This document shows, piece after piece, positions 1 through 64,000 of a stretch of DNA of 64,000 nucleotides (its first letter is position 1; the number at the start of each line of letters is the position of its first letter). The translations under genes and the position numbers were made by a program. The DNA lies in NCBI GenBank assembly GCA_000727475.1, contig KL647313.1:517411-581410 (forward strand), given 5' to 3'. The notes under the pieces were generated by a model, which saw nothing but the letters and a program-made list of their open reading frames with translations, was not told where the DNA came from and did no database searches. The stretch comes from Sarcocystis neurona. Lineage: Eukaryota > Apicomplexa > Conoidasida > Eucoccidiorida > Sarcocystidae.

Positions 1-168
1 ATATATATATATACATCACACATACACATACACATAGGTATGTATATATATATATGCATATATATACGCACACATATTCACATATATATATATATATACA
101 TACGCATATACCCCAGTTAAACATACACACCCATATACATACGTATATGCATATACACACAAACATTA

Positions 169-200
<32 letters not shown>

Positions 201-955
201 CACACATACACATACACACATATATACACATATATATGTATACGTATATGCACGCACACATACACATACATGTACGTATATAGATATATCATACATATAT
301 ATATATGTATATGTCTATCTCATACATAGATCCATATACATATATATATATATATACACATACATATATATATGTATGGATCACACATACACGTGCACAT
401 ACATATATGTATATATATATATAGTTGCATATATAGACACACACAATCATATATTTATATATATACATATATATCACACGTACACACCCATATACATGTG
501 TATATATATATACATGTGTATATATAGGTATATACGGATCACACATACATATATATATATAATTATACGTATATACACACACATACGCATACAGGTGTAT
601 ATATATATATGTATGTATATATATATACATATATATATATAAATCTCATACACACACGTATATATATATATATATATACATGTACAGAGGTGTATGTATA
701 TACACACACACATACACATATATATATATATATATGTACGTGCACATATACACTCACAAATACATGTATATATATATATGTATCATACCATACACATACA
801 TATATATATACATATAGATATATGTATGTATATATACACACATACACATACCTATATGTATATATATATATATATATAATAGATATATATATATATACAT
901 ATGTATGTATATACATATTACACATACACACATACACGTATATACATACGTATAA
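1..955. repeat. AT-rich dinucleotide microsatellite block
   Basis: This stretch is almost entirely interrupted (TA)n, (CA)n and (CATATA)n sequence. Open frames here are only runs of Tyr, Ile, His and Thr codons and are not genes. If the minus-strand gene at 970-5550 continues leftwards, this block is one of its introns or its 3' flank. Similar blocks recur inside the introns of the large plus-strand gene, so such sequence is tolerated within transcription units here. Confidence 0.95.
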
Positions 956-972
956 GTATGAAGAGGAAATAC

Positions 973-1087
973 TGCAGGTGCGTCTCTTTGCTTGCAGCGC
1001 CTGTTTTGTTGCTGAGTGTCTTTCTCGAGAGTGTTCTCTAAACGTTCTCATGCTCTGCACTTCAAAAATTTCCGTGTCTCCCTCTCT
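973..1087 (-). CDS. coiled-coil protein of unknown function, last exon visible
   Basis: On the minus strand a CAG acceptor ends at 1088 and the exon opens in phase 0 with Arg-Glu-Gly-Asp. It continues as a charged, helix-prone segment containing [20 protein letters not shown]. The exon at 1434-1781 ends in phase 0, so the two join in frame, and the coiled-coil character runs across the junction. The 3' boundary is uncertain: a GT lies just below 973, and another near 945. No stop codon was found before the microsatellite block, so the gene probably continues beyond position 1. I do not recognise the family. Confidence 0.5.
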
Positions 1088-1433
1088 CTGAGGCAGCACG
1101 TCTCAACTGCGCTCCTAACGCAGCCGCGCACGCAGCACTAATTTACGGCTCACCGCTGCTAGTACACTCCCTAACAGCAGCAACAGCAGCAGCAGCAACG
1201 GAGGAGCAGGCAGAACTTCTTTCCCTGCCGTGAGGTCTCTGTGTTAACACGTTAGAAGGACCAGCAGGGCAGCAGCCTTATCTCTGGCTTCTTTTCCCCT
1301 GGTGCACGTAGCAGCCTGCGCGCTGCACCGGCAGTTCACTTTTTTTTCCTCTCCTACTCCTCTCCCCACACGCAGACAGCAGCAGCCGGCAACTTCCCGA
1401 GCAGCCTTCAGCAAGCGCACCAGACGCACGTAC

Positions 1434-1781
1434 CTGCAGAGTCGACCGCAGCTCATCTAGCGCCCTGTCCTCAGCAAGAAGCATCGCACTGCCACGAACC
1501 CCCGCGGCATGAAGGTATACCAAGGACTGCAATTGCTCGAGATTTTTGTCTCGCGCAGCAGCTGCTTCTTCAACCTGCTGCGCCAGTTCGTTCAGGGTCG
1601 CAGCAGCAGCGGCCAAGTTGAAGAGCTCGCGCTTCTGCGCTGCAGCAGCCGCCGTCGCTTCCGTCTTCGCTGCTGCAGCGCGCGCTGCACACGTCCCTGC
1701 AGCAGCGTTAACCCCACAGCACCCCAGCACCGCTCCTACTTGTAGCACAATCTCGGCGAGAGAGTCCCGCGAAGAAGGCCA
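1434..1781 (-). CDS. coiled-coil protein of unknown function, internal exon
   Basis: This is a clean 348-nt minus-strand exon of 116 codons, phase 0 at both ends. It is preceded on the minus strand by a long pyrimidine-rich tract (plus strand 1785-2300 is purine-rich) and an AG at 1782-1783. It ends at a strong CAG|GTACGT donor (1432-1433). The protein opens WPSSRDSLAEIVLQVG, passes through an Ala-rich stretch, then becomes a helical heptad-like region (ATLNELAQQVEEAAAARDKN) and ends ALDELRSTLQ. This suggests a structural or scaffold coiled coil. No catalytic motif is seen. The plus-strand reading of the same bases is Cys/Arg-rich and less protein-like. Confidence 0.65.
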
Positions 1782-1787
1782 CTTGTC

Positions 1788-3825
1788 GAAGTAGAAGAGA
1801 AACAAAGAGAGACACAGTGAAGAAGGCGGGAAAAAACTAGAGGACAGGGATGGGCAGAAGAGAAAACAACGCACATGAACGTACACATACGTACACACAA
1901 CAAGGATCACTAGCAGCCTTCGGACACCACAGACGCATGCAGAAAAAAAGCACCGCATACACAGGTGTGGATATCCCACACAGGTGGAGGAGAGAGAGTC
2001 GGCGTTCTCACGAGAAGCGCCAGGGAGACAGAGAGAGAGGTGGACGGGGCGAGATCAAAAGTCCTCCGCGTGGGGATACAGACGTAGGACGACACAGACA
2101 CAGTGACACAGAGAAATAACGGAAATATATTGCATTAACACAGACAGAGAAACAGACAGACAGACACACACACACATGTATACGTGCGTAGTAAATCTGC
2201 GTGTACGTACGCTGACCGAGACACCGACAGTGAGAGAGGCCGAGCCGGCGAAACTACCAGACCAACTCACGGACACAGGGAGAAAGAAAAAAAATGCACT
2301 CTCTCTACGCCGAGAGAAAATCAATTCTACCCATATACGTACGCACAGGTGTATGTTAGACACGTTCACACACACTGCTGTGTGAGGCCGGGGAGCCGCG
2401 AGCAGCTGCACATACATATATATGTATATACGTACGAAGCGGACCGTGTGTGTAGGAGAGAGCCCGCCGCATCGACTCTACGAAAAGCATTTATTAATGA
2501 GCGGAGCGCGCGCACCAGCAAATTTGCTAGCGCTCCACACGTACGCGTGTCGACGTGGTAGACTTATCTGAACTCAAATATTCCTTTTCGTGCGTATATA
2601 GAGACGACTGCATATATGGCCGTAGAGACTATCCGATGAGAGGAGAAACCCGACAGACATTCATGTATGTATGTGTATGCCAATTCATGTATGTATGTGT
2701 ATGCCACTTCTCTGGTCTGTCTACTGGCTTCAAATAGGCTAGGAGAGAAAATAAATCTTCGCAGGGCATGAATCGCAGAAAACTTTGTCACCTTGAAGAC
2801 CTGCGCCCAGCGGCGGTGCTGGCAGACATGCTCGCCTACGCCAATGCACAGGCACTCCTGCTCCGATACGCTTCACCGTCACAAACACTGCACACTCACA
2901 TGAAATCAAGAAGCTACATCCCTCCCTTTCTGCTGCTGCTGTTCCTGTCTCCACGTGTCCCCGTTGCCCTTCTTTTCTCCTTTTCTCTCTCTGTCTGTCT
3001 CTGTCGCTGTGCCTTCCTCCTCTCTGTTTCTCTCTTCCTCCTCTCTCACTCACTCTATCTTTTTGCGTATCCACATACATATGTTTGTGGCTGCGTATGA
3101 AAAACTTTCACCGAGCGACAACTCTGTGCCGCACGTCTCTCTCTCTCTCCTGCTGTCGCTCGCTCCACGTCCGCAGCAAAGGCAGAAGTAAAGCGATGCA
3201 CAAGTTTTGAGTTTCTTTCTCTCTTTGTGTCATCCTCTTGCGTCGTCGGCTCCCTTCCACTCTGTCTGAGCACAGATATATACACGTGTGACGCTGTGTG
3301 ATCATGACACCCTCAAGAGCAGCAGCACCATGACCAGAGCCTCAGCACGTCTTCTTCGCTTCTTCGTTCAAATCCTTCTTTCTCTGCACTCCATCATAGT
3401 TGACGGCCTGTGGCGTCATAGCGAGAGGACTGCCTCTCTGAATACAGAGAAATAGACACAAAATATAGACATACATATATATATATGCACAGTTCTGAAA
3501 GCCGGAGCCATTTTCTCACTCACAACTCGACAAAGTGTCATCTACGTGTCCACACGCCACATTTGCATATAGATATATATATATACACTTCTTCGTAGAG
3601 TTAAGAGTTTTACTGCAGTATACACCCATGTGTATACAAAATGTGCATCGACATATACATATATATATATATATTTATAAGCATGCACGTTTCACATATG
3701 TATCTGTATATATAAATGTATATTTGTCCCGCCTATACGTACATAAATAAACCTGTACGTTTCACATATACATGTGTATCCCATACCTACGAAGACAAAT
3801 ACATATGTATGTATGCATTCCTGAC
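1788..3825. other. putative intron of the minus-strand coiled-coil gene
   Basis: About 2 kb without a confident coding exon. 1800-2300 is purine-rich on the plus strand, as expected for the pyrimidine tract of a minus-strand intron. 2940-3060 is instead pyrimidine-rich on the plus strand. A short tandem duplication of a 24-base unit (TTCATGTATGTATGTGTATG and following bases) lies at about 2660-2708. AT microsatellite recurs at 3460-3500 and 3570-3840. A small open segment at 2768-2890 on the plus strand is discussed among the rejected items. Confidence 0.4.
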
Positions 3826-4625
3826 ACTTGTTTGTATCTTTATATATTTTTCAAAAGAGTAATAAGAAGGCAGACGGGACTTTCCTGGATCCCGCTCCTG
3901 TTGTTCTGTTGTTGGGGTGAGCGCATCCCTGGCGAAGACTTCGACTTCTCTGAAGGTAGCTGCAGCAGATGCGGGCAGGCCCGCGTCTTTTTTCTCGTTG
4001 TTTCCGTCCTCTTTCTCCTCTTTTGCTGCCACCGGCGCTGCTCCGGACTGCGCCCTCTCGTGCAGCTGCTGCTGTTCTGGCTGCTTTGATATTGTTGCAT
4101 CCTGCGTATCACTTGTGTTTGCAGGAGCAGAGTCCCCACGAGGCGAGGAAGGCGTGGCCGCAACAGGAGAGCCAGCAGCAGAAGGGTCTGCAGGGTCGCC
4201 AGGACGAGATGCTTCAGAAGGAGAAGTCGCGAGAGCTAGGAGAAAGCGAGGGATCAACTGCGACGCTCCGTCAGCACCGGATCCGCCAAAAGTTCCCCCG
4301 CAGCTCCTCCTGCTGCTGTCCTTCGCGTCAACGCTGCGATTTCTTCCGCTTTTCTTCCTGCTGCCGCCGTTCCTGTTGTTGGTTTTTCCGTTCCTGCTCT
4401 TCCTCTTGCTGCTGTTGCTGCAGCCATGCGTCCTGTCTGTGTTGCTACACAACGTCCTCCTCCGGCCCTTGCTGCTGCAGCAGCCGTAAGGACTTCCTTG
4501 GATCGGACGAGGAGGAAGCAGAGAAGAAGGTGCAGGAGTACGCGGGAAACAGTTTACGAGGAACGACCCGACGGACGACGCCGCGTGTTGGAGAGCGCAA
4601 GGCAAAGAAGCGCTTAGACGAACCT
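3826..4625 (-). CDS. Ser/Arg/Gln-rich exon of the minus-strand coiled-coil gene
   Basis: On the minus strand a TGTGCAG acceptor is preceded by about 400 nt of pyrimidine-rich sequence (plus 4630-5030 is A/G-rich). From 4625 one frame stays open for about 800 nt. The peptide is first Ser/Pro/Cys-rich, then basic (SSKRKSRNGKTNN, SRKKSGRNRSVDAKDSSRRS), then acidic and Gln-rich (ISKQPEQQQLHERAQ, KEEKEDGNNEKKDAG), and ends FEKYIKIQTS. CAG arrays are in coding phase on this strand, matching the exon pattern elsewhere in the window. The donor near 3825 is weak but gives phase 0, which fits the 1434-1781 exon. The opposite strand is also open (3969-5237) but rich in Cys runs, so I favour minus. Confidence 0.45.
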
Positions 4626-5449
4626 CTGCACAGGAAAAGTCGGCAGCGGAACCAAAAAAAGCTCACAACAGCTGAAGACACACACCTGCAGCTTCGGGAA
4701 CAATTCGTAGGTGACGAGTGCAAAGGGACACACGACGCAAACGCACACAACGAGGAGAAAAAAGAACGAAACGGCGAAAAAGACATACACGAGACGCAGT
4801 ACACAAAGCAGATGCAGAAAAAGCGCAAGTACGGCGGTGTGAACAACTACGGTCTAAGACGACACCGAGCCACCGCACACAAGCAGACGAGACGAAACTG
4901 GCGACGTGTGAAGAACGAACACAGGCAGAGCAATCATCATGATGCGGGGAGAGAGCGCAACAACAGGAGAACAAACGACGGAAAAAAAGACGAAGGACGA
5001 ACACCAGACGGAAGGTCGAAACAAAGCACAAGTCCGTCATTCCCTTCCCGTCTCTATAAATGCACTTCGCAAACTCTTTTTATGTGTCTTTATATCGCGC
5101 TCGTACAAATTCAACGCGTACAGACGTGTACACGTAAAGGAACACCGGTATACAGATACCAGTGTTCGGATGCGCGCGTGTGCCCAAAGGCAGCTATAGA
5201 CGTCCACATTGTCATACGTATGTATGTAAGTATGTAAGTGTCTACAAAAAAATAGATAGATAGACAAAGACACACGGCCCTACGCGTAAAACTGTATACC
5301 GATTTATTACGGAGTACCCACAACTGCTATAGTTGTGTTTTTCCTGCATCTGCTCTCCGTCGTGCGTCTCGTGCGTGCTTCGTTCTCCTTCTCCTTCGCC
5401 GCGTTGTTTTTCTTTCTCTCCGCTGTGTGTCCCTCTCGTCTCCATATAC

Positions 5450-5545
5450 TTCCAGATACACCAAGTCCAACAAAAATTCTTGCATAGTGACGTGTACGTC
5501 TCTCTCTTTGTCGGCAGCGACAAACGCGCAGAGAGACACACACCG
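5450..5545 (-). CDS. possible upstream exon of the minus-strand gene
   Basis: A short minus-strand segment reads as ordinary protein (RDVHVTMQEFLLDLVYLE). It lies inside an otherwise Arg/Lys-rich purine tract, between a possible acceptor (GACAAAG) and a possible donor (GAAGTATAT). The donor phase found (0) does not match the phase required by the 3826-4625 exon, so a further exon would have to lie between. Treat this as a weak exon candidate only. Confidence 0.25.
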
Positions 5546-5559
5546 CCGTGACACACTCT

Positions 5560-6070
5560 CGTTTTCTCTCCGACGTAACGCGTGTAGTGATTTTTCTGTA
5601 TCTGTCTTTTTCTTGGCTGCGTCCTTGACGTGTGCGCACCTCCGCTCCGGCCTCTCCCTCTTTTGTGGTAGCATTAGGTATGTCTCTCTCTTCCCCTGTC
5701 TACTTTTTTTCCACGCAGGTACACGACCGTCAAAAGGCGTGCCACCATATTCTTTCTCTGTCCTCCCTCTACTTTGTTTCCTTGTTGTCCGCACACTTGT
5801 CTGCTTGTGTGGATGTTTGTATCCTTCCGCACGCTTGTCTGTCTGTGGGTACAAATAGATCTATGTTCCTGTTCACTGCGTCACTCTGAACTCCCCGTCT
5901 TTGCTTGTCTGATGGCCTCTCTCTAAGACATCACCTCAAAGCGTGTCTACACACTTTTTTGCGTACATGCCTTTATCCATATATATGCAGACACAGAGAA
6001 AAAATGTGAACACTGAGACCGGTTACGATAGGAAATGCACACACGCTATGTTGCGGAATTGGTGCGCAAC
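5560..6070. other. pyrimidine-rich spacer, no gene seen
   Basis: The plus strand is C/T-rich (CTCTCTTTGT-like) to about 5900 and then becomes mixed sequence. On the minus strand it encodes only Arg/Lys/Glu-rich frames typical of purine tracts. It could be 5' intron or leader of the minus-strand coiled-coil gene. Confidence 0.4.
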
Positions 6071-6075
6071 AATTT

Positions 6076-6129
6076 AAGAGACCGGTATGGTCCCCGTTGC
6101 CTAAGAGACCGGTGGGGTCCCCGTTGCCC
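6076..6129. repeat. 27-bp direct tandem duplication
   Basis: Two adjacent copies of a 27-base unit beginning AAGAGACCGGT and ending GGTCCCCGTTGCC differ at two or three positions. A partial third unit (AACGGCCTCT) may follow. No open frame of interest covers them. Confidence 0.85.
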
Positions 6130-6744
6130 AACGGCCTCTTGGAGCAGAACAGGTCCAAGGCAGGCTCGCTGTACCACCTTCGCAGCGCGGCTGTCTAGAC
6201 ATCATCACCAATTTTCGTCTGTGGTGCACAACTTCTGGTAAAAATCGGTTTCACACGGAGGCGACGGGCGAGTACGACACTCTGCGCATACCGGCACCCC
6301 GCGCCGGAGCACACCATCCACAGCAGGAAAGTAGACGACTTCCAGTGATTTCCTGCCTCCACTTGACACGTGGAAAACGTCTGCGTGCAGCAGCCTCTCG
6401 CGAGAAAATATTTTCCCTTAAGACACCCACAGTCGTCCCCATAACCGTAATACGCCTTCTACCTCTCCGTGAAACGGCTGCCTAAGGTCAAGAGCATCCT
6501 GCAGTAGACTGTCGAAATCTACGCAGTGAGCAAACGAGAGGAGGGACAACAGAGAGACATCCCGCAGCTAGGCATATCCAATGCTGAAATTCAGTGAAAT
6601 TCCGGGGGAACCCCCCTCCGCTGCCTCACGTGTCACGAATGCGGGCAGATATTGCGGGGCAGCCTGCACGGGCAGCGGCTCAGCGCCTTCCCACCGCTGG
6701 TAGGAGAATTGACCCACCCCTCTCCGAGCCTCCATCCGCATATC

Positions 6745-7110
6745 CAGAGAGAGGAAGGACCACCTACATGGTATGTAATACATTTCTACTGTGCACGCTA
6801 CAGCATCCGCACAGACCTGGCGGGTACGCCCGGAATTCGCACATCTTGTCGACGTGCCTTAACATATTCGCAGGCGGTGCCACGTCGCACGCTTCGGGGA
6901 CCGCGTCGTACAAATACATCTGAATCACAGAAAGACGAGAGACCATCTATCAGATATATCAAGAACTCTTTTGCACAAATCACAACATTCTCATAAACCT
7001 GTCGGATACGCCGGAAATGCGCGTATCTTGTAGACGTATCTCAAATATTCGCAGTCCGTGCCACCTCACACGCTTCGCGGAACAAGCCCTAAAAACATAT
7101 CTGAGCCACC
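6745..7110. repeat. two diverged copies of a ~182-bp tandem unit
   Basis: The segment around 6748-6928 aligns by eye with 6930-7110. Shared landmarks come in the same order at a constant offset of about 180 bases: GACCTGGCGGGTACGCC against AACCTGTCGGATACGCC, ATCTTGTCGACG against ATCTTGTAGACG, ATATTCGCAG in both, CACACGCTTCG-like blocks, and ACATCTGAATCAC against ATATCTGAGCCAC. Identity looks like 70-75 percent. Neither copy keeps a convincing reading frame. Confidence 0.75.
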
Positions 7111-7379
7111 CTACAGACCGGATAAACAGCACAGCTAAAATTCGTCCATCCAGATGAATGTACACATACACACACATACATACGTACATATGTGTCCGTA
7201 GAGATAACAACATACACGCATACACATACTACCCGCCACGACACGCGCCTGCTGCACCATTTGGACAGGCTACATTTTTACAGTACCAGTCAATATTCAG
7301 AACTAGAACGAACAACTACGAGGATGATTCACGCGGAACACGCAAGATGCATACGGACCTGTGCGCACGCCGCAGCTCT

Positions 7380-10300
7380 CGTTGTTGCCGTCCTCTAGGA
7401 CTTGTAGCAGCAGGAGAGCAGGCAACACCAGTGGCAACAGCAGCGACAGCCGATGGCTGCGGCTGCGGGCCGGGTAGTGCACTCCCGTCAGTGGCATCGC
7501 TGCTCCTGTTTTTCCTCTTAGTTGCCCTGGTGCTGGCATTTGTGTTGTTACGGTGCCAGGTGTCGCACATTTCGTTGTTGCCCCTGTTCCTCTTGCTCTC
7601 CCTGTTTCTCCTGCAAAGGCCTGAGCACAGCGGGCAAGTTCTCGTGGCCGCCTCTGCGGCTGCTGCGGCGTCATATTGACGCGAGGTCAATTGAAGCAGA
7701 GGGAAGTTTTTATCGGCCGCTGCAAATGTCGAGTAGGATGGAAATAATGGCAGAGGTAGCAGCACGGGGTGGAAGACGACGAGGCAGGAGGAAAACAGAC
7801 ACAAGGGCGGCAGTGATGTATGGGAACACGAAAGCAGACACCGATGTACACGGGACACCAGATGCATACGCGTCAACTCGTGTAAACAGATAGATACAAC
7901 GACAAAGTAGGCGGTCAGCGGTGTCTGTTTCATCAAGGTCTGCTGGGCTGGTGCCGTTGACGCACAGCTCGAGAGACAAGGTTGTACAGTAGGTTAATCA
8001 CAATGCCCAAGGAAGAGTACTGGACTGGATACCCAGGGACTGCTGTCGGTGCGGGTGTTGGTGGTCAGCAGCGACGTTGCCTGCTGCAGCCGACACAGAA
8101 CTCAAAACGCGAACACGCTATACAGGCAAGTCCCAAAGCGGTACCCTCGCAACAACGAGACAGATGCGAAGCAGACAATTTAACAGATCAGGAGGAAGGC
8201 GTCTATCCTGCAAGGACCCAGAAGGGGGAACAGGTGGCGAAGCACTCTGCAAGACGGCAATACTGGTTATGCCTTTGTGTGTGCCGCCAATGGCGAACAG
8301 GGTTAGGACACGCGGAAATTGCCGAGAAAATACGCCCTGGTATCCGATAAACGTATATCGCAGTATGTGAAAAATGTCTCGACGTGGGACAGGTCGGGAC
8401 ACTTCTCCTCGGTGGTCAAGATGTTCAAAAGTGAGACTCCACGTTCCTAATGAAATAGCTGTTGCCACTCTTGCTACCACTATTGTTTCAATTGCTGGTC
8501 GAGGAGGAAACACGCGCTGGTAGCTTGCGTGTTTATGATGGCAGACTGCTGGCGCAGCTGCATCACGAAGGACACACGTACGAACAGCGCTGGGGCGACG
8601 ATGAGCTGGTGTCCCCGCTGGCGCGCGGTCCTTCCTTTCTTCAAACAAGAGAACACGGGGGAAACACACCAGTGGAACCAGCAACCCGACGGCAAAGCGG
8701 CATACACACTTGAGACCCCTGCAGCACCGTCTTTTGCAGCTCCCTCCACCTCCTCCTGCGGTAGTCTGAGTTTATTCGCCGTACAGAATGGAGACAGCCA
8801 TCACAAAGACGCGGAGGCGGACGCAGAGCCAGCGGCCTCCCCACTCAGTTGGAGAAGTGGATCTTGCATAGGGCGACGATATAGCAGCAGATCTAAAGAA
8901 GCACCAGCTCCGAGTTCTACAGCAAAGGGTACACAGGTGTAACACCAACCACCTGCCTCTTCGACCACCAGATCACCACGCTACGACCGCACGTGCCACA
9001 CCCGGCTCAGAAACACTAGCGCAGCCGACATTTCCCGCCGCTGACGCACTAGAATCCTCAACCGCCTAACAAAGAGGAGGAGGAGGAGCACGTAAAATCA
9101 AAGCAGCGCAAGAGAGATGAAACAGCCCCACCGGCACACCCCTTCAAAAGCAACATTCGAGCCGCAATTTGAAAAAACGTAGCAGTTGCTCCCCCGTACC
9201 AGTGGGAACACCGTGGGAGCATGATCTACAAGAGCTGCCGGCTCACTAGCAGCCCCAACGGACCGTAGCAGCAAAAGACGCAGTGACACCGCTGGGATTA
9301 AGTCACTTCTCAGCGGCAGCAGCACAGAGGCGATCAGCTCTCGCAAGAGAAAGCGAGGAGGACGCTCGTTAGAGCCGAAACCGCGGCAGCACACGGATGC
9401 GGCAGAGCACGCACAGCTACCTGCAGCGCTGCTATGACGGAAACAGTGCCAGCGTCGGGCTTCAAAGCAACAACAAAAGTCAGACCACAACGGTTCTGCA
9501 GCGGAAGTGAAGGAAGCATCTTAGCAGCCCCGGTGTTTTACCCTCAGTAGCACGCGCAGGGACAAGACCCCTCGACACCATCCGCAACAACGGGGACCTA
9601 AACCGCAGTCTTGAAACGAGCTACTAGACCACGTGCAGCAGCTTGGACACCGAGTGGGGCAGCAGCACCAGCACCGAGAGAAATGTCAGCCCTTCTCACG
9701 ACAGAGCCTGCAGCCGCTGTAGCACAGTCCCACTGCACAGAGCCGAACGGTACCGAAGGGCAAAGCTAAACGCATCTGTGCGTCCACGCAGCAACTCCAC
9801 AGCAGTAGGTTTATACACACAGTGGCCGCAGCAACGTTGCACCGACACAACTACCACGTAAGAGCACGATACCAGCAGCAACCACCACCAACCCGTCGCT
9901 GGAACACGACTACAAACGAAGTGCAACACAAAGAAAGCACAGCCGTGCACCAGCATCACACCAGCAGGACGGGGACTAGTACTCAACGGCAGCAACACAG
10001 CAAGTACCACAACGGCAGTAGTGCGGCGAAACAGCAAAAATGTAGAAGCGCAACAGCGACTGAAGCTTACTGATGTTGCCAGTATCGATACCACTTGCAG
10101 CTTTGTAGCAGAGAGGAACAGCATATACTACATAGTGCAGCACCTCGACTGGCACCAGCCCAAGTACCCAGGGTAACCACCAGCAGAAGGCGCTACAGAG
10201 GCGACGCTCAGCAGGACCACGAGCAGCCACTACGACCCATGTAGGGACCAGCACCAATTACCCCAGCTACAAGAAAGGCGCCATAGTAGGGAGTAGTGAC

Positions 10301-10655
10301 AGTCACCTTACCAACAAGAGCTGTAGACTACAGGCCTGAAAACACAAGCAACGGCGGTCACATGTGAGCCAGTACCAGCAGCAGGAACAACACCTGCAGC
10401 TGGCAGCGAAACCTGGAACGAGATGAAAAGTAACACGGCCAGAAAGGGAACGAGAAGCGCAGCGGCGGGCGTAGCACACAGCGTGCTTTTGTAGACGTAG
10501 CAGTGGGAACTCGAGCGCAGACAACAACAGCAACGCCAGAGGGACGCAGGAACTCCGATCGCAGTTACAGCAGTAGCATTGTTGAGAGGATCAACGACAC
10601 CACCAGCGCGCGGTGCACGAAAATAGCTAAACAGCAGCAACACGCACAGAACTAC
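7380..10655. other. decayed CAG-like low-complexity region, no gene supported
   Basis: More than 3 kb is full of scattered AGCAG, CACCAG, CAACAC and GCAGCAC words, with no intact array and no frame longer than about 200 codons. The frames present (for example 7316-7936 minus and 8118-8684 minus) switch between Arg/Cys-rich and Thr/His-rich stretches without domain-like order. It looks like old trinucleotide repeat worn down by point mutation and indels. This is inference from texture only. Confidence 0.5.
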
Positions 10656-10910
10656 ACATGCAGAAAAGCACGTACAGGAGCAGCAGCATCGCGACCAGCA
10701 TTACCAGTAGTAACTGCAGCAGCGTCCCAGTACACGGCACAGGTGCAGAAAAGCAAATACAGACGCAGCAGCTTCGCGACCAGCATTACCAGCAGCTACT
10801 CTAGCAGCATCCGATTACACGTCACACGTGCAGAAAACCAAATACAAATGCAGCAGCACCGTGACCAACATTACGAAGAGTGTCAGCACGCGAGCGGTAG
10901 CTACTGCAGC
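10656..10910. repeat. three tandem copies of an 85-bp unit
   Basis: Units begin at 10656, 10741 and 10826, exactly 85 bases apart, each opening A-C/G-G/T-TGCAGAAAA. The first two share GCGACCAGCATTACCAG, seen in the third as GTGACCAACATTACGAAG. All contain CAGCAGC words. Because 85 is not a multiple of three, the unit cannot keep one reading frame and is unlikely to be coding. It sits at the edge of the decayed CAG region. Confidence 0.9.
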
Positions 10911-13900
10911 CGCACCCCTGTGTTTTCGAGGCCCTTTTCGCACACACAGGACTGGAGTGATCCTTAAGGGAGTGTAATCGACGACATATTCAGCAGTTCT
11001 GGAAAGCGGAGGAGCCTTTCGTAGTCTTGGTGGTCTGCGCACGTGTGCTCAAACACGCTTTGAGAGACAGACACATTCTCGTGATCATACGTGCGTGGTG
11101 TGTCTCATGGGATGATATTTGCTCGGTTTCCCCCTTTGCTTAGACGTGGACATGTATATAACACATAGATACGTTAAGAGGTTATACATCCTGCCTGTGG
11201 AAGTAGATGGCCATATACATATACATATATATACATACATGTATGCACACATGTTTGTATACTCACGTGTTACTGTATTTGAAAGTAATTGGCTACACGT
11301 GTGTCACGATAAAGAGGTTACGGAATACCGTAGGAACAACAGCCTATAAATATGTAAATGTACTGTTCTGTAAAGCATACACATTACAGGGAGTTGACGC
11401 ATTCGTTTCTACACAGAAAGACATTCCTCCCTGTACACGTACACCTTGTGTCGACAGGATTGACTCGAAAGATTTATGCTTTACAGAATAACGAATATAC
11501 ATATATATATGTATGTATGCATTTGTGTGTATGTACGCATATATCAAGAGGGAGGCGAGACCTTTTTGAGCATGCACAGAGCCTAGCGGCTGCGAGAGTC
11601 GAGCGCCTTTCTTCCAGACCCGAAAGATTCTCTGGTACTTGTGATGATGGGGGCGCGTGCCTGAGCGCAGTCGTGTGCTTGTTCAAGCAGCGTAGAAAAC
11701 ACGTATTGATTTCACCGTGGATTCTTAATCTGAAAAATATGCATACGCGTGTGTGCTGTCTTACGTCAGAACCAAGTCATAAGCAGCAGCTCAGCTCAAC
11801 CGTTGTGCTGGTACACAAGAATTGTGTATGCGTGTCTTGCCACATGTGTATGCGCAGGTGTGGCGCGTGTTTTCTTGTTACACTCACACCCGTCTATGCG
11901 GGCCGCTTGGGTCCTCTGTAAACGTGCAGCAGCTCGGCACCAGTATGCTGTTCAGGGTAAGTTTGTGCTTAGGGGGTGTGGTATACCAAGAAGTACACCC
12001 GGCTACGGAAGTGCCCAGGGAAACGTAGGTAAGCGCCACAGTGGCCACGCACGCGATACGTTGTCCTGGTGCGGGTGCCCGTACCAATACAGTTGTCAGC
12101 CTACCAATTTGGAGCCGTACATGTACACGAGTGTTAGCATGAAGATAACGAACATGTACGCTTACAAACGTGTACACAAAAACGTGTACACGTTTTTGTG
12201 CACGTGCACTGCCCGTGCACTCGAGTGTCCAGGAAGACGTGTGTTTGCAGAGAACTCGAGGCGTTTCTTGACATTTTATGCAGAATACAGCATACAGGTG
12301 TATGGCCAAGCACCAACACGTACGCTCGTGCGTGAGTCTAAAATGACACCCGGATGAGCTCTTGGTGTCTGTTTGCCCCTGCCCTCAACAATATTTTTGA
12401 TTAAAGCACACATGCTTTGCATTGGTTGGCTTCTGCAGACTCCTGTATAGAGACGATTACGGAGACAACATGATATATAGCTTGATGGTGGTTATACAAG
12501 TGTGCATGTACACAGTTGAAGTCCACAACTTTTTCAAACGGGATGCCGTGTAATATCAGCCAGCACAGGACGTACTTATCGTACTTATAGTGACCCTGTT
12601 ACGTAGAAATAACCCAAATTGTGAGGCGCACTTGGTGGCCACTCTCCAGCTCCTACAGTTATACGTATCCGTATCTGTGTCGTCACACCTGACAAGAGAG
12701 CTGCAGAAAGCGGACCAGACGTGCTTGAGTAGACCTATATTTGTACTAGCAACCGTGTGTAAGGAAGCTACGCAGGCGATCCACTGAGCATGGATGAGAT
12801 TAATAAAGCAAATCACCTTGACTACGCTTGGCCTACGTCTACATGTATCTAAGGACGACCAATAAACAAGAGTGCATGATACACGAGAGGAAGCACGGAG
12901 GACAGAGACCGTGGACAAACAGAGAATGAAGAACACATGGAGGCGGAAGTCATCAGCTGGAAAAGTACATTATCAGAACAAACACAGTGGGTGGTGAAAA
13001 AGACAACAGGACGACTGCAGTCGAAAGGCAAAAAACGACCATTTCCGGATTTCCGGGATGTAAGTGATTCGTGCTGCTATCTGCAGACAGGAAGAACTTT
13101 TTTTCCACAACTCTGCTTTCGAATGATCTCGAACGAGTGTTAAACACCAGTTTGACTTCGTTTCCAACTTCATTATCAAGTTAAGCTTCCACACTGTCGT
13201 ACCTTTGCCTCCCGGACAAGCTTCAAAATAACAGCGGCGTATTTTAACATATACGTATAAGTACCCGTTTGGACATGTGTATCTAATTCGATGGCCTACA
13301 GGAATCCGCACATGACAATCATCAACATGTTCACTAAGGTGTTCCAGTCCGCTCTGTTTTGTATTTGCTAATGTGTGTGGGTGTGTGTGTGTATGTACTG
13401 TGTCCCCACCCATATACTCCGTCTCTGCTGTTCTTCCTCGTTTGGCCGCTATCATATCTTCAGCAACGCAAACTTTTCGTCAATTCCTTGGAACTCCTTT
13501 TAGACGTCGTCTGTGGGCGTTGTCCGCATAGGTTATCAGGACAAAATCCTTGTGTGTTTCGTGGTCGCCTAGTAATAGTGAAGAGTTTTCTTTTGCAGAC
13601 GTAATCAAAGACTTCACTCTACCACAAAGCGTATCCGCAGTATTCAGTCTTCTTTAGTGGCACATTCCTTTATTGTACGTGGCTTCTGATGTCTCACTAG
13701 GGAAGCGCATGAAACAGCTAATGCCCCGCGAACTGCTATCCTGATGGCTCGATTGCTAATTGTGTAAGTAGTCGCGTTCTACCTGTGGGTGTCCTAACGC
13801 CGGTGGTGCTGCGACTACGGACGACTCAGTTTCCCGTGGCCTGTTTGTGTCCCTTCCTCTTGCCCCGTCTCGTCCTGTTATGCCTGCGGCGTACCGCGGG

Positions 13901-15272
13901 CTGCCAAGGCCACCTGGATTCATTTAACTGTCACACGTATTTGGCTGTTGCTGTTGCTACGATTGCGGAAATTAATGTTTTCGCCCCTAACCCACAGTTC
14001 GAAGGCGTCGCATTCCACGGTTGACTTCTTGAGGGTAGCCGCTAAAGCTGCACATCGCATCTGAACGAGTTCGGGCTGGACCTAACGCTAAACTCTCCGT
14101 TTGTGCGTATCGCCTGTAGAAACAGGAGCGATTAACGTGCATCCAGAACGGTAAAGGTAACAATATTCTTCTAAAGTACTGGTGTTAACGCGCATGAAAC
14201 ACGACAACTCTACCCCGGTAGTTCTTGTGTGGCAGGTCGCGCGTCAGGTCAAGGCTCGTTCTGTCGAGTAAGCTAGTTTCACCGCATCCTTCCGAGCTTA
14301 TACACTACGGAGACGCGGCACGCGTGAGTATGCGACCTCGTCGTCGCGATTGTGCGTCGCTGTAGCTAAGATGGGTATTCTCCGAAACTACGCTGGTGAC
14401 CAGGGCGGCCGCACGACACTTTTTACCTGGAAGTCGTGTACATGTAGGAACACTTGAACGGTGGTTTCGTACCACTGAACTACAAAAAATCGTTAGTATT
14501 CCCGTGACTATTTTGAGAAGTTACGATACGTGCACTCTGACTTAGGCATGCGCTTCTAATTCCGCCATTTACAACACTTTGTGAACCAGATCATACAGAG
14601 TGTACAAGCGAAAAGGGAGGACGATTCGAACAGGCATGACAGTAGCAGCGACTGCGGAATTACAAGGTGCAAGGAGAATCTTATTCGCAGCGGCGGGGAC
14701 TGAATCAACGGCATGAACAGCTGTTGCATCGCGTCGTTCATAGTCTAACGTTAGTGACACCACCTGCTATTCAGGGTCCTGCGTGAACACCTGTCTGACT
14801 CTCTCAGAATCATATGACAAACTTTCACGTCTGGCGACTTTTACGGATTTGACACGTCTTCAGGTGCTTTAACCAAATCCGTGGACCCCTACGTCACCGT
14901 GAGGACATTTTCATGTCTCACTGCATACGACTGTGGCGATAAGCAGGCGCTACACACGTTCTTGATTGACGACAACCGTGCAGAGACGTTTGTCGTTGGT
15001 TGTAAATGAACTGGACTCCCGAGCACAGCTACTGCATGTTGTGGCGGCCATCTTTGTCTCCCCTGTCACGTGCATTGCATAGTTTGCCATTGTTTGTCCG
15101 GTTTCGTGTTATTCGAAAATAAAACTCCCGGAGAACCAATTTCTAGAAGGGGGGACACGAGGTGCCGTACCAAGTTCGCAGCGGTTGGAGTTCCATTTCG
15201 TGCTGTAACAGTTCAGTGGGTCGGCCCCTGCCCTACCGCATGCGTAAGGATTTTTGTAGGTGACGTGGCAAC
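10911..15272. other. repeat-poor intergenic region, no gene supported
   Basis: Composition becomes balanced and largely free of trinucleotide arrays. 11740-12360 carries an open plus-strand frame of about 200 codons that is Cys-rich, has no recognisable domain and contains a perfect palindrome. 12970-13455 has a minus-strand frame with several Cys but no signal peptide or domain. A (TG)n tract lies at 13375-13395. The last kilobase before 15273 should hold the promoter and 5' UTR of the ROPK-like gene; I see no distinctive motif there. Confidence 0.5.
12175..12200. other. 26-bp perfect palindrome
   Basis: The centre AAAAACGTGTACACGTTTTT extends to CAC on the left and GTG on the right, giving 26 bases of uninterrupted self-complementarity with no loop. 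It could form a cruciform or bind a dimeric factor. It lies in the repeat-poor block about 3 kb upstream of the ROPK-like gene. Confidence 0.9.
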
Positions 15273-17465
15273 ATGACTCTAAATAAAGGTTTCGTGCCGC
15301 AACTTCTTGGGGTGACTCACCTGCTGCTGCTACTACTGTCGGAGCTCCGACCTACCGATGTCTCGTTGACGTCATGTCTAATGGCGTCTGCGGCACTGCA
15401 AGTGGCAGTACCACCACCACAAACACCCAACGGAGACGGTGACGACGTAGAAGAGGCGGAAGTGGAAGATCCAGCCACACCAGAGGGACAAAACCGACAC
15501 AGTGAGGATGACGAGGTGGAGCAAGTGGAAGCTCCAATTTCAACACACAAACGCAACCATGACAGTGACAACGGAAAAAAGGGGCAGACGAAGGCTTCAC
15601 CTCCCCCGTCGAAACGCAACGGAGACGGCGAGATCACCGGGAAGACCTCGGGTGAAGGTGCACCTCCGCCACAGGAGGGGAACGGAGACTGTGCGACTGT
15701 AAAAAAGTCGCAAGCGGGAGCTTCACCTTCATCGCAGAAACGCACCGGAGAGCGTAGCAATGTAGAAAAGGTGCACGCAGACGGTGCAACCGGGGCAGTC
15801 TCCACGAAAGCAGGCGACCGCGTGCCTCACTCTGCCTCTCAAACACAAAATGAGGAGATGATGGTGTCGTCAAACTCCGCATCTAGTTTTGCTGGCAATG
15901 GTGCTAGATTTCGACCAGTGGAAGCCAGCGCTGATGTTTCGGAGGGCACCCTGCTCCTGTCGACTTCCTCTGACTACGCGTGTGCGACACCTAGCGACAA
16001 CACGACCACGCGACTTTCCGAACAGTCAAGGAAGCACAGAAAGGGTGCAGAAACGTTTTTGAACAGAATGAGGTTTGGCGCCTCAGCGGCCCGTAGTGTC
16101 GAGAATCCTCCAGCTGTGTACGCAGCCGCCCGGGCAATGGCATCGCAGATAAAGGCGCTCTTCCAGCCTCTGTCAGCCAAGCGTTCTCCCGCTTCTGGCC
16201 GGGTCAAGAGAAGCACGAGCAAATCTTCATCGTCGCTGAGTCGTCCGATAACGCACTTCTTGCCCCACCTCCCCAGACGTCGTGGTGGTCTTGCAGAGCC
16301 GACGGGGTGCTACTCCGAAAGTGCTGCAAAGGTTATACAGTACGTGGAGGGCCTCTTCCCCCTTCACGTAAGAAGTGCCATACATGGGGGTTCCACGCAT
16401 TCCCTCGCTATCGACTATAGATGCCCCGTATTTCACTCTCCCGGACGAGTCTCTTTGTGCGTAGAGTTCCAGCACGGAAAAAACTCCATTCCTCTCTTAC
16501 TAACCGTCTTATTTTTAGAGGATGGAAGGAGCCTTGGTCACGATGCCGTCCAAGTACTGCACCGAGTAGCGGCAGCGCAACACCTAGCTGTTAGGGCAGG
16601 TTTCCCACGCGCAGTAGATGTGGCGGAACATTTTCGCATCGGTACTCCTCTTGACGTCGTAACGCTTAGTAGAGATGATGTAATTGACCTGGGTTCCGCC
16701 GTAGTAGTTGGGAGCGCCGTTCTAGAACGGCGCATATGGTCCCCACTGACAAGCGTTCTTCTCAGGATGGACCAGGCCGAGGGTAAGAAAGGCATCAGAC
16801 TAGCGTATCAGGCGAGATTAAGCCTAACAATGCAGGTGGTGGAAGTGGTCAGTGCCATCAGAAAAAAGAAGTTGGTCTTGCCACGAGTAACTCTCGGAGA
16901 CTTCTGGGTTGATTCAGGGGGCAATCTCTTACATTTGTCCCGCCAGGTCACGGATCTGTTGACTGAGGGAGACCCGAGTGAGCGTTCCAGGACGACTGGG
17001 CAAGTGCACGGGTCACAAGATAGCCTCGGGGACGCTAGTAAAGCGGCATCGTCAGACGATAGTGAGGGTCTCCATGCGCAGTCCAACAGCGTTGGTCTAG
17101 CACTTCTCATACTGGAGATGTGGTGTAGGCTGACCCCGGAGCAATTAAGGGCGCGAACACCGGCCCAAGAAACAGCAGCCCGACAACTTGCACTGGATTT
17201 CTCCACTTGTCTCCCCAGCTTACCTTCAGAAGTGAAAGAGCTTGTCACTCTGCTACACGGGGGAGTAGGACGTCCCAGCATTCCTGTGGCAGAAGCTGTG
17301 TCGAGTAATCCTTTCCAGGTTCTCCAAACGAGGTTAAGACACGCGGAAGTTCTGGAAGGATTGGCACAAAGGAACAGGGAGACTGTCCAGCTGTACAAAA
17401 AGGGTGCGCGTCCAAAGGAATCCTCTACTCCTAAAATCCGGGTGCCTTGGACATTGCACTCCTAG
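15273..17465 (+). CDS. rhoptry kinase family (ROPK)-like pseudokinase, secreted
   Basis: Intronless 730-codon gene. The ATG at 15273 is chosen because it gives an N-terminal signal peptide (hydrophobic LLGVTHLLLLLL core, residues 10-23). Residues about 45-170 hold six 21-residue repeats, acidic with Pro-Pro and Asn-Gly-Asp motifs. Next come a Ser-rich arginine-basic linker (about 230-340) and a kinase-like C-terminal half (about 345-700). Kinase features visible are an N-lobe beta-rich segment (RVSLCVEFQHG), a hydrophobic alpha-E-like helix (LTMQVVEVVSAIRKKKLV, about 517-534) and a late helix LALLILEMWCRLTP. The catalytic loop reads LPRVTLGDF instead of an HRD motif, no DFG is evident (LLHLSRQ in its place), and there is no clear Gly-rich loop, so it is predicted inactive. 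Coccidian ROPKs are typically secreted from rhoptries and include many pseudokinases. Family assignment rests on overall pattern, not alignment. Confidence 0.7.
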   Translation: MTLNKGFVPQLLGVTHLLLLLLSELRPTDVSLTSCLMASAALQVAVPPPQTPNGDGDDVEEAEVEDPATPEGQNRHSEDDEVEQVEAPISTHKRNHDSDNGKKGQTKASPPPSKRNGDGEITGKTSGEGAPPPQEGNGDCATVKKSQAGASPSSQKRTGERSNVEKVHADGATGAVSTKAGDRVPHSASQTQNEEMMVSSNSASSFAGNGARFRPVEASADVSEGTLLLSTSSDYACATPSDNTTTRLSEQSRKHRKGAETFLNRMRFGASAARSVENPPAVYAAARAMASQIKALFQPLSAKRSPASGRVKRSTSKSSSSLSRPITHFLPHLPRRRGGLAEPTGCYSESAAKVIQYVEGLFPLHVRSAIHGGSTHSLAIDYRCPVFHSPGRVSLCVEFQHGKNSIPLLLTVLFLEDGRSLGHDAVQVLHRVAAAQHLAVRAGFPRAVDVAEHFRIGTPLDVVTLSRDDVIDLGSAVVVGSAVLERRIWSPLTSVLLRMDQAEGKKGIRLAYQARLSLTMQVVEVVSAIRKKKLVLPRVTLGDFWVDSGGNLLHLSRQVTDLLTEGDPSERSRTTGQVHGSQDSLGDASKAASSDDSEGLHAQSNSVGLALLILEMWCRLTPEQLRARTPAQETAARQLALDFSTCLPSLPSEVKELVTLLHGGVGRPSIPVAEAVSSNPFQVLQTRLRHAEVLEGLAQRNRETVQLYKKGARPKESSTPKIRVPWTLHS
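15408..15785 (+). repeat. six in-frame 63-bp repeats inside the ROPK-like gene
   Basis: Asn/Thr-Gly-type anchor codons fall at 15429, 15492, 15555, 15618, 15681 and 15744, exactly 63 bases apart. Each unit encodes 21 residues, roughly Ala-x-Pro-Pro-x-x-x-x-Asn-Gly-Asp followed by a charged tail. Copies at 15618 and 15681 are most alike. The exact multiple of three shows selection for an intact frame. Confidence 0.9.
16714..16733. other. 20-bp perfect palindrome inside the ROPK-like gene
   Basis: GCGCCGTTCTAGAACGGCGC is fully self-complementary. It encodes part of the segment between the two kinase lobes. It may be coincidental coding sequence. Confidence 0.85.
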
Positions 17466-20400
17466 TTCAAAAAGATGAATCCAGGTGCCGTGGAGAATCA
17501 GTCATTTTGAAAAGGCCACTTAAGACACAGGAGCTTCAGGGCGTGCCACAGAAAATGAGATATAGTGCAGCTGCTAAGGAAGGACGTCACTCTCAGGAAG
17601 GGAAACAGAAGCAGGAGCTTGGAGGTTAAGTAGCTGCAGGAGGCGAGGCCAGGTTGCAGTTACCAAATACGTATGTTTTGCCTGGTCCCTATCGACGTTG
17701 ACGTATGAAGGTGTGAGGACCACCAGTAGCGGATCTTGCGTGCGAGGCGTGTCGAGTACGAGGAGATTCTCCGATGAAGAGTGGAGGTCTCGAACTAGAG
17801 CAACTTTTTGTCACTGAGAGCCTGCATTTGATCAACCGCTACAGAAAACTGCCAAAGCAAGTGATGCTGCAGCAGAAAGTACCAGCTTCTGTTCAATAGG
17901 GCGCAGTCATAAGCACTCTGTACAGTCTTTCTGCTTTCTTGTGTGGCAGTATGCGGCAGGCAATTTGCAAGACTTAACTACATCTTCCACAAGCGCTGCT
18001 TCCACCATGCAGTTCTTACCTCTCCTTAGAGACGTCCAAAAGAAGCGTTACAGCTGACCAGCTTGCAGGCACCGCTACCGCTGGTGGCCGCCCGACATCG
18101 CTTGAGCGGTGCGGGATTAGTGAGGTTGCCGACACTCGTGCGTCGAAGTCATCACCAGTCGACTGCGAGAAAGACACATAATGCAATGTTTCGTTTTCCA
18201 AGTTGCACGCAGGAGAACATCTTGGGCTCACATTGGAAGCTAAGAGGCCAGTGGGAGAGAATACGCTGCGTTATAGCGCTATCTCCACTGTAGTGGTGTA
18301 TTTGATTTTTCTGTGGAACAGCGTCGTTTTTCATGACTAGATGGACTGCTCAAGTTCCACGATTTACACTTGCGTCGATTCGGGACGACTTGTATCACGT
18401 GTCTTACATTTTAGCGTTTATCTTAATAAAATGTGTATTATAGCGTCCGTCTTTTCGCGGCCTTCCCTTTTTCAAGCGACGTCGGACGGCAACGCCTTCT
18501 CCAGTTTAGCTGGTGATTTCCCTTATTCTGGATTACTCGTTGGGGTCCTTTGTAGCACATGCGTCTGTGTGTGTGTGTGTGTGTGTGTGTTTGCTCCGTT
18601 TGTCTGCTAACAGCAGGAGCAGGGTCCAAAGAAGCATGTCAAGTGCCTCTTTCGAAGTAGTTGTTGCAGTGTGCCTAAATGTGTAGACAAGGGTTATTGC
18701 AAGCTCTGTCCCAACTTCAAAAATGACTTGTAATGAGAGCCGAGGCGTGCTGACCGGGTCGTGTATATGTTGTTGATCTCTGAAGCGGACAACACTATAC
18801 CTTCAATTCGACACGAGCGGCGAGGTCACAAGGGGTGGGTCGCCGATGCCAAGGGAAAAAGGTTGGAATGTGAGTCGTACATACACAGTGCCAGAAAGTG
18901 TAGATGAGGCGATAGGAATATGCCCACGAGAACTCATAACATTTTAAAGTTTGGGGCTGGGGGGAAAGATCTGAGACGCGCTGGAGAAACAGGCTATCAG
19001 CGCTGAAGCTTCACCAATGTTTACAGAAGCAAGCGTACGGCTAAAGTGGGCCGTGATACCGCAGGGACTATCAGACAATGACAACGGAGGAAACGTGGAT
19101 TCAGCCGGGGCGGCAGGACCTGTGCATAAAGCGTCGGCCTCGCGGAAGAGTTCGCCTCGCCGGCGCAATAGTCAGCGTTCGAAATGTCATGAGAATAATT
19201 TGCCGCAGGGGACAATGAGGCTTCAGCTGTCTGCCCTGAGGGTGATGGACAAAAGATGGGAAGCAAAAAATGCCAATGTGCGTGTGCACTTTGTTTAGTT
19301 ACACTACTGAAGGCAGAGAGAGATAGTCCACCTGTTGTTGTAGGTGGACACTTCTCATGGGTGCGCCATGTGGTAACTGTCCTGGAGCGGAAGTCGTGTG
19401 TTTTGCACTTTGTCACATTTTGTAGATATTGAGTGCTGTGCCATGAACGGGAGTGTGCGATGTAACATCTCACGTTGCACCAGGGGATAAGTTGCCTGCA
19501 GATGTACGCCTGCGAAGCCTTTTTGCATCTCACAGGGCGCGTGTCGGCGCTGGTCGAACAGCGCTGTTTCTTAAATTGTTCTGGTGTATCTAGCGTAGCA
19601 AAAGAAATTGGTGTTTTCTAAGCACTGGCCATTCTACGTGACCCACGCTCTGTCGGAAGGTATAGCTGTGCGTGTCCTCTTAGTCTTTCACGTGTTGATA
19701 TGAATCAAGGCCTACAGCTTAGGTGTGTACATACTGCATAACATTGTACACCACGGCACACACGTGCGATGCTCTGCAGCGAACGGTCAATGCCCAGAAC
19801 ACGCTTGCTCGTAGAAAACTTCTACTCGCAGGGGTGGCCCTTGTGGGAGCGTCGGGCTATTCGGGGCATGCCCAGCTGCACCTGCCATTATATCCAAAAG
19901 GAAAAGATTGGTGCGCGGCAGCGGCTCACCGCATAGCGTACTGTCCGTGTTAGTGTACATGATCTACTTATCACACACAACGTTAGACAAATAACGATTG
20001 TACGCGCATTGTGTAACACAACACGTACGTTCGCGTACGATGCATTCTGTGAAAAGCAAGCACTGAAGAGACCACTGTGTAGTTGTGGGTGCAAAGGCAC
20101 TCTGACTCAGTGTAACGGCCGTCGTTCTCTCACACTGATACAGCCAGGCGGAGCAGTGACTTCACACTATTTTTGCCGCCGTTTGAACACTTGCACAGCC
20201 TTGCCTCTTCAGCTTCTCGTCAACGTCCCCCTACCGCCCTTTTACCACCACTACTATATGTCTATCATTGATTTGGCAGACTACAGCCATCAGGCTTAAT
20301 GGATTGCCCCGCCAGGATACACTCCCTTGATACGCGGCCACAGTAGTCAGGAGAAAGTCAGGGGGAGAAATTTACACAACACATTTTCAGACGGTTAGTC

Positions 20401-23200
20401 GAGCAACGGTTTTCCATAGGAGTCGCGTAAGCTCGTTGGATTGTAGGCACGTAGGCAGTGGTTTAGACGCAAGCAGCTTCAGCAAGGGTGTCGTTCGTCC
20501 CTTTGCATTATCTAGCAGTCTGTCACACTGTAATCGAGATGCTATGTGCAGATTGAACAGTTCTCAACTAGCGTCACGTGTGCTTCATGGCTCCAACGGC
20601 GCAGTGCGCGTGGTAATCCACCTCGGAGGATCTGGCAATTTTCAAGATTATGGTCGAGATTTTCTGCGCTGTATTAACATTCCTCACCCCCGTGACTTGT
20701 GATTCGAGAGGCTCCCGTAGCGCAGTGCGCGTAATACTCCTGCTCAAATGTAGTAGCAGCGCAAAGCAGAATGGAAATCACCCCGGCGTCCCACTAGTCT
20801 CTGAAACCACGGAAAGTTTCCTAACTTCGGCACTGTTATACCGCCCGTTCTATATGATGATGAAACACGTACTGTGACTACACTTCTACTTCGGGTCGCT
20901 GGGTGTACGGCTACGCGTTTCCGACTCGTCAAACGCGACTACGAGGCGCGCTTCTGCATTTTCACTACAGAAAAGATTTTGTCTTCCGTCCGACAAATTA
21001 CCGCACACGCGTCTTCTTACGTGAGTCGTATATCCAGTTTTCCTGGACGTAAGCCAGAAGGCCGCGTGCGTTCTACACGTTGGCGCGTTGTTGCCGGTAC
21101 CGCGCGTCTTTGTATGAATTTTCAGAGTCGTACCTCATTCTACGCACGCTCCTTCGAGCTAACGGGTCTCTCCCGTTTAAAAAAGGCAAAAGAACGAATT
21201 AAACATGGTTCAGCTTGAGGTGCGTGCGTCCCTCTCCAGATCGGCGGCTCTTACAAAGCCACCACTGCATCGACGCTCTTTCCTTCGTCTCTGGCGCGCG
21301 GCTCTACGACTGCCGCTGGCCACGTCACACAGAGATTTTCGCTGGGACGCCTCAAACACAAGTTTGCCTTAACCTCATTGCTCTCTACGCTTCTCAGTTG
21401 CGTGCAAATTCGCCTTTCCTGAAAACTCCTACCTTCCTAAATGCATAGTCACGAGAAACAGCGATGGGTTTGACTCCGCACAAAGTTTCATCACCAGTGC
21501 TCGACTGCAACTGTACCGCGTCATCCAAAAACACACCGGCGGTAACACTTAGCCGTGCACGTACGCGTGCGTGAGTATCAACTCATACTTGTGGATGCTC
21601 CTACATGAATTAGATGAGGGGATCCGCGTGTGTATATCTTCACGTGACTCTCCATGTACATACACGCAGAGAGGATATGTGACAGACTTGCCCTGACTTG
21701 TGTACGCTACGTCAGTGTGCATACGATTTTCATTAATGCCGCAGTGCCCTTTTTTCGCGCAGCGGCACAGTCGTGCGAAGAGAGGCACAAGGACCATCGG
21801 TTCACGCTGGAACACGGAGGGCTTGTTACAGCGATATTTTTGTGTAAATTACGTGTGAGCTCACGTATCTGTTCAAGCGGATTGTACATCGTTGCGTGCT
21901 TCAGATGCAGCCATGCCTGTTTGACGGCAATAGAATCAGTATCCCAGCTGCCCCCAGGGAACCGCAAACATCAGGCTGCCCTCGCCGGCGTGCCACACAG
22001 AAAGACGTGTGCACGTGGACGTACCCACGGCGATGAAGCCGCCTGCACGGTTTCCTTTCTGTGTCCTAAATATGTAAGATAGCTTTGACCTTTGAAAGAA
22101 CCATTTGTCCTCCAAGCTTCCAGCTTGCACGTTTCCGGGGGACTGTTTGATGACGCAGTATCTAGGTACGTCGTCATGTGAAAGTAGCAGAATCTAAGTA
22201 GGTTTGGTTGAGGAATGTTCCTCGAGAAAAGAAGAAGCGTGGATTTTTTCTTATTATCTGAGCCTTCCGACAAGGCAACTGTCATCCAAGTTCAGCGGGA
22301 CAGAAACTATTTGACCCTGATCTCAATGGTGAGGACGCGCACGTGACAGACTCGTAGTAGAATAGTATCAGATGTGCTTTTCGTGAACGGACTAGCGAGT
22401 CACATGATAGCCTGCCTATATGCTAAAGCCAAAGACGGGTTTCAGCACATACAACGGCGTGTGAAAAAACATGTTATTCCACAGGACAAATACTTCTGAC
22501 GCACACGGTAGACGGGTACGCATACGTGTACAAACAAACCTGTGGCCATGTTAAGAGCGCGCCAAACGGCGGGGCTTTGTGTACGCACATCGCCTTTTAT
22601 ATTCGTGTGTGGATACATTCGTACACACACCTCTACAAGTGCGATAATGATAGACACTGTCGACAAATGTAATACGCAGGTTATTACTAAAAGACATGTC
22701 GAACATGTCTTTTAGGTTGCGCGCGAAATGGGCGCGCCAGCAGCACACAGAATTTTCGTTTGACTCTGTATTCTCGTGAAGCGTGCTCTCACTCAGGCAA
22801 GCGGCAGGTGAACTGCCTGCAAAAACATTGTTTCATGCGGTTTCATTTCACTTCTTGGAGGACTAATGTTCAGCACAGAAGTAGCTTCTGGCAACCTCGA
22901 CGTCTTTGTATAAACTCGGTATTTGCCTCAGAGCGGCGGCGACCTTTCGTTCCTGTGTCTGGTACGTTTGTGTACGCTGGGAAAGGAGCAGATACTGTTG
23001 TCCTGATTTTTGAGTAGGACATAACTCTGGGGGAAGAGTACCGGCTGGGCAAGTATGCGGTTAACAGGAGTGAGTAACATCGACCAGCCGCAGCAGATTT
23101 GCCCACATGAAAGGCCGACTTGACAGGACTTGTTGAAGACGCTGATCGGTGGCTGTGAGAGCCGCCGCTGCGTAGTGTTCACTGCAGCTTGCGGGTACAT
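17466..23200. other. repeat-poor intergenic region, no gene supported
   Basis: Nearly 6 kb of balanced composition with only short open frames (up to about 170 codons) on both strands and no domain that I recognise. Frames at 19017-19298 plus and 21654-22082 plus are protein-like in part but lack partner exons or clear splice sites. A (TG)n microsatellite lies at 18566-18590. The 5' part may hold the ROPK-like gene's 3' UTR. The distal part may hold the promoter or a 5' exon of the large plus-strand gene. Confidence 0.45.
22687..22715. other. 13-bp perfect inverted repeat with 3-nt loop
   Basis: CTAAAAGACATGT, a CGA loop, then ACATGTCTTTTAG form a perfect 13-bp hairpin. There is no T-run directly after it as in a classical terminator. 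It is immediately followed by GC-rich GCGCGCGAAATGGGCGCGCC. Function unknown. Confidence 0.9.
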
Positions 23201-23204
23201 TATG

Positions 23205-23640
23205 CGACCGTGTATTCCTTTGTGCTGCTGGTACTGCAGTTGCTGCTGATGCTGCAGTTGCTGTTGATCCCTTGTTTCCTGCTGCTGCGCTTGCCTTTAT
23301 TGCGGCGTTCCTCTTTTAGGTATTGCCGTTTCTGCTGTTTGAGGTGTCTTTGTTGCCCTACCTGTGCTGCTGCTGCTTCTGCTTTCACCTGATCACGTCA
23401 TCTCTTCAGCAGTAACTGCTATTTTCTTGGGGACAACGCTCGCGGCGTTGCCCGCCTCTCCGCCGCAGCTCTTGCTGCTGCGCTCTCCGCTGCTGCGACA
23501 ACAACTACAGCCCACCGTCCTTCTCGTGGATGTGCTGGTGCTCGTGCGCGTTCTCTCTACCGTTCTTCGCTGCTGCTGACGGTGCTGGTGGTACTGCTGC
23601 TGCTGGCCTGCTCAACTCCTACGGGTCTCTAGCTGCAGCA
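23205..23640 (+). repeat. CTG-phase trinucleotide array upstream of the large gene
   Basis: Interrupted CTG/TGC arrays run from 23220 to about 23610 and stop just before the first coding exon. Elsewhere in this gene, such CTG arrays sit in introns directly upstream of acceptors. It may therefore be the end of a 5' intron (a TCTAGCTGCAG acceptor-like site at about 23628-23638) rather than promoter sequence. Confidence 0.6.
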
Positions 23641-23651
23641 GCGGCGGTGAG

Positions 23652-24415
23652 ATGGGTGTAGCCCACGGCATGGAGCCTACGCGTCCCGACCACGAGCAAC
23701 ACGCACAGGCATTGCGCAGAAGGAGGAGAAGCAGCAGCAGCACCGCGCCAACGACTGCGGCCGACACGCCGCTCCCTGCAGCAGCAGCAGCCATCAGCGG
23801 CAGAAGTATGAGCAGCAGCAGGAGCAGGAGCAGAAGCAGCAGGTCTTCGCACCGGCCTCAGCAGCATACGGCAGATGGCGATGGTAGTACCACGACGGGC
23901 CACGTGAAGCGTAGACGCCTTCTTGTGTCACCCGGCACGCCCCCGGCAAACCGTGAGAAGAAGCAGCGTGCTGCTACGTTTGCCCCTCCTGTTTCAGGGG
24001 TATCAACTGTCAAACGCAGCAACGGCAGACGTAATGCGGCTGCAGCAGCAGCACTAGCCAGAAGAAGGGCTGCTGTGTCGTCGTCACCCGCTGGGCCCAG
24101 AGCCCATGCGGACGCAGCTCCCGCTGATCCGCTTTCCACGGGTCTCTCGCCATTTCTTGGGGCTGCTGCTGCAGGCACCGGCGTTCGTCCGGCTGCTGCC
24201 GACTCCAGTGCTCTTGCAGAAGAGAGGAAGGTCGCCAGTTCGGACGCAGCTGATGCTGCTCTTGCTGATACACCGGCCTCCCACAGCAGAGCTCCTGCTG
24301 CAGCAGAAGCAGCAGCAAAACGCGATTTAGACTGGCAGGCACCGGAACCGACCAGCATCAGTGGGGATGAATACTCAGCAGAAGATCTTCGACAGAGTCT
24401 CCAGCTGCTGCGGCG
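23652..24415 (+). CDS. giant gene exon 1: basic Ala/Ser-rich N-terminus
   Basis: The exon opens at the ATG at 23652 (MGVAHGMEPTRPDHEQ) and ends at a GCG|GTGAGA donor in phase 2. The encoded 255 residues are Ala/Ser/Arg-rich, with two basic clusters that could act as nuclear localisation signals (HVKRRRLLVSPGTP and NREKKQR, residues about 86-105). The acidic-aromatic end is LDWQAPEPTSISGDEYSAED. CAG arrays are in the Gln/Ala/Ser phases. The true start could lie further upstream if the CTG tract before it is an intron. The minus strand also has an open frame, but no splice partners follow from it. Confidence 0.7.
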
Positions 24416-25418
24416 GTGAGACTTGCCCTTTCTTCCGTTGCCCTGACAAGCACAAACACGTCCACTTCCCTCTCTTTCTCTCTCTCTCTTTTACGCGCAA
24501 CATCGCGCAGACAGCTCTGCACATCGAGTCAAATTCCTTGTCACGTGGCGCCGCCTGAGATCTGTCCAGGTGGTCTTCCCGAGTGCTGACGAACATGTGC
24601 ATTCCTCTCTTCTTCGTCAACACTGAAGAGACAGTAAACTCGCCGCGTACGCCAGTGCCCCAGGGGATGTTTTTCTTGCCTACTACAAAGAGACATCTCC
24701 ACGCACCAGGTCACCCCGCCTGTGACGCAGATAATATGTCACTGCCTGTTGGGAGAGGTAGCCGATCTGTAGTGGCGAGGAGGCACACCGAGACATGTGT
24801 GTGCGTCCCTGCGTCCACGAGAGGAAATTTCGCTCTTCCTCGCTTCCCTCGCGTATACATCTGAAACACACGTGTATGTATGAAGTTGGGGAAATACTCC
24901 TGTGTAGGGGTTGACTTATCCAGCTCCTGCTGCTGTTTTCTGTGCTTCACTCGGGTTAATACCGCACGTGGAAACGATCTTTCTATAACGAGTAACTGCT
25001 CAGCTTCGTCCTTGTGTTGTCTGTATGTGCGTGGGGACGTGCATCACTCACGAAGAGATAAAGAATGCTGTCTGCTGCAGACGTCGAGAATCTAACTCAG
25101 TTGTTTCCTCATGAATCTTTTCTCTTATATATATGTGCGGGAGTGCGCTTCTGGACGTACGACGTAACTACACAAATATCTTCTTTCGATATTACCTGTA
25201 AGGCAGGTTGCGTGTGTTTGTTTGTGTGGGTGGATGTGTAGCGTAGGTACAAAAGTGAACATGTATGAAGGGAGCTATGTGTGTTCTGCGTGCGCAGATG
25301 TGGAATGTGGATGTTCGGGCTGTGTGCAGCTGCTGCTGGTGTGCTGCTGCGCCTGGTGTGCTGCTGTGCCTGGTGTACTGCTGCTGCTGCTGCTTCTTTT
25401 TTTTCTCTCTCGCTTCAG

Positions 25419-25982
25419 GATGTATCGCCCAGACGGTTGCCGTCTGATGCTTTCGAGTGTGAAGGAGCCTCGGCACCTCGTTGCTCTCTCTTTGTTTTTG
25501 TGGGTAGTGACGGGTTCTATTCCTCCACCAAAAGGCTTCGAAGGAGAATTTGCGTTTCTTCTTTTTAAAAGGAAGGAGCAGGGTGCTCCCAGCTTGCAGC
25601 AGCAGCGACAGAAGCAGCAGGAACTGCAACAGCGGCAGCAGAAGGCGACCGACGGCCATGCCCCGTCTCTTCCTGCTGCTGTTGCTTCATTCCTTCCTCC
25701 TCGCCATGCAGCTCCTGGTACTGTTCTCTCTCCTGCTGCTGCTGCTGCCGCGTTTCTGTCACCAGTCCCTCCCGCCGCCGCTGCTGCTGCTGCTTCTTCT
25801 GTCGCGGCTTCTTCGTCTTCCTCTCCTTTTCCTGCGGGGCACGCGACGGTCTGCGTCGACGATGCGGGTGCTGACGTCATCGCAGCGCTGCTGCAGCAGC
25901 TGCGGCGCTTTTCTCGTCTGCAAAAACTGCAGCTGCATGTGTGGGGAATTGAGTGGACTTCTGCGACGATTAAGATGCTCGG
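25419..25982 (+). CDS. giant gene exon 2: low complexity then first LRR
   Basis: A very strong acceptor (TTTTTTTTCTCTCTCGCTTCAG) precedes the exon. Its first base completes the Arg codon left by exon 1, so the frame carries straight through. The peptide begins MYRPDGCRLMLSSVKEPRHL, crosses a hydrophobic stretch (VALSLFLWVVTG) that could be a weak membrane segment or simply buried core, then Gln-rich and Ala/Ser-rich runs. It ends ALLQQLRRFSRLQKLQLHVW and continues to IKML, the start of a leucine-rich-repeat array. The donor G|GTACGG leaves phase 2. Both flanking introns carry trinucleotide arrays. Confidence 0.72.
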
Positions 25983-28012
25983 GTACGGATGCATGTCACG
26001 TACGAGGAAGGTTACTGAAGACCGTTTCTCTGCCTCTTGCGACCTCTACGTACGCGGGTCTCTCTGTGCGTGTACACATATCCTTGTGTGTACATACGTG
26101 TCTGCATGTTTATATGCATATCTGTGTACGGACGTATATATTTGTGTGTAGTGTACACGTGTATATATCTATATATGTTACGTTAACATCTTTAAACACA
26201 TGTGTCTGTGTCTCCTTCGTTATATATGCACATATACTCAAAAACTCGTTTGTAAACGTGCGTGTGTCTTTGTTTTCTTTTCTTTCTTCTCGCTGTCTGT
26301 CGAGGCAGACGCGTTTGAGGCGGTTTGTGCAAGCGGAAGAGAGGAAAAGTTTAATTTGAAGAAAATAGGTTTTCGCTGCATCTCGAAAGTTAAGATAGCT
26401 GGTCCGATCCTTCTCTCGGAGACGGCGTCATTACTAACGCACGACGCTACGCGGGCGTTGTAGCTCTGCTGCTCCAGCCGCGCAAGTTCTGCTAGAGTTT
26501 CGTCTCCGTTTTGCTGCAACCTTTGTTGCTGCTGCCCGGCCTGCAGCAACCCTTTCCTCCTGATATCTGGACCACACGTTTCTCTCTGCTCTCGTTTTTA
26601 TTGTCTCTTGCTCTCTCTGGCTCTTCTGTCTCACTCTCCTTCTTCACCTCTTCCGACAGCGTCTCTCTCTCATGCTGCCGCTGCTGCGGCTTTAGCGGGG
26701 GGTTGCAGTTTTCAACTGGACGCCTTCTCCGCGTGCATTCGTTAGTCCTCGTCTGTTGGTGTTTGTACGCCTTCTGGTGGCCACTGCCAGTGCTGCGGCT
26801 ACTGCTGCCGATGTAGCGACTGCTGCTGCTGCCGCCGTCGCCTCTGCTGCTACTACTACTGCCGCCGATGCTGCTGGTACTGCTGTGGATGCTGCTGCTG
26901 CTCCTGCTCCCGCTGGCCCTGCTGCTGCTGCCGCCGATGCTTCTGCTCCTGCTGCCGCCGTCGCCTGTGCCGCTACTGCTGCTTCGCGTCTGCTGCTGCT
27001 GCTGCTGCTTCGGTCGCTTCCGCTGCTGTTGCTGCTGCCACTGTTCTGCGATTGCTGCCAAGAGCGCCGCGTGCCGCCCCTGCTGGTGTGCTCTTTTTTT
27101 CCTGCCGTTGGCTGAAACGGCTGCGCAGTCCGGTGCTGCTGCTGTTGCCGCTGCACGTGTTGTCCTGCTGATGGGTTGATGCTGTCGGTGCTATTGCTGC
27201 TGTTTCTATCTTCTTCGTGAGTGCTGCGTGCGCTAAAATGTGTTTTACTCCTGTTATTTCTCTGCCACTGCTGCCACTCTACGTTGTGCTGCGCTGTGCT
27301 CCTGCGGCTGTTGCTGCTGCCGGTGTTGCCGGGGTGGGGACCCTTGTCCTGCGTTTCCTGGTGCAACATCTCTCGCAGCTGCTGGTGCACTTCGCGCCGC
27401 TGGAACAGCGTTAATCTTGCTGCTGCTCCTGTTGACGCCGGGGTCGCTGGTGCCGTGATGCGGAAGCCGGCTGTAGGTGCTGCTCTCACTTTTCCTCATG
27501 TTGCAGTTGCTGTTGCTCCGTCTGCGGCTGCTGTTTCAGGCGTGATGTCTGCGTATGTATTATACTGTTGCATGTTCAGATTCTTGCGCTTAATGCTACC
27601 GCTTCCGTTACTGCTCGTAGGGCTGCTCCTGAAGCTACAACGTGCTGTCCCTGTTGCTGCTGCTGTCGCTGGACGGCCTGTTACTGTCGTTGCCCCTGCG
27701 GTGGCTGCTGCTGCTGCACGACCCGTAGTGCTGCTGCTGTCGTCGCTGCTGCTGCCGCTTCTGCCGCTGCGGCTACTGCCGCCGCGAAAAAGGGTGTCTG
27801 GTTCGTGTCGGTTGCTGCTGTTGCCGCTGCTGCTGTAGCCGCTGCTGCTGTTGCTGCTGCTGGGGCTGTTGGTGATGTTGCTGATGCTGTTGCTCCTGTT
27901 ACTGGTGCTGCTGTGGCTGTTCGTCTTCGTGTTACTGTCTCGCTGGTGTTGCTGCTCCTGCTATTAATGTGTCACTATTGCTGCTGTTGCTGCTGTGGTG
28001 CTGCTGCTGTGG

Positions 28013-28061
<49 letters not shown>

Positions 28062-28102
28062 CTTGCTGCTGTTGCTGCTGTTGCTATTGCTGTGTGCCGT
28101 AG
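25983..28102 (+). other. intron 2 with long CTG array
   Basis: About 2.1 kb. 26050-26230 is AT/TG microsatellite. 26460-28100 is an almost continuous interrupted CTG/TGC/GTT array running up to the acceptor TGCCGTAG at 28102. The array has no stops over long distances, so it generates long Ala, Leu or Cys frames on this strand (for example 27568-28182) and Gln/Ser/Ala frames on the other. None connects in phase with neighbouring exons. Confidence 0.6.
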
Positions 28103-28234
28103 GGACGTATTTATGGCAAACAGAGAGACGCTGGAGTTGGTGGAGTTGCGGTGCCGGGTCCCCGGAGCTACGCTTTCTTTGATGTTGCAGCAACTTCCTC
28201 CTTACGTCAGATACCTTGACATATCTGAGAACAT
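28103..28234 (+). CDS. giant gene exon 3: LRR core
   Basis: This 132-nt exon lies between TGCCGTAG and an AACAT|GTAAAT donor, with phase 2 in and out. It encodes DVFMANRETLELVELRCRVPG and LSLMLQQLPPYVRYLDISEN. The LxxLxLxxN-like spacing and the YLDISEN motif are typical of LRRs. Joined to exons 2 and 4 the repeats are about 28 residues long, closest in feel to the ribonuclease-inhibitor/CARMIL type. The DNA is unique sequence with ordinary codon use, unlike the arrays around it, which supports an exon under constraint. Confidence 0.8.
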
Positions 28235-29894
28235 GTAAATTTTTTGCAACTTCTTCCTGTTTTCTCCTGTTCTTCCTTCGATCGCTGCTTTCTTCTTTTC
28301 TTCCTCTCCTACTCCTTCCGCCCTTTTTCACCCTGCCCTGCAGAATTTCCTCCTCTTCTTCTTCTTCGTGTCTTCTTCATCGTCCTCTTCCTGCTCTTTT
28401 CCCTCTCCGTATATTCCTCGTCTGTTCGTCTTCGTCCTCTGCTGGCACATCTTCTTCCGCTTCTCTCTGTTTCCGTAGTATTCTTCTATTTTGTCGTTTA
28501 TCTTCCCTGTTACGCCGGGAGGTCACCTCCTGTGTCCTCCTCGCCATTTCTTTGAGCTACCCTTTGTATGCGCGTTTTGCTACCTCCTCTTCTCCCCCTC
28601 TCTTCTGACTCTTTGCCTTCGTTTTCTGCATGCGACTGCCCCTGCGCGGTCGCTGCCGTCTTCTCAGCGGACATATGCAACCGGTATACATACAGGCAGA
28701 AGCACACATGTAGACAGAGAGAGAAAAAGAGGAAGGGGGAGAGAAAGGGCATCAAAAGAAGAAAAAGAAAAGGCCGGTCTGCAGCGTCGTGTTGGGGGCA
28801 GACGAAGATAAGACTACCCGTGTATATACACGGCAATTCTTGTGGCATGTCTTCTTTCTTCTCCCCTTTGCTTCTGCTTACCACACCGACGACTTCCTCT
28901 GCAGAGGCGGACACATCTAACAGGACCACTTGTGTCACGCGCACATGCAAATATAAGGTTTTTGCTACTGAAGTTCATTTTCTCCTCATCTGTCGCTGCC
29001 TCTGTCCCTGTCGCTGCGTGTCTCTGTTCCTTCTCCGTATTATCATACGTATGTAGAGGTATACACACACATATATGTATATGTGTATACACGTGAGTGG
29101 TATATATAGACGTGTGTATATGCAGATATATCTGCCGACGCGTAAAAATACATAGGTGAGATTATTTAGAGTTAGCAGTAGCCTGCAGTGGAGACATGCA
29201 AGGAAATCTACGTGTATGGTGACAACAAGTTTGGCATAGCCACGTTTCCGCCTATGTATATATGTAATTTATGGATGTATGTGTGTGTGTCTCTTTATGT
29301 ATGTGTGTATGTACTGATGGTAGTGTACGCCGAAGTTTTCACGTATACGTACAAGTGTTCTTTTCTTCGTTATTCGCTTCATAAACACATCCTTCTGCAG
29401 GTGTTTCTACGCGCGTAGTGGCATGACTGCCTCGAATCGCAGTCTGTGTGCATGCCAGTTCCCCCCCCGTTCTTCGTATGTAGGGGTGTACGCGTAGTAT
29501 CGTCCTGGCGTATGTTCCTGGGGTGTACGTACACCCGACAACGGTGTGGAAAGAGAATTACAGCTGAAGCACTTTGCCGAAGCCGAAGGATGTAAAGCCG
29601 TGTTCTCCACAGGATCGCAGTCACCACATGCACACACGTCCTCGTCTATGTGCGGTCCAGGGAGGGGAGAGAACAAAAAGGTCTGGATTCATACGAGCGT
29701 GAAGTGACCGCACAGGTGTCCGTGCGGACTGCGGTGTACGTACACCGCGTCGACAGACATACACCGCGTCGACAGACTTCGCCTCTGTGTTTTTTCAGTG
29801 TGTACGTACACCGCGTCAGTGTCTGCACGCATGCGCGTCCCCTGGTGCACTGCCTACACACGGAGACGGCGCCTGCTGTGTGGGACGCGTGCAG
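28235..29894 (+). other. intron 3, pyrimidine-rich with GTGTACGTACAC palindromes
   Basis: 28240-28660 is strongly C/T-rich, as are several introns of this gene just after the donor. 29050-29350 is TA/TG microsatellite. Three copies of a GTGTACGTACAC palindrome lie at 29521-29536, 29731-29748 and 29800-29811. A 19-bp tandem duplication (TACACCGCGTCGACAGAC) lies at 29741-29778. The intron ends GACGCGTGCAG. Confidence 0.55.
29731..29748. other. 18-bp palindrome with GTGTACGTACAC core
   Basis: GCGGTGTACGTACACCGC is perfectly self-complementary. Related copies are at 29521-29536 (16 bp), 29800-29811 (12 bp core) and 39692-39711 (20 bp). The function is unknown; a dimeric DNA-binding factor is possible. 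Confidence 0.85.
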
Positions 29895-30265
29895 GATCGG
29901 AGCCGACATGAGCGTCGTCAAAGTGCTGCAGCGCTTGATGAAGGAAAATCGCATTCTTTCGTTGAAGGCAAACCAGGCAGGTTGGAGCAAAGAAGTGCAG
30001 AGGCAAGTGGCTCTTTCTGTAAGCCGCTTGGGAGTTTACAACTCTCTCTATTGGCTAGAAGGCAAGTCTCAACAAAAGAACAGCAGCGAAAAAAACAGCA
30101 AGACGTTGACGCCGCAGGAAGGGGGGGTGGAGCGGCAGTCACAGCAGGACCGGCAGCAACCGCAGCAAAAGCCTGCAGCAGGACCCGGCAGCAACCCCAG
30201 GAGGGGCCGGCAGCAGCCGCAGCAGGAGGCGGCAGCCGCCGCAGGGAGCAGCAGCCGCAGCAGGA
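29895..30265 (+). CDS. giant gene exon 4: LRRs followed by Gln-rich run
   Basis: The first base completes the Met codon split at the end of exon 3, giving the continuous sequence YLDISENMIGADMSVVKVL. Further repeat-like segments follow (RILSLKANQAGWSKEV, VSRLGVYNSLYWLEG), then a Gln/Ala-rich CAG run. Two donors give the phase 1 needed by exon 5: a good one after 29980 (GGCAG|GTTGGA) and a weak one after 30265. I prefer the longer version because 29981-30060 is protein-like, but the short form may be the main or an alternative product. Confidence 0.65.
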
Positions 30266-32855
30266 GTCTGGGCGTTTGAGGGTTTTCTTTGCTGCCTAGA
30301 AGGAACCTGCCCACAGCGACAGCCGCAGCGGCACATGTCGGCGTTGCCGGAGCGGCAGAAACAGAACGGCAGCAGCGCGAGAAGAGAAGCGGAACGCAGG
30401 ACCGCCGCGGCAGCGGCAAAGCGGCCCAAACAGAGCAGCAGCGGCAGCACGTGTCTTCACAGCAGCAGAACAGTAGCAATGGCAAGAGCAGTCGTCCAGC
30501 AGCACACCAGCAGCAGCAGAAGAGGCGCCGCAGACCTTGCAGCAGGAACAAACCGGTCTTCTTTCTTCTTCCCAAAAGACGAAGCAGCAGCAGCAGCCCA
30601 GGAGCCAAGGAGCGCCAGCAGTAGCAGCACGGCAGGAGCGGTAGCACAGGAGCGCAACAATGTTGCAGAGCCCAGCAGCAGCGGCAGGGCAGAAAGTGTG
30701 GGGACAAACGGCAACAGCAGCATTCTTATAGAAGCAGCGTATGCTTCCTCGCGGCCTTGCTTGTTGCGGCACACACCCGCAGCAGCAGCACCAGCAGCTC
30801 TGCTGCTTGTGGGGTGCGAGCATGCCTGTGTCTATGTTGGGAGACCCTAGATTCTCGATAGTAGGACACAACAGAAGGACTCAAAGAAAGAGAGAGGCAG
30901 CCGGGTGAAGAGCGGGGACAAAAGAGAGAAAAGGCAGAAATAGGAAATGGCCGATCTTAGACGCGACGCGAAAGTAGAATGCCAGAAATTGAGAGAAGAC
31001 CTACGTGGTGCTGCGTCAAAAGTCACGCAGGCACCAAAGAGATGCGAAGCCCTGTTCTTCCTCTGAATTCATCTGTCCATCTGTCTGTGGGGTGTTCTAT
31101 TGTTTTACGTGCTTCGACTATACCTATTATCTCTGTTTCTCTCTTCTTCCCCTCTCTTTTTCTCCCTTTTTTTCTATATCTATCTATCTATCTATATATA
31201 TGTATATGCATATGTACCGACATTCTTCGCGTATACGTTAGCATATGTTGGTCTACGTTTGTGTCTGCTTCGACGACACGTGTCTCTCAGTTTTTCTCCC
31301 TTTCGCTCTCTGCCTTTTTTCTCTTTTTCTTTTTCTGTCCCTTTTTCCCTCTATTTTTCTCTGTCTCTTTCAATGTGTCTCATCTCGCGTGTATGTCTGC
31401 GTCGTGCCCTAGTACGTGTACAGACATTCGTACGTGGGAGAATTCTTCACACCCGGCGTGGGGGAATGCGTGTCTCTGTCTACCCGGGAGAATTTAAATT
31501 ATTATCCGGAAAAAAAACTCGTGCAGGTGTCCTCTAGTGTGGACCCCAGCGTATGTACCTTCACACATGTACATACACATATATATATTCATATATGTTC
31601 TTACAGGTATGCACATAAGGTGTATATATATATATATCTATTCTCTCAGGTATACACATATATATATATGTATTCTCACAGATATACGCATCTACATTCA
31701 TATGAATGTATATACATTCTCTCAGACACATACGTATATAAAAACATTCACAGACATATGTATGTACATGTTTATATATATATATATATGAATGTGTCTT
31801 CCTACCTGTCACCTTATACATATATATGTATATGCAAATCTGCCCCTTTGTGTACATGTATATGTATACGAATATTTACGTATATACATATTTCACTCTT
31901 CTTGTGAGTACGTATACATACACATGTATCTCTATATATACGTACGTACATTCATATATGTATGTGTGTGAATATAGACTATATCTCTTCCTTCCAACGG
32001 CACGTGCGTGTATGTATGCGCATGCAACCAGTTACTTCACGTCTTCGCGGTTTATTTGAACCATACGCATATACATATATGTACGCCTGTCTGCATCCTC
32101 CTGTGGATGAGACTATATATTTCTACCTATACCTATCTTCACGTGCATGTATACATGCAAATATACGTATTTCGAATCGTATATACATATGTATGTATGC
32201 ATATATATGTATATGTACAACCACATGTATATGTATGTATATATGGAAGAGTGCATGCATACGTGCGAGAATATATATATGTATATATCCCAGGAAGCAG
32301 ACAAGTGTCTGCGCGTCGGGCGACGTGCGAAGATACGCTATTTCCCTAGACATGCTTGTGTATACATATACGCGTGCATGCATATACGTTTATGTGTTCG
32401 TGTAAATACCTACGTGCATAAGGAAGCAGATATGCCGATATATGCGTCTGCTACACGACAAATATATATAAACCCCACGCAGAGTTGCTGAAAAGGAAAA
32501 AATATACGTGTAGGCAGGTGTGTATATGTTTCTATGCGTGCATATATATATACACGTACCCGTAAGAATATACATGTATTAAACCATTACGTACACGCAT
32601 ATTAATGTACACGTGTACAACTATATATACGTGTATGTATGTGTAAATGGGAACACATTTATGTATATATATATATGTATGTGTATGTGTGTATAAATGG
32701 GAACACATCTGTATAAATATATATATGTATATTTATCTATATGTAGATGCATGTACTCCTCTGTGGTCTTCCCCCTGAGTGTGGATTTCTTTTTTCTCTT
32801 TGTGTTTCTCAAAGAAAGTCGTCTTTTTCTTTCGTCTTCTTCTGCGCATATTCAG
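30266..32855 (+). other. intron 4 with CAG array and long AT microsatellite
   Basis: 30310-30760 is CAG-phase array, an exception to the rule that CAG arrays are exonic, so part of it may be an alternative exon. 30940-31070 contains a short charged open segment starting MADLRRDAKVECQKLRED. 31130-31380 is pyrimidine-rich. 31540-32740 is (TA)n-type microsatellite with a repeated TAAATGGGAACACAT at 32644 and 32692. The intron ends TTCTGCGCATATTCAG. Confidence 0.5.
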
Positions 32856-33045
32856 GACTGGACCTCGCTGAATTCTTAGACATTGCTCCCCACCATTATC
32901 TGCTGGCAGCGGTGCCTGCCCTGCCAAGCAGCAGCAGCAGCGCAGCAGCACGAGACCTGCTCCACTTGCATGCGCCGCGCGTCCCCAAGGCAGCGGCAGG
33001 CGCAGCGCAGCTGGCCGTGCATTCTGCGGCAAATGTTGCCCGAGG
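32856..33045 (+). CDS. giant gene exon 5: end of LRR region
   Basis: A strong acceptor (TTTCTTTCGTCTTCTTCTGC..TTCAG) opens the exon. With one base from exon 4 the frame reads GLDLAEFLDIAPHHYLLAAV, consistent with the last LRR. An Ala/Ser-rich helical stretch follows (AARDLLHLHAPRVPKAAAG, QLAVHSAANVARG). The donor GAGG|GTATGG leaves phase 2, which is what exon 6 requires. Reading the other frames hits stops within a few codons. Confidence 0.68.
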
Positions 33046-34719
33046 GTATGGCCTCATCGTTTGCAGATGTATACGTGTGTATGTATATACATGTATATGT
33101 ACAGATTTATATATAGAGAGTTCACGCGATATATTCGTAGGTATTTGCTTTGACAGGAAGATTTGAAGATGTTGATTTACGTGTTGCTGCACAGAGGGAA
33201 GTATTCGCTCCGTCTGAATCGTCTCGGTGGGCGGGCGATTAATGCAGGTGATCGTGGCACAACACACCAGCACCAGCGGGCAACCCCTCAGCTACAACGC
33301 AAGGACCTTTTCATCTATTTATTCAGATATGTACATACGTACATACGTATATTTCCATATCCATATGTATTCCTTTACTATATATATATGTGTATGGCTC
33401 CTATATATATTGATGTGTATATCGATATGTATATACGTATATACACATCTACAAATATACATCTATATATCCATTTATATATGTATATATAATTTTTTGT
33501 GTGTGTAAATAGAGAGGTATGTTCGTCAACGTATGTAAATCTAGAGAGAATTTTCCTTTACTTAAAAACATATATATATACGTGTGTGGGCTTGTGTAGA
33601 TCTCGAAAGAATTCCACTCTCTGATGTAAGCAGATCGCCTGAAAATGACCTGCTGCTGCTGCTTTCACTACCCCTCTCGCTATGGAAATGTTACTAGCAG
33701 CAGCACACTTTCTACGTTCCTGGAAAAGTGGGACACGTAAATACTTTTTCCCTGTTTCTGTGTCTCTGTGTCTGCGTCTCCGTAACACATATGTATAGAC
33801 ACACATCCAGCAGTATAAATAGCACGTGTGGAGACTGTTTAGGGAGGTTTTCACGGCGTTTTCTCTGTCCTTCTTGTCCTTCCTTCTCGTCCTTTTGTTC
33901 GTCTCTTCGTTATTCTCTTTTTCTGGCGCCGCACGTTCTTGATGAAAAGAAGACGGAGGAGACGCGTGTGCAGCACCAGAGGTAGATGTATACAAAAAAA
34001 TGCACGTGTCTCTCTCTCTATATACGCGTGCACCAGGGTGGTTCCTTTTCGGCTTCTCATATGTGAAAATACGCCACTTTGTTTGTCGTCTACTCCATCT
34101 TGTCCCCTCGGCTCCTGCTGTTTCTCCTTGCACTGCTGCTGCGTAACTGTCTGCATGTGATTCTAGGCTGCTTGTACTATTCTTCCTGCTTCTACTGCTG
34201 CTGCTTCTGCTTCTGCCGCTTGTACTGGTACTGTGTCATTCTGCTGCTTCTGCCGCTGCTGCTGCTTCTGCCGCTTGTACTGGTGCTGTGTAATGCTGCT
34301 GCTTCTGCTGCTGCTCCTTCTGCTGCTGCTGCTACTTGTACTGCTGCTGCTGCTGCCTCTGCTGCGTGCACCGCTGCGACTGCGTGTGCTGCTGCGTGCA
34401 CGGCTGCAGCGTGTACTACTGCAGCGTGTACTACTGCAGCGTGTACTACTGCTGCGTGTACTACTGCTGCGTGTACTACTGCTGCGTGCACTCCTACTGC
34501 TTCTCCTGGTGCTGCCGCTTGTGCTGGTGCTGCTGCATGTGGTGCTGTTGCCGCTTGTAGTGCTCCTGCGTGTACTGCACCTGCTGCTGCTGCTGCTTCT
34601 GCTGCTTGTACTGCTGCTACTGTCCATACTGGTGGCGCTGCTTCTGCTGCTAGTTGTACTCCTGCTGCGTGTCGTGCTGCTGCTGGTGGTACGTGTGGGA
34701 TTTGTTCTTTTTTGCGAAG
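33046..34719 (+). other. intron 5: AT microsatellite then CTG array
   Basis: 33060-33600 is mostly (TA)n microsatellite, with one open segment at 33157-33247 (DLKMLIYVLLHRGKYSLRLN) that could be an alternative exon but does not fit the phases on either side. 33840-33950 is pyrimidine-rich. 34150-34690 is a CTG/TGTACTGCTGCG array containing a 12-15 base higher-order unit (GTGTACTACTGCAGC repeated near 34411-34490). The intron ends TTTTTTGCGAAG. Confidence 0.55.
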
Positions 34720-34857
34720 CATGACGGCCGCAGCAATAAATTTTACGCTGCTACGATATTTGAGAATTCGACATTTTCTGCGCCTCCTCGTCGGCTGCCG
34801 CGTTCGGGTTTGGTGGAAGCCAACGCGGCTGGCGCAGAGAACAGACTTTAGCGGCAG
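34720..34857 (+). CDS. giant gene exon 6: first half of Tudor-like domain
   Basis: With exon 5 the first base completes a Gly codon, then MTAAAINFTLLRYLRIRHFL leads into LLVGCRVRVWWKP. That has the form of the first strand of a Tudor/SH3-like barrel (Val-Gly-x-x-Val-x-Val-x-Trp). The donor CAG|GTACTG is strong and leaves phase 2, exactly what exon 7 takes up. Another frame here is also open and protein-like (NKFYAATIFENSTFSAPP), but it does not continue into the Tudor-like part of exon 7. The ATG at 34721 could alternatively start a separate gene. Confidence 0.68.
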
Positions 34858-36430
34858 GTACTGTTGTCTTCCTCCCCCGATAGGAATTTCTTCGTCAGCA
34901 AAAGGACACGTATTCTGTCTCTGGCTCTATCTTTCTTGTTCGTTTCTCTCCACTTGTGAACCTCTCCTTTCGTCAGTCCCTCTTTATCAGTGTATTCATC
35001 CTTTTCCCCCCATATATACGCATATACATGTGTATATGTTCGCATGCACGTGTGGGGACAGAGACAGAGAGGGACGTTGCAAAACGTGTGGGCTAGACCT
35101 ACGTAGAGGCGTGACGGGTAGAAAAGTCTGTTTATGTCTGAGAACTTCGACGCAGCCAGTTCCTCTCCCTGTACTCCACCCTATTTATCCAGCAGTGCAA
35201 CGTGTATTCCACCTTCACACACCTGGACTCTACATACACATTGATATATCTACATGTATGCATATATGTATATATGTATGTCTATGTGTATACGTGTATG
35301 CGTTTATCCATATCCATATATATATATACACATTGATATATCTATATGTATGTATACATGTATATATATATGTCTATGTGTATATATGTATGCGTTTATC
35401 CATATCCATCTCCCTCTCTATCCCTCTACCTGTAGACGTGCACACTTAAGAGCAGCAGATATGGGTCGGAGTGTCAGCAGCACGGGGGCACGTAGAAAAG
35501 TCTCTCTCTTCATATTATATGCGTAGATTTCCTCTCCATATACGTATTTGTATGCCTCCGGCGAGGTAACTACATAGAGACAAACACACGTACGCACAGG
35601 TGTACCAATCCACGGCAATTTCTCTATCTGTCCCCGTGTCTCCGTCTCCGTCTCTGTCCATGCATACATACGTAAGACGTGGGCGCAGCCAGGATAGAAA
35701 TAGACACCGCTGTCTTTCTTGTCTATATGTGTGGATGTCCCGAAATATGCTCCTCCGTGTCTGCGTAGAAGCTGACACACGTATAGCTATATATACATAT
35801 ATGTACATACATACGAAGCTTCCGGTGCTGCTGCTCTGTGTTGATTCCTAAGAGAGTATGCATCGCACCGCCTCGTTATATACATGTAGATTGATATGTG
35901 TACACACCTACACACAAGGGGAGTATTTCTGCAGCCTTCACACGGGAAGGGAGTATATGTCTGCATCGCTTTTATATCCGCATACACACGCACATACGGG
36001 AAGCGAGTCTGTCTGTACCACATACATATATATATACACGCAGAGGCTTCTCTACATATCAGTAGGCGAGTATACCTGCCTCGGTTATTTATATATATGT
36101 ATATATATCTACACCGCTTCTATATACATACACGTATACATATGGTGAGCGAGGCTGTCTGCACCAAACGTGTGTATACGTATAGCCACAGATTTCTCTA
36201 GTAGTAGCGGGAAATATCTCTGGGGCAGCTATCCATATATATATTCATACGGAGACCTACGTAGAAGTGAAGTGTCTTGAGTTGGCGTGGGTGTGGAGTG
36301 CAGCTTTCTTTATTCCAGAGGTGGAGGCGGCCCTTCCTTTTACTTGGAAGTGTTCGTGTCGCTCGTGAAGAGATGTTCTCACGACGAATATTTATCAAGT
36401 AGACAGCGTGACTGTTTTCTGCTTCTGCAG
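34858..36430 (+). other. intron 6, AT microsatellite with 92-bp tandem duplication
   Basis: 34900-35000 is pyrimidine-rich. 35225-35420 contains two copies of a unit of about 92 bp starting ACACATTGATATATC and ending GCGTTTATCCATATCCAT. 35790-36250 is further TA/CA microsatellite. A possible short exon begins at 36319 after TTTATTCCAG (GGGGPSFYLEVFVSLVKR) but would have to merge with exon 7 out of frame. The intron ends TTCTGCTTCTGCAG. Confidence 0.55.
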
Positions 36431-38316
36431 GTACTGGCCAGCGAAAGTGCTGCACGGCTGCTCAGAAACGTTCGTTTGCAAACTTCTGTACGACAACAAC
36501 GAAGTTGACTTTCTACCTCTGCGTTATCTACAGCCCGAACACCCATACAAGTACGGCGGTGGGTGGGCTTCGACGACGGTTTGTTTTCCTTTCCCCTCGA
36601 CAGATGCTGCGGGTTCGCTGCGGCAACCACCTGCTGCCTCTGCTGCTGTTGCATCGCCGGGGGAAGGACGGCCTCGGCTGCTGCTGCAGCCCCCGCTCGC
36701 CGTGACGCCTGCGTGTCGCGGTGTCTCTACTTCTTACTCAGCAGCAGCAGGAGCAGTCGGAGGGCGACGGCAAGCAGCAGCGGGAGGGAAGACAGAAGTT
36801 CCACCAGAGGAGGAAGCAGAGCAAGAAGAAGCAGCGGGAGCAAGGACGAGAGCAGCAGCAGGAGCACAGGGGAAAATAGAGGCAAGCGGGAGCAGGGGCG
36901 GATTCCTGCCGACGCATCTGTTGTTGCATGCGTCTGCTACATTTTCTCCGCCGTGCAGAGAAGCAGTAACACCAGCAGCAACAGAGAGAGACAAAGTCCG
37001 ACAGCCTTCGTTGCTGCTGCTGCCCCCTCGTCTTTCTCCTTCGTCCTCCTCCTCTTTGCAGCAACGCCAACAACAGCCGCAGCAACAGCAGCAGCAGCAA
37101 CACCAGCAGCGCCAGCAGGGTGCGGGATATGTGTTGCTGTCTCCGAGCACCAAGAAGACAAGACAGGAGGAGGAGAGTTCTGGTGTGTCAGTTGGTGCGT
37201 CCCCGTCTGGCTATTCAGGAAAAGCAGCAGCAGCGAAAGGGGAAACAGCTGCAGCTAGAGAAGAAGAAGCCGCAGCCGCACCACGTGGTGGTGCCGGCGG
37301 GGTGGCGCCCGCATATGACGCTTCTCCCTTGAGCCGCCGCAGCAGCAGCAGTTTCTCCGGTGAACAGGGAAACAGGCGCAACAGCAGGAGCAGCAGCAGC
37401 AGCAACGTTTCTCTTGGATTTACCTCGTCATCTCGATCGACGTTTTCCAGCAGCGCGAACGTCCCCCGTGTTTTGTCAGGCAGCAGCAGCAGCAAGTACG
37501 TAAAAGGCAGCTGCAGGAGCAGCTCTCTCGCACGACCTGATGCCACCACTTCTTCGTCTAGCAGCAGTAGCAGCAGCAACAGAAGCAGCAGTAGTAGCTG
37601 CTTGCCACCTTTTGGAAGCAGCAGCAGCAACAGCAAGATACGTAGCAGCAGCAGCAGCTTCTCTTCGCTATTGAATTTTTTCAGATATAGTTCACGTGCG
37701 GCCGCTGCATGCGGCAGTCCCCTCTGGCTTCCTCATTCCTCTCTTCCACCACCTGCTGCTGTTGGTGGTGCAGCCCCCGCTCTTCTTCCTCCTGCCGCTG
37801 CTCTGCCAGAACTTGATAGTCATTCTACCTCTTCTGCTGCTCGGCCTCAGTGTCTCGCCGCAGCAGCAGCGAAGCGGCAGCACCGGCAACAGCAGCAGAA
37901 AGGAGAGCTGAATAGTAGAGAAGCGAAAAGGGAAGAACTCACCAGCAGCCACGACGGGACGGGTGGAGCAGCTGCACCAGCATCCCCATCCTCGTCAACC
38001 CAGCGGAAAAGAAGTACGCCCCCAGCAGCAGGAGCGGCAAGCGCAGCAGCAACAACAGTAACACGAGTCGTACTAGCAGCAACAGCAGCAGAACCAACAA
38101 GAGCAATAGCAGCAGCAGCAGTAGTAGCGGCAACAGCAGAAGCAGCACGAGCCATTGCGGCAGCAAGCGCCATAGCAGCAGCAGCAGCAAGAAGAGCAAC
38201 AGCACCGGCAGGAGCAGCAACAGGAGTAGCAGAGGAACAGCGGAAGCAGCAGCGGAACAGCAGCAGCAAGAGCAATGGCAGCAGCAAGAGCCTCAACAAT
38301 AGCAACAGAAGCAAGC
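36431..38316 (+). CDS. giant gene exon 7: second half of Tudor-like domain, long low complexity
   Basis: The first base completes the Arg codon from exon 6. The sequence YWPAKVLHGCSETFVCKLLY then DNNEVDFLPLRYLQPEHP completes a Tudor/Agenet-like fold (Tyr-x-Ala-x-Val, Leu-Tyr-Asp, Glu-Val-x-x-x-Pro-x-x-x-Leu-x-Pro). The frame stays open for more than 600 codons of Ala, Ser, Gln and Pro-rich sequence to a stop at 38369. The exact donor is unknown. Exon 8 needs phase 1, and sites after 36558, 37914, 38130 or 38316 fit, so the low-complexity part might be largely intronic in one isoform. The end given is the longest plausible. Confidence 0.62.
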
Positions 38317-38903
38317 GTAGCAGCTGCAGCAAAAACACTGGCAGAAGCAGCAGCGGCAGCAGCGCGTGACGCTTGTTTACTCGGGAGAAACAGCAGCAGG
38401 ATAAAATTTCCTTCTGCGGCTGCGTGGGGCTGCTACAGTTTCGTGTGTTACATCCTTCGCCAACTTCACGCAGGACACTCTCCAAATATTAAAATGTAAA
38501 GAGAGACCAGAAGATTTGTGAGTCTCCCTCTACAGCGTAAATATTGTCTGTGTAGATAAATATATATATATATATATATAAATATGTATACGTATATGCA
38601 TGCATCCGTATTTCTATGTGTAGGTGTGGATAGATTCATATGTGGATTCATACGCACATTTAACTTTCATGGTCCTGCTCGGCGCTACATACACACATAT
38701 ATATACATGTATATATATACATATATATGCACTCCTATATATATATATATATATGTAGATGTGGATACGTAGGTATAGACGTACGTATACCAGAGTAATT
38801 GTTGAGGGATAGAAGTAGATCCGTGCGTATAGACATGCGTGGGTACGAGTTTGACGTAGATGTCTCGTTCACTTGTTGCTGTTTTTTTCATTTTTTCCCT
38901 CAG

Positions 38904-40733
38904 CAGCGGCTGGTCCACGAGGCAGCACCTCTGGTCGGCAGCGGCCGACAGCGCGCACACCGCGGGCAGCCCGAGCTTCAGACGGAAGCAGCAGCAGCAG
39001 AAGTGAAAGCAGCAGCTACAGGAGGGGCGGACGAAGTAGCAGCAGCAGCAGGAGTGGGAGCGGCGGCAGCAGCAGCAGCAGAAGCAGGAGCAGCAGAGGC
39101 AGCAGCAGCGGAAGCAGCAGAGCTGGGAGAGATAGTGGGAGCAGCAGCAGCGCTGGCAGCGAGCAGAGAAGCAGGAAGGAGAAGGCGAGTCATAAGTCTC
39201 CCCATCCAAGCGGCAGCAGGGGGGAAAGGAAATGCTTTCGAAGAAGCAGCATCGGAAGCAGCAGCAGCACCAGCAGCAGGGGAGGGGACGGAGGCGGAAG
39301 CAGCAGCGGCTTCGGGAAGGATTCCAGCAACAAAAGCAGCTGGAGGAGAAAAACGAGCAGCAGCAGCAGCAGAAGCAGCAGCAGGAGCAGCACGCGAAGA
39401 AGAAGCAGCAGCAGCAGGAATCGCAACACAGGTGCTAGAGAGAGGAGAAGCGGGAAGACGGCAGCAACTGCAGCAGAAGCAGCGGCAGGAGAGGAAAAAG
39501 AAGACCAAGCAGATGACGACGAAGAAGCAGCAGCAGCAGAGGCGAGAAGGATCTCTCTGCGAACAACAGCGAAAGGATTAGAGGGAAAAAGAGACGGGAA
39601 ACCGCAGCAACAGGATCAGGACGCCGAAGGAGAAGAGAAGGAGGGAAGCAGAGAAACAAGAAGCAGCAGGTCGACGGCCTCTTTGCCGAGAGGCGGTGTA
39701 CGTACACCGCCGCACAACCGAGCAGCAGCTGGACGCAGTGGCAGCAGTGGCAGCACAGCAGCAGGAGCGGCGAGGCGAGAACACGATGCAGCTGGAGCAG
39801 CAGCAAGAAGGGAAGGAAAATACACCACGAGAAATGAAGACTTTTCCATCGTGTATGAAGCATTTTCACAACAAGAAGAAGAAGGAGAAGGGCGGGGTAG
39901 TAATGCGCTGCAGCAGCAGACGACACCAAGCAGCAGCAGGAAAACTGGCAGTGGGCAGAGGCGTGGACTGCGCCGTGAGGAGGACCCGCTGCTGCTGTCG
40001 GCAACGAGGAGAAGAACAAAGAAGAACGAGGAGCAGCAGCAGCAACAGCGACAGAAGCAAGTGCAGCAGCGGCGGCTGCAGCATCAGCACGAGAAAGGAG
40101 AAGAGAGGGATGTGGAGCAGCACCAGCAGCAGCAGGCCGGAAGAGGTGCGAGGCGGCGCCCGGCAGCAGCAGCAGCAGAGCAACCACCGGCACCAAACCA
40201 AACAGCAGCAGCAGGAGGCGCGAGAGGAGGAGGAGCAGCTGCAGCAGGACGTGCAGGAGTCAAAAGGCGAGACACCAGCAACACCGCGTGTAGGCAGCAG
40301 CTGTCTGAGAACAGGAGCAGCAGCAGCAGGAGGAGCAGCGTCAGCAGCAGCAGCGACAGCAGCCACGCCGGTGTGAAGAAGGAGGCGAGGGGAGAAGGGG
40401 GCGATGAAGGAGAGAATATTTGCTGTCGGCCATTTACGCTGCGGACGGAAGATCTCTCTGCTGCTGCTGCAATGTTTCCGCATCTGTTTGAGCGGTCGTT
40501 GTATACCTACACGCTGGTCAGACAAGCTGCTGCGGCACAGACTCCAGCCGCAACAGAAGCGGTGGAGAAGCAGCAGCAGCAGCAAGAGCAGCAGCAACAA
40601 CAGCAGCAGCAAGAGCAGCAGCAGCAGACGTTCCTGGGATTCGTGCTGCCGCCCTCCTCTTCTCCGGCTTTCGCACCAGCTGTCCGAGGCCAGCTAATCC
40701 CTGCAGCATCCCCAGGCTCCCCACACTACGCTG
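38904..40733 (+). CDS. giant gene exon 8: Ser/Arg/Gln-rich low-complexity exon
   Basis: Acceptor TTTTTTCATTTTTTCCCTCAG (or three bases later). The frame is open for 1,830 nt, through Ser/Arg-rich repeats reminiscent of RS domains and then Gln runs. A more ordinary segment is embedded near the end (CRPFTLRTEDLSAAAAMF, PHLFERSLYTYTLVRQ). The exon ends FLGFVLPPSSSPAFAP and SPGSPHYA before a CTG|GTAATT donor in phase 1. A 20-bp palindrome at 39692-39711 is part of the coding sequence (GGVRTPP). The first 650 nt are also open in the plus-one frame (Ala-rich), so the frame choice relies on the distal part. Confidence 0.62.
39692..39711. other. 20-bp palindrome with GTGTACGTACAC core, inside exon 8
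   Basis: GGCGGTGTACGTACACCGCC is the longest member of the family also seen three times in intron 3. Here it is coding (Gly-Gly-Val-Arg-Thr-Pro-Pro). Confidence 0.85.
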
Positions 40734-41865
40734 GTAATTGCTCTAGCTTCTTGCTGCTGTAGTTACAGAAAAGACGCAGCGGGAGTTGTCTACGAAGGAC
40801 CAGCACTGGCGGTTCTAAGAGCAACAGCAGCAACAGAAGCAAAAGCATCAGCAGGAACAACAGCAAGAGCAGCAGCGACAACGGCAGCAAGAGCACTAGC
40901 AGCAAGAGCAGTGGCACCAACAGCAGCAGCAGGAGGAAGTATAGCAGCAGCAACGGCAAACGAAGGAGTAACGGCAGCAACAACAGGAGAAGCGGAATGA
41001 ACGGGGGAAGAGGACGTCCACGGGGCGTAAACGGAGGAATCACGTCGTCAGCGAGCGGCAGCACAACAGGAAGAAAGAAGAGACAGCAGCAGCAGATTGA
41101 GTAGTGTTCTCTGCTGTTGGTGCGGCAGCGGAAGAAAAACAGCGGACTAGTTTGTCTTCCTTGGCTTCTTCTATTGCTTCTGCTGCTGCTTTTTCTTCAT
41201 GTCACTGCCTTTTTGTCGTACTCGCGCCGCTTCTCTTTCTCGTCTAGCTCTTTCGTGAGCTCCTGCTGTTCTCTCTTCTCATGTACCCGTGTCATTCTGC
41301 CGTTGCCGCTGCTGCTGCTCTCTCTCCTGCTGCTGCTACTCTTTTTGCTGCAGCTGTTTCTCCTTTCGTGGAGTAGCTGGTGTTGTTGCTTTTCTTTTTC
41401 ATTGCCTTCATTACCCTCGGCTCTTACTGCTGCTCCTCGTACAGGTTCTTTGCTGTTGGCGTTTTTTCTTAGTGTGGCACTTTGCAGTTCCGCCGGCCCC
41501 TTTTTCTGCGATTTACGATGCAGTTGCTGCTTCTCCGTTTTTCGTTTTCGACGCCTTGCCGCTCTTCCCGTGTTGCACGTCATCCTCCGCTGCAGCTGCT
41601 TCTTCTGTTTTCTCCCCGTAGGCTTTCTCCGTTTCTCTCCACCGGCTCTGTTGCTGCTGCTGCTGCCGCCTCTCTGCTGTTTCTTCTTCTCTGTTACCTG
41701 TTTCTCCTGCATCTGCTTTGCTGCTACTTCCCCTTCCTACTCTCTCCCACGTGTCTTTCTTTCTGCTGCTGCGTCTTGCCGCTTCTGTCCTCGGCATCCG
41801 TTGGTGCTACTGCTGCGTATGTGCTGCTGCTGGCGCGGCATGTGCTGCTTCTGGTGCTGGAGCAG
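40734..41865 (+). other. intron 8: CAG then CTG array
   Basis: 40800-41095 is CAG-phase, an exception to the exon/intron rule, with stops in the continuing frame. 41150-41860 is CTG-phase and pyrimidine-rich and leads to the acceptor CTGGAGCAG. The strand bias of the array flips abruptly near 41100. Confidence 0.5.
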
Positions 41866-42273
41866 GTGCAGCAGAGTCGCAGCTGCGCGACCGACGAACG
41901 GCGCGAAGAGAAAGCGGCAGCAGCAGTGACAGCCACTTCTCCACCTCGCGCAGGCACAGCAGCAGCAGCACCACCACCACTCCCCGTCGCAGTGGGGCTC
42001 GCCCACGCGCAGAACCGGCAGCAGCAACGGCAGCAGCAGAAACAGCAGCAGCGGGGCAAAGACAAGTCGCAGCAGCAAAAGAAGAAGAACCACTTGTAGC
42101 AGCAGTAGAGGAGGAGGAAGAGGAGGAGGAGGAAGCGGGGACAGCGCAGCAGGCAGGTGTAGCCCTAGAGCCGCTGCCTCTAGATACGATCGGCAACATA
42201 CTCCTTCCTGGCGAATTTTGTGAATTTCGTGATGAAGAGGAACACCAGGGAAGTGACCCTTCCGATTTTCTAG
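41866..42273 (+). CDS. giant gene exon 9: acidic run and start of second Tudor/Agenet-like fold
   Basis: The acceptor GGAGCAG at 41865 fits the phase 1 end of exon 8; another possible site is at 42012. The peptide is Arg/Ser/Ala-rich, then has a run of about ten Glu (VAAVEEEEEEEEEAG), then VALEPLPLDTIGNILLPG and EFCEFRDEEEHQGSDPSD. The Pro-Gly-x-x-Cys-x-Phe-Arg-Asp segment resembles the first strand of an Agenet/Tudor fold. The donor TAG|GTAATC leaves phase 1. The intron that follows begins pyrimidine-rich. Confidence 0.55.
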
Positions 42274-44672
42274 GTAATCTCGACTCTTCTTCCTTTTCTT
42301 CTTGCGTATTCCCCGTCTTCTCTTTTCGTCGTCGTCCTTTTCTTTGTCTTCTCTGTGTCCCTCTTCTGTCTGCTTCTCCGTCTGCGTCTTTCTCCCCCCA
42401 TCTTGCTGTCGTCTGTTCCGACTTCGTCTTCTCTTAAAAAGGGCAGAAATACGTCCCCTCTTCTTCAGCAACTGCGCTTCTTCTCTTCCTCACCCTCTCC
42501 CTCTCCCCCTCCCTGTACGTAGATATGTGTATATATATATATATCTATATGTATGTGTCTCTATGCACGTATGTGTATACGTAGGTTTAGATATATGGTG
42601 GTATACGTGTGGAGAAACGTAGTAGTGGCTGTGGTCTTCTGTAGAGAGAGAAGTTGTATCATTAAATGTCGCACTCTTGAAGGTTTACTTCTTTCCCTAT
42701 TTCCGAGGTTTTCCTTCCCGTGTCCTTCTCTGTTTTGTGTATTTATATGTGTCTCTCTTTTCTTCTCTTCTTCTCCGCGTTCCTCCGCAAGTTCTCGCAT
42801 GCACACACATGCATGCATGCTCGTGCAGAGGTGTGTGACTCATAAACACGTAATAAACTTCTGTTCCTCTGTACACCTACACTTGCATATATGTATACTT
42901 ATATATGCACATGTATATCTATTTATTAATATATTTATTCATATATAAATAGGTAAATACAATCATAGATACCACTCTCTATATATGTATAAAACTATCT
43001 GTGTACACACACATATATATAAGGGAGGTTGCTGTCGTTGATACCTGGGACGTTTGATGCCAATAGGTATACGTAGATATCTCCACACATATACATATAC
43101 ATGTGTACCAATATATCCACATACAATAAATAAAGACACTCCTGTATAAACATATATATGTGTAGAGCTCTGTGCGTATACAAATATATATATATATATA
43201 TGTGCAAGTGCGCTTGCTGTCGTCGGTATCTGCAACACACGGAGAAAAGAGAGGCAGCAACGTTCTTCACTCGGAACAGAAAATATCAGAAAGGAGAGGA
43301 CGGAAAGTCGAGAGAAGACGGAGAAGCAGAAATAACAGAGAGTGAAGTGAAGGGAGGGAGACAGGGAGGGAGGGAGAGAGGGAGAGAGGGAGAGGGGAGA
43401 CAGGGGGATAGGGGGACAGGGAGAGAGGGAGATAGGGGGACGGGGGAACACGGAGACAGGGGGACAGGGGGACAGGAAGAGAGGGGGACAGGGAGGCAGG
43501 GAGACAGGGGGACAGGGGGACAGGAAGAGAGGGGGACAGGGAGGCAGGGAGACAGGGAGGCAGGGAGACAGGGAGGCAGGGAGACAGGGAGAGAGGGAGA
43601 GAAGCAAAGGAGGTCACTTTCCTGTAGAGACGATCAAGTCGACCTACAACGAACAACAGCTCTGAATACACGAGAACAAACACAAACAAATAGATGTCTC
43701 CCAATATTTATATTGTATATCTCTCTACACACATACGTACATATATATATGTATATGTAGAGAGATAGATATACATATTATGTACACATATGCCTTTATG
43801 TGGGCGCACACATGCATATATACAGATGCTCACGCACACATATATATACAGCAACATATACACATGTATGCATACACATATAATACAGACATAAGCATAG
43901 ACATATTATATATACATACACCCATAAATAGACGTACATTTATATATATAAACGTGAACATACATACACACATATGTATACATACCCGTAAAAATACGTA
44001 TATTTATATATATACCCACGTATATACATGTATATACGTAGTACATATATATAATATACAGACACATATATATATTGATATACAAATATAAACAATATAT
44101 AATATATGCAATATATATAATATGTGTATGTATATATGTTTGTGTGTGAGAGAGAGAGGAGTGTTATTGTGTTGGATGTGCATTTTGTAATGTTGCGCGA
44201 AGAAAGTCCCATCGCAGTCTTCTTTTAGTCGCCTCCCTCTTTTTGTATTCCTCTACAAATATATACACAGAAATCTCCACTTCTATCGAAGACAAAAAAT
44301 TTCTGCACGGGCCTGTTTCCCACGTATATGTATGTGTATGTCTGCTGACAAATATACGCATATACGCATATGTATATGTAATGACGAACATTTGTATCTA
44401 TGAGAACAATTGCAACGAATTTCTTCCTCCTGTCTGCCTGTTCTCCTGTGGAAGAACTTCCCACACCTATACATTTTCTCGTGTATACAGACGTATATGT
44501 AGCTACCTTTGTACTGAGTGAATTCTACTATTTGCATGAAAAGGGCATGTATTTCTTTGATAAGTGACAAATCATATGACAGACAAACACGGCTGCTACG
44601 AGATGTACATCTCTACTGTTGCTGTTGCTGCTGCTGCTGTTGCCGCTGCTCCTGCTGTTGCTGCTGCTTCAG
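42274..44672 (+). other. intron 9: pyrimidine tract, AT microsatellite, G-rich minisatellite
   Basis: 42280-42520 is C/T-rich. 42530-43200 and 43720-44150 are TA/CA microsatellite. Between them, 43330-43610 is a G-rich minisatellite. 44610-44672 is a CTG array leading into GCTGCTGCTTCAG. No convincing extra exon is seen. Confidence 0.6.
43333..43610 (+). repeat. G-rich GGGAGACA/GGGGGACA minisatellite
   Basis: This is an almost pure purine tract of GACAGGGGGACAGGG, GAGAGGGA and GGCAGGGAGACA units. A higher-order period of about 48 bases is visible (CAGGAAGAGAGGGGGAC at 43473 and 43521). It has many closely spaced G-runs of 3-5 on the transcribed-sense strand, so G-quadruplex and R-loop formation is plausible. 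Confidence 0.95.
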
Positions 44673-44743
44673 GAATGGTGATGGACGTGAACGAACGGGA
44701 GCCGCTTTATGTTGTCCGCTGCATCTATCATGACGATGAGACG
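44673..44743 (+). CDS. giant gene exon 10: Tudor/Agenet-like fold, middle
   Basis: Only 71 nt long, with acceptor CTTCAG and donor GACG|GTACTT. Joined to exons 9 and 11 the sequence runs DFLGMVMDVNEREPLYVVRC then IYHDDETVKSTDIRRAVV. The Tyr-Val-Val-Arg-x-Ile-Tyr and Asp-Asp-Glu-Thr-Val spacing resembles Agenet/Tudor strands 3-5. Phase 1 in and phase 0 out both match the neighbours, which is strong evidence because neither neighbour was chosen to fit. Confidence 0.75.
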
Positions 44744-45584
44744 GTACTTCCTGCTCTGTTGCTGTTCTCCGCACACTGCTGCTGCTGCTATTGCCACTGC
44801 CGTACGTGTATATATATATATGCGTGCCGCTGCTTACACATACACGCATTTCTAAATAAGCACATACGTATACGGATGTGGATGTATTCTTGCTAATAAA
44901 GCGTAAACCTTTATCTGTGTGTTGTTTTGCCTCTCTGTCTGTCTCTGTACATATGTGTATATATACATACATATATATTTGCATATATATTCGTATGTCT
45001 CCCCATATATATGCGTATGCATCCACTTTTTTCGAGTAGTGCCGCTACTGTATGGCTGCTGCTGTTATTGGCGAAAATGGAAGTGGAGGACGAGGAGGAG
45101 GACTGCTGCCATATCGCTGGTGTTGCGCTGCTGCTGCTGCTGCTCCACCTTTGCTGCTGCAGTTGCTGTTGCAGCTGCTGTGTGTGTTGCTGCTGAAACA
45201 CCCTTGTTTGCTGCTGCTGCTGCTGCGAATTGGTTGTTGTCGCTGCACTTTGCTGCTGCTGCTGCTTCTCCTTCTTCCGCTCTTTGTCGTTTTGCTGGGG
45301 CCCCTTCATTGCTGCTGCTGACGTACATGCTTGCTGCTGCGGTCCTGTAGCTACTGCCGTCCTGTTGCTGCTGCTGTCTTCTTGCTGCTGCTTGGATCTG
45401 ATGCTGCGCATCATTTTCTTGCTGCTGCTGTGTAGCTGCTGTCGTCTTGCTGCTGTTGCTGCTCATCTGTTGGTGCCGCTTCCCGTTGCTGCTGCTGTCT
45501 TGCTGCTGCGGCTGCTGCTTATCTGTTGGTTCTGCGTCCTGTTCTTGCTGCTGTCTTGCTGCCGCCGTCTTGCAGTTACTGCAG
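44744..45584 (+). other. intron 10 with CTG array
   Basis: AT microsatellite at 44810-45020 is followed by an interrupted CTG array from 45050 up to the acceptor TTACTGCAG. Frames on both strands are long here only because the array lacks stops. Confidence 0.6.
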
Positions 45585-46059
45585 GTGAAAAGCACCGATA
45601 TTCGTCGTGCCGTGGTGGTGCCTCTGGACGCGTGGATCGCATGGACATTTCAGTTTCAGCGCCGGCGTCTGTCTCTGGCTGCTGCTTCTTCTTCTCCACA
45701 TTCTGCTGCTGCTTCTTTTCCCTCTGGACGCGCGTCTCGTCGTCCTGCTGCTGCTTCTTTTGCAGCGGGTGGTGCCTCTCGTCGTTCCGCTGCTGCTGCC
45801 GCAGCTGCGGGGAGCGCACCCACGCGCAGAAGAAGTCGAGTCTCCTCTTCTTCTGCTCCGTCTCTTCTCTCTCCTTCCTGCTTTCCTGTTTCTCCCTTAT
45901 CTTCTCCTTCGTCCTTTCCACGTCGAGGAGCTGCTGCTGCTGCTGCTCCTTCCTGTTCACGTCGTGCTGCTACCCGTGGGGCGGCGGCAGCAACAGTGCC
46001 AGAGGACGGCCGACCAGCGACATCGCAGGAGTCGCAGCTTGTCCTTGCAGGCGACAAAA
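45585..46059 (+). CDS. giant gene exon 11: end of Tudor/Agenet-like fold, Ala/Ser-rich linker
   Basis: The phase 0 start VKSTDIRRAVVVPLDAWIAW continues the fold from exon 10. A Ser/Ala/Arg-rich linker of about 110 residues follows, then TVPEDGRPATSQESQLVLAG. The donor AAAA|GTGAGA is strong and leaves one base. The next confident exon that accepts phase 1 is at 48092. Unique conserved-looking sequence at the start and repeat-derived sequence afterwards is the pattern of this whole gene. Confidence 0.73.
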
Positions 46060-48091
46060 GTGAGAAATTTTCCTGTGCATGCACTTCTCTCGTGGCCGTG
46101 CCTCTCGCTATCTCTGTGTTCCTGTCTCCGTGTCTCCCTGACTGTTTGTTTCTGCGTGTGCTGCAGCAGTCTCTCCACGGCCATCCTCTCTTGCTGTCTC
46201 TTCGTCTCTCGACCGATGGCATGGAAAGGCGTGCAAAAGGAAGCAATCGTTCACGCGTTTCTTCGCATCTGTCGAGATGTGTATTTCTTGGTGGCCGACT
46301 AGCTACTGCGACATCTACATGAAGAGTGTTACCCTTCTCCTGGATTTACTTTTCTTTTTGTCTCGCGGTCTCGATGGAACCGACTGTGGACCAAGGAAGA
46401 AAAAGCTACTGGGCTTGTGTGTGGGGGGATGGCTGTCCTTCTGCCGTCCCATGAAAAAGTATTCTCCTCTCTCATTTCAAAACACAGCAACAAGTCGACA
46501 GTTCCTCACAACGGAAGAGATATGTTGCTGTTCTACGAATATGTATATATATATAAATATTTGTGCTTCCATGGACGTATGTATATATATATATATGTAC
46601 ATATATACAGTTGTCTGTCATTCTCTCTATCTCCTATCTATTTATATATACATATATATATACACTTCTCTTCCTCTCTTCTTGATATACGTGTATATAT
46701 ATATTTGTGTATCTTCCTCTGTCTCTTTATATAAGTATATATGAATATATTGTATACGTGTAGAGTATTAGCGTGATTATATACAGAGGGAGGTTCGCTG
46801 AAGATCTTCCCACCTGTACGTACACGTAGATGAATGCGTATGTATAAATTTCTGCGGGTTTATCAACACCACGTCTATCTGTGTGGATGAACGTTACGCC
46901 TGAAGAGGAATATTGTGATAACGATAACAGCAGCACTCGTAGAACGTACGGTGTGGAACAAAGGAAGTATTCGCACATTGTATACGCCTCTGTATACATA
47001 TATATATACATGTATGTATACGTATGTACAGCAGGAAATTTTCCGTATATACGCAGGTGAGGAGAAGTCTGTGTGTACGCGTGAAATGAACGGCCAAGCC
47101 TTTTTTCGAAAGAGTCGCACACGTTGCTGACAAGGAAGAACAGCAACGCTGGGCACATGGATTTGTTTATTTGTAGACGCGTCCAGCTAGTATGGTTCTG
47201 CAGGTGGGCTGCGGGAAGAAGCAGTGCAACAGCAGCAGCCGCAGCAGTGGTTACGTTGCGAAGAAAAATATGTTTTTCTTTTGCTTCTTCATTGTCTGCT
47301 GCTTCGGCTGGAGCTAGTGCTGCTTGCTGCTTCTCTGATCCTGACGGACATCTGCGGCTGCGTCCGCTGCTGCTGCTGTGGAAGGACCTGCTTCTGCGTC
47401 TGCTGCTGTTGCTGTGACCTCCCGGCTACTACCACACCTGCCAGAGTTCTCCCCCCTGTTGCTGCTGCTCTTGGTATCGCTCCCCCGCCTTCCCCGCCTT
47501 CTTCCCTGGCACTCCCCTGCTTCCGAGTTTGCTGTTGCTGCTGATGTTACGTTCGCTGTTGCCGCTATTCGTGTTGCTGCCCCTGCTGCTGCTGCTCCTA
47601 CTGCGTCTGCTCCTGGACATGTTGCTGCCGCGCCAGGAGCTGTACTTACGCTTTTGCTGTTGCTGCTGCCTCCTCAGCTGCAGGTTGAATTTGTGTTCTG
47701 CAGCTGTCTTGCTGCAGTGACAGTGCATAGCCTTTTCTTGTGCTTCTTTCTTGCTTTGCATGTCTTCGCTGAAAGTTGCTGCAGCAAGCTCTCGCTCGTC
47801 GTTTCGCTGCTGGGTTGTTGCTGTTTGTGTGAGTCACTGACGTGCCGCTGTCTCGACGCATCTGCCTCGCCTGATGCTGCTACTACTAAATTTTTTTTTC
47901 TCCTGATTCTCCTCCATTTTATCTTTCTTATTGTCTCCTTCTTGCGACTCACGTGTGTTCCTTTTTCTTTTTCCTTCCCGTGTTCTGTATTTCCTCCACG
48001 TTGCTTCCCCTATCGTTTGTAGTCTTCCCCCTGTATCTGTTCTCCAGTTTCTTTTTAACTTTCTCCTTACTTATTTCCTCGGTGGCTGCAG
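46060..48091 (+). other. intron 11, with possible alternative exons
   Basis: Contains protein-like islands that do not fit the main phase chain: 46167-46280 after GTGTGCTGCAG (one frame reads MAWKGVQKEAIVHAFLRIC), 46863-46979 (VTPEEEYCDNDNSSTRRTYG) and 47115-47203. AT microsatellite lies at 46540-46760, a CTG array at 47290-47890, and a pyrimidine tract at 47890-48080. The acceptor is GGTGGCTGCAG. Confidence 0.45.
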
Positions 48092-48224
48092 GTCTCCCCC
48101 CCTTTGCCACGTTCTACTTGCTGCCCCTTGCAACAGCAACAAAACTGCAGCAGCTGCTGATGCCACGCGAGCATCACCCTCTCGCGCAAAAAAATCCCGT
48201 AGACATGCGTCTTCTACCACCAGA
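48092..48224 (+). CDS. giant gene exon 12: linker
   Basis: The first two bases complete a Ser codon begun at the end of exon 11. The peptide is SLPPFATFYLLPLATATKLQ, QLLMPREHHPLAQKNPVD and MRLLPP. The donor CCAGA|GTATGT is close to consensus and leaves phase 2. A different frame (Ala/Lys/Arg-rich) is also open, but would need a different partner. No known domain is recognised. Confidence 0.62.
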
Positions 48225-48936
48225 GTATGTCTCTATTCCTCACTAAATCTATGCACTCTTATTTACTTACACGTAGGCCTGTCTTTTTCATCTCTCTGTC
48301 TGCGTGTGTATATGTGTATATACATATATGTCTATATATACATGTCTCCACGAATGGATGAGAAACTAGTAACGCTGTCTACAAATACATATATATATAT
48401 ATGTATGCATTTCTGCCCATCTCTCTCTGCGTCGTTCTCGATATATCTTCCCGTTTCTCGCTGTCTGTTATTATGCTCCAGTCACTAAATACCTTGAGTA
48501 AATTTTCCTCTCTACCTTTCCACGTGTATAAATCTATATAGGTGTATCAATTATATATATATATATATATATGCATCGCTTTCTCTGTAAATGCATGTGT
48601 ATTTATAGCACTGTGTCTTTAACTACGCATTTTTGAGAGACAATTTCTTGCAGTCACTCCGCATGGAGCGATCGCTGTCGGGGTGTCACCCTCTCTGTAT
48701 TTACACCTCTCTGTTTATGTACACTGTCATAGATACGGCGCGTCTTTCTCCCTGTCTATTTGTATCTCTTTATCTCTTCACGTTTCTGTATCCATGTATA
48801 TATATATGTATCTATCTATCTCTCTACCTATATCTATCTACCTGCATCTATCTATCTACCTATATATATATATATATGTATGTCTATCTATCTGCATACT
48901 TGTATATAAGCATATGTATATCTTCGTCAAAATGAG

Positions 48937-49007
48937 TGCCGAAGACTCGCTTTTCGCACCTGGTGGAGCTGCGCCTGCCTCTCACCTGTCCGCATCCACA
49001 GACATAC
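48937..49007 (+). CDS. giant gene exon 13: short linker
   Basis: A 71-nt segment of unique sequence in the middle of AT microsatellite. The acceptor is weak (CAAAATGAG). The peptide is AEDSLFAPGGAAPASHLSAS followed by TDI. The donor CATAC|GTAGCC leaves one base. Phase 2 in and phase 1 out match exons 12 and 14 without adjustment, which is the main support. Confidence 0.5.
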
Positions 49008-49844
49008 GTAGCCATATATATATATGTATATACGTATATATGTATATATATATACGTATATGTACGCGCGTGCAGGTATGTCCATACGTTAGGTATGTAC
49101 GCGAGGCTGCGTAGTAATTATGCCTGTGTGCTCGGCACATCTCACATTTTAAATCCGATATGTGTGTGTGTGTGTGTGTGTGTGCTTGTGCGGTCTTCTT
49201 TCGCGTCTCTGTTTCTCTTTTGAAAATGGTGGTTCCTTTTTTCACGAGAATTGTCCGATGCCGTCCTCTCGAGAAACGCATGAGTAGAGGAACAGAGACA
49301 CGTTTCTTTGGCGTTTTTTTTCCGCCGGAAAACGCAGTCGCGTTGCTCTCCCACGCGTGTATGGCTGTGTGTCTCTCCCTCTTTTTCGTGTCTTGTGCCA
49401 ACACAGAAAGACAGATACGCAGCGACGTGTGCGACGCTCTGCAGATTACTGCAGACAAGCAGCCACCTATGCGTCTGTCTATCGCAAAGAAAATTCGATC
49501 GCCGTGTGGATGTATGTGTGCACACATCTACATCTCTCGATTTCGTCACCACACGATATATCGGAATGTTCACATTTGTGCTGCCAGATAGGCCTCTATG
49601 CAAATATTACATATATATCTGCAGGCGCGTACATATCATTCTAAATAAATACATATACATATATATGTATGTATGTGGAAGGCTCTGTCCTTTGCTCTCA
49701 CAAACACACACACACACACACACATTTAGACGAGGTGGTCGTCAGCGCGGGCGAGGCACTTTTCCCCTCTTGTACGTCTTCGCATCGTCTGCAAATGTGC
49801 GAGTGTATAGTGAGATGCGGAGAAGATTACACGTGTGTCTCCAG

Positions 49845-49998
49845 CTCGTGTCAACGGAGAAAAGGAAGTTTTCTCTTCTTTGGGGCGTCTTGACTTGCGG
49901 CATGCGGCGGTAGAGGACCGTCTCCTTCTAGCAGGACTGCGTCAGAAATGTAGAAACGCCTCGTTCGCCTTCTTCTCTCCACGTGTACACACTCGTCC
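49845..49998 (+). CDS. giant gene exon 14: helical segment
   Basis: Acceptor GTGTGTCTCCAG. The first two bases plus the one from exon 13 make a Pro codon, then RVNGEKEVFSSLGRLDLRHA and AVEDRLLLAGLRQKCRNASF, a clearly helical, ordinary-composition peptide. Several donors follow (after 49982, 49984, 49998); only the one after 49998 gives the phase 2 needed by exon 15, so the end is provisional. Confidence 0.58.
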
Positions 49999-50398
49999 GT
50001 ATTTTGTGTTTGCGTGTGTATGTCTCTATGAATCTGCGTGTTTACATGTCTACGCAGAAATATATATATATATATAATTGAAGCTCGCTGCTGCTGGCGT
50101 TGCTGCTGATGCTTCTTCTTCGTGACGTCGTGCGTGTACCAGCACAGCAGAACGCGAACAGGTGGCTCCTGCTGCAGTCGCTGCTGCTGTCTCCGCTGCT
50201 GTTTTGCTGGGTTTAAAGTGTTGCAGCTGTTTGTGCTCGTGCCGCGTGGGCCGCAGGCGCTGCCGCTGTTGCTTCTAGTACTGCTGCTTTGGAGTGCTGC
50301 TGTTGCTGCTGCTGCTTTGACATATGAGGGCCTGTTGCTGTTGCTGCTGCTTCTGGTCGTGAACTGCAAGATGCTGCTGCTTCCTCTTTTGCATACAG
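49999..50398 (+). other. intron 14 with CTG array
   Basis: A short intron. A small TA run at 50060-50080 is followed by an interrupted CTG array from 50085 to about 50385, ending CTTTTGCATACAG. Confidence 0.6.
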
Positions 50399-51350
50399 CG
50401 ACTTTGCAGAAGCCTTCGCGCTACGGCAGCAGCAGTTTGTGAAGTTCCGTCTTCGAGAAGCACTGCTGCATGTAGAGCAGCAACAGCAGCAGGAGAAAAG
50501 CAGCAGCGGCAGCTACGAAGACGCGGAAGACGAATCAGGAACAGGAGCAGCAAGAGCAGTGGCGCCAGCAGCAGTTGCCGCAGCACAGCAGCAGGAAAGG
50601 ATAGGAAAGAGCAGCAAAGAGATGCTGCTTCAAAGCAGCAAAAGGAAGACCAGTTCCGGCAACTTGCTCCAAGACAGTCGCAAACGCAGCAGCACCAGCA
50701 TCTCTGTAGGTGGAGGACGAGGCAACAGCAGCAGCAGCAGGAAAGCAGCTGCGGAAACCAGCAGCAGAAGCAAAGCGGCCACAGCCCATGCCGGTGCAGC
50801 AGCAGCAGCAACAGCGCAAGAAGAATTGAACGAACAGGAGCAGGAGGAGGAGGACAAGGAAGCAGACTGGAGAGGGCAGGCCGCAGACAGAGAAGAAGAA
50901 GCAGGAAATAAAGGTTCACCAGAAGAAGAGAACAAAATTGTTTCGACAGAATGTGAAGGTGCTGCGGGTGCTGCCGCTGTGCGTCGCATGCAGCGCTTCG
51001 TGCAGTTGCTGATGGCGCAAGGAGACAAAAAACGAAGTCGGGGGTCTGCAGCGGAGGAGGAGCAGCAGCAGAACCGAAGCAGTAATCTGCAAAGGAGGAG
51101 GAGTAGCAGCAGCAGGCTTGCGAGGGAAAACCACGACCACTTTTTCTTTCGAAGCACGCGTAGTCTGGTGGTGGGAACTGCCACAGATCAAAGAAAGAAA
51201 GAAGAAGAATTTTTGCCGTTGCTGATGCATGCGCTGCATCCGCGTATCCTTCAGAGAGACATGTCTGCCTGGCTTTCTCTTTTGTCAAAGCGGCAGCTCG
51301 TCAAAAAACTTCTTGCTGCTGATAAGGAACTCGCTCTTCTCAAAACGCAG
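50399..51350 (+). CDS. giant gene exon 15: Gln-rich and coiled-coil exon
   Basis: This 952-nt exon starts after GCATACAG and ends at a consensus ACGCAG|GTACCC donor in phase 0. It opens DFAEAFALRQQQFVKFRLRE followed by ALLHVEQQQQQEKSSSG, passes through Ser/Lys/Arg and Glu-rich segments (EELNEQEQEEEDKEADW), then a compact region (VRRMQRFVQLLMAQGDKKRS; FLPLLMHALHPRILQRDM). It ends in an amphipathic helix (LLSKRQLVKKLLAADKEL, ALLKTQ) that continues directly into exon 16. The coding strand carries CAG arrays, while the adjacent introns carry CTG. One of the firmest exons in the window. Confidence 0.85.
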
Positions 51351-53937
51351 GTACCCCCCTCCTTTCCGCTCCCTCCCGCAGTAAATGACATATCTACCTC
51401 AGGTCAAGAAATTCTAGCAGCTTCTACACACAAGCATGCAGACATTGCGCGAGCAAACCACCAAAATAACGGGCTTTCACCGACATGTAGAAACGCGTCT
51501 ACGTACGCAAGCAAACATATCTCTCCATCTATATGTATGTGTTGTGCATGCGTTATTGAAGAAGTGACAACATTCCCATGTGAGGGGAGAGGTCGACACA
51601 GCAGTGGAAGGGAACAACAGCAAAGAGGAAGAAATTTCAACGAAATTCAAGAAGACACTTTCTCTCACTGATAATTCCGTTGCTTGCTGTATAATATCAA
51701 AATACCGAATAGTCGCTGCATGCGCACGTATACACAGGTATATATATACATCTGTCTATACACATACATATATATATATATGCGTGTGTGTATATATATG
51801 TATGCGTGCATGTATATTTAGGCATATGTGTGAAAAGGGAAGTCACTTTGACGTAACTTATACAAATATATATTCGTGTGTGTGTATATGTACATATATT
51901 GATGCATATATGTATATATATGTATGTGAATAGGGAATAAGCTGTTAGTAGAACTTGCGTGTCTGTGCGTGTTGAGTGTTCTCCATTGCGCGCTGAAGAC
52001 GTTTTCAACTATACGAACATATTTATATACAGAGCGTATATGATACATACATATTCCGTATATACACGTATATACATATATAGAGAGGGAATATATATGT
52101 ATGCGTGCGTAGGCGTGTTGAGTTTCTTTTGTGTACGCGTTTGATATCCGCAGAAAAGTGCGTGTTTCACAGAGTAGTTTTATCTGTCCAGTGTCTGTGT
52201 GTGGCTCTGTGTTTCTCCATTTTCTTCCCAGTCCCTCCCTACGTGTACATGTTTATTGATGATAGGAGACGAGACGAGACACAAAGAGCTCTCTTCTTCC
52301 CTTTCTGTCTCTTTGTTTATCCTTTTCTGGTTGTAGACCCCTTCGAATACATATGTGTAACATACACGCATCACAGCGCATGTGAAAGTATCTGACCGTT
52401 GTTACTCTTTACAAGTGTACGCATATATTCTCTGTGTGTATACACGTTTATATATATGTATTTCCCTGCACGTATATCTCGAGAAACGCATGCATGTACT
52501 CTCTGTGTACACATCTATATATTTGTGTATCTTCCGGCATATGTACCTTTATATATGCATGCGCATCCTCCCTGTGTGCCTACACATAGGCATATATCTA
52601 CACAAGTGTGTGTCTACAGGCGTCGGTTCGCAAATATATATATATCTTGTTCCGTGTAAGTACTTGCGTATATGCGTGTTCAATGTATGTTCGAGTATAT
52701 GTCGACTTCTATGTGGATGACGGTGTTACTGCGAAGCTACCTTGAAAAAGACGCATGTTATTTCTTTCTTCTAAACAAATATGTGGACGCAGATTGACGA
52801 GCCGTACGACCGCGTATCTGACAACGTACGCGCATTTTCCTCTCCTCCTCTATTTCGTGGGTTTCTTGCACACATGCAGACACGAGACACATGACGTGTC
52901 CCTTTCTCTCCCTCTCTCTGTGTCTCGCACTTGGTGTGTCTCGTTTCCCTCCTCCTATCATAATTTGACGTGTATACGTAGGGACCTGGGGAAAGCAGGA
53001 AGACTTTCTTCTCTTCCCCCTCCCCGCGTCTCTCTATGGCTCTCTTTATCTTGTGTCCCCAGTACGCTAACATATATATAAGCATATATAAACATATATG
53101 TACATGTATGTATATAAACATATATATATTATGTACGTGCGGGTTACTCTCTGTGGCTCCTTGTCCTTCTCCAGTCCCTGTGTTCACGCGTCTGTCAGTC
53201 TCCCTCTCTCTTTCTGCCTCTGTCTCTCTCTGTTCGTGTTACTCTGCTCCTCTGTCTGCTGCCGTCTTGGGCTGACGTAAAAAGCTCCCTTTAATCGGCG
53301 TTTCTTTTAGTACAGAAGGTCAGTCCTCAATTCCTCTCAGTCCTCAGTTCCTCACGTAGCTGCATGCGTTGAAGAATTCTTCGCTGCGTCCTCTCTCCCT
53401 CTCCTCCTGCTTTTTATCCCTCTCTTCTAACGCCGACGTCTGCTTGTGCTTCCACGACAACACTGTGCTGCTGGTGCTGCTTCCTGCGATACCACGAATA
53501 GTGTCGCTGCTGCTTCTGTCGTGGCTTCTCCTGCTTGCGATACCGCTGCTGCTGCTACTGTTGCTGCTCCTGTTCCTCTTGCTGCTGGTGCTACTGTAGC
53601 TGCTGTTGTCGTTGCTGCTGCTGTTGCTGTTGCTACTACTGTTGTTTCTGCCCGTACTGCTGCTGCTGCTACTAGTGGTTTTGCGCCTGCTAGTGTTGTA
53701 GCTGCGACTGCTGGTGGTGCTAGTGTTGCTGGTGCTAGTGTTGCTGCTGCTACGGTTGCCGCGTGTGTGTGACCTCTGCTGCTTGCGAGACCACTGCTGC
53801 TGGTACCGCTCTTGGTACTGGGACTGCTGCTGCTGTTGCTGCTGCTGTTGCGCTGCTGCTTGCAAGACAGCTGCTGGTACTGGTGTTGCTGCCGCTGCTG
53901 CTGTGGCTGCGGTGGGTGCTGCGCTGGATCAACGCAG
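51351..53937 (+). other. intron 15: AT microsatellite, pyrimidine tract, CTG array
   Basis: 51730-52120 and 52420-52680 are TA/TG microsatellite. 52840-53270 is C/T-rich with a TA island at 53070-53130. 53460-53930 is an interrupted CTG/GTGCTACTG array running into GATCAACGCAG. A small protein-like segment at 52793-52856 (IDEPYDRVSDNVRAFSSP), preceded by a good pyrimidine tract and GGACGCAG, is a candidate extra exon. Confidence 0.55.
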
Positions 53938-54246
53938 GTGCAAAAGGACGTCGCTGTTTCTGCGGAATGCCAGAAGTTGCGAGAGGCTGTTCAGAAGGCA
54001 AAAGAAAAACAGGAAGAGCTGGAGGGAAGACTGCGTTGCATCATTTGTGTCTCTCACGTACGATGTGTTGCTCTTTCTCCCTGCATGCACTTTTACTTCT
54101 GTAGCGCATGCAGCCAGAGTCTCGTGCTTTGCCCTGTTTGTCGTGTGAAAATTCAAAGCCGTCTTCTGCTTCAGCGAGAAGAAGAACCTTCTCCTCGTTC
54201 CTCAGAAAAAGACAGCGATGCAGAAGAAGAAGACGGGGAAAAGTAA
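53938..54246 (+). CDS. giant gene exon 16: coiled coil and C-terminal C3HC4 RING finger
   Basis: The phase 0 start VQKDVAVSAECQKLREAVQK extends the coiled coil of exon 15 without a break. The RING follows: Cys-Ile-Ile-Cys, a 10-residue spacer, Cys-Met-His, Phe-Tyr-Phe-Cys-Ser-Ala-Cys, a six-residue spacer, then Cys-Pro-Val-Cys-Arg. This matches CxxC-x10-CxHx3CxxC-x6-CPxC, the compact type found at the C-terminus of IAP and MUL1-like E3 ligases, and all eight zinc ligands are present. An acidic tail with the run SEKDSDAEEEDGEK ends at a TAA at 54244-54246. A function as an E3 ubiquitin ligase is inferred from family knowledge. Confidence 0.9.
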   Translation: MQKDVAVSAECQKLREAVQKAKEKQEELEGRLRCIICVSHVRCVALSPCMHFYFCSACSQSLVLCPVCRVKIQSRLLLQREEEPSPRSSEKDSDAEEEDGEK

Positions 54247-55680
54247 ATAAAGAAAAAGAAAGAAAACCTTCCACGTCCTCACGTGTACATGGGTATATTT
54301 ACATACATATGTGTGGACGGAGGTATGTTGCATGTTGACAAAGCGGTGGGAGAGAAGGAAAGAAAAGTCAAACACATCTATAAATACATCACAAATATAC
54401 ATGACGACATATATATATAGATATGTATATTTTTCTTCGTGTGTTTATATATACGTAGAGACAGAGAGGGAGAGAGGGAGAGAAGATTTTTTCTGTTTAT
54501 GCGTGTGACTCAATATTTATGTGCATACAACATGCGTGTACATACGTATTTTTACGTAAGGGGCGACATTTATATATATATATATATATGTCGTAGCTTG
54601 GGAGGGGAAGTGGGAAACAAATGAGAAATACAATTTCGAAAGAATAAAGAACGAGAAAGTATAAGCAAAGATTATACGTGTGTATATACATCTGTAGTGT
54701 GTCTTGTCATATGAGACATGTTTAGGGTGTGTGCGTAGGCAGATTCGTATATGACTGTTGATACAGAGAGTTTTCACTGACACACGGAAAGCAGAGGGGA
54801 CTAGTGGGGAAAAAAAACAATGTGAAGTAGGTAGTCAGAAATACGCGTGTGTGTATTACTGTATGTATAAATCTCGAGCTGCACGTGTACTACGTACGTG
54901 CACGTGTGTGACACTGTATATATGTATTACCTAGTCGTATGATATATATATATATATCTATATATATATATGCGCATGTGTACGTGCGTATGCGAATGCA
55001 TTCATATGCAGGTGTATATGTATGGGTTCATAGACACACGTATTTCTCTGCGAGTAAAGAAGAGGGTACAGAGGAAGAACACACCAGGTCAGACAGGGGG
55101 AAGTCTGCATGCACTTTTGTGCGTGTGTTCACATCAGATGTACGGCCACACAATATATATCTGCATAAAAATCTATCAACATCTTTTAGAAGGAGAAGAA
55201 AGGGAAGCAGAGAAAAAGACAAGTGTCTTTATATGTGCGCATTGACAAAGTAAGAGAAAACGCGGTTGTTTAAGAGAAAAGAAGAGGGCTGCAGGAGAGG
55301 GACCGGGAGACGCGCAGCGGCGGCAGGATCGGCAACGAGGAGCTGAAGGGTACACGTGCGTTGCAGCATCTGGCAACATCTGGTCCACTAGCTTCGTGTG
55401 CTCCGCGTCAAGTGATTGTTAAATATCTCCGCTCGTTAGTCAACGTCCAGGACTTCTACCTGTTCCACATGTCCGCTACACCTGAGTCCAGGTGGGATCT
55501 GAAAAATACAGGCTCTGCTGCAGGGGCAGGAGCTAAATTCGAACACGTATCTCGCAAAAGATAGGCATCAGGTTTGTTTGTCCATGCACCTCGCTGCTGG
55601 TCACGTGGTAGCCCCCCGCTCCCCTCACCGGACAGGCGACTAGCCGCCACGAGCGAGACCAGACACAAGGCACGGATGCA
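54247..55680. other. 3' flank with AT microsatellite, no gene supported
   Basis: A-rich sequence directly after the stop (AAATAAAGAAAAAGAAAG) could contribute to the 3' UTR. 54300-54460, 54560-54590 and 54930-55030 are TA/TG runs. 55330-55560 has a short open segment with a possible acceptor (TTGCAG-like) but no partner. I see no RNA gene. Confidence 0.45.
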
Positions 55681-55684
55681 CATG

Positions 55685-56038
55685 CAGCTAGGTGGTAATG
55701 AAACGCGTGCTGGTGTTTGATGAAATGTGGGCAGCTAGCTGGTACAGTCAGTGCGTGTAGCTGGCCAGTGAATGCCTGCAGCTCGTTTCCCAGTGCCCGC
55801 TGCTAGTTGATGAAAGACTCGCAGCCAGCGGGTAACATGTGTGCAGCTAGACGGAGGACGAGGACACAGAGCAGTTACCACGCCTGCACCTAGCTGTGGA
55901 TATGCGGTGCAGGTCAGCGGTGATGCAGCTAGCTAATCTTGTCTGTACTCCAAGCTTCGTCTTTTTACCCACGGGTGCATAGCGCCAGCTGCCCACATTT
56001 CATCAACTAGCAGCATGCGTTTCATTACCAACTAGCTG
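55685..56038. mobile_element. inverted-repeat element (possible foldback/MITE-like)
   Basis: The left arm 55685-55742 starts CAGCTAGGTGGTAATGAAAC; the right arm 55985-56038 is its reverse complement, ending GGTTTCATTACC-like then AACTAGCTG. Over 54-58 bases the arms agree at roughly 85-90 percent with one small gap, enclosing about 240 bases. The interior repeats related words (CAGCTAG, GTGCAGCTAG, GCTAGTTGATGAAA). No transposase frame is present. Calling it a transposon is inference; a decayed palindrome of other origin is possible. Confidence 0.6.
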
Positions 56039-56059
56039 TACGCGCAATCGCGCTTTATG

Positions 56060-56730
56060 TCTTTGTGTCTGCAAAGCAGTCACCTTCTTAGAGCGTGCGC
56101 TCGAGCAGGAAGCTATACAGAATGCTTTCACTAGCTCTGATATCCGCAGAGGCAGGTCGCTATGCAGAAGGCATGCAGGTCGCGTTGCTGCTTTTTCATG
56201 CGGGTAGCACCACGCCTGCTGCAGCTACCTACGAACATCGCATGCAGATGCGTACGCAGTTGTGTCGTCGCTTGCTATACGGAAGACGGTAAACCACTCA
56301 AAATGTGCGTGTGTATTTTGATGCATGCAGCCTGTCAGCTGCCGCAGCATAGTCGTTCAATTATGTAAATGCTGCTGCACTTTGACCTGGTCAAGTCTAC
56401 AGGCCATATCTACCTGTGGTCTTTTGAAAGCATACCAATGCATGTAAAGGGGAGATTTTCGTGAATTTGTTCTTAGCGGGTAACTATGATAACTGCGCGG
56501 TAGCCACCTGCTCACTGCACGCTGATTCTTCATTCAGAAGACCGGATACTCTTGGGAGGCCACATTCTGCAGGCAAATAAACTAGTCGAAAGGTAGTGGC
56601 AAGCATGTTAACTGATCTGCGAAGGAGGCGAATTTTGGGGATATTGAAGGTGAAGAATATTCGAGTACAGATAAACAGATATAGGTAATCATCACCTACC
56701 AGTAGGAATGCAGACGTAGATAGTATTTGC
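56060..56730. other. intergenic, nothing recognised
   Basis: Mixed-composition sequence with frames under 90 codons. Short open segments at 56095-56292 contain CTGCTGCAGC words but no domain. Confidence 0.4.
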
Positions 56731-59700
56731 AAGTCGTTGTATAATTACAATATTGCTGCTCGTAGACTCTGTAATACGTCTAACATCTTCGTACTGGTCC
56801 TGTTCGTATCACGCGCTCTGCCATTGATGGTGTAGGTCTCCACAACACAAACAATTTTGTTCTTTTTATAGCAGCGCCTTTTGTACAACTGTGGACGACA
56901 AAGATTTCGAGAATGAAAGTGACGCACCTAGTGCAGATTTTCGCGACAATCGCAGTATGGTGGAACTAACTTTGATTAAAGGACTAATAGGAATAATACT
57001 GATTGAAATATTAGCAACACGACGGATGAGACGCTTCACGTAGAGCGCTAATAATAGTGACACTTGTATCACGAATAATAATGCAAGTGGAGTAGTATAC
57101 ACACAATCGGGGCTATAAAGTCACCGAGATTTCGAATGTGTTAAGGACGATCAGGACGGCGACAGTGCTACCGGTGATAATACTAGAGAGTTAGAATGAT
57201 ACTAGAATCAAATGATTATACCGAAAAATGCAGTAATGATAAAGAAACTGGGAACGGCAGTAATCATGCTGATTACGTGGAAGGTGGACAGATCAGTAGA
57301 ACTAAAGGAATCCATGGCGTCGATATGCAGTGGTAGTTATGACAGCAGTATGGCAAGCATATGCGTGTGAGAAGCAAATTGTGTGATACAAGTAAAATCG
57401 CTAATATCGAAGAGTGCAGGAGCAGGTGATTAGCTTGAGGACTACGACGATTATCACTAATATATAGTAGGGAATCCCAGATGGTAGAGAACCCCAGAAG
57501 AGAATGTATCACACGGACGGTGCTAGTGATCATAACTTTTTACCATAGCATTACGTGGTAGAGGGATTTTGGATTTCTGCAATGTAGTAATGCCGTTAAT
57601 ACGGACATAACAAGGAACTAGTCGGAGTACAATTACCAGTATCAGCAAACAGAGGAATAAAGAGGCGAACGTAATGAGACAAAATGGGTAAAATGGTAGC
57701 ACTACTTCAGGAGCAACAATAAAACAGATATGTAGGGTGATACACGTAAGACTAACGATGATAAGGAGAACTCTAACAACATTGTCACGAGTGAAGATTG
57801 TAACACTGTTACGACTCAACATGGCGCAGGCAGTAATAAGCATAAAAGAATCTGCTCTTATAGTAGAAGATATTCAAAATGAGAGTGATATCGATGACAA
57901 CCGAAAGGACTACGCAAATGGTGGCGATGGTCCTAGAAGATGTGGTAGTTCACTACTACGGATAATAATACCAGCAACTTCAAAAGGACAACAGCAGTAA
58001 TACAAGGAAGGAGGATAGTTTTATCTATCGCAGTTAAGATCATAAGAAAAGGAAATGTGTCGTGAGGATGCAAATGATGACTCCCGCGTAAGCAATGTCG
58101 GGCGGCTGTTGTCGCAGTAGCGACACTAACGATAAAGATAACAGAAGTCACACGAACAAAAATCCTACTAGTGGCAATTAGAAGAATAATACTGGATAGT
58201 GTGCTCCGACCGCAAGAAGACAATTAAAAGGGTTCCTAGTGGATATACTGTGTAGTAGCAATGTAGAGAAAATGAAAGTGGTTGCAAGGGCGCAAGAGCA
58301 CTGGGAATGTAAAAGTGCAAAAAACCAAAAAGAGGGGAAAAACGCTGCGACGTAAAGCGTACAATAAAAAATGTAATGATTAGTGGCGATAACGGGAGTC
58401 ACTGAAATAGAGAAACAGTGATAGTGGGGCCAACCATAACGCAAAAGTCGGCAAAAAGGATAATACAGTACTGATAATGACCATTGCAAAACTTGTCGAA
58501 GTGACGAAGAAAATTGCAGTAGTAACGACAGTGGTCGGTCACACAGACATTTACACTAGAAATTATCGGATGACAACCGAGAATGCTGCCACTTATCATG
58601 ATACGGTGTCGACAAGACGAATTGCTCAGAAATTGACGCTGAATATTGACGGACGACGACATATAATAGTACCAATTATTATAACGTCGTGTCGACAAGA
58701 CTGGTTGCACTCCTGTCTGTCCGGCCAAAATTGGACGATGATGAACAAGGTTAAAACCATAGCAGACTTCGATGGGATAACCCTGATGTTATCAGGATGG
58801 AAAAAGTAATATGGTAATGACCATATCAGGATTAATGTAGACAGAGGTATCTTCTTGGTAATGCTTCTTATGAGAAAATTGTAGCACTAATACCAACAAA
58901 CTAACCACGTTGACAATTCTAATACCGACGTGGTAGTGAGGAAATCAAGAAATCAATAGTGGTGACGTCGTAGTGACAGTACCAAGAGTAGCGGCATAAT
59001 AGCGATTATCGAAAAATTGCAAACGTACCAGGAGTAGAACGCTGCCTATGATAATAGTCATTCTAACCTTGTAAAAAACGTAAGAGCACCAGCGGTCACA
59101 ACTGCTTGAAAACAAAATTATGAACCAAAGGGAACGTATACTAATAGAGAGTACAAACGCCTTGAAAACGAGTTGTGGCCGTGATCAGAACGCCACCTCT
59201 AACAGGATGAATACAACTTTTGATATCTTATAATGCTGACGGAAGTCACGACGATTTCAGTAATAACAAACTGCAATATTAGGGATGATAGGTATTATTT
59301 CGGTGGTTGCCAGAAAGGACAAAAAGGCTCTTTTGTTGTTTGTCTCCGCCGTGTCACTTCAGGGGAAATGCCTTCTATCAATACGATTACAGAGTACAGC
59401 TAGAGGACTAGCTTTGATAGCGGAAAAAAGTGGTGGTGACTTAATACCGTAGTAACAGTAATAAGGTCGCGACCTTCTACTTTTTCCTGAGAATGGGGAA
59501 GAACTGTTGATAATACAGATAGTACTAGTGTAAACAGCTTCAAGATTCACAACGGCAATAAGACGACCGTCAGTAAGGCAAGCGCCGAGGACCTTAACAA
59601 ACTATGACAATACCTCAATATCAAAGACGACGACGCGCACAGACTCACAAAAATTATAATAGTAAAATCAGTAACAGCAGAGAGCATGCTGATAGCTATA

Positions 59701-60330
59701 CTGAACCAGGATTCGTCTTCAAAGACAAACAGGATATAGGAAGACCGCTGGTAGTGCTAGAACGAGCAAACACGCAATACTGTAGAAACTGGTAACGGCA
59801 TGGCAATTAATTTGTGCTACTGAGTTATGATAAAAGTGATACCCGTATCCGCAGTAGCATCTGATAATAACGATCATCGATAAGGAATGAAGCAACTGTT
59901 GCACTAATGCCAGTAAAGAGGCACAAGGAAAGCAGGAATATCACTAGTAATGTCAGTGAAGGTAATCGATTGCAATAAGGTGTCCTGGGGACAACGCGAA
60001 TGCGGTCCGTAGTGTTAAAACAAACACCAGTCAAGAGGTATTGAAAGTTATAAGACAATCCTTATACGAGTGTAATGGCAGAGACTACGGGCAATGAGAA
60101 GAACGACAACCAAAAGAAATAGACGAGCTTTTACAACACACAAGTAAGGAGAGTGGTGGCAACAGGAAAATGTCGAATGGTAGCAGCGACGCGGGAACTA
60201 TGGCTAGTGGAAATGACCAGGAGGACCAAAGAAAAAATACGAGCAGCAACAATGAAAAAGTGTGAGACGTGTGGCAACGGAAGAACTTCGAGTGATGGAT
60301 GAGGTCTGGCATATCGGGCTCGCGGTCATG
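56730..60330. other. gene-free AT-rich island of degenerate TAA/GTA/GAT words
   Basis: About 3.6 kb with a texture unlike the rest of the window. TAATA, GTAATG, AGTAAT, GATAAT and TACCAG words are dispersed throughout, often at multiples of three, with no intact array and no frame above about 110 codons on either strand. It borders ordinary sequence near 56.7 kb and the CAGGAAGACG sequence at about 60340. It may be an extremely decayed trinucleotide repeat field or foreign/organellar-derived DNA; neither is demonstrated. Confidence 0.5.
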
Positions 60331-60339
60331 GTATCCCTG

Positions 60340-62320
60340 CAGGAAGACGCAAATGAGTGCACGTCTGTCGCGAGTTTTGTTTTCGGCCTTCCTTCTCCCC
60401 TTTTTCTCTCCTTCCGATTAATTGTATTCTTGCGATGAACACTATACCGTTTGTTTTCTTCATTCAAGTCAGGAATATCACTTGAACTGAAACCACTGTT
60501 TTTGTACAGGCACGCACGTATACGTGAACGCAAATTCAGTCCGGACGTGTATATAATAGTATACACGTAGGCGTGTACATAATTCTCTATTCCTGTATAC
60601 ACACACGTACATACAAATGCATACATATATATATATATACCTGTGAATATATACATGTATAGGTATACAATTGTTCATCCGTACAATATATATATATATC
60701 TATATGTGTTTGTACATTTCTCTCATTGTATAATTATACAGGCACAGTTGCGCGTATAATCCCTCTCAAAGACGACCATACAAATCCGTAGCCTTCCTAT
60801 GCGTGCTTACGTGCACACGCGCGTATCCTTTACCTGTACACATAGAAAGTGTATCTCTCTCTATATATCACGTGTATCATTAGAAAACGCGAGCAAAACA
60901 AGAAAAGCACGTATCCGTGTACAAGACGCCTGCGACTCCTGCACATATCGACCTGTCGATCTATTTACGTGTGTATGTGTGTATACGGGTGTGTGTATGT
61001 GTCTCCCACTCTCTATATATATTCATATTTAGACGTCCACATATCTGTGTAAAATATATTTAATTATCGTGTCTCCCTCTCTCTCTATATATTCATATTT
61101 AGACGTCCACATATCTGTGTAAAATATATTTAATTATCGACCTTACGAGGCCGCAAGCTCCCTACTGAATTCCTCGCGTGTGTTCTTAATTATACGGAAT
61201 TCCTTTGTTCTCTTTTATCCGCATGCACTCACGTATATTCATTCACTTGCTAGTCGATTACTATATATATATGTATATATCTAGATGTGTATACAGTCAA
61301 TTTTTTTGTACGTATATGCGATACATATATATACAAATATGTGCATGATGTACAAGCGGTGTCGTATGTGGGAAATATCTGTACATATGTGCATCCCTAT
61401 TGATGTACAAATCCAACATGCCTCTATGCACACACCTGACAAGTGAAGAATAAAAAAAACTAAATGATGTATGTATGTGTATCTATGCATATAACTGAAA
61501 TATAATATAAATAGACAATTTAAAATTAAATATCCGGTTCTTCGACTTCATGATACATACTTGCGTAAAGATGCGAAAGCATACAAAGTAATGCTCGCCT
61601 ATTTGTGTACTATACATATTTGTGCTTGACTGCGCATGTAGAATTCACTGTTTTTGTGTGGTTTTTCCATATGCTGAGTCCATACCGGTACAACACATAC
61701 ACATATATGTATATGTGAGATGCTTTGACGAGCCACAACAACAGATATGTCCATGTGCATATATACACATGCGTACATATATGTATACATATTGTTGCCG
61801 AAGAGTGTTTGCGACTTTTCGGATAGTGAGTGAAACGCCAGATGTAAAGGAGAAAGACTGTTTATCTTCCAAGCATCTGTTTCGGCTTTTTTTGACCTCC
61901 TCTCCCCTGTAGATTACTTCGGTCCTTTCCGGAAAAAGACATATTAATAGCACCACGTAAATTACCCGCGTGTAAAGAGCAGGAGTTCAGGACGCAGTCC
62001 TTCTGTACGTCCACTCAAACAGTAGCGATCTATGGATAATATCGTAAAAAGAAGGTTACCTTCTAAAAATTAGCCAAAAGCAGTATCTACCGTCACTATG
62101 AATATATTTTAGTATCCGTAAGCACACACATACATACATACATACGTACATACATACACACGTACGTTAGTCTGTATGCTTGCACACAAGTGGCAGCAGT
62201 TCCGTAGGAAGGAATGTCAACCGTAACTCCTGTGTGGCAAAAATATGTAGAGAGCTTCCTATAAAGGACAGCGTCTATTTAATAATATCTGTGTCATAGG
62301 TAGACAATAAAAAGTAGACT
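60340..62320. other. AT-rich intergenic region, no gene supported
   Basis: 60380-60420 is C/T-rich. 60600-60700, 61260-61340, 61690-61790 and 62125-62165 are TA/CATA microsatellites. The 70-bp tandem duplication at 61001-61140 lies inside. Open frames are short and Tyr/Ile-rich. Confidence 0.5.
61001..61140. repeat. 70-bp near-perfect tandem duplication
   Basis: Units 61001-61070 and 61071-61140 each begin GTCTCCC and contain ATTCATATTTAGACGTCCAC. They are identical over at least the last 49 bases of shared sequence and differ only in the short CT/TA stretch near the start. The near-identity points to a recent event. Confidence 0.95.
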
Positions 62321-62633
62321 GTTGATGATGCTCGGTGTGGAAAAAGCTAGCGAAGCAACACGGCATGTGTCGCAGAACAACTTTTTACCAAGGTGAATGG
62401 CGCAAGAATAGATTGGAATTTCAATACCACCCAGGGGACAGGAGAAACACAGGTATCCAGGAGAGAGTATATTTAACAATTGCCAGAAGTCGCGAAACTC
62501 GGTGAGTTGCCCTTTTTTGTCCTTTTGGTTAAAAGATCCTTGCCTGCTTTTTCGGAGTGTCTGTGGATAATGTGAATAACAAACTCGTGAAACCTGCTTG
62601 CGCTCTCGTCTTACGTGGTACTCAACGCACGCC

Positions 62634-62853
62634 GATGATGTACAATGGGTACCCCGATTACTGAAGACGGTGAAAAAAATAACTTTCTGTGGAAAGAGAA
62701 AGTTAGGCGGCCACTTAGTCGGCGGGCTTCCGTGTGTCACTTCGATGATGTACAACAGATATCCACATAACTGAATACAGTAGAAAAATTTATTTTATGT
62801 GGGAAGAAAGTCTCAGGAGTCCACTTACTCGGCCTTCTGTGTTACAGGTGCAA
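62634..62853. repeat. 110-bp diverged tandem duplication
   Basis: Copy 1 starts at 62634 and copy 2 at 62744, both with GATGATGTACAA. Shared landmarks follow at constant offset: GGTACCCCGATTACTGAA against GATATCCACATAACTGAA, a T-rich block with GTGGAAAGA against GTGGGAAGA, CCACTTAGTCGGC against CCACTTACTCGGC, and a final CTTCCGTGTG against CTTCTGTGTT. No open frame runs through both. Confidence 0.85.
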
Positions 62854-63349
62854 ACTGAGAAGACGAATCAGGCGTGTCTACGCACGCTGAAGTGAATCTT
62901 TTGAGGAAGGTTTTTGTGTTCTATTCGCTAGTGCAGTTGCATGTGGTCTTTTCTCATTGCATGCGCGTATGTGACGACAAAATAGCTCCAAATTATTTCG
63001 GTGTCTCATGGGCCGCTTTGTTTTTCTGACGGTCAACGAAGGCAAATTTTCGTCTTTTCCTTTGTTCCGTTGCGCCTGTTCCTTCTTTCTGGCTGTCCGT
63101 CTGCCCACTTTCCTCCTGGAAAAAGGATTATCCTTTCTTGCTCGTGGTTGGACCTGGAGAAAAAAGCGTTCTTTCTCGCTTTTTTGCGAGACGCTTCCCC
63201 GTTTCTCCCGTTTCCACGAATACATTGACAAACTTCCTCTACCGGTCGCGTGAGGTGCTTTTTTTTCCACACGACAACAAAATCTGCCCTTCCTTGGGTC
63301 AAGCGCGCGCGGTATGCAGCGATCCCGCCGCACGTGCTACTTTTTCTCA

Positions 63350-63590
63350 TCTTTTATGTCGGTAGCACCCTCCTCCTTTTTCACGTTTGACACGACTTTA
63401 CACGAAAAGCGAGTTCTTGTCCACTTCTCTCCCGAAGAAGTTTTGTCTCTCCTCATCCTCTCACAGGTAACCTCGGCATGCGTGCCAACAACAGCGCCCG
63501 CCACCAGCGTTGCCGTAATTTTCACTTTCGTCAATCAATCAGACATACTTGTCACCGTCTGCATACATTTAAACAGTACGAAAGAAATGT
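63350..63590 (+). CDS. unrecognised gene, partial exon(s)
   Basis: A plus-strand frame reads VAPSSFFTFDTTLHEKRVLV, HFSPEEVLSLLILSQ, then VTSACVPTTAPATSVAVIFT and FVNQSDILVTVCIHLNSTKE before a stop at 63590. The composition is that of an ordinary folded protein. A consensus donor (TCACAG|GTAACC at 63466-63468) lies in the middle, so either the exon ends there or reading continues. No family is recognised. It precedes the exon at 63700, suggesting a gene that runs off the right edge. Confidence 0.5.
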
Positions 63591-63699
63591 AGACGGAATT
63601 TCGTACGCTTTTCATGCGTATTTGCACTTCTCTGCGTGTTGGCCAACGTGTCGGTGTCTGCGGAAGCATATTTTCCTCGTACATCAACTTTTTTTGCAG

Positions 63700-63963
63700 T
63701 TCCCCTGTCCATCGTAGTAGGACAACTGAGAGAGGAGGAGAAGTGTCAAATTTCCTCCTTTTTCCCCGTCCTGGAAGAGGGAGATTCTTCGATAAATGCC
63801 CGTGAAGTACAGAGACTCAAAGTTGTCGTTTGTAGTATCGTGAGGGTGGAAACGACGAAGAAACGCCCACTTATCCACATTTCTGCCTGTCCTCTCCTGC
63901 ATCACGTACTGCCGTTTCCACCTCCAGCAGCAGAAGCAGGGACTTTCTTCGAGGGGGACTAGC
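63700..63963 (+). CDS. unrecognised gene, next exon
   Basis: A very good acceptor (ATCAACTTTTTTTGCAG) opens the exon; the first two bases complete a codon (phase 1 donor needed). The peptide is PLSIVVGQLREEEKCQISSF, FPVLEEGDSSINAREVQRLK then VVVCSIVRVETTKKRP, beta-rich and ordinary in composition. The frame ends with TAG at 63961-63963 after AEAGTFFEGD, giving either the C-terminus or an exon whose donor lies earlier (for example near 63855). No known domain is recognised. Right-hand neighbours are outside the window. Confidence 0.55.
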
Positions 63964-64000
63964 GGCCTTTTTTTTAAACAGAAGCAACGGCAGTCGCAGC

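What the first reader, a model, noticed from the sequence alone, without database searches (positions are those of the whole stretch)
23652..54246. A ~30-kb gene predicted to encode an LRR-Tudor-coiled-coil-RING protein
Sixteen exons scattered among repeat arrays join with matching phases. At eleven junctions the phases agree without choosing among sites; by chance each would fit one time in three. The product would carry LRRs, two Tudor/Agenet-like folds, a coiled coil and a compact C-terminal RING in one chain. I know of no described ubiquitin ligase with this combination; that is a statement of recall, not of a search.
Basis: partly seen in the sequence, partly recalled or inferred. Interest (0 to 1): 0.88.

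Follow-up and report, generated by a model that had tools for sequence, protein, structure and literature searches.

The report
Coccidian RING ubiquitin-ligase gene, long introns
A gene in a coccidian-like parasite genome appears to encode a large ubiquitin ligase whose C-terminal coiled coil and RING are well supported, while the claim that leucine-rich-repeat and Tudor-like parts sit in the same protein is plausible but not proven.

Summary
The RING exon is real: PF13920, 40-43 bits against a cut-off of 27, all eight zinc ligands; no close paralogue was found in the 123-Mb genome. I rebuilt a 13-exon + strand model (23652-54246), one open 2,038-residue frame, with splice signals learned from kinesin genes of the same genome. 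At 9 of 12 segment pairs the in-phase site pair beats both wrong phases; 1 of 500 decoy sets on the same strand does as well. My anchors are hand-picked and were revised after a first pass of 8 of 13. The three pairs that fail are those between LRR-like, Tudor-like 1, Tudor-like 2 and coil/RING blocks, so one LRR-Tudor-RING chain is unproven. A separate coil/RING protein of about 345 residues from ATG 50622 is the main rival. LRR identity has weak tool support; Tudor identity has none, and codon scores do not favour the frames of Tudor-like segment 1. Orthologue and literature searches did not run.

The parts
23652..24415 (+). exon 1, low-complexity N-terminus with basic clusters; its first ATG follows an in-frame stop
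   Evidence: upstream stop 23577; donor GCG|GTGAGA; coding log-odds 34.2 in this frame, 0.6 and -0.1 in the other two forward frames
25419..25982 (+). exon 2, ends with the first LRR-like stretch
   Evidence: acceptor in top 0.1% and donor in top 0.5% of window sites; in-phase best on both sides; coding log-odds 10.4, best of the forward frames, but two reverse frames score 11.9 (no stop) and 29.9 (4 stops)
28103..28234 (+). exon 3 (E4 in the scripts), LRR-like
   Evidence: in-phase best on both sides; coding log-odds 1.3, not the best forward frame (3.1 with 2 stops)
29895..30061 (+). exon 4 (E5), LRR-like; leaves by a GC donor AAG|GCAAGT
   Evidence: in-phase best on both sides; the donor would be in the top 0.02% if GC were scored as GT
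32856..33045 (+). exon 5 (E6), end of the LRR-like region and linker
   Evidence: in-phase best with exon 4; pair with exon 6 fails; coding log-odds -17.6 in the same frame after the donor
34720..34857 (+). exon 6 (E7), first half of Tudor-like segment 1; the in-frame ATG at 34721 could be a separate start
   Evidence: pair with exon 7 is the strongest of the 12, 10.4; coding log-odds -0.9, below both other forward frames (measured on 34784-34855)
36431..36558 (+). exon 7 (E8), second half of Tudor-like segment 1; its end is a guess, the exon may reach about 38 kb
   Evidence: in-phase best with exon 6; coding log-odds -0.7 vs 2.5 and 0.4 (to 36550); the frame stays open 603 codons past the donor used and scores 12.1 and 18.5 there
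38904..40733 (+). exon 8 (E9), low complexity with a protein-like end; start uncertain
   Evidence: pair with exon 7 fails: 5.8 vs 5.9 with acceptors near 40.4 kb, 5.2 vs 7.8 with acceptors near 38.9 kb; the sites used here sum to 3.6; pair with exon 9 in-phase best by a narrow margin, 8.7 vs 8.2
41866..42273 (+). exon 9 (E10), first half of Tudor-like segment 2
   Evidence: in-phase best on both sides; coding log-odds 26.6 vs 6.9 and 7.1
44673..44743 (+). exon 10 (E11), middle of Tudor-like segment 2
   Evidence: in-phase best on both sides; donor weak, score 0.1
45585..46059 (+). exon 11 (E11b), end of Tudor-like segment 2 and linker
   Evidence: in-phase best with exon 10; found by eye and added after the first test; coding log-odds -3.1, still the best of the forward frames, while a reverse frame scores 37.2 with 2 stops
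50410..51350 (+). exon 12 (E12), start uncertain (50399 or 50410), ends in the coiled coil; alternative start ATG at 50622
   Evidence: coding log-odds 55.6 vs 5.5 and -2.2; pair with exon 11 fails
53938..54246 (+). exon 13 (E13), helix plus C-terminal C3HC4 RING and stop codon
   Evidence: in-phase best with exon 12, 7.0 vs 5.8; PF13920; helix predicted from residue 2

Best explanation
The interval holds one large spliced gene for a RING-type E3 ubiquitin ligase. The C-terminal RING (C-x2-C-x11-C-x-H-x3-C-x2-C-x6-C-x2-C, then Arg) binds a charged E2; the helix before it, spliced from exon 12 to exon 13, forms a coiled coil that dimerises the ligase; the N-terminal LRR-like repeats and two Tudor-like barrels, joined by disordered low-complexity linkers, choose substrates, perhaps in the nucleus given basic clusters near the N-terminus. 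Shown: the RING by profile, no close paralogue found, helix and RING in one exon, phase consistency at 9 of 12 pairs. Inferred: that all blocks are one transcript, LRR and Tudor identity, dimerisation, nuclear site, substrate choice and catalytic activity.
For: RING PF13920 at 40.3-43.2 bits against a cut-off of 27; nearest solved RINGs BIRC3, BIRC7, BIRC2, MGRN1, CGRRF1. Splice weights from 18 kinesin introns of the same genome. 9 of 12 pairs in-phase best, 1 of 500 + strand decoy sets as good; a 2,038-codon frame. The RING exon has no in-frame ATG before 54085, inside the RING, and exon 8 none before 40472, so neither starts a full product without upstream exons. Coding signal in exon 12 goes on 5' of its first ATG, 8.5 vs 4.1 and 1.2. 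AlphaFold2 puts a helix from residue 2 of the RING exon, blocks of pLDDT 71, 93 and 87 over the first 30 residues, as expected of a coil that continues from exon 12. Basic clusters at model residues 22, 86, 103 and 1830.
Against: The three pairs that link the blocks fail (for exons 7/8). The called frame has the best forward coding log-odds in 9 of 13 exons; it does not in exons 3, 6, 7 and 8, two of which hold Tudor-like segment 1. Exon 11 scores negative and a reverse frame there 37.2 with 2 stops; exon 2 has reverse frames at 11.9 (no stop) and 29.9 (4 stops). Model introns (median 1,897) are longer than the 18 kinesin introns (median 467, maximum 1,979), though that set leaves out pairs I could not resolve. 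A whole-strand dynamic-programming prediction with the same signals over-predicted and did not reproduce this model. No transcript or orthologue evidence. No tool supports the Tudor calls.
Confidence: 0.47

Rival explanations
1. Two or three neighbouring genes on one strand: an LRR gene (exons 1-5), a Tudor-like gene starting at ATG 34721, and a short coiled-coil/RING ligase starting at ATG 50622 (about 345 residues). The last would still work as a dimeric RING ligase, with an unknown substrate receptor.
For: Exon pairs 5/6, 7/8 and 11/12 fail the phase test; in-frame ATG codons at 34721 and 50622.
Against: No in-frame stop follows exon 5 for 39 codons, and those codons score -17.6; coding signal extends upstream of 50622; exon 8 has no in-frame ATG before 40472.
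Confidence: 0.36
2. The coil/RING exons are real, but several upstream segments (Tudor-like segments, exon 11, low-complexity exon 8) are chance open frames in CAG-rich DNA; the true protein has other middle exons.
For: CAG-type arrays are many and hold few stops in any forward frame; exon 8 scores 66.7 in the called frame and 67.4 in another that has 3 stops; exons 6, 7 and 11 score below zero; Tudor-like segments have no profile match.
Against: Pairs 34857/36431, 42273/44673 and 44743/45585 are in-phase best, the first with the highest score of the 12.
Confidence: 0.17

Closest known systems
LRSAM1 (human LRR and SAM domain E3 ligase; architecture recalled, no call)
   Same: N-terminal LRRs, central coiled coil, C-terminal compact RING
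   Different: LRSAM1 has a SAM domain and PSAP-type motifs and no Tudor-like modules; the repeats here look to me closer to ribonuclease-inhibitor repeats (second PDB match, E 0.22)
UHRF1/UHRF2 (recalled, no call)
   Same: Tudor-type barrels upstream of a C-terminal RING, nuclear
   Different: UHRF proteins have UBL, PHD and SRA domains, none seen in the segments scanned; no LRR
IAP-type RINGs (BIRC2, BIRC3, BIRC4/XIAP, BIRC7)
   Same: best solved-structure matches of the RING, E 7e-6 to 4e-4
   Different: no BIR repeat matched in the ten segments scanned
RNF17/TDRD4 (recalled, no call)
   Same: RING, coiled coil and Tudor modules in one protein
   Different: there the RING is N-terminal and the Tudors C-terminal; no LRR

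Membership tests
C3HC4 RING E3 ligase (PF13920) | eight zinc ligands in RING spacing | tested here: met
   profile positions 4-48 of 49, above the cut-off; pattern match
C3HC4 RING E3 ligase (PF13920) | E2-dependent ubiquitin transfer | not testable with these tools
   needs an assay
Leucine-rich repeat protein | match to an LRR profile | tested here: not met
   no LRR model in Pfam scans at E up to 10, only Angiomotin_C at E 0.07 (HMMER filters drop most weak matches); LRR_6 in the genome: 7 places, none in the window
Leucine-rich repeat protein | sequence similarity to solved LRR proteins | tested here: inconclusive
   YopM E 0.004 and ribonuclease inhibitor E 0.22, the only 2 chains with E up to 10; no single stretch passes on its own
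Tudor/Agenet domain | match to a Tudor-clan profile or a solved Tudor | tested here: not met
   no Tudor-type match for segment 1 or 2; Tudor_3 in the genome: 1 weak place, not in the window
LRSAM1-like | SAM domain | tested here: not met
   none in the exon 12 frame or in the joined end of exons 12-13
UHRF1-like | SRA and PHD domains | tested here: inconclusive
   none among the matches of the segments scanned; not every open frame of the interval was scanned
One LRR-Tudor-coil-RING chain | in-phase splice continuity between all blocks | tested here: inconclusive
   9 of 12 pairs in-phase best; the three block links fail

The most novel reading that the evidence does not exclude
A coccidian chromatin-reading ubiquitin ligase that combines an LRR substrate receptor, two Tudor-type methyl readers, a dimerising coiled coil and a RING in one chain, a combination I know from no described ligase (recall, not a search).
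Probability: 0.23. Interest if true: 0.65.

Novelty: new variant of a known kind. Interest (0 to 1): 0.4.

Why it matters
To my knowledge few apicomplexan ubiquitin ligases have an assigned role; one that links methyl-lysine or methyl-arginine reading to ubiquitin transfer would give a direct handle on how these parasites regulate chromatin. If only the coiled-coil/RING part is one gene, the matter is ordinary.

Tried and rejected
Exon at 26.3 kb: rejected, because exon 2 joins 28103 directly with a better in-phase score. Another frame for 32880-33045 with cysteines resembling a zinc ribbon or CXXC finger (DZR_2 E 0.026, zf-CXXC E 0.26): rejected, because the sites it needs score -4.6 and -2.6. 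An extra exon at 49845-49962: in-phase best on both sides (2.1 and 0.7) but with weak sites; left out. Search for other linking exons between 46.1 and 50.3 kb and between 36.6 and 38.9 kb: candidates were short, low in complexity, weakly scored, or (36.7-37.4 kb) parts of a longer exon 7 that I could not settle. Whole-window dynamic-programming gene prediction with codon and splice scores over-predicts on both strands, codon bias being weak. AlphaFold2 of the RING exon without an alignment: first 30 residues helical and confident, RING part poor (mean pLDDT 66.5; the helix is drawn on into the RING); its Foldseek search had 15 matches with E up to 10 and none up to 0.001. AlphaFold2 of the second half of Tudor-like segment 1: mean pLDDT 51.7, no use.

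For these I lowered the best explanation from 0.50 to 0.47 and the novel case from 0.25 to 0.23.
Full report
Where it lies. The window is C26:517411-581410 of a genome of 122,989,501 bases in 74 contigs, held without a name and without relatives. CAG-type arrays are frequent, so open frames alone mean little here.

RING. The last exon carries a C3HC4 RING (PF13920, 41.3 bits with its spliced upstream coil; the best of 11 matches of this family found in the genome, whose counts are lower bounds). All eight ligands are present and Arg follows the last pair. The best solved matches are BIRC3, BIRC7, BIRC2, MGRN1 and CGRRF1. That an Arg at this place helps to activate E2-ubiquitin is recalled.

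Splice yardstick. I took kinesin motor exons (52 matches), sought introns between neighbouring exons, and used the 18 that fitted well for donor and acceptor weights; pairs without a convincing junction were left out. Codon bias is weak (3,692 codons), so coding scores help only partly.

Segment pairs. For hand-picked anchor segments I compared the best in-phase pair of sites with the best of each wrong phase. First pass: 8 of 13 in-phase best. Two of the five failures involved the 26.3-kb segment, which I then dropped; one was the gap between 44.7 and 50.4 kb, where I added 45585-46059 by eye because it continues a Tudor-like strand pattern. Second pass: 9 of 12. Decoy anchors: mean fraction 0.32 on the + strand, 1 of 500 sets at or above 9/12; - strand 0.34, 3 of 500. 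The mean margin is less striking: 26 of 500 decoy sets reach it on each strand. Taken singly, the in-phase scores are reached by 0.1% (exons 6/7) to 28% (exons 5/6) of decoy pairs. Because the second pass was shaped by the first, the true significance is lower than these figures.

What fails. Exons 5/6: 1.4 in phase vs 4.1. Exons 11/12: 2.5 vs 5.6. Exons 7/8: 5.8 vs 5.9 with acceptors near 40.4 kb, and 5.2 vs 7.8 with acceptors near 38.9 kb; the sites that my model uses there, 36558 and 38904, sum to 3.6. These places divide the chain into LRR-like exons 1-5, Tudor-like 1 exons 6-7, Tudor-like 2 exons 8-11 and coil/RING exons 12-13. Phase evidence thus supports each block but not their union. 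Exon 7 may be much longer: its frame is open for 603 codons past the donor with coding scores of 12.1 and 18.5.

Codon scores. The called frame has the best forward log-odds in 9 of 13 exons; it does not in exons 3, 6, 7 and 8. Exons 6 and 7, which hold Tudor-like segment 1, score -0.9 and -0.7 and are short (24 and 39 codons measured). Exon 11 scores -3.1. Reverse frames score higher than the called frame in exon 2 (11.9 without a stop, 29.9 with four) and exon 11 (37.2 with two stops).

Can blocks stand alone? Exon 13 has no in-frame ATG before 54085 (inside the RING), exon 8 none before 40472, exon 12 none before 50622. Exons 2, 3, 4, 6 and 10 have one within 13 bases of their start, so a start there cannot be excluded; the one in exon 6 (34721) would split LRR from Tudor. 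A separate coil/RING gene from 50622 would have about 345 residues; coding signal 5' of 50622 in the same frame (8.5 vs 4.1 and 1.2) speaks mildly against it. Exon 5 runs on for 39 codons without a stop and with a score of -17.6, which favours splicing out of it.

Modules. The spliced LRR-like stretch (exons 2-5) finds only two PDB chains with E up to 10, YopM (0.004) and ribonuclease inhibitor (0.22), both LRR proteins to my knowledge; no single stretch passes on its own. An earlier version with the 26.3-kb segment gave YopM at 4.6e-4 and a second YopM sequence at 3. Pfam finds no LRR in it, only Angiomotin_C at E 0.07. The Tudor-like segments have no Tudor-type match: segment 1 matches one antibody chain at E 0.54, segment 2 UbiD at E 0.21, otherwise nothing. 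The resemblance to 53BP1-type Tudors is my recollection. The coil enters the RING exon as a helix predicted from residue 2, confident over about 30 residues.

Copy number. A search with 452 residues of hand-joined pieces finds 11 places in the window and one elsewhere at E 0.41, over the RING at C14: no close paralogue found.

Size. The model spans 30.6 kb with introns of 841-4,350 bases, median 1,897; the 18 kinesin introns have median 467 and maximum 1,979, a set that leaves out unresolved pairs. Kinesin matches on C11 spread over about 9 kb (864262-873537) if they are one gene, so long genes occur, but this one is at the long end.

Verdict. A RING E3 ligase gene with coiled coil: above 0.9 in my judgement. 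One chain with LRR-like and Tudor-like parts: about even. Novelty cannot be judged without orthologue and literature searches, which did not run.

Noticed in passing
window 15264-17462 (+): 733-codon open frame with a match to Pfam Kinase-like PF14531 (E 2.8e-5, just under the cut-off), like a coccidian rhoptry (pseudo)kinase gene, 6 kb upstream of the gene studied.
   Followed up: partly
window 62297-62794 (-): Very weak second match to PF14531 (E 0.07), perhaps chance.
   Followed up: no
window 30061/30062: Probable GC-AG intron: donor AAG|GCAAGT, phase fits the acceptor at 32856.
   Followed up: partly
window 26305-26460 (+): Protein-like open segment that does not fit in phase between exons 2 and 3; may be chance.
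   Followed up: partly
window 32880-33100 (+, third frame): Cysteine-rich reading with weak likeness to DZR_2 and zf-CXXC; the splice sites it would need are poor.
   Followed up: partly
window 43355-43600: Array of about 31 copies of an 8-base unit AGGGAGAC inside an intron of the model.
   Followed up: no
window 60999-61139: Two 70-base tandem copies, 97% matches.
   Followed up: no
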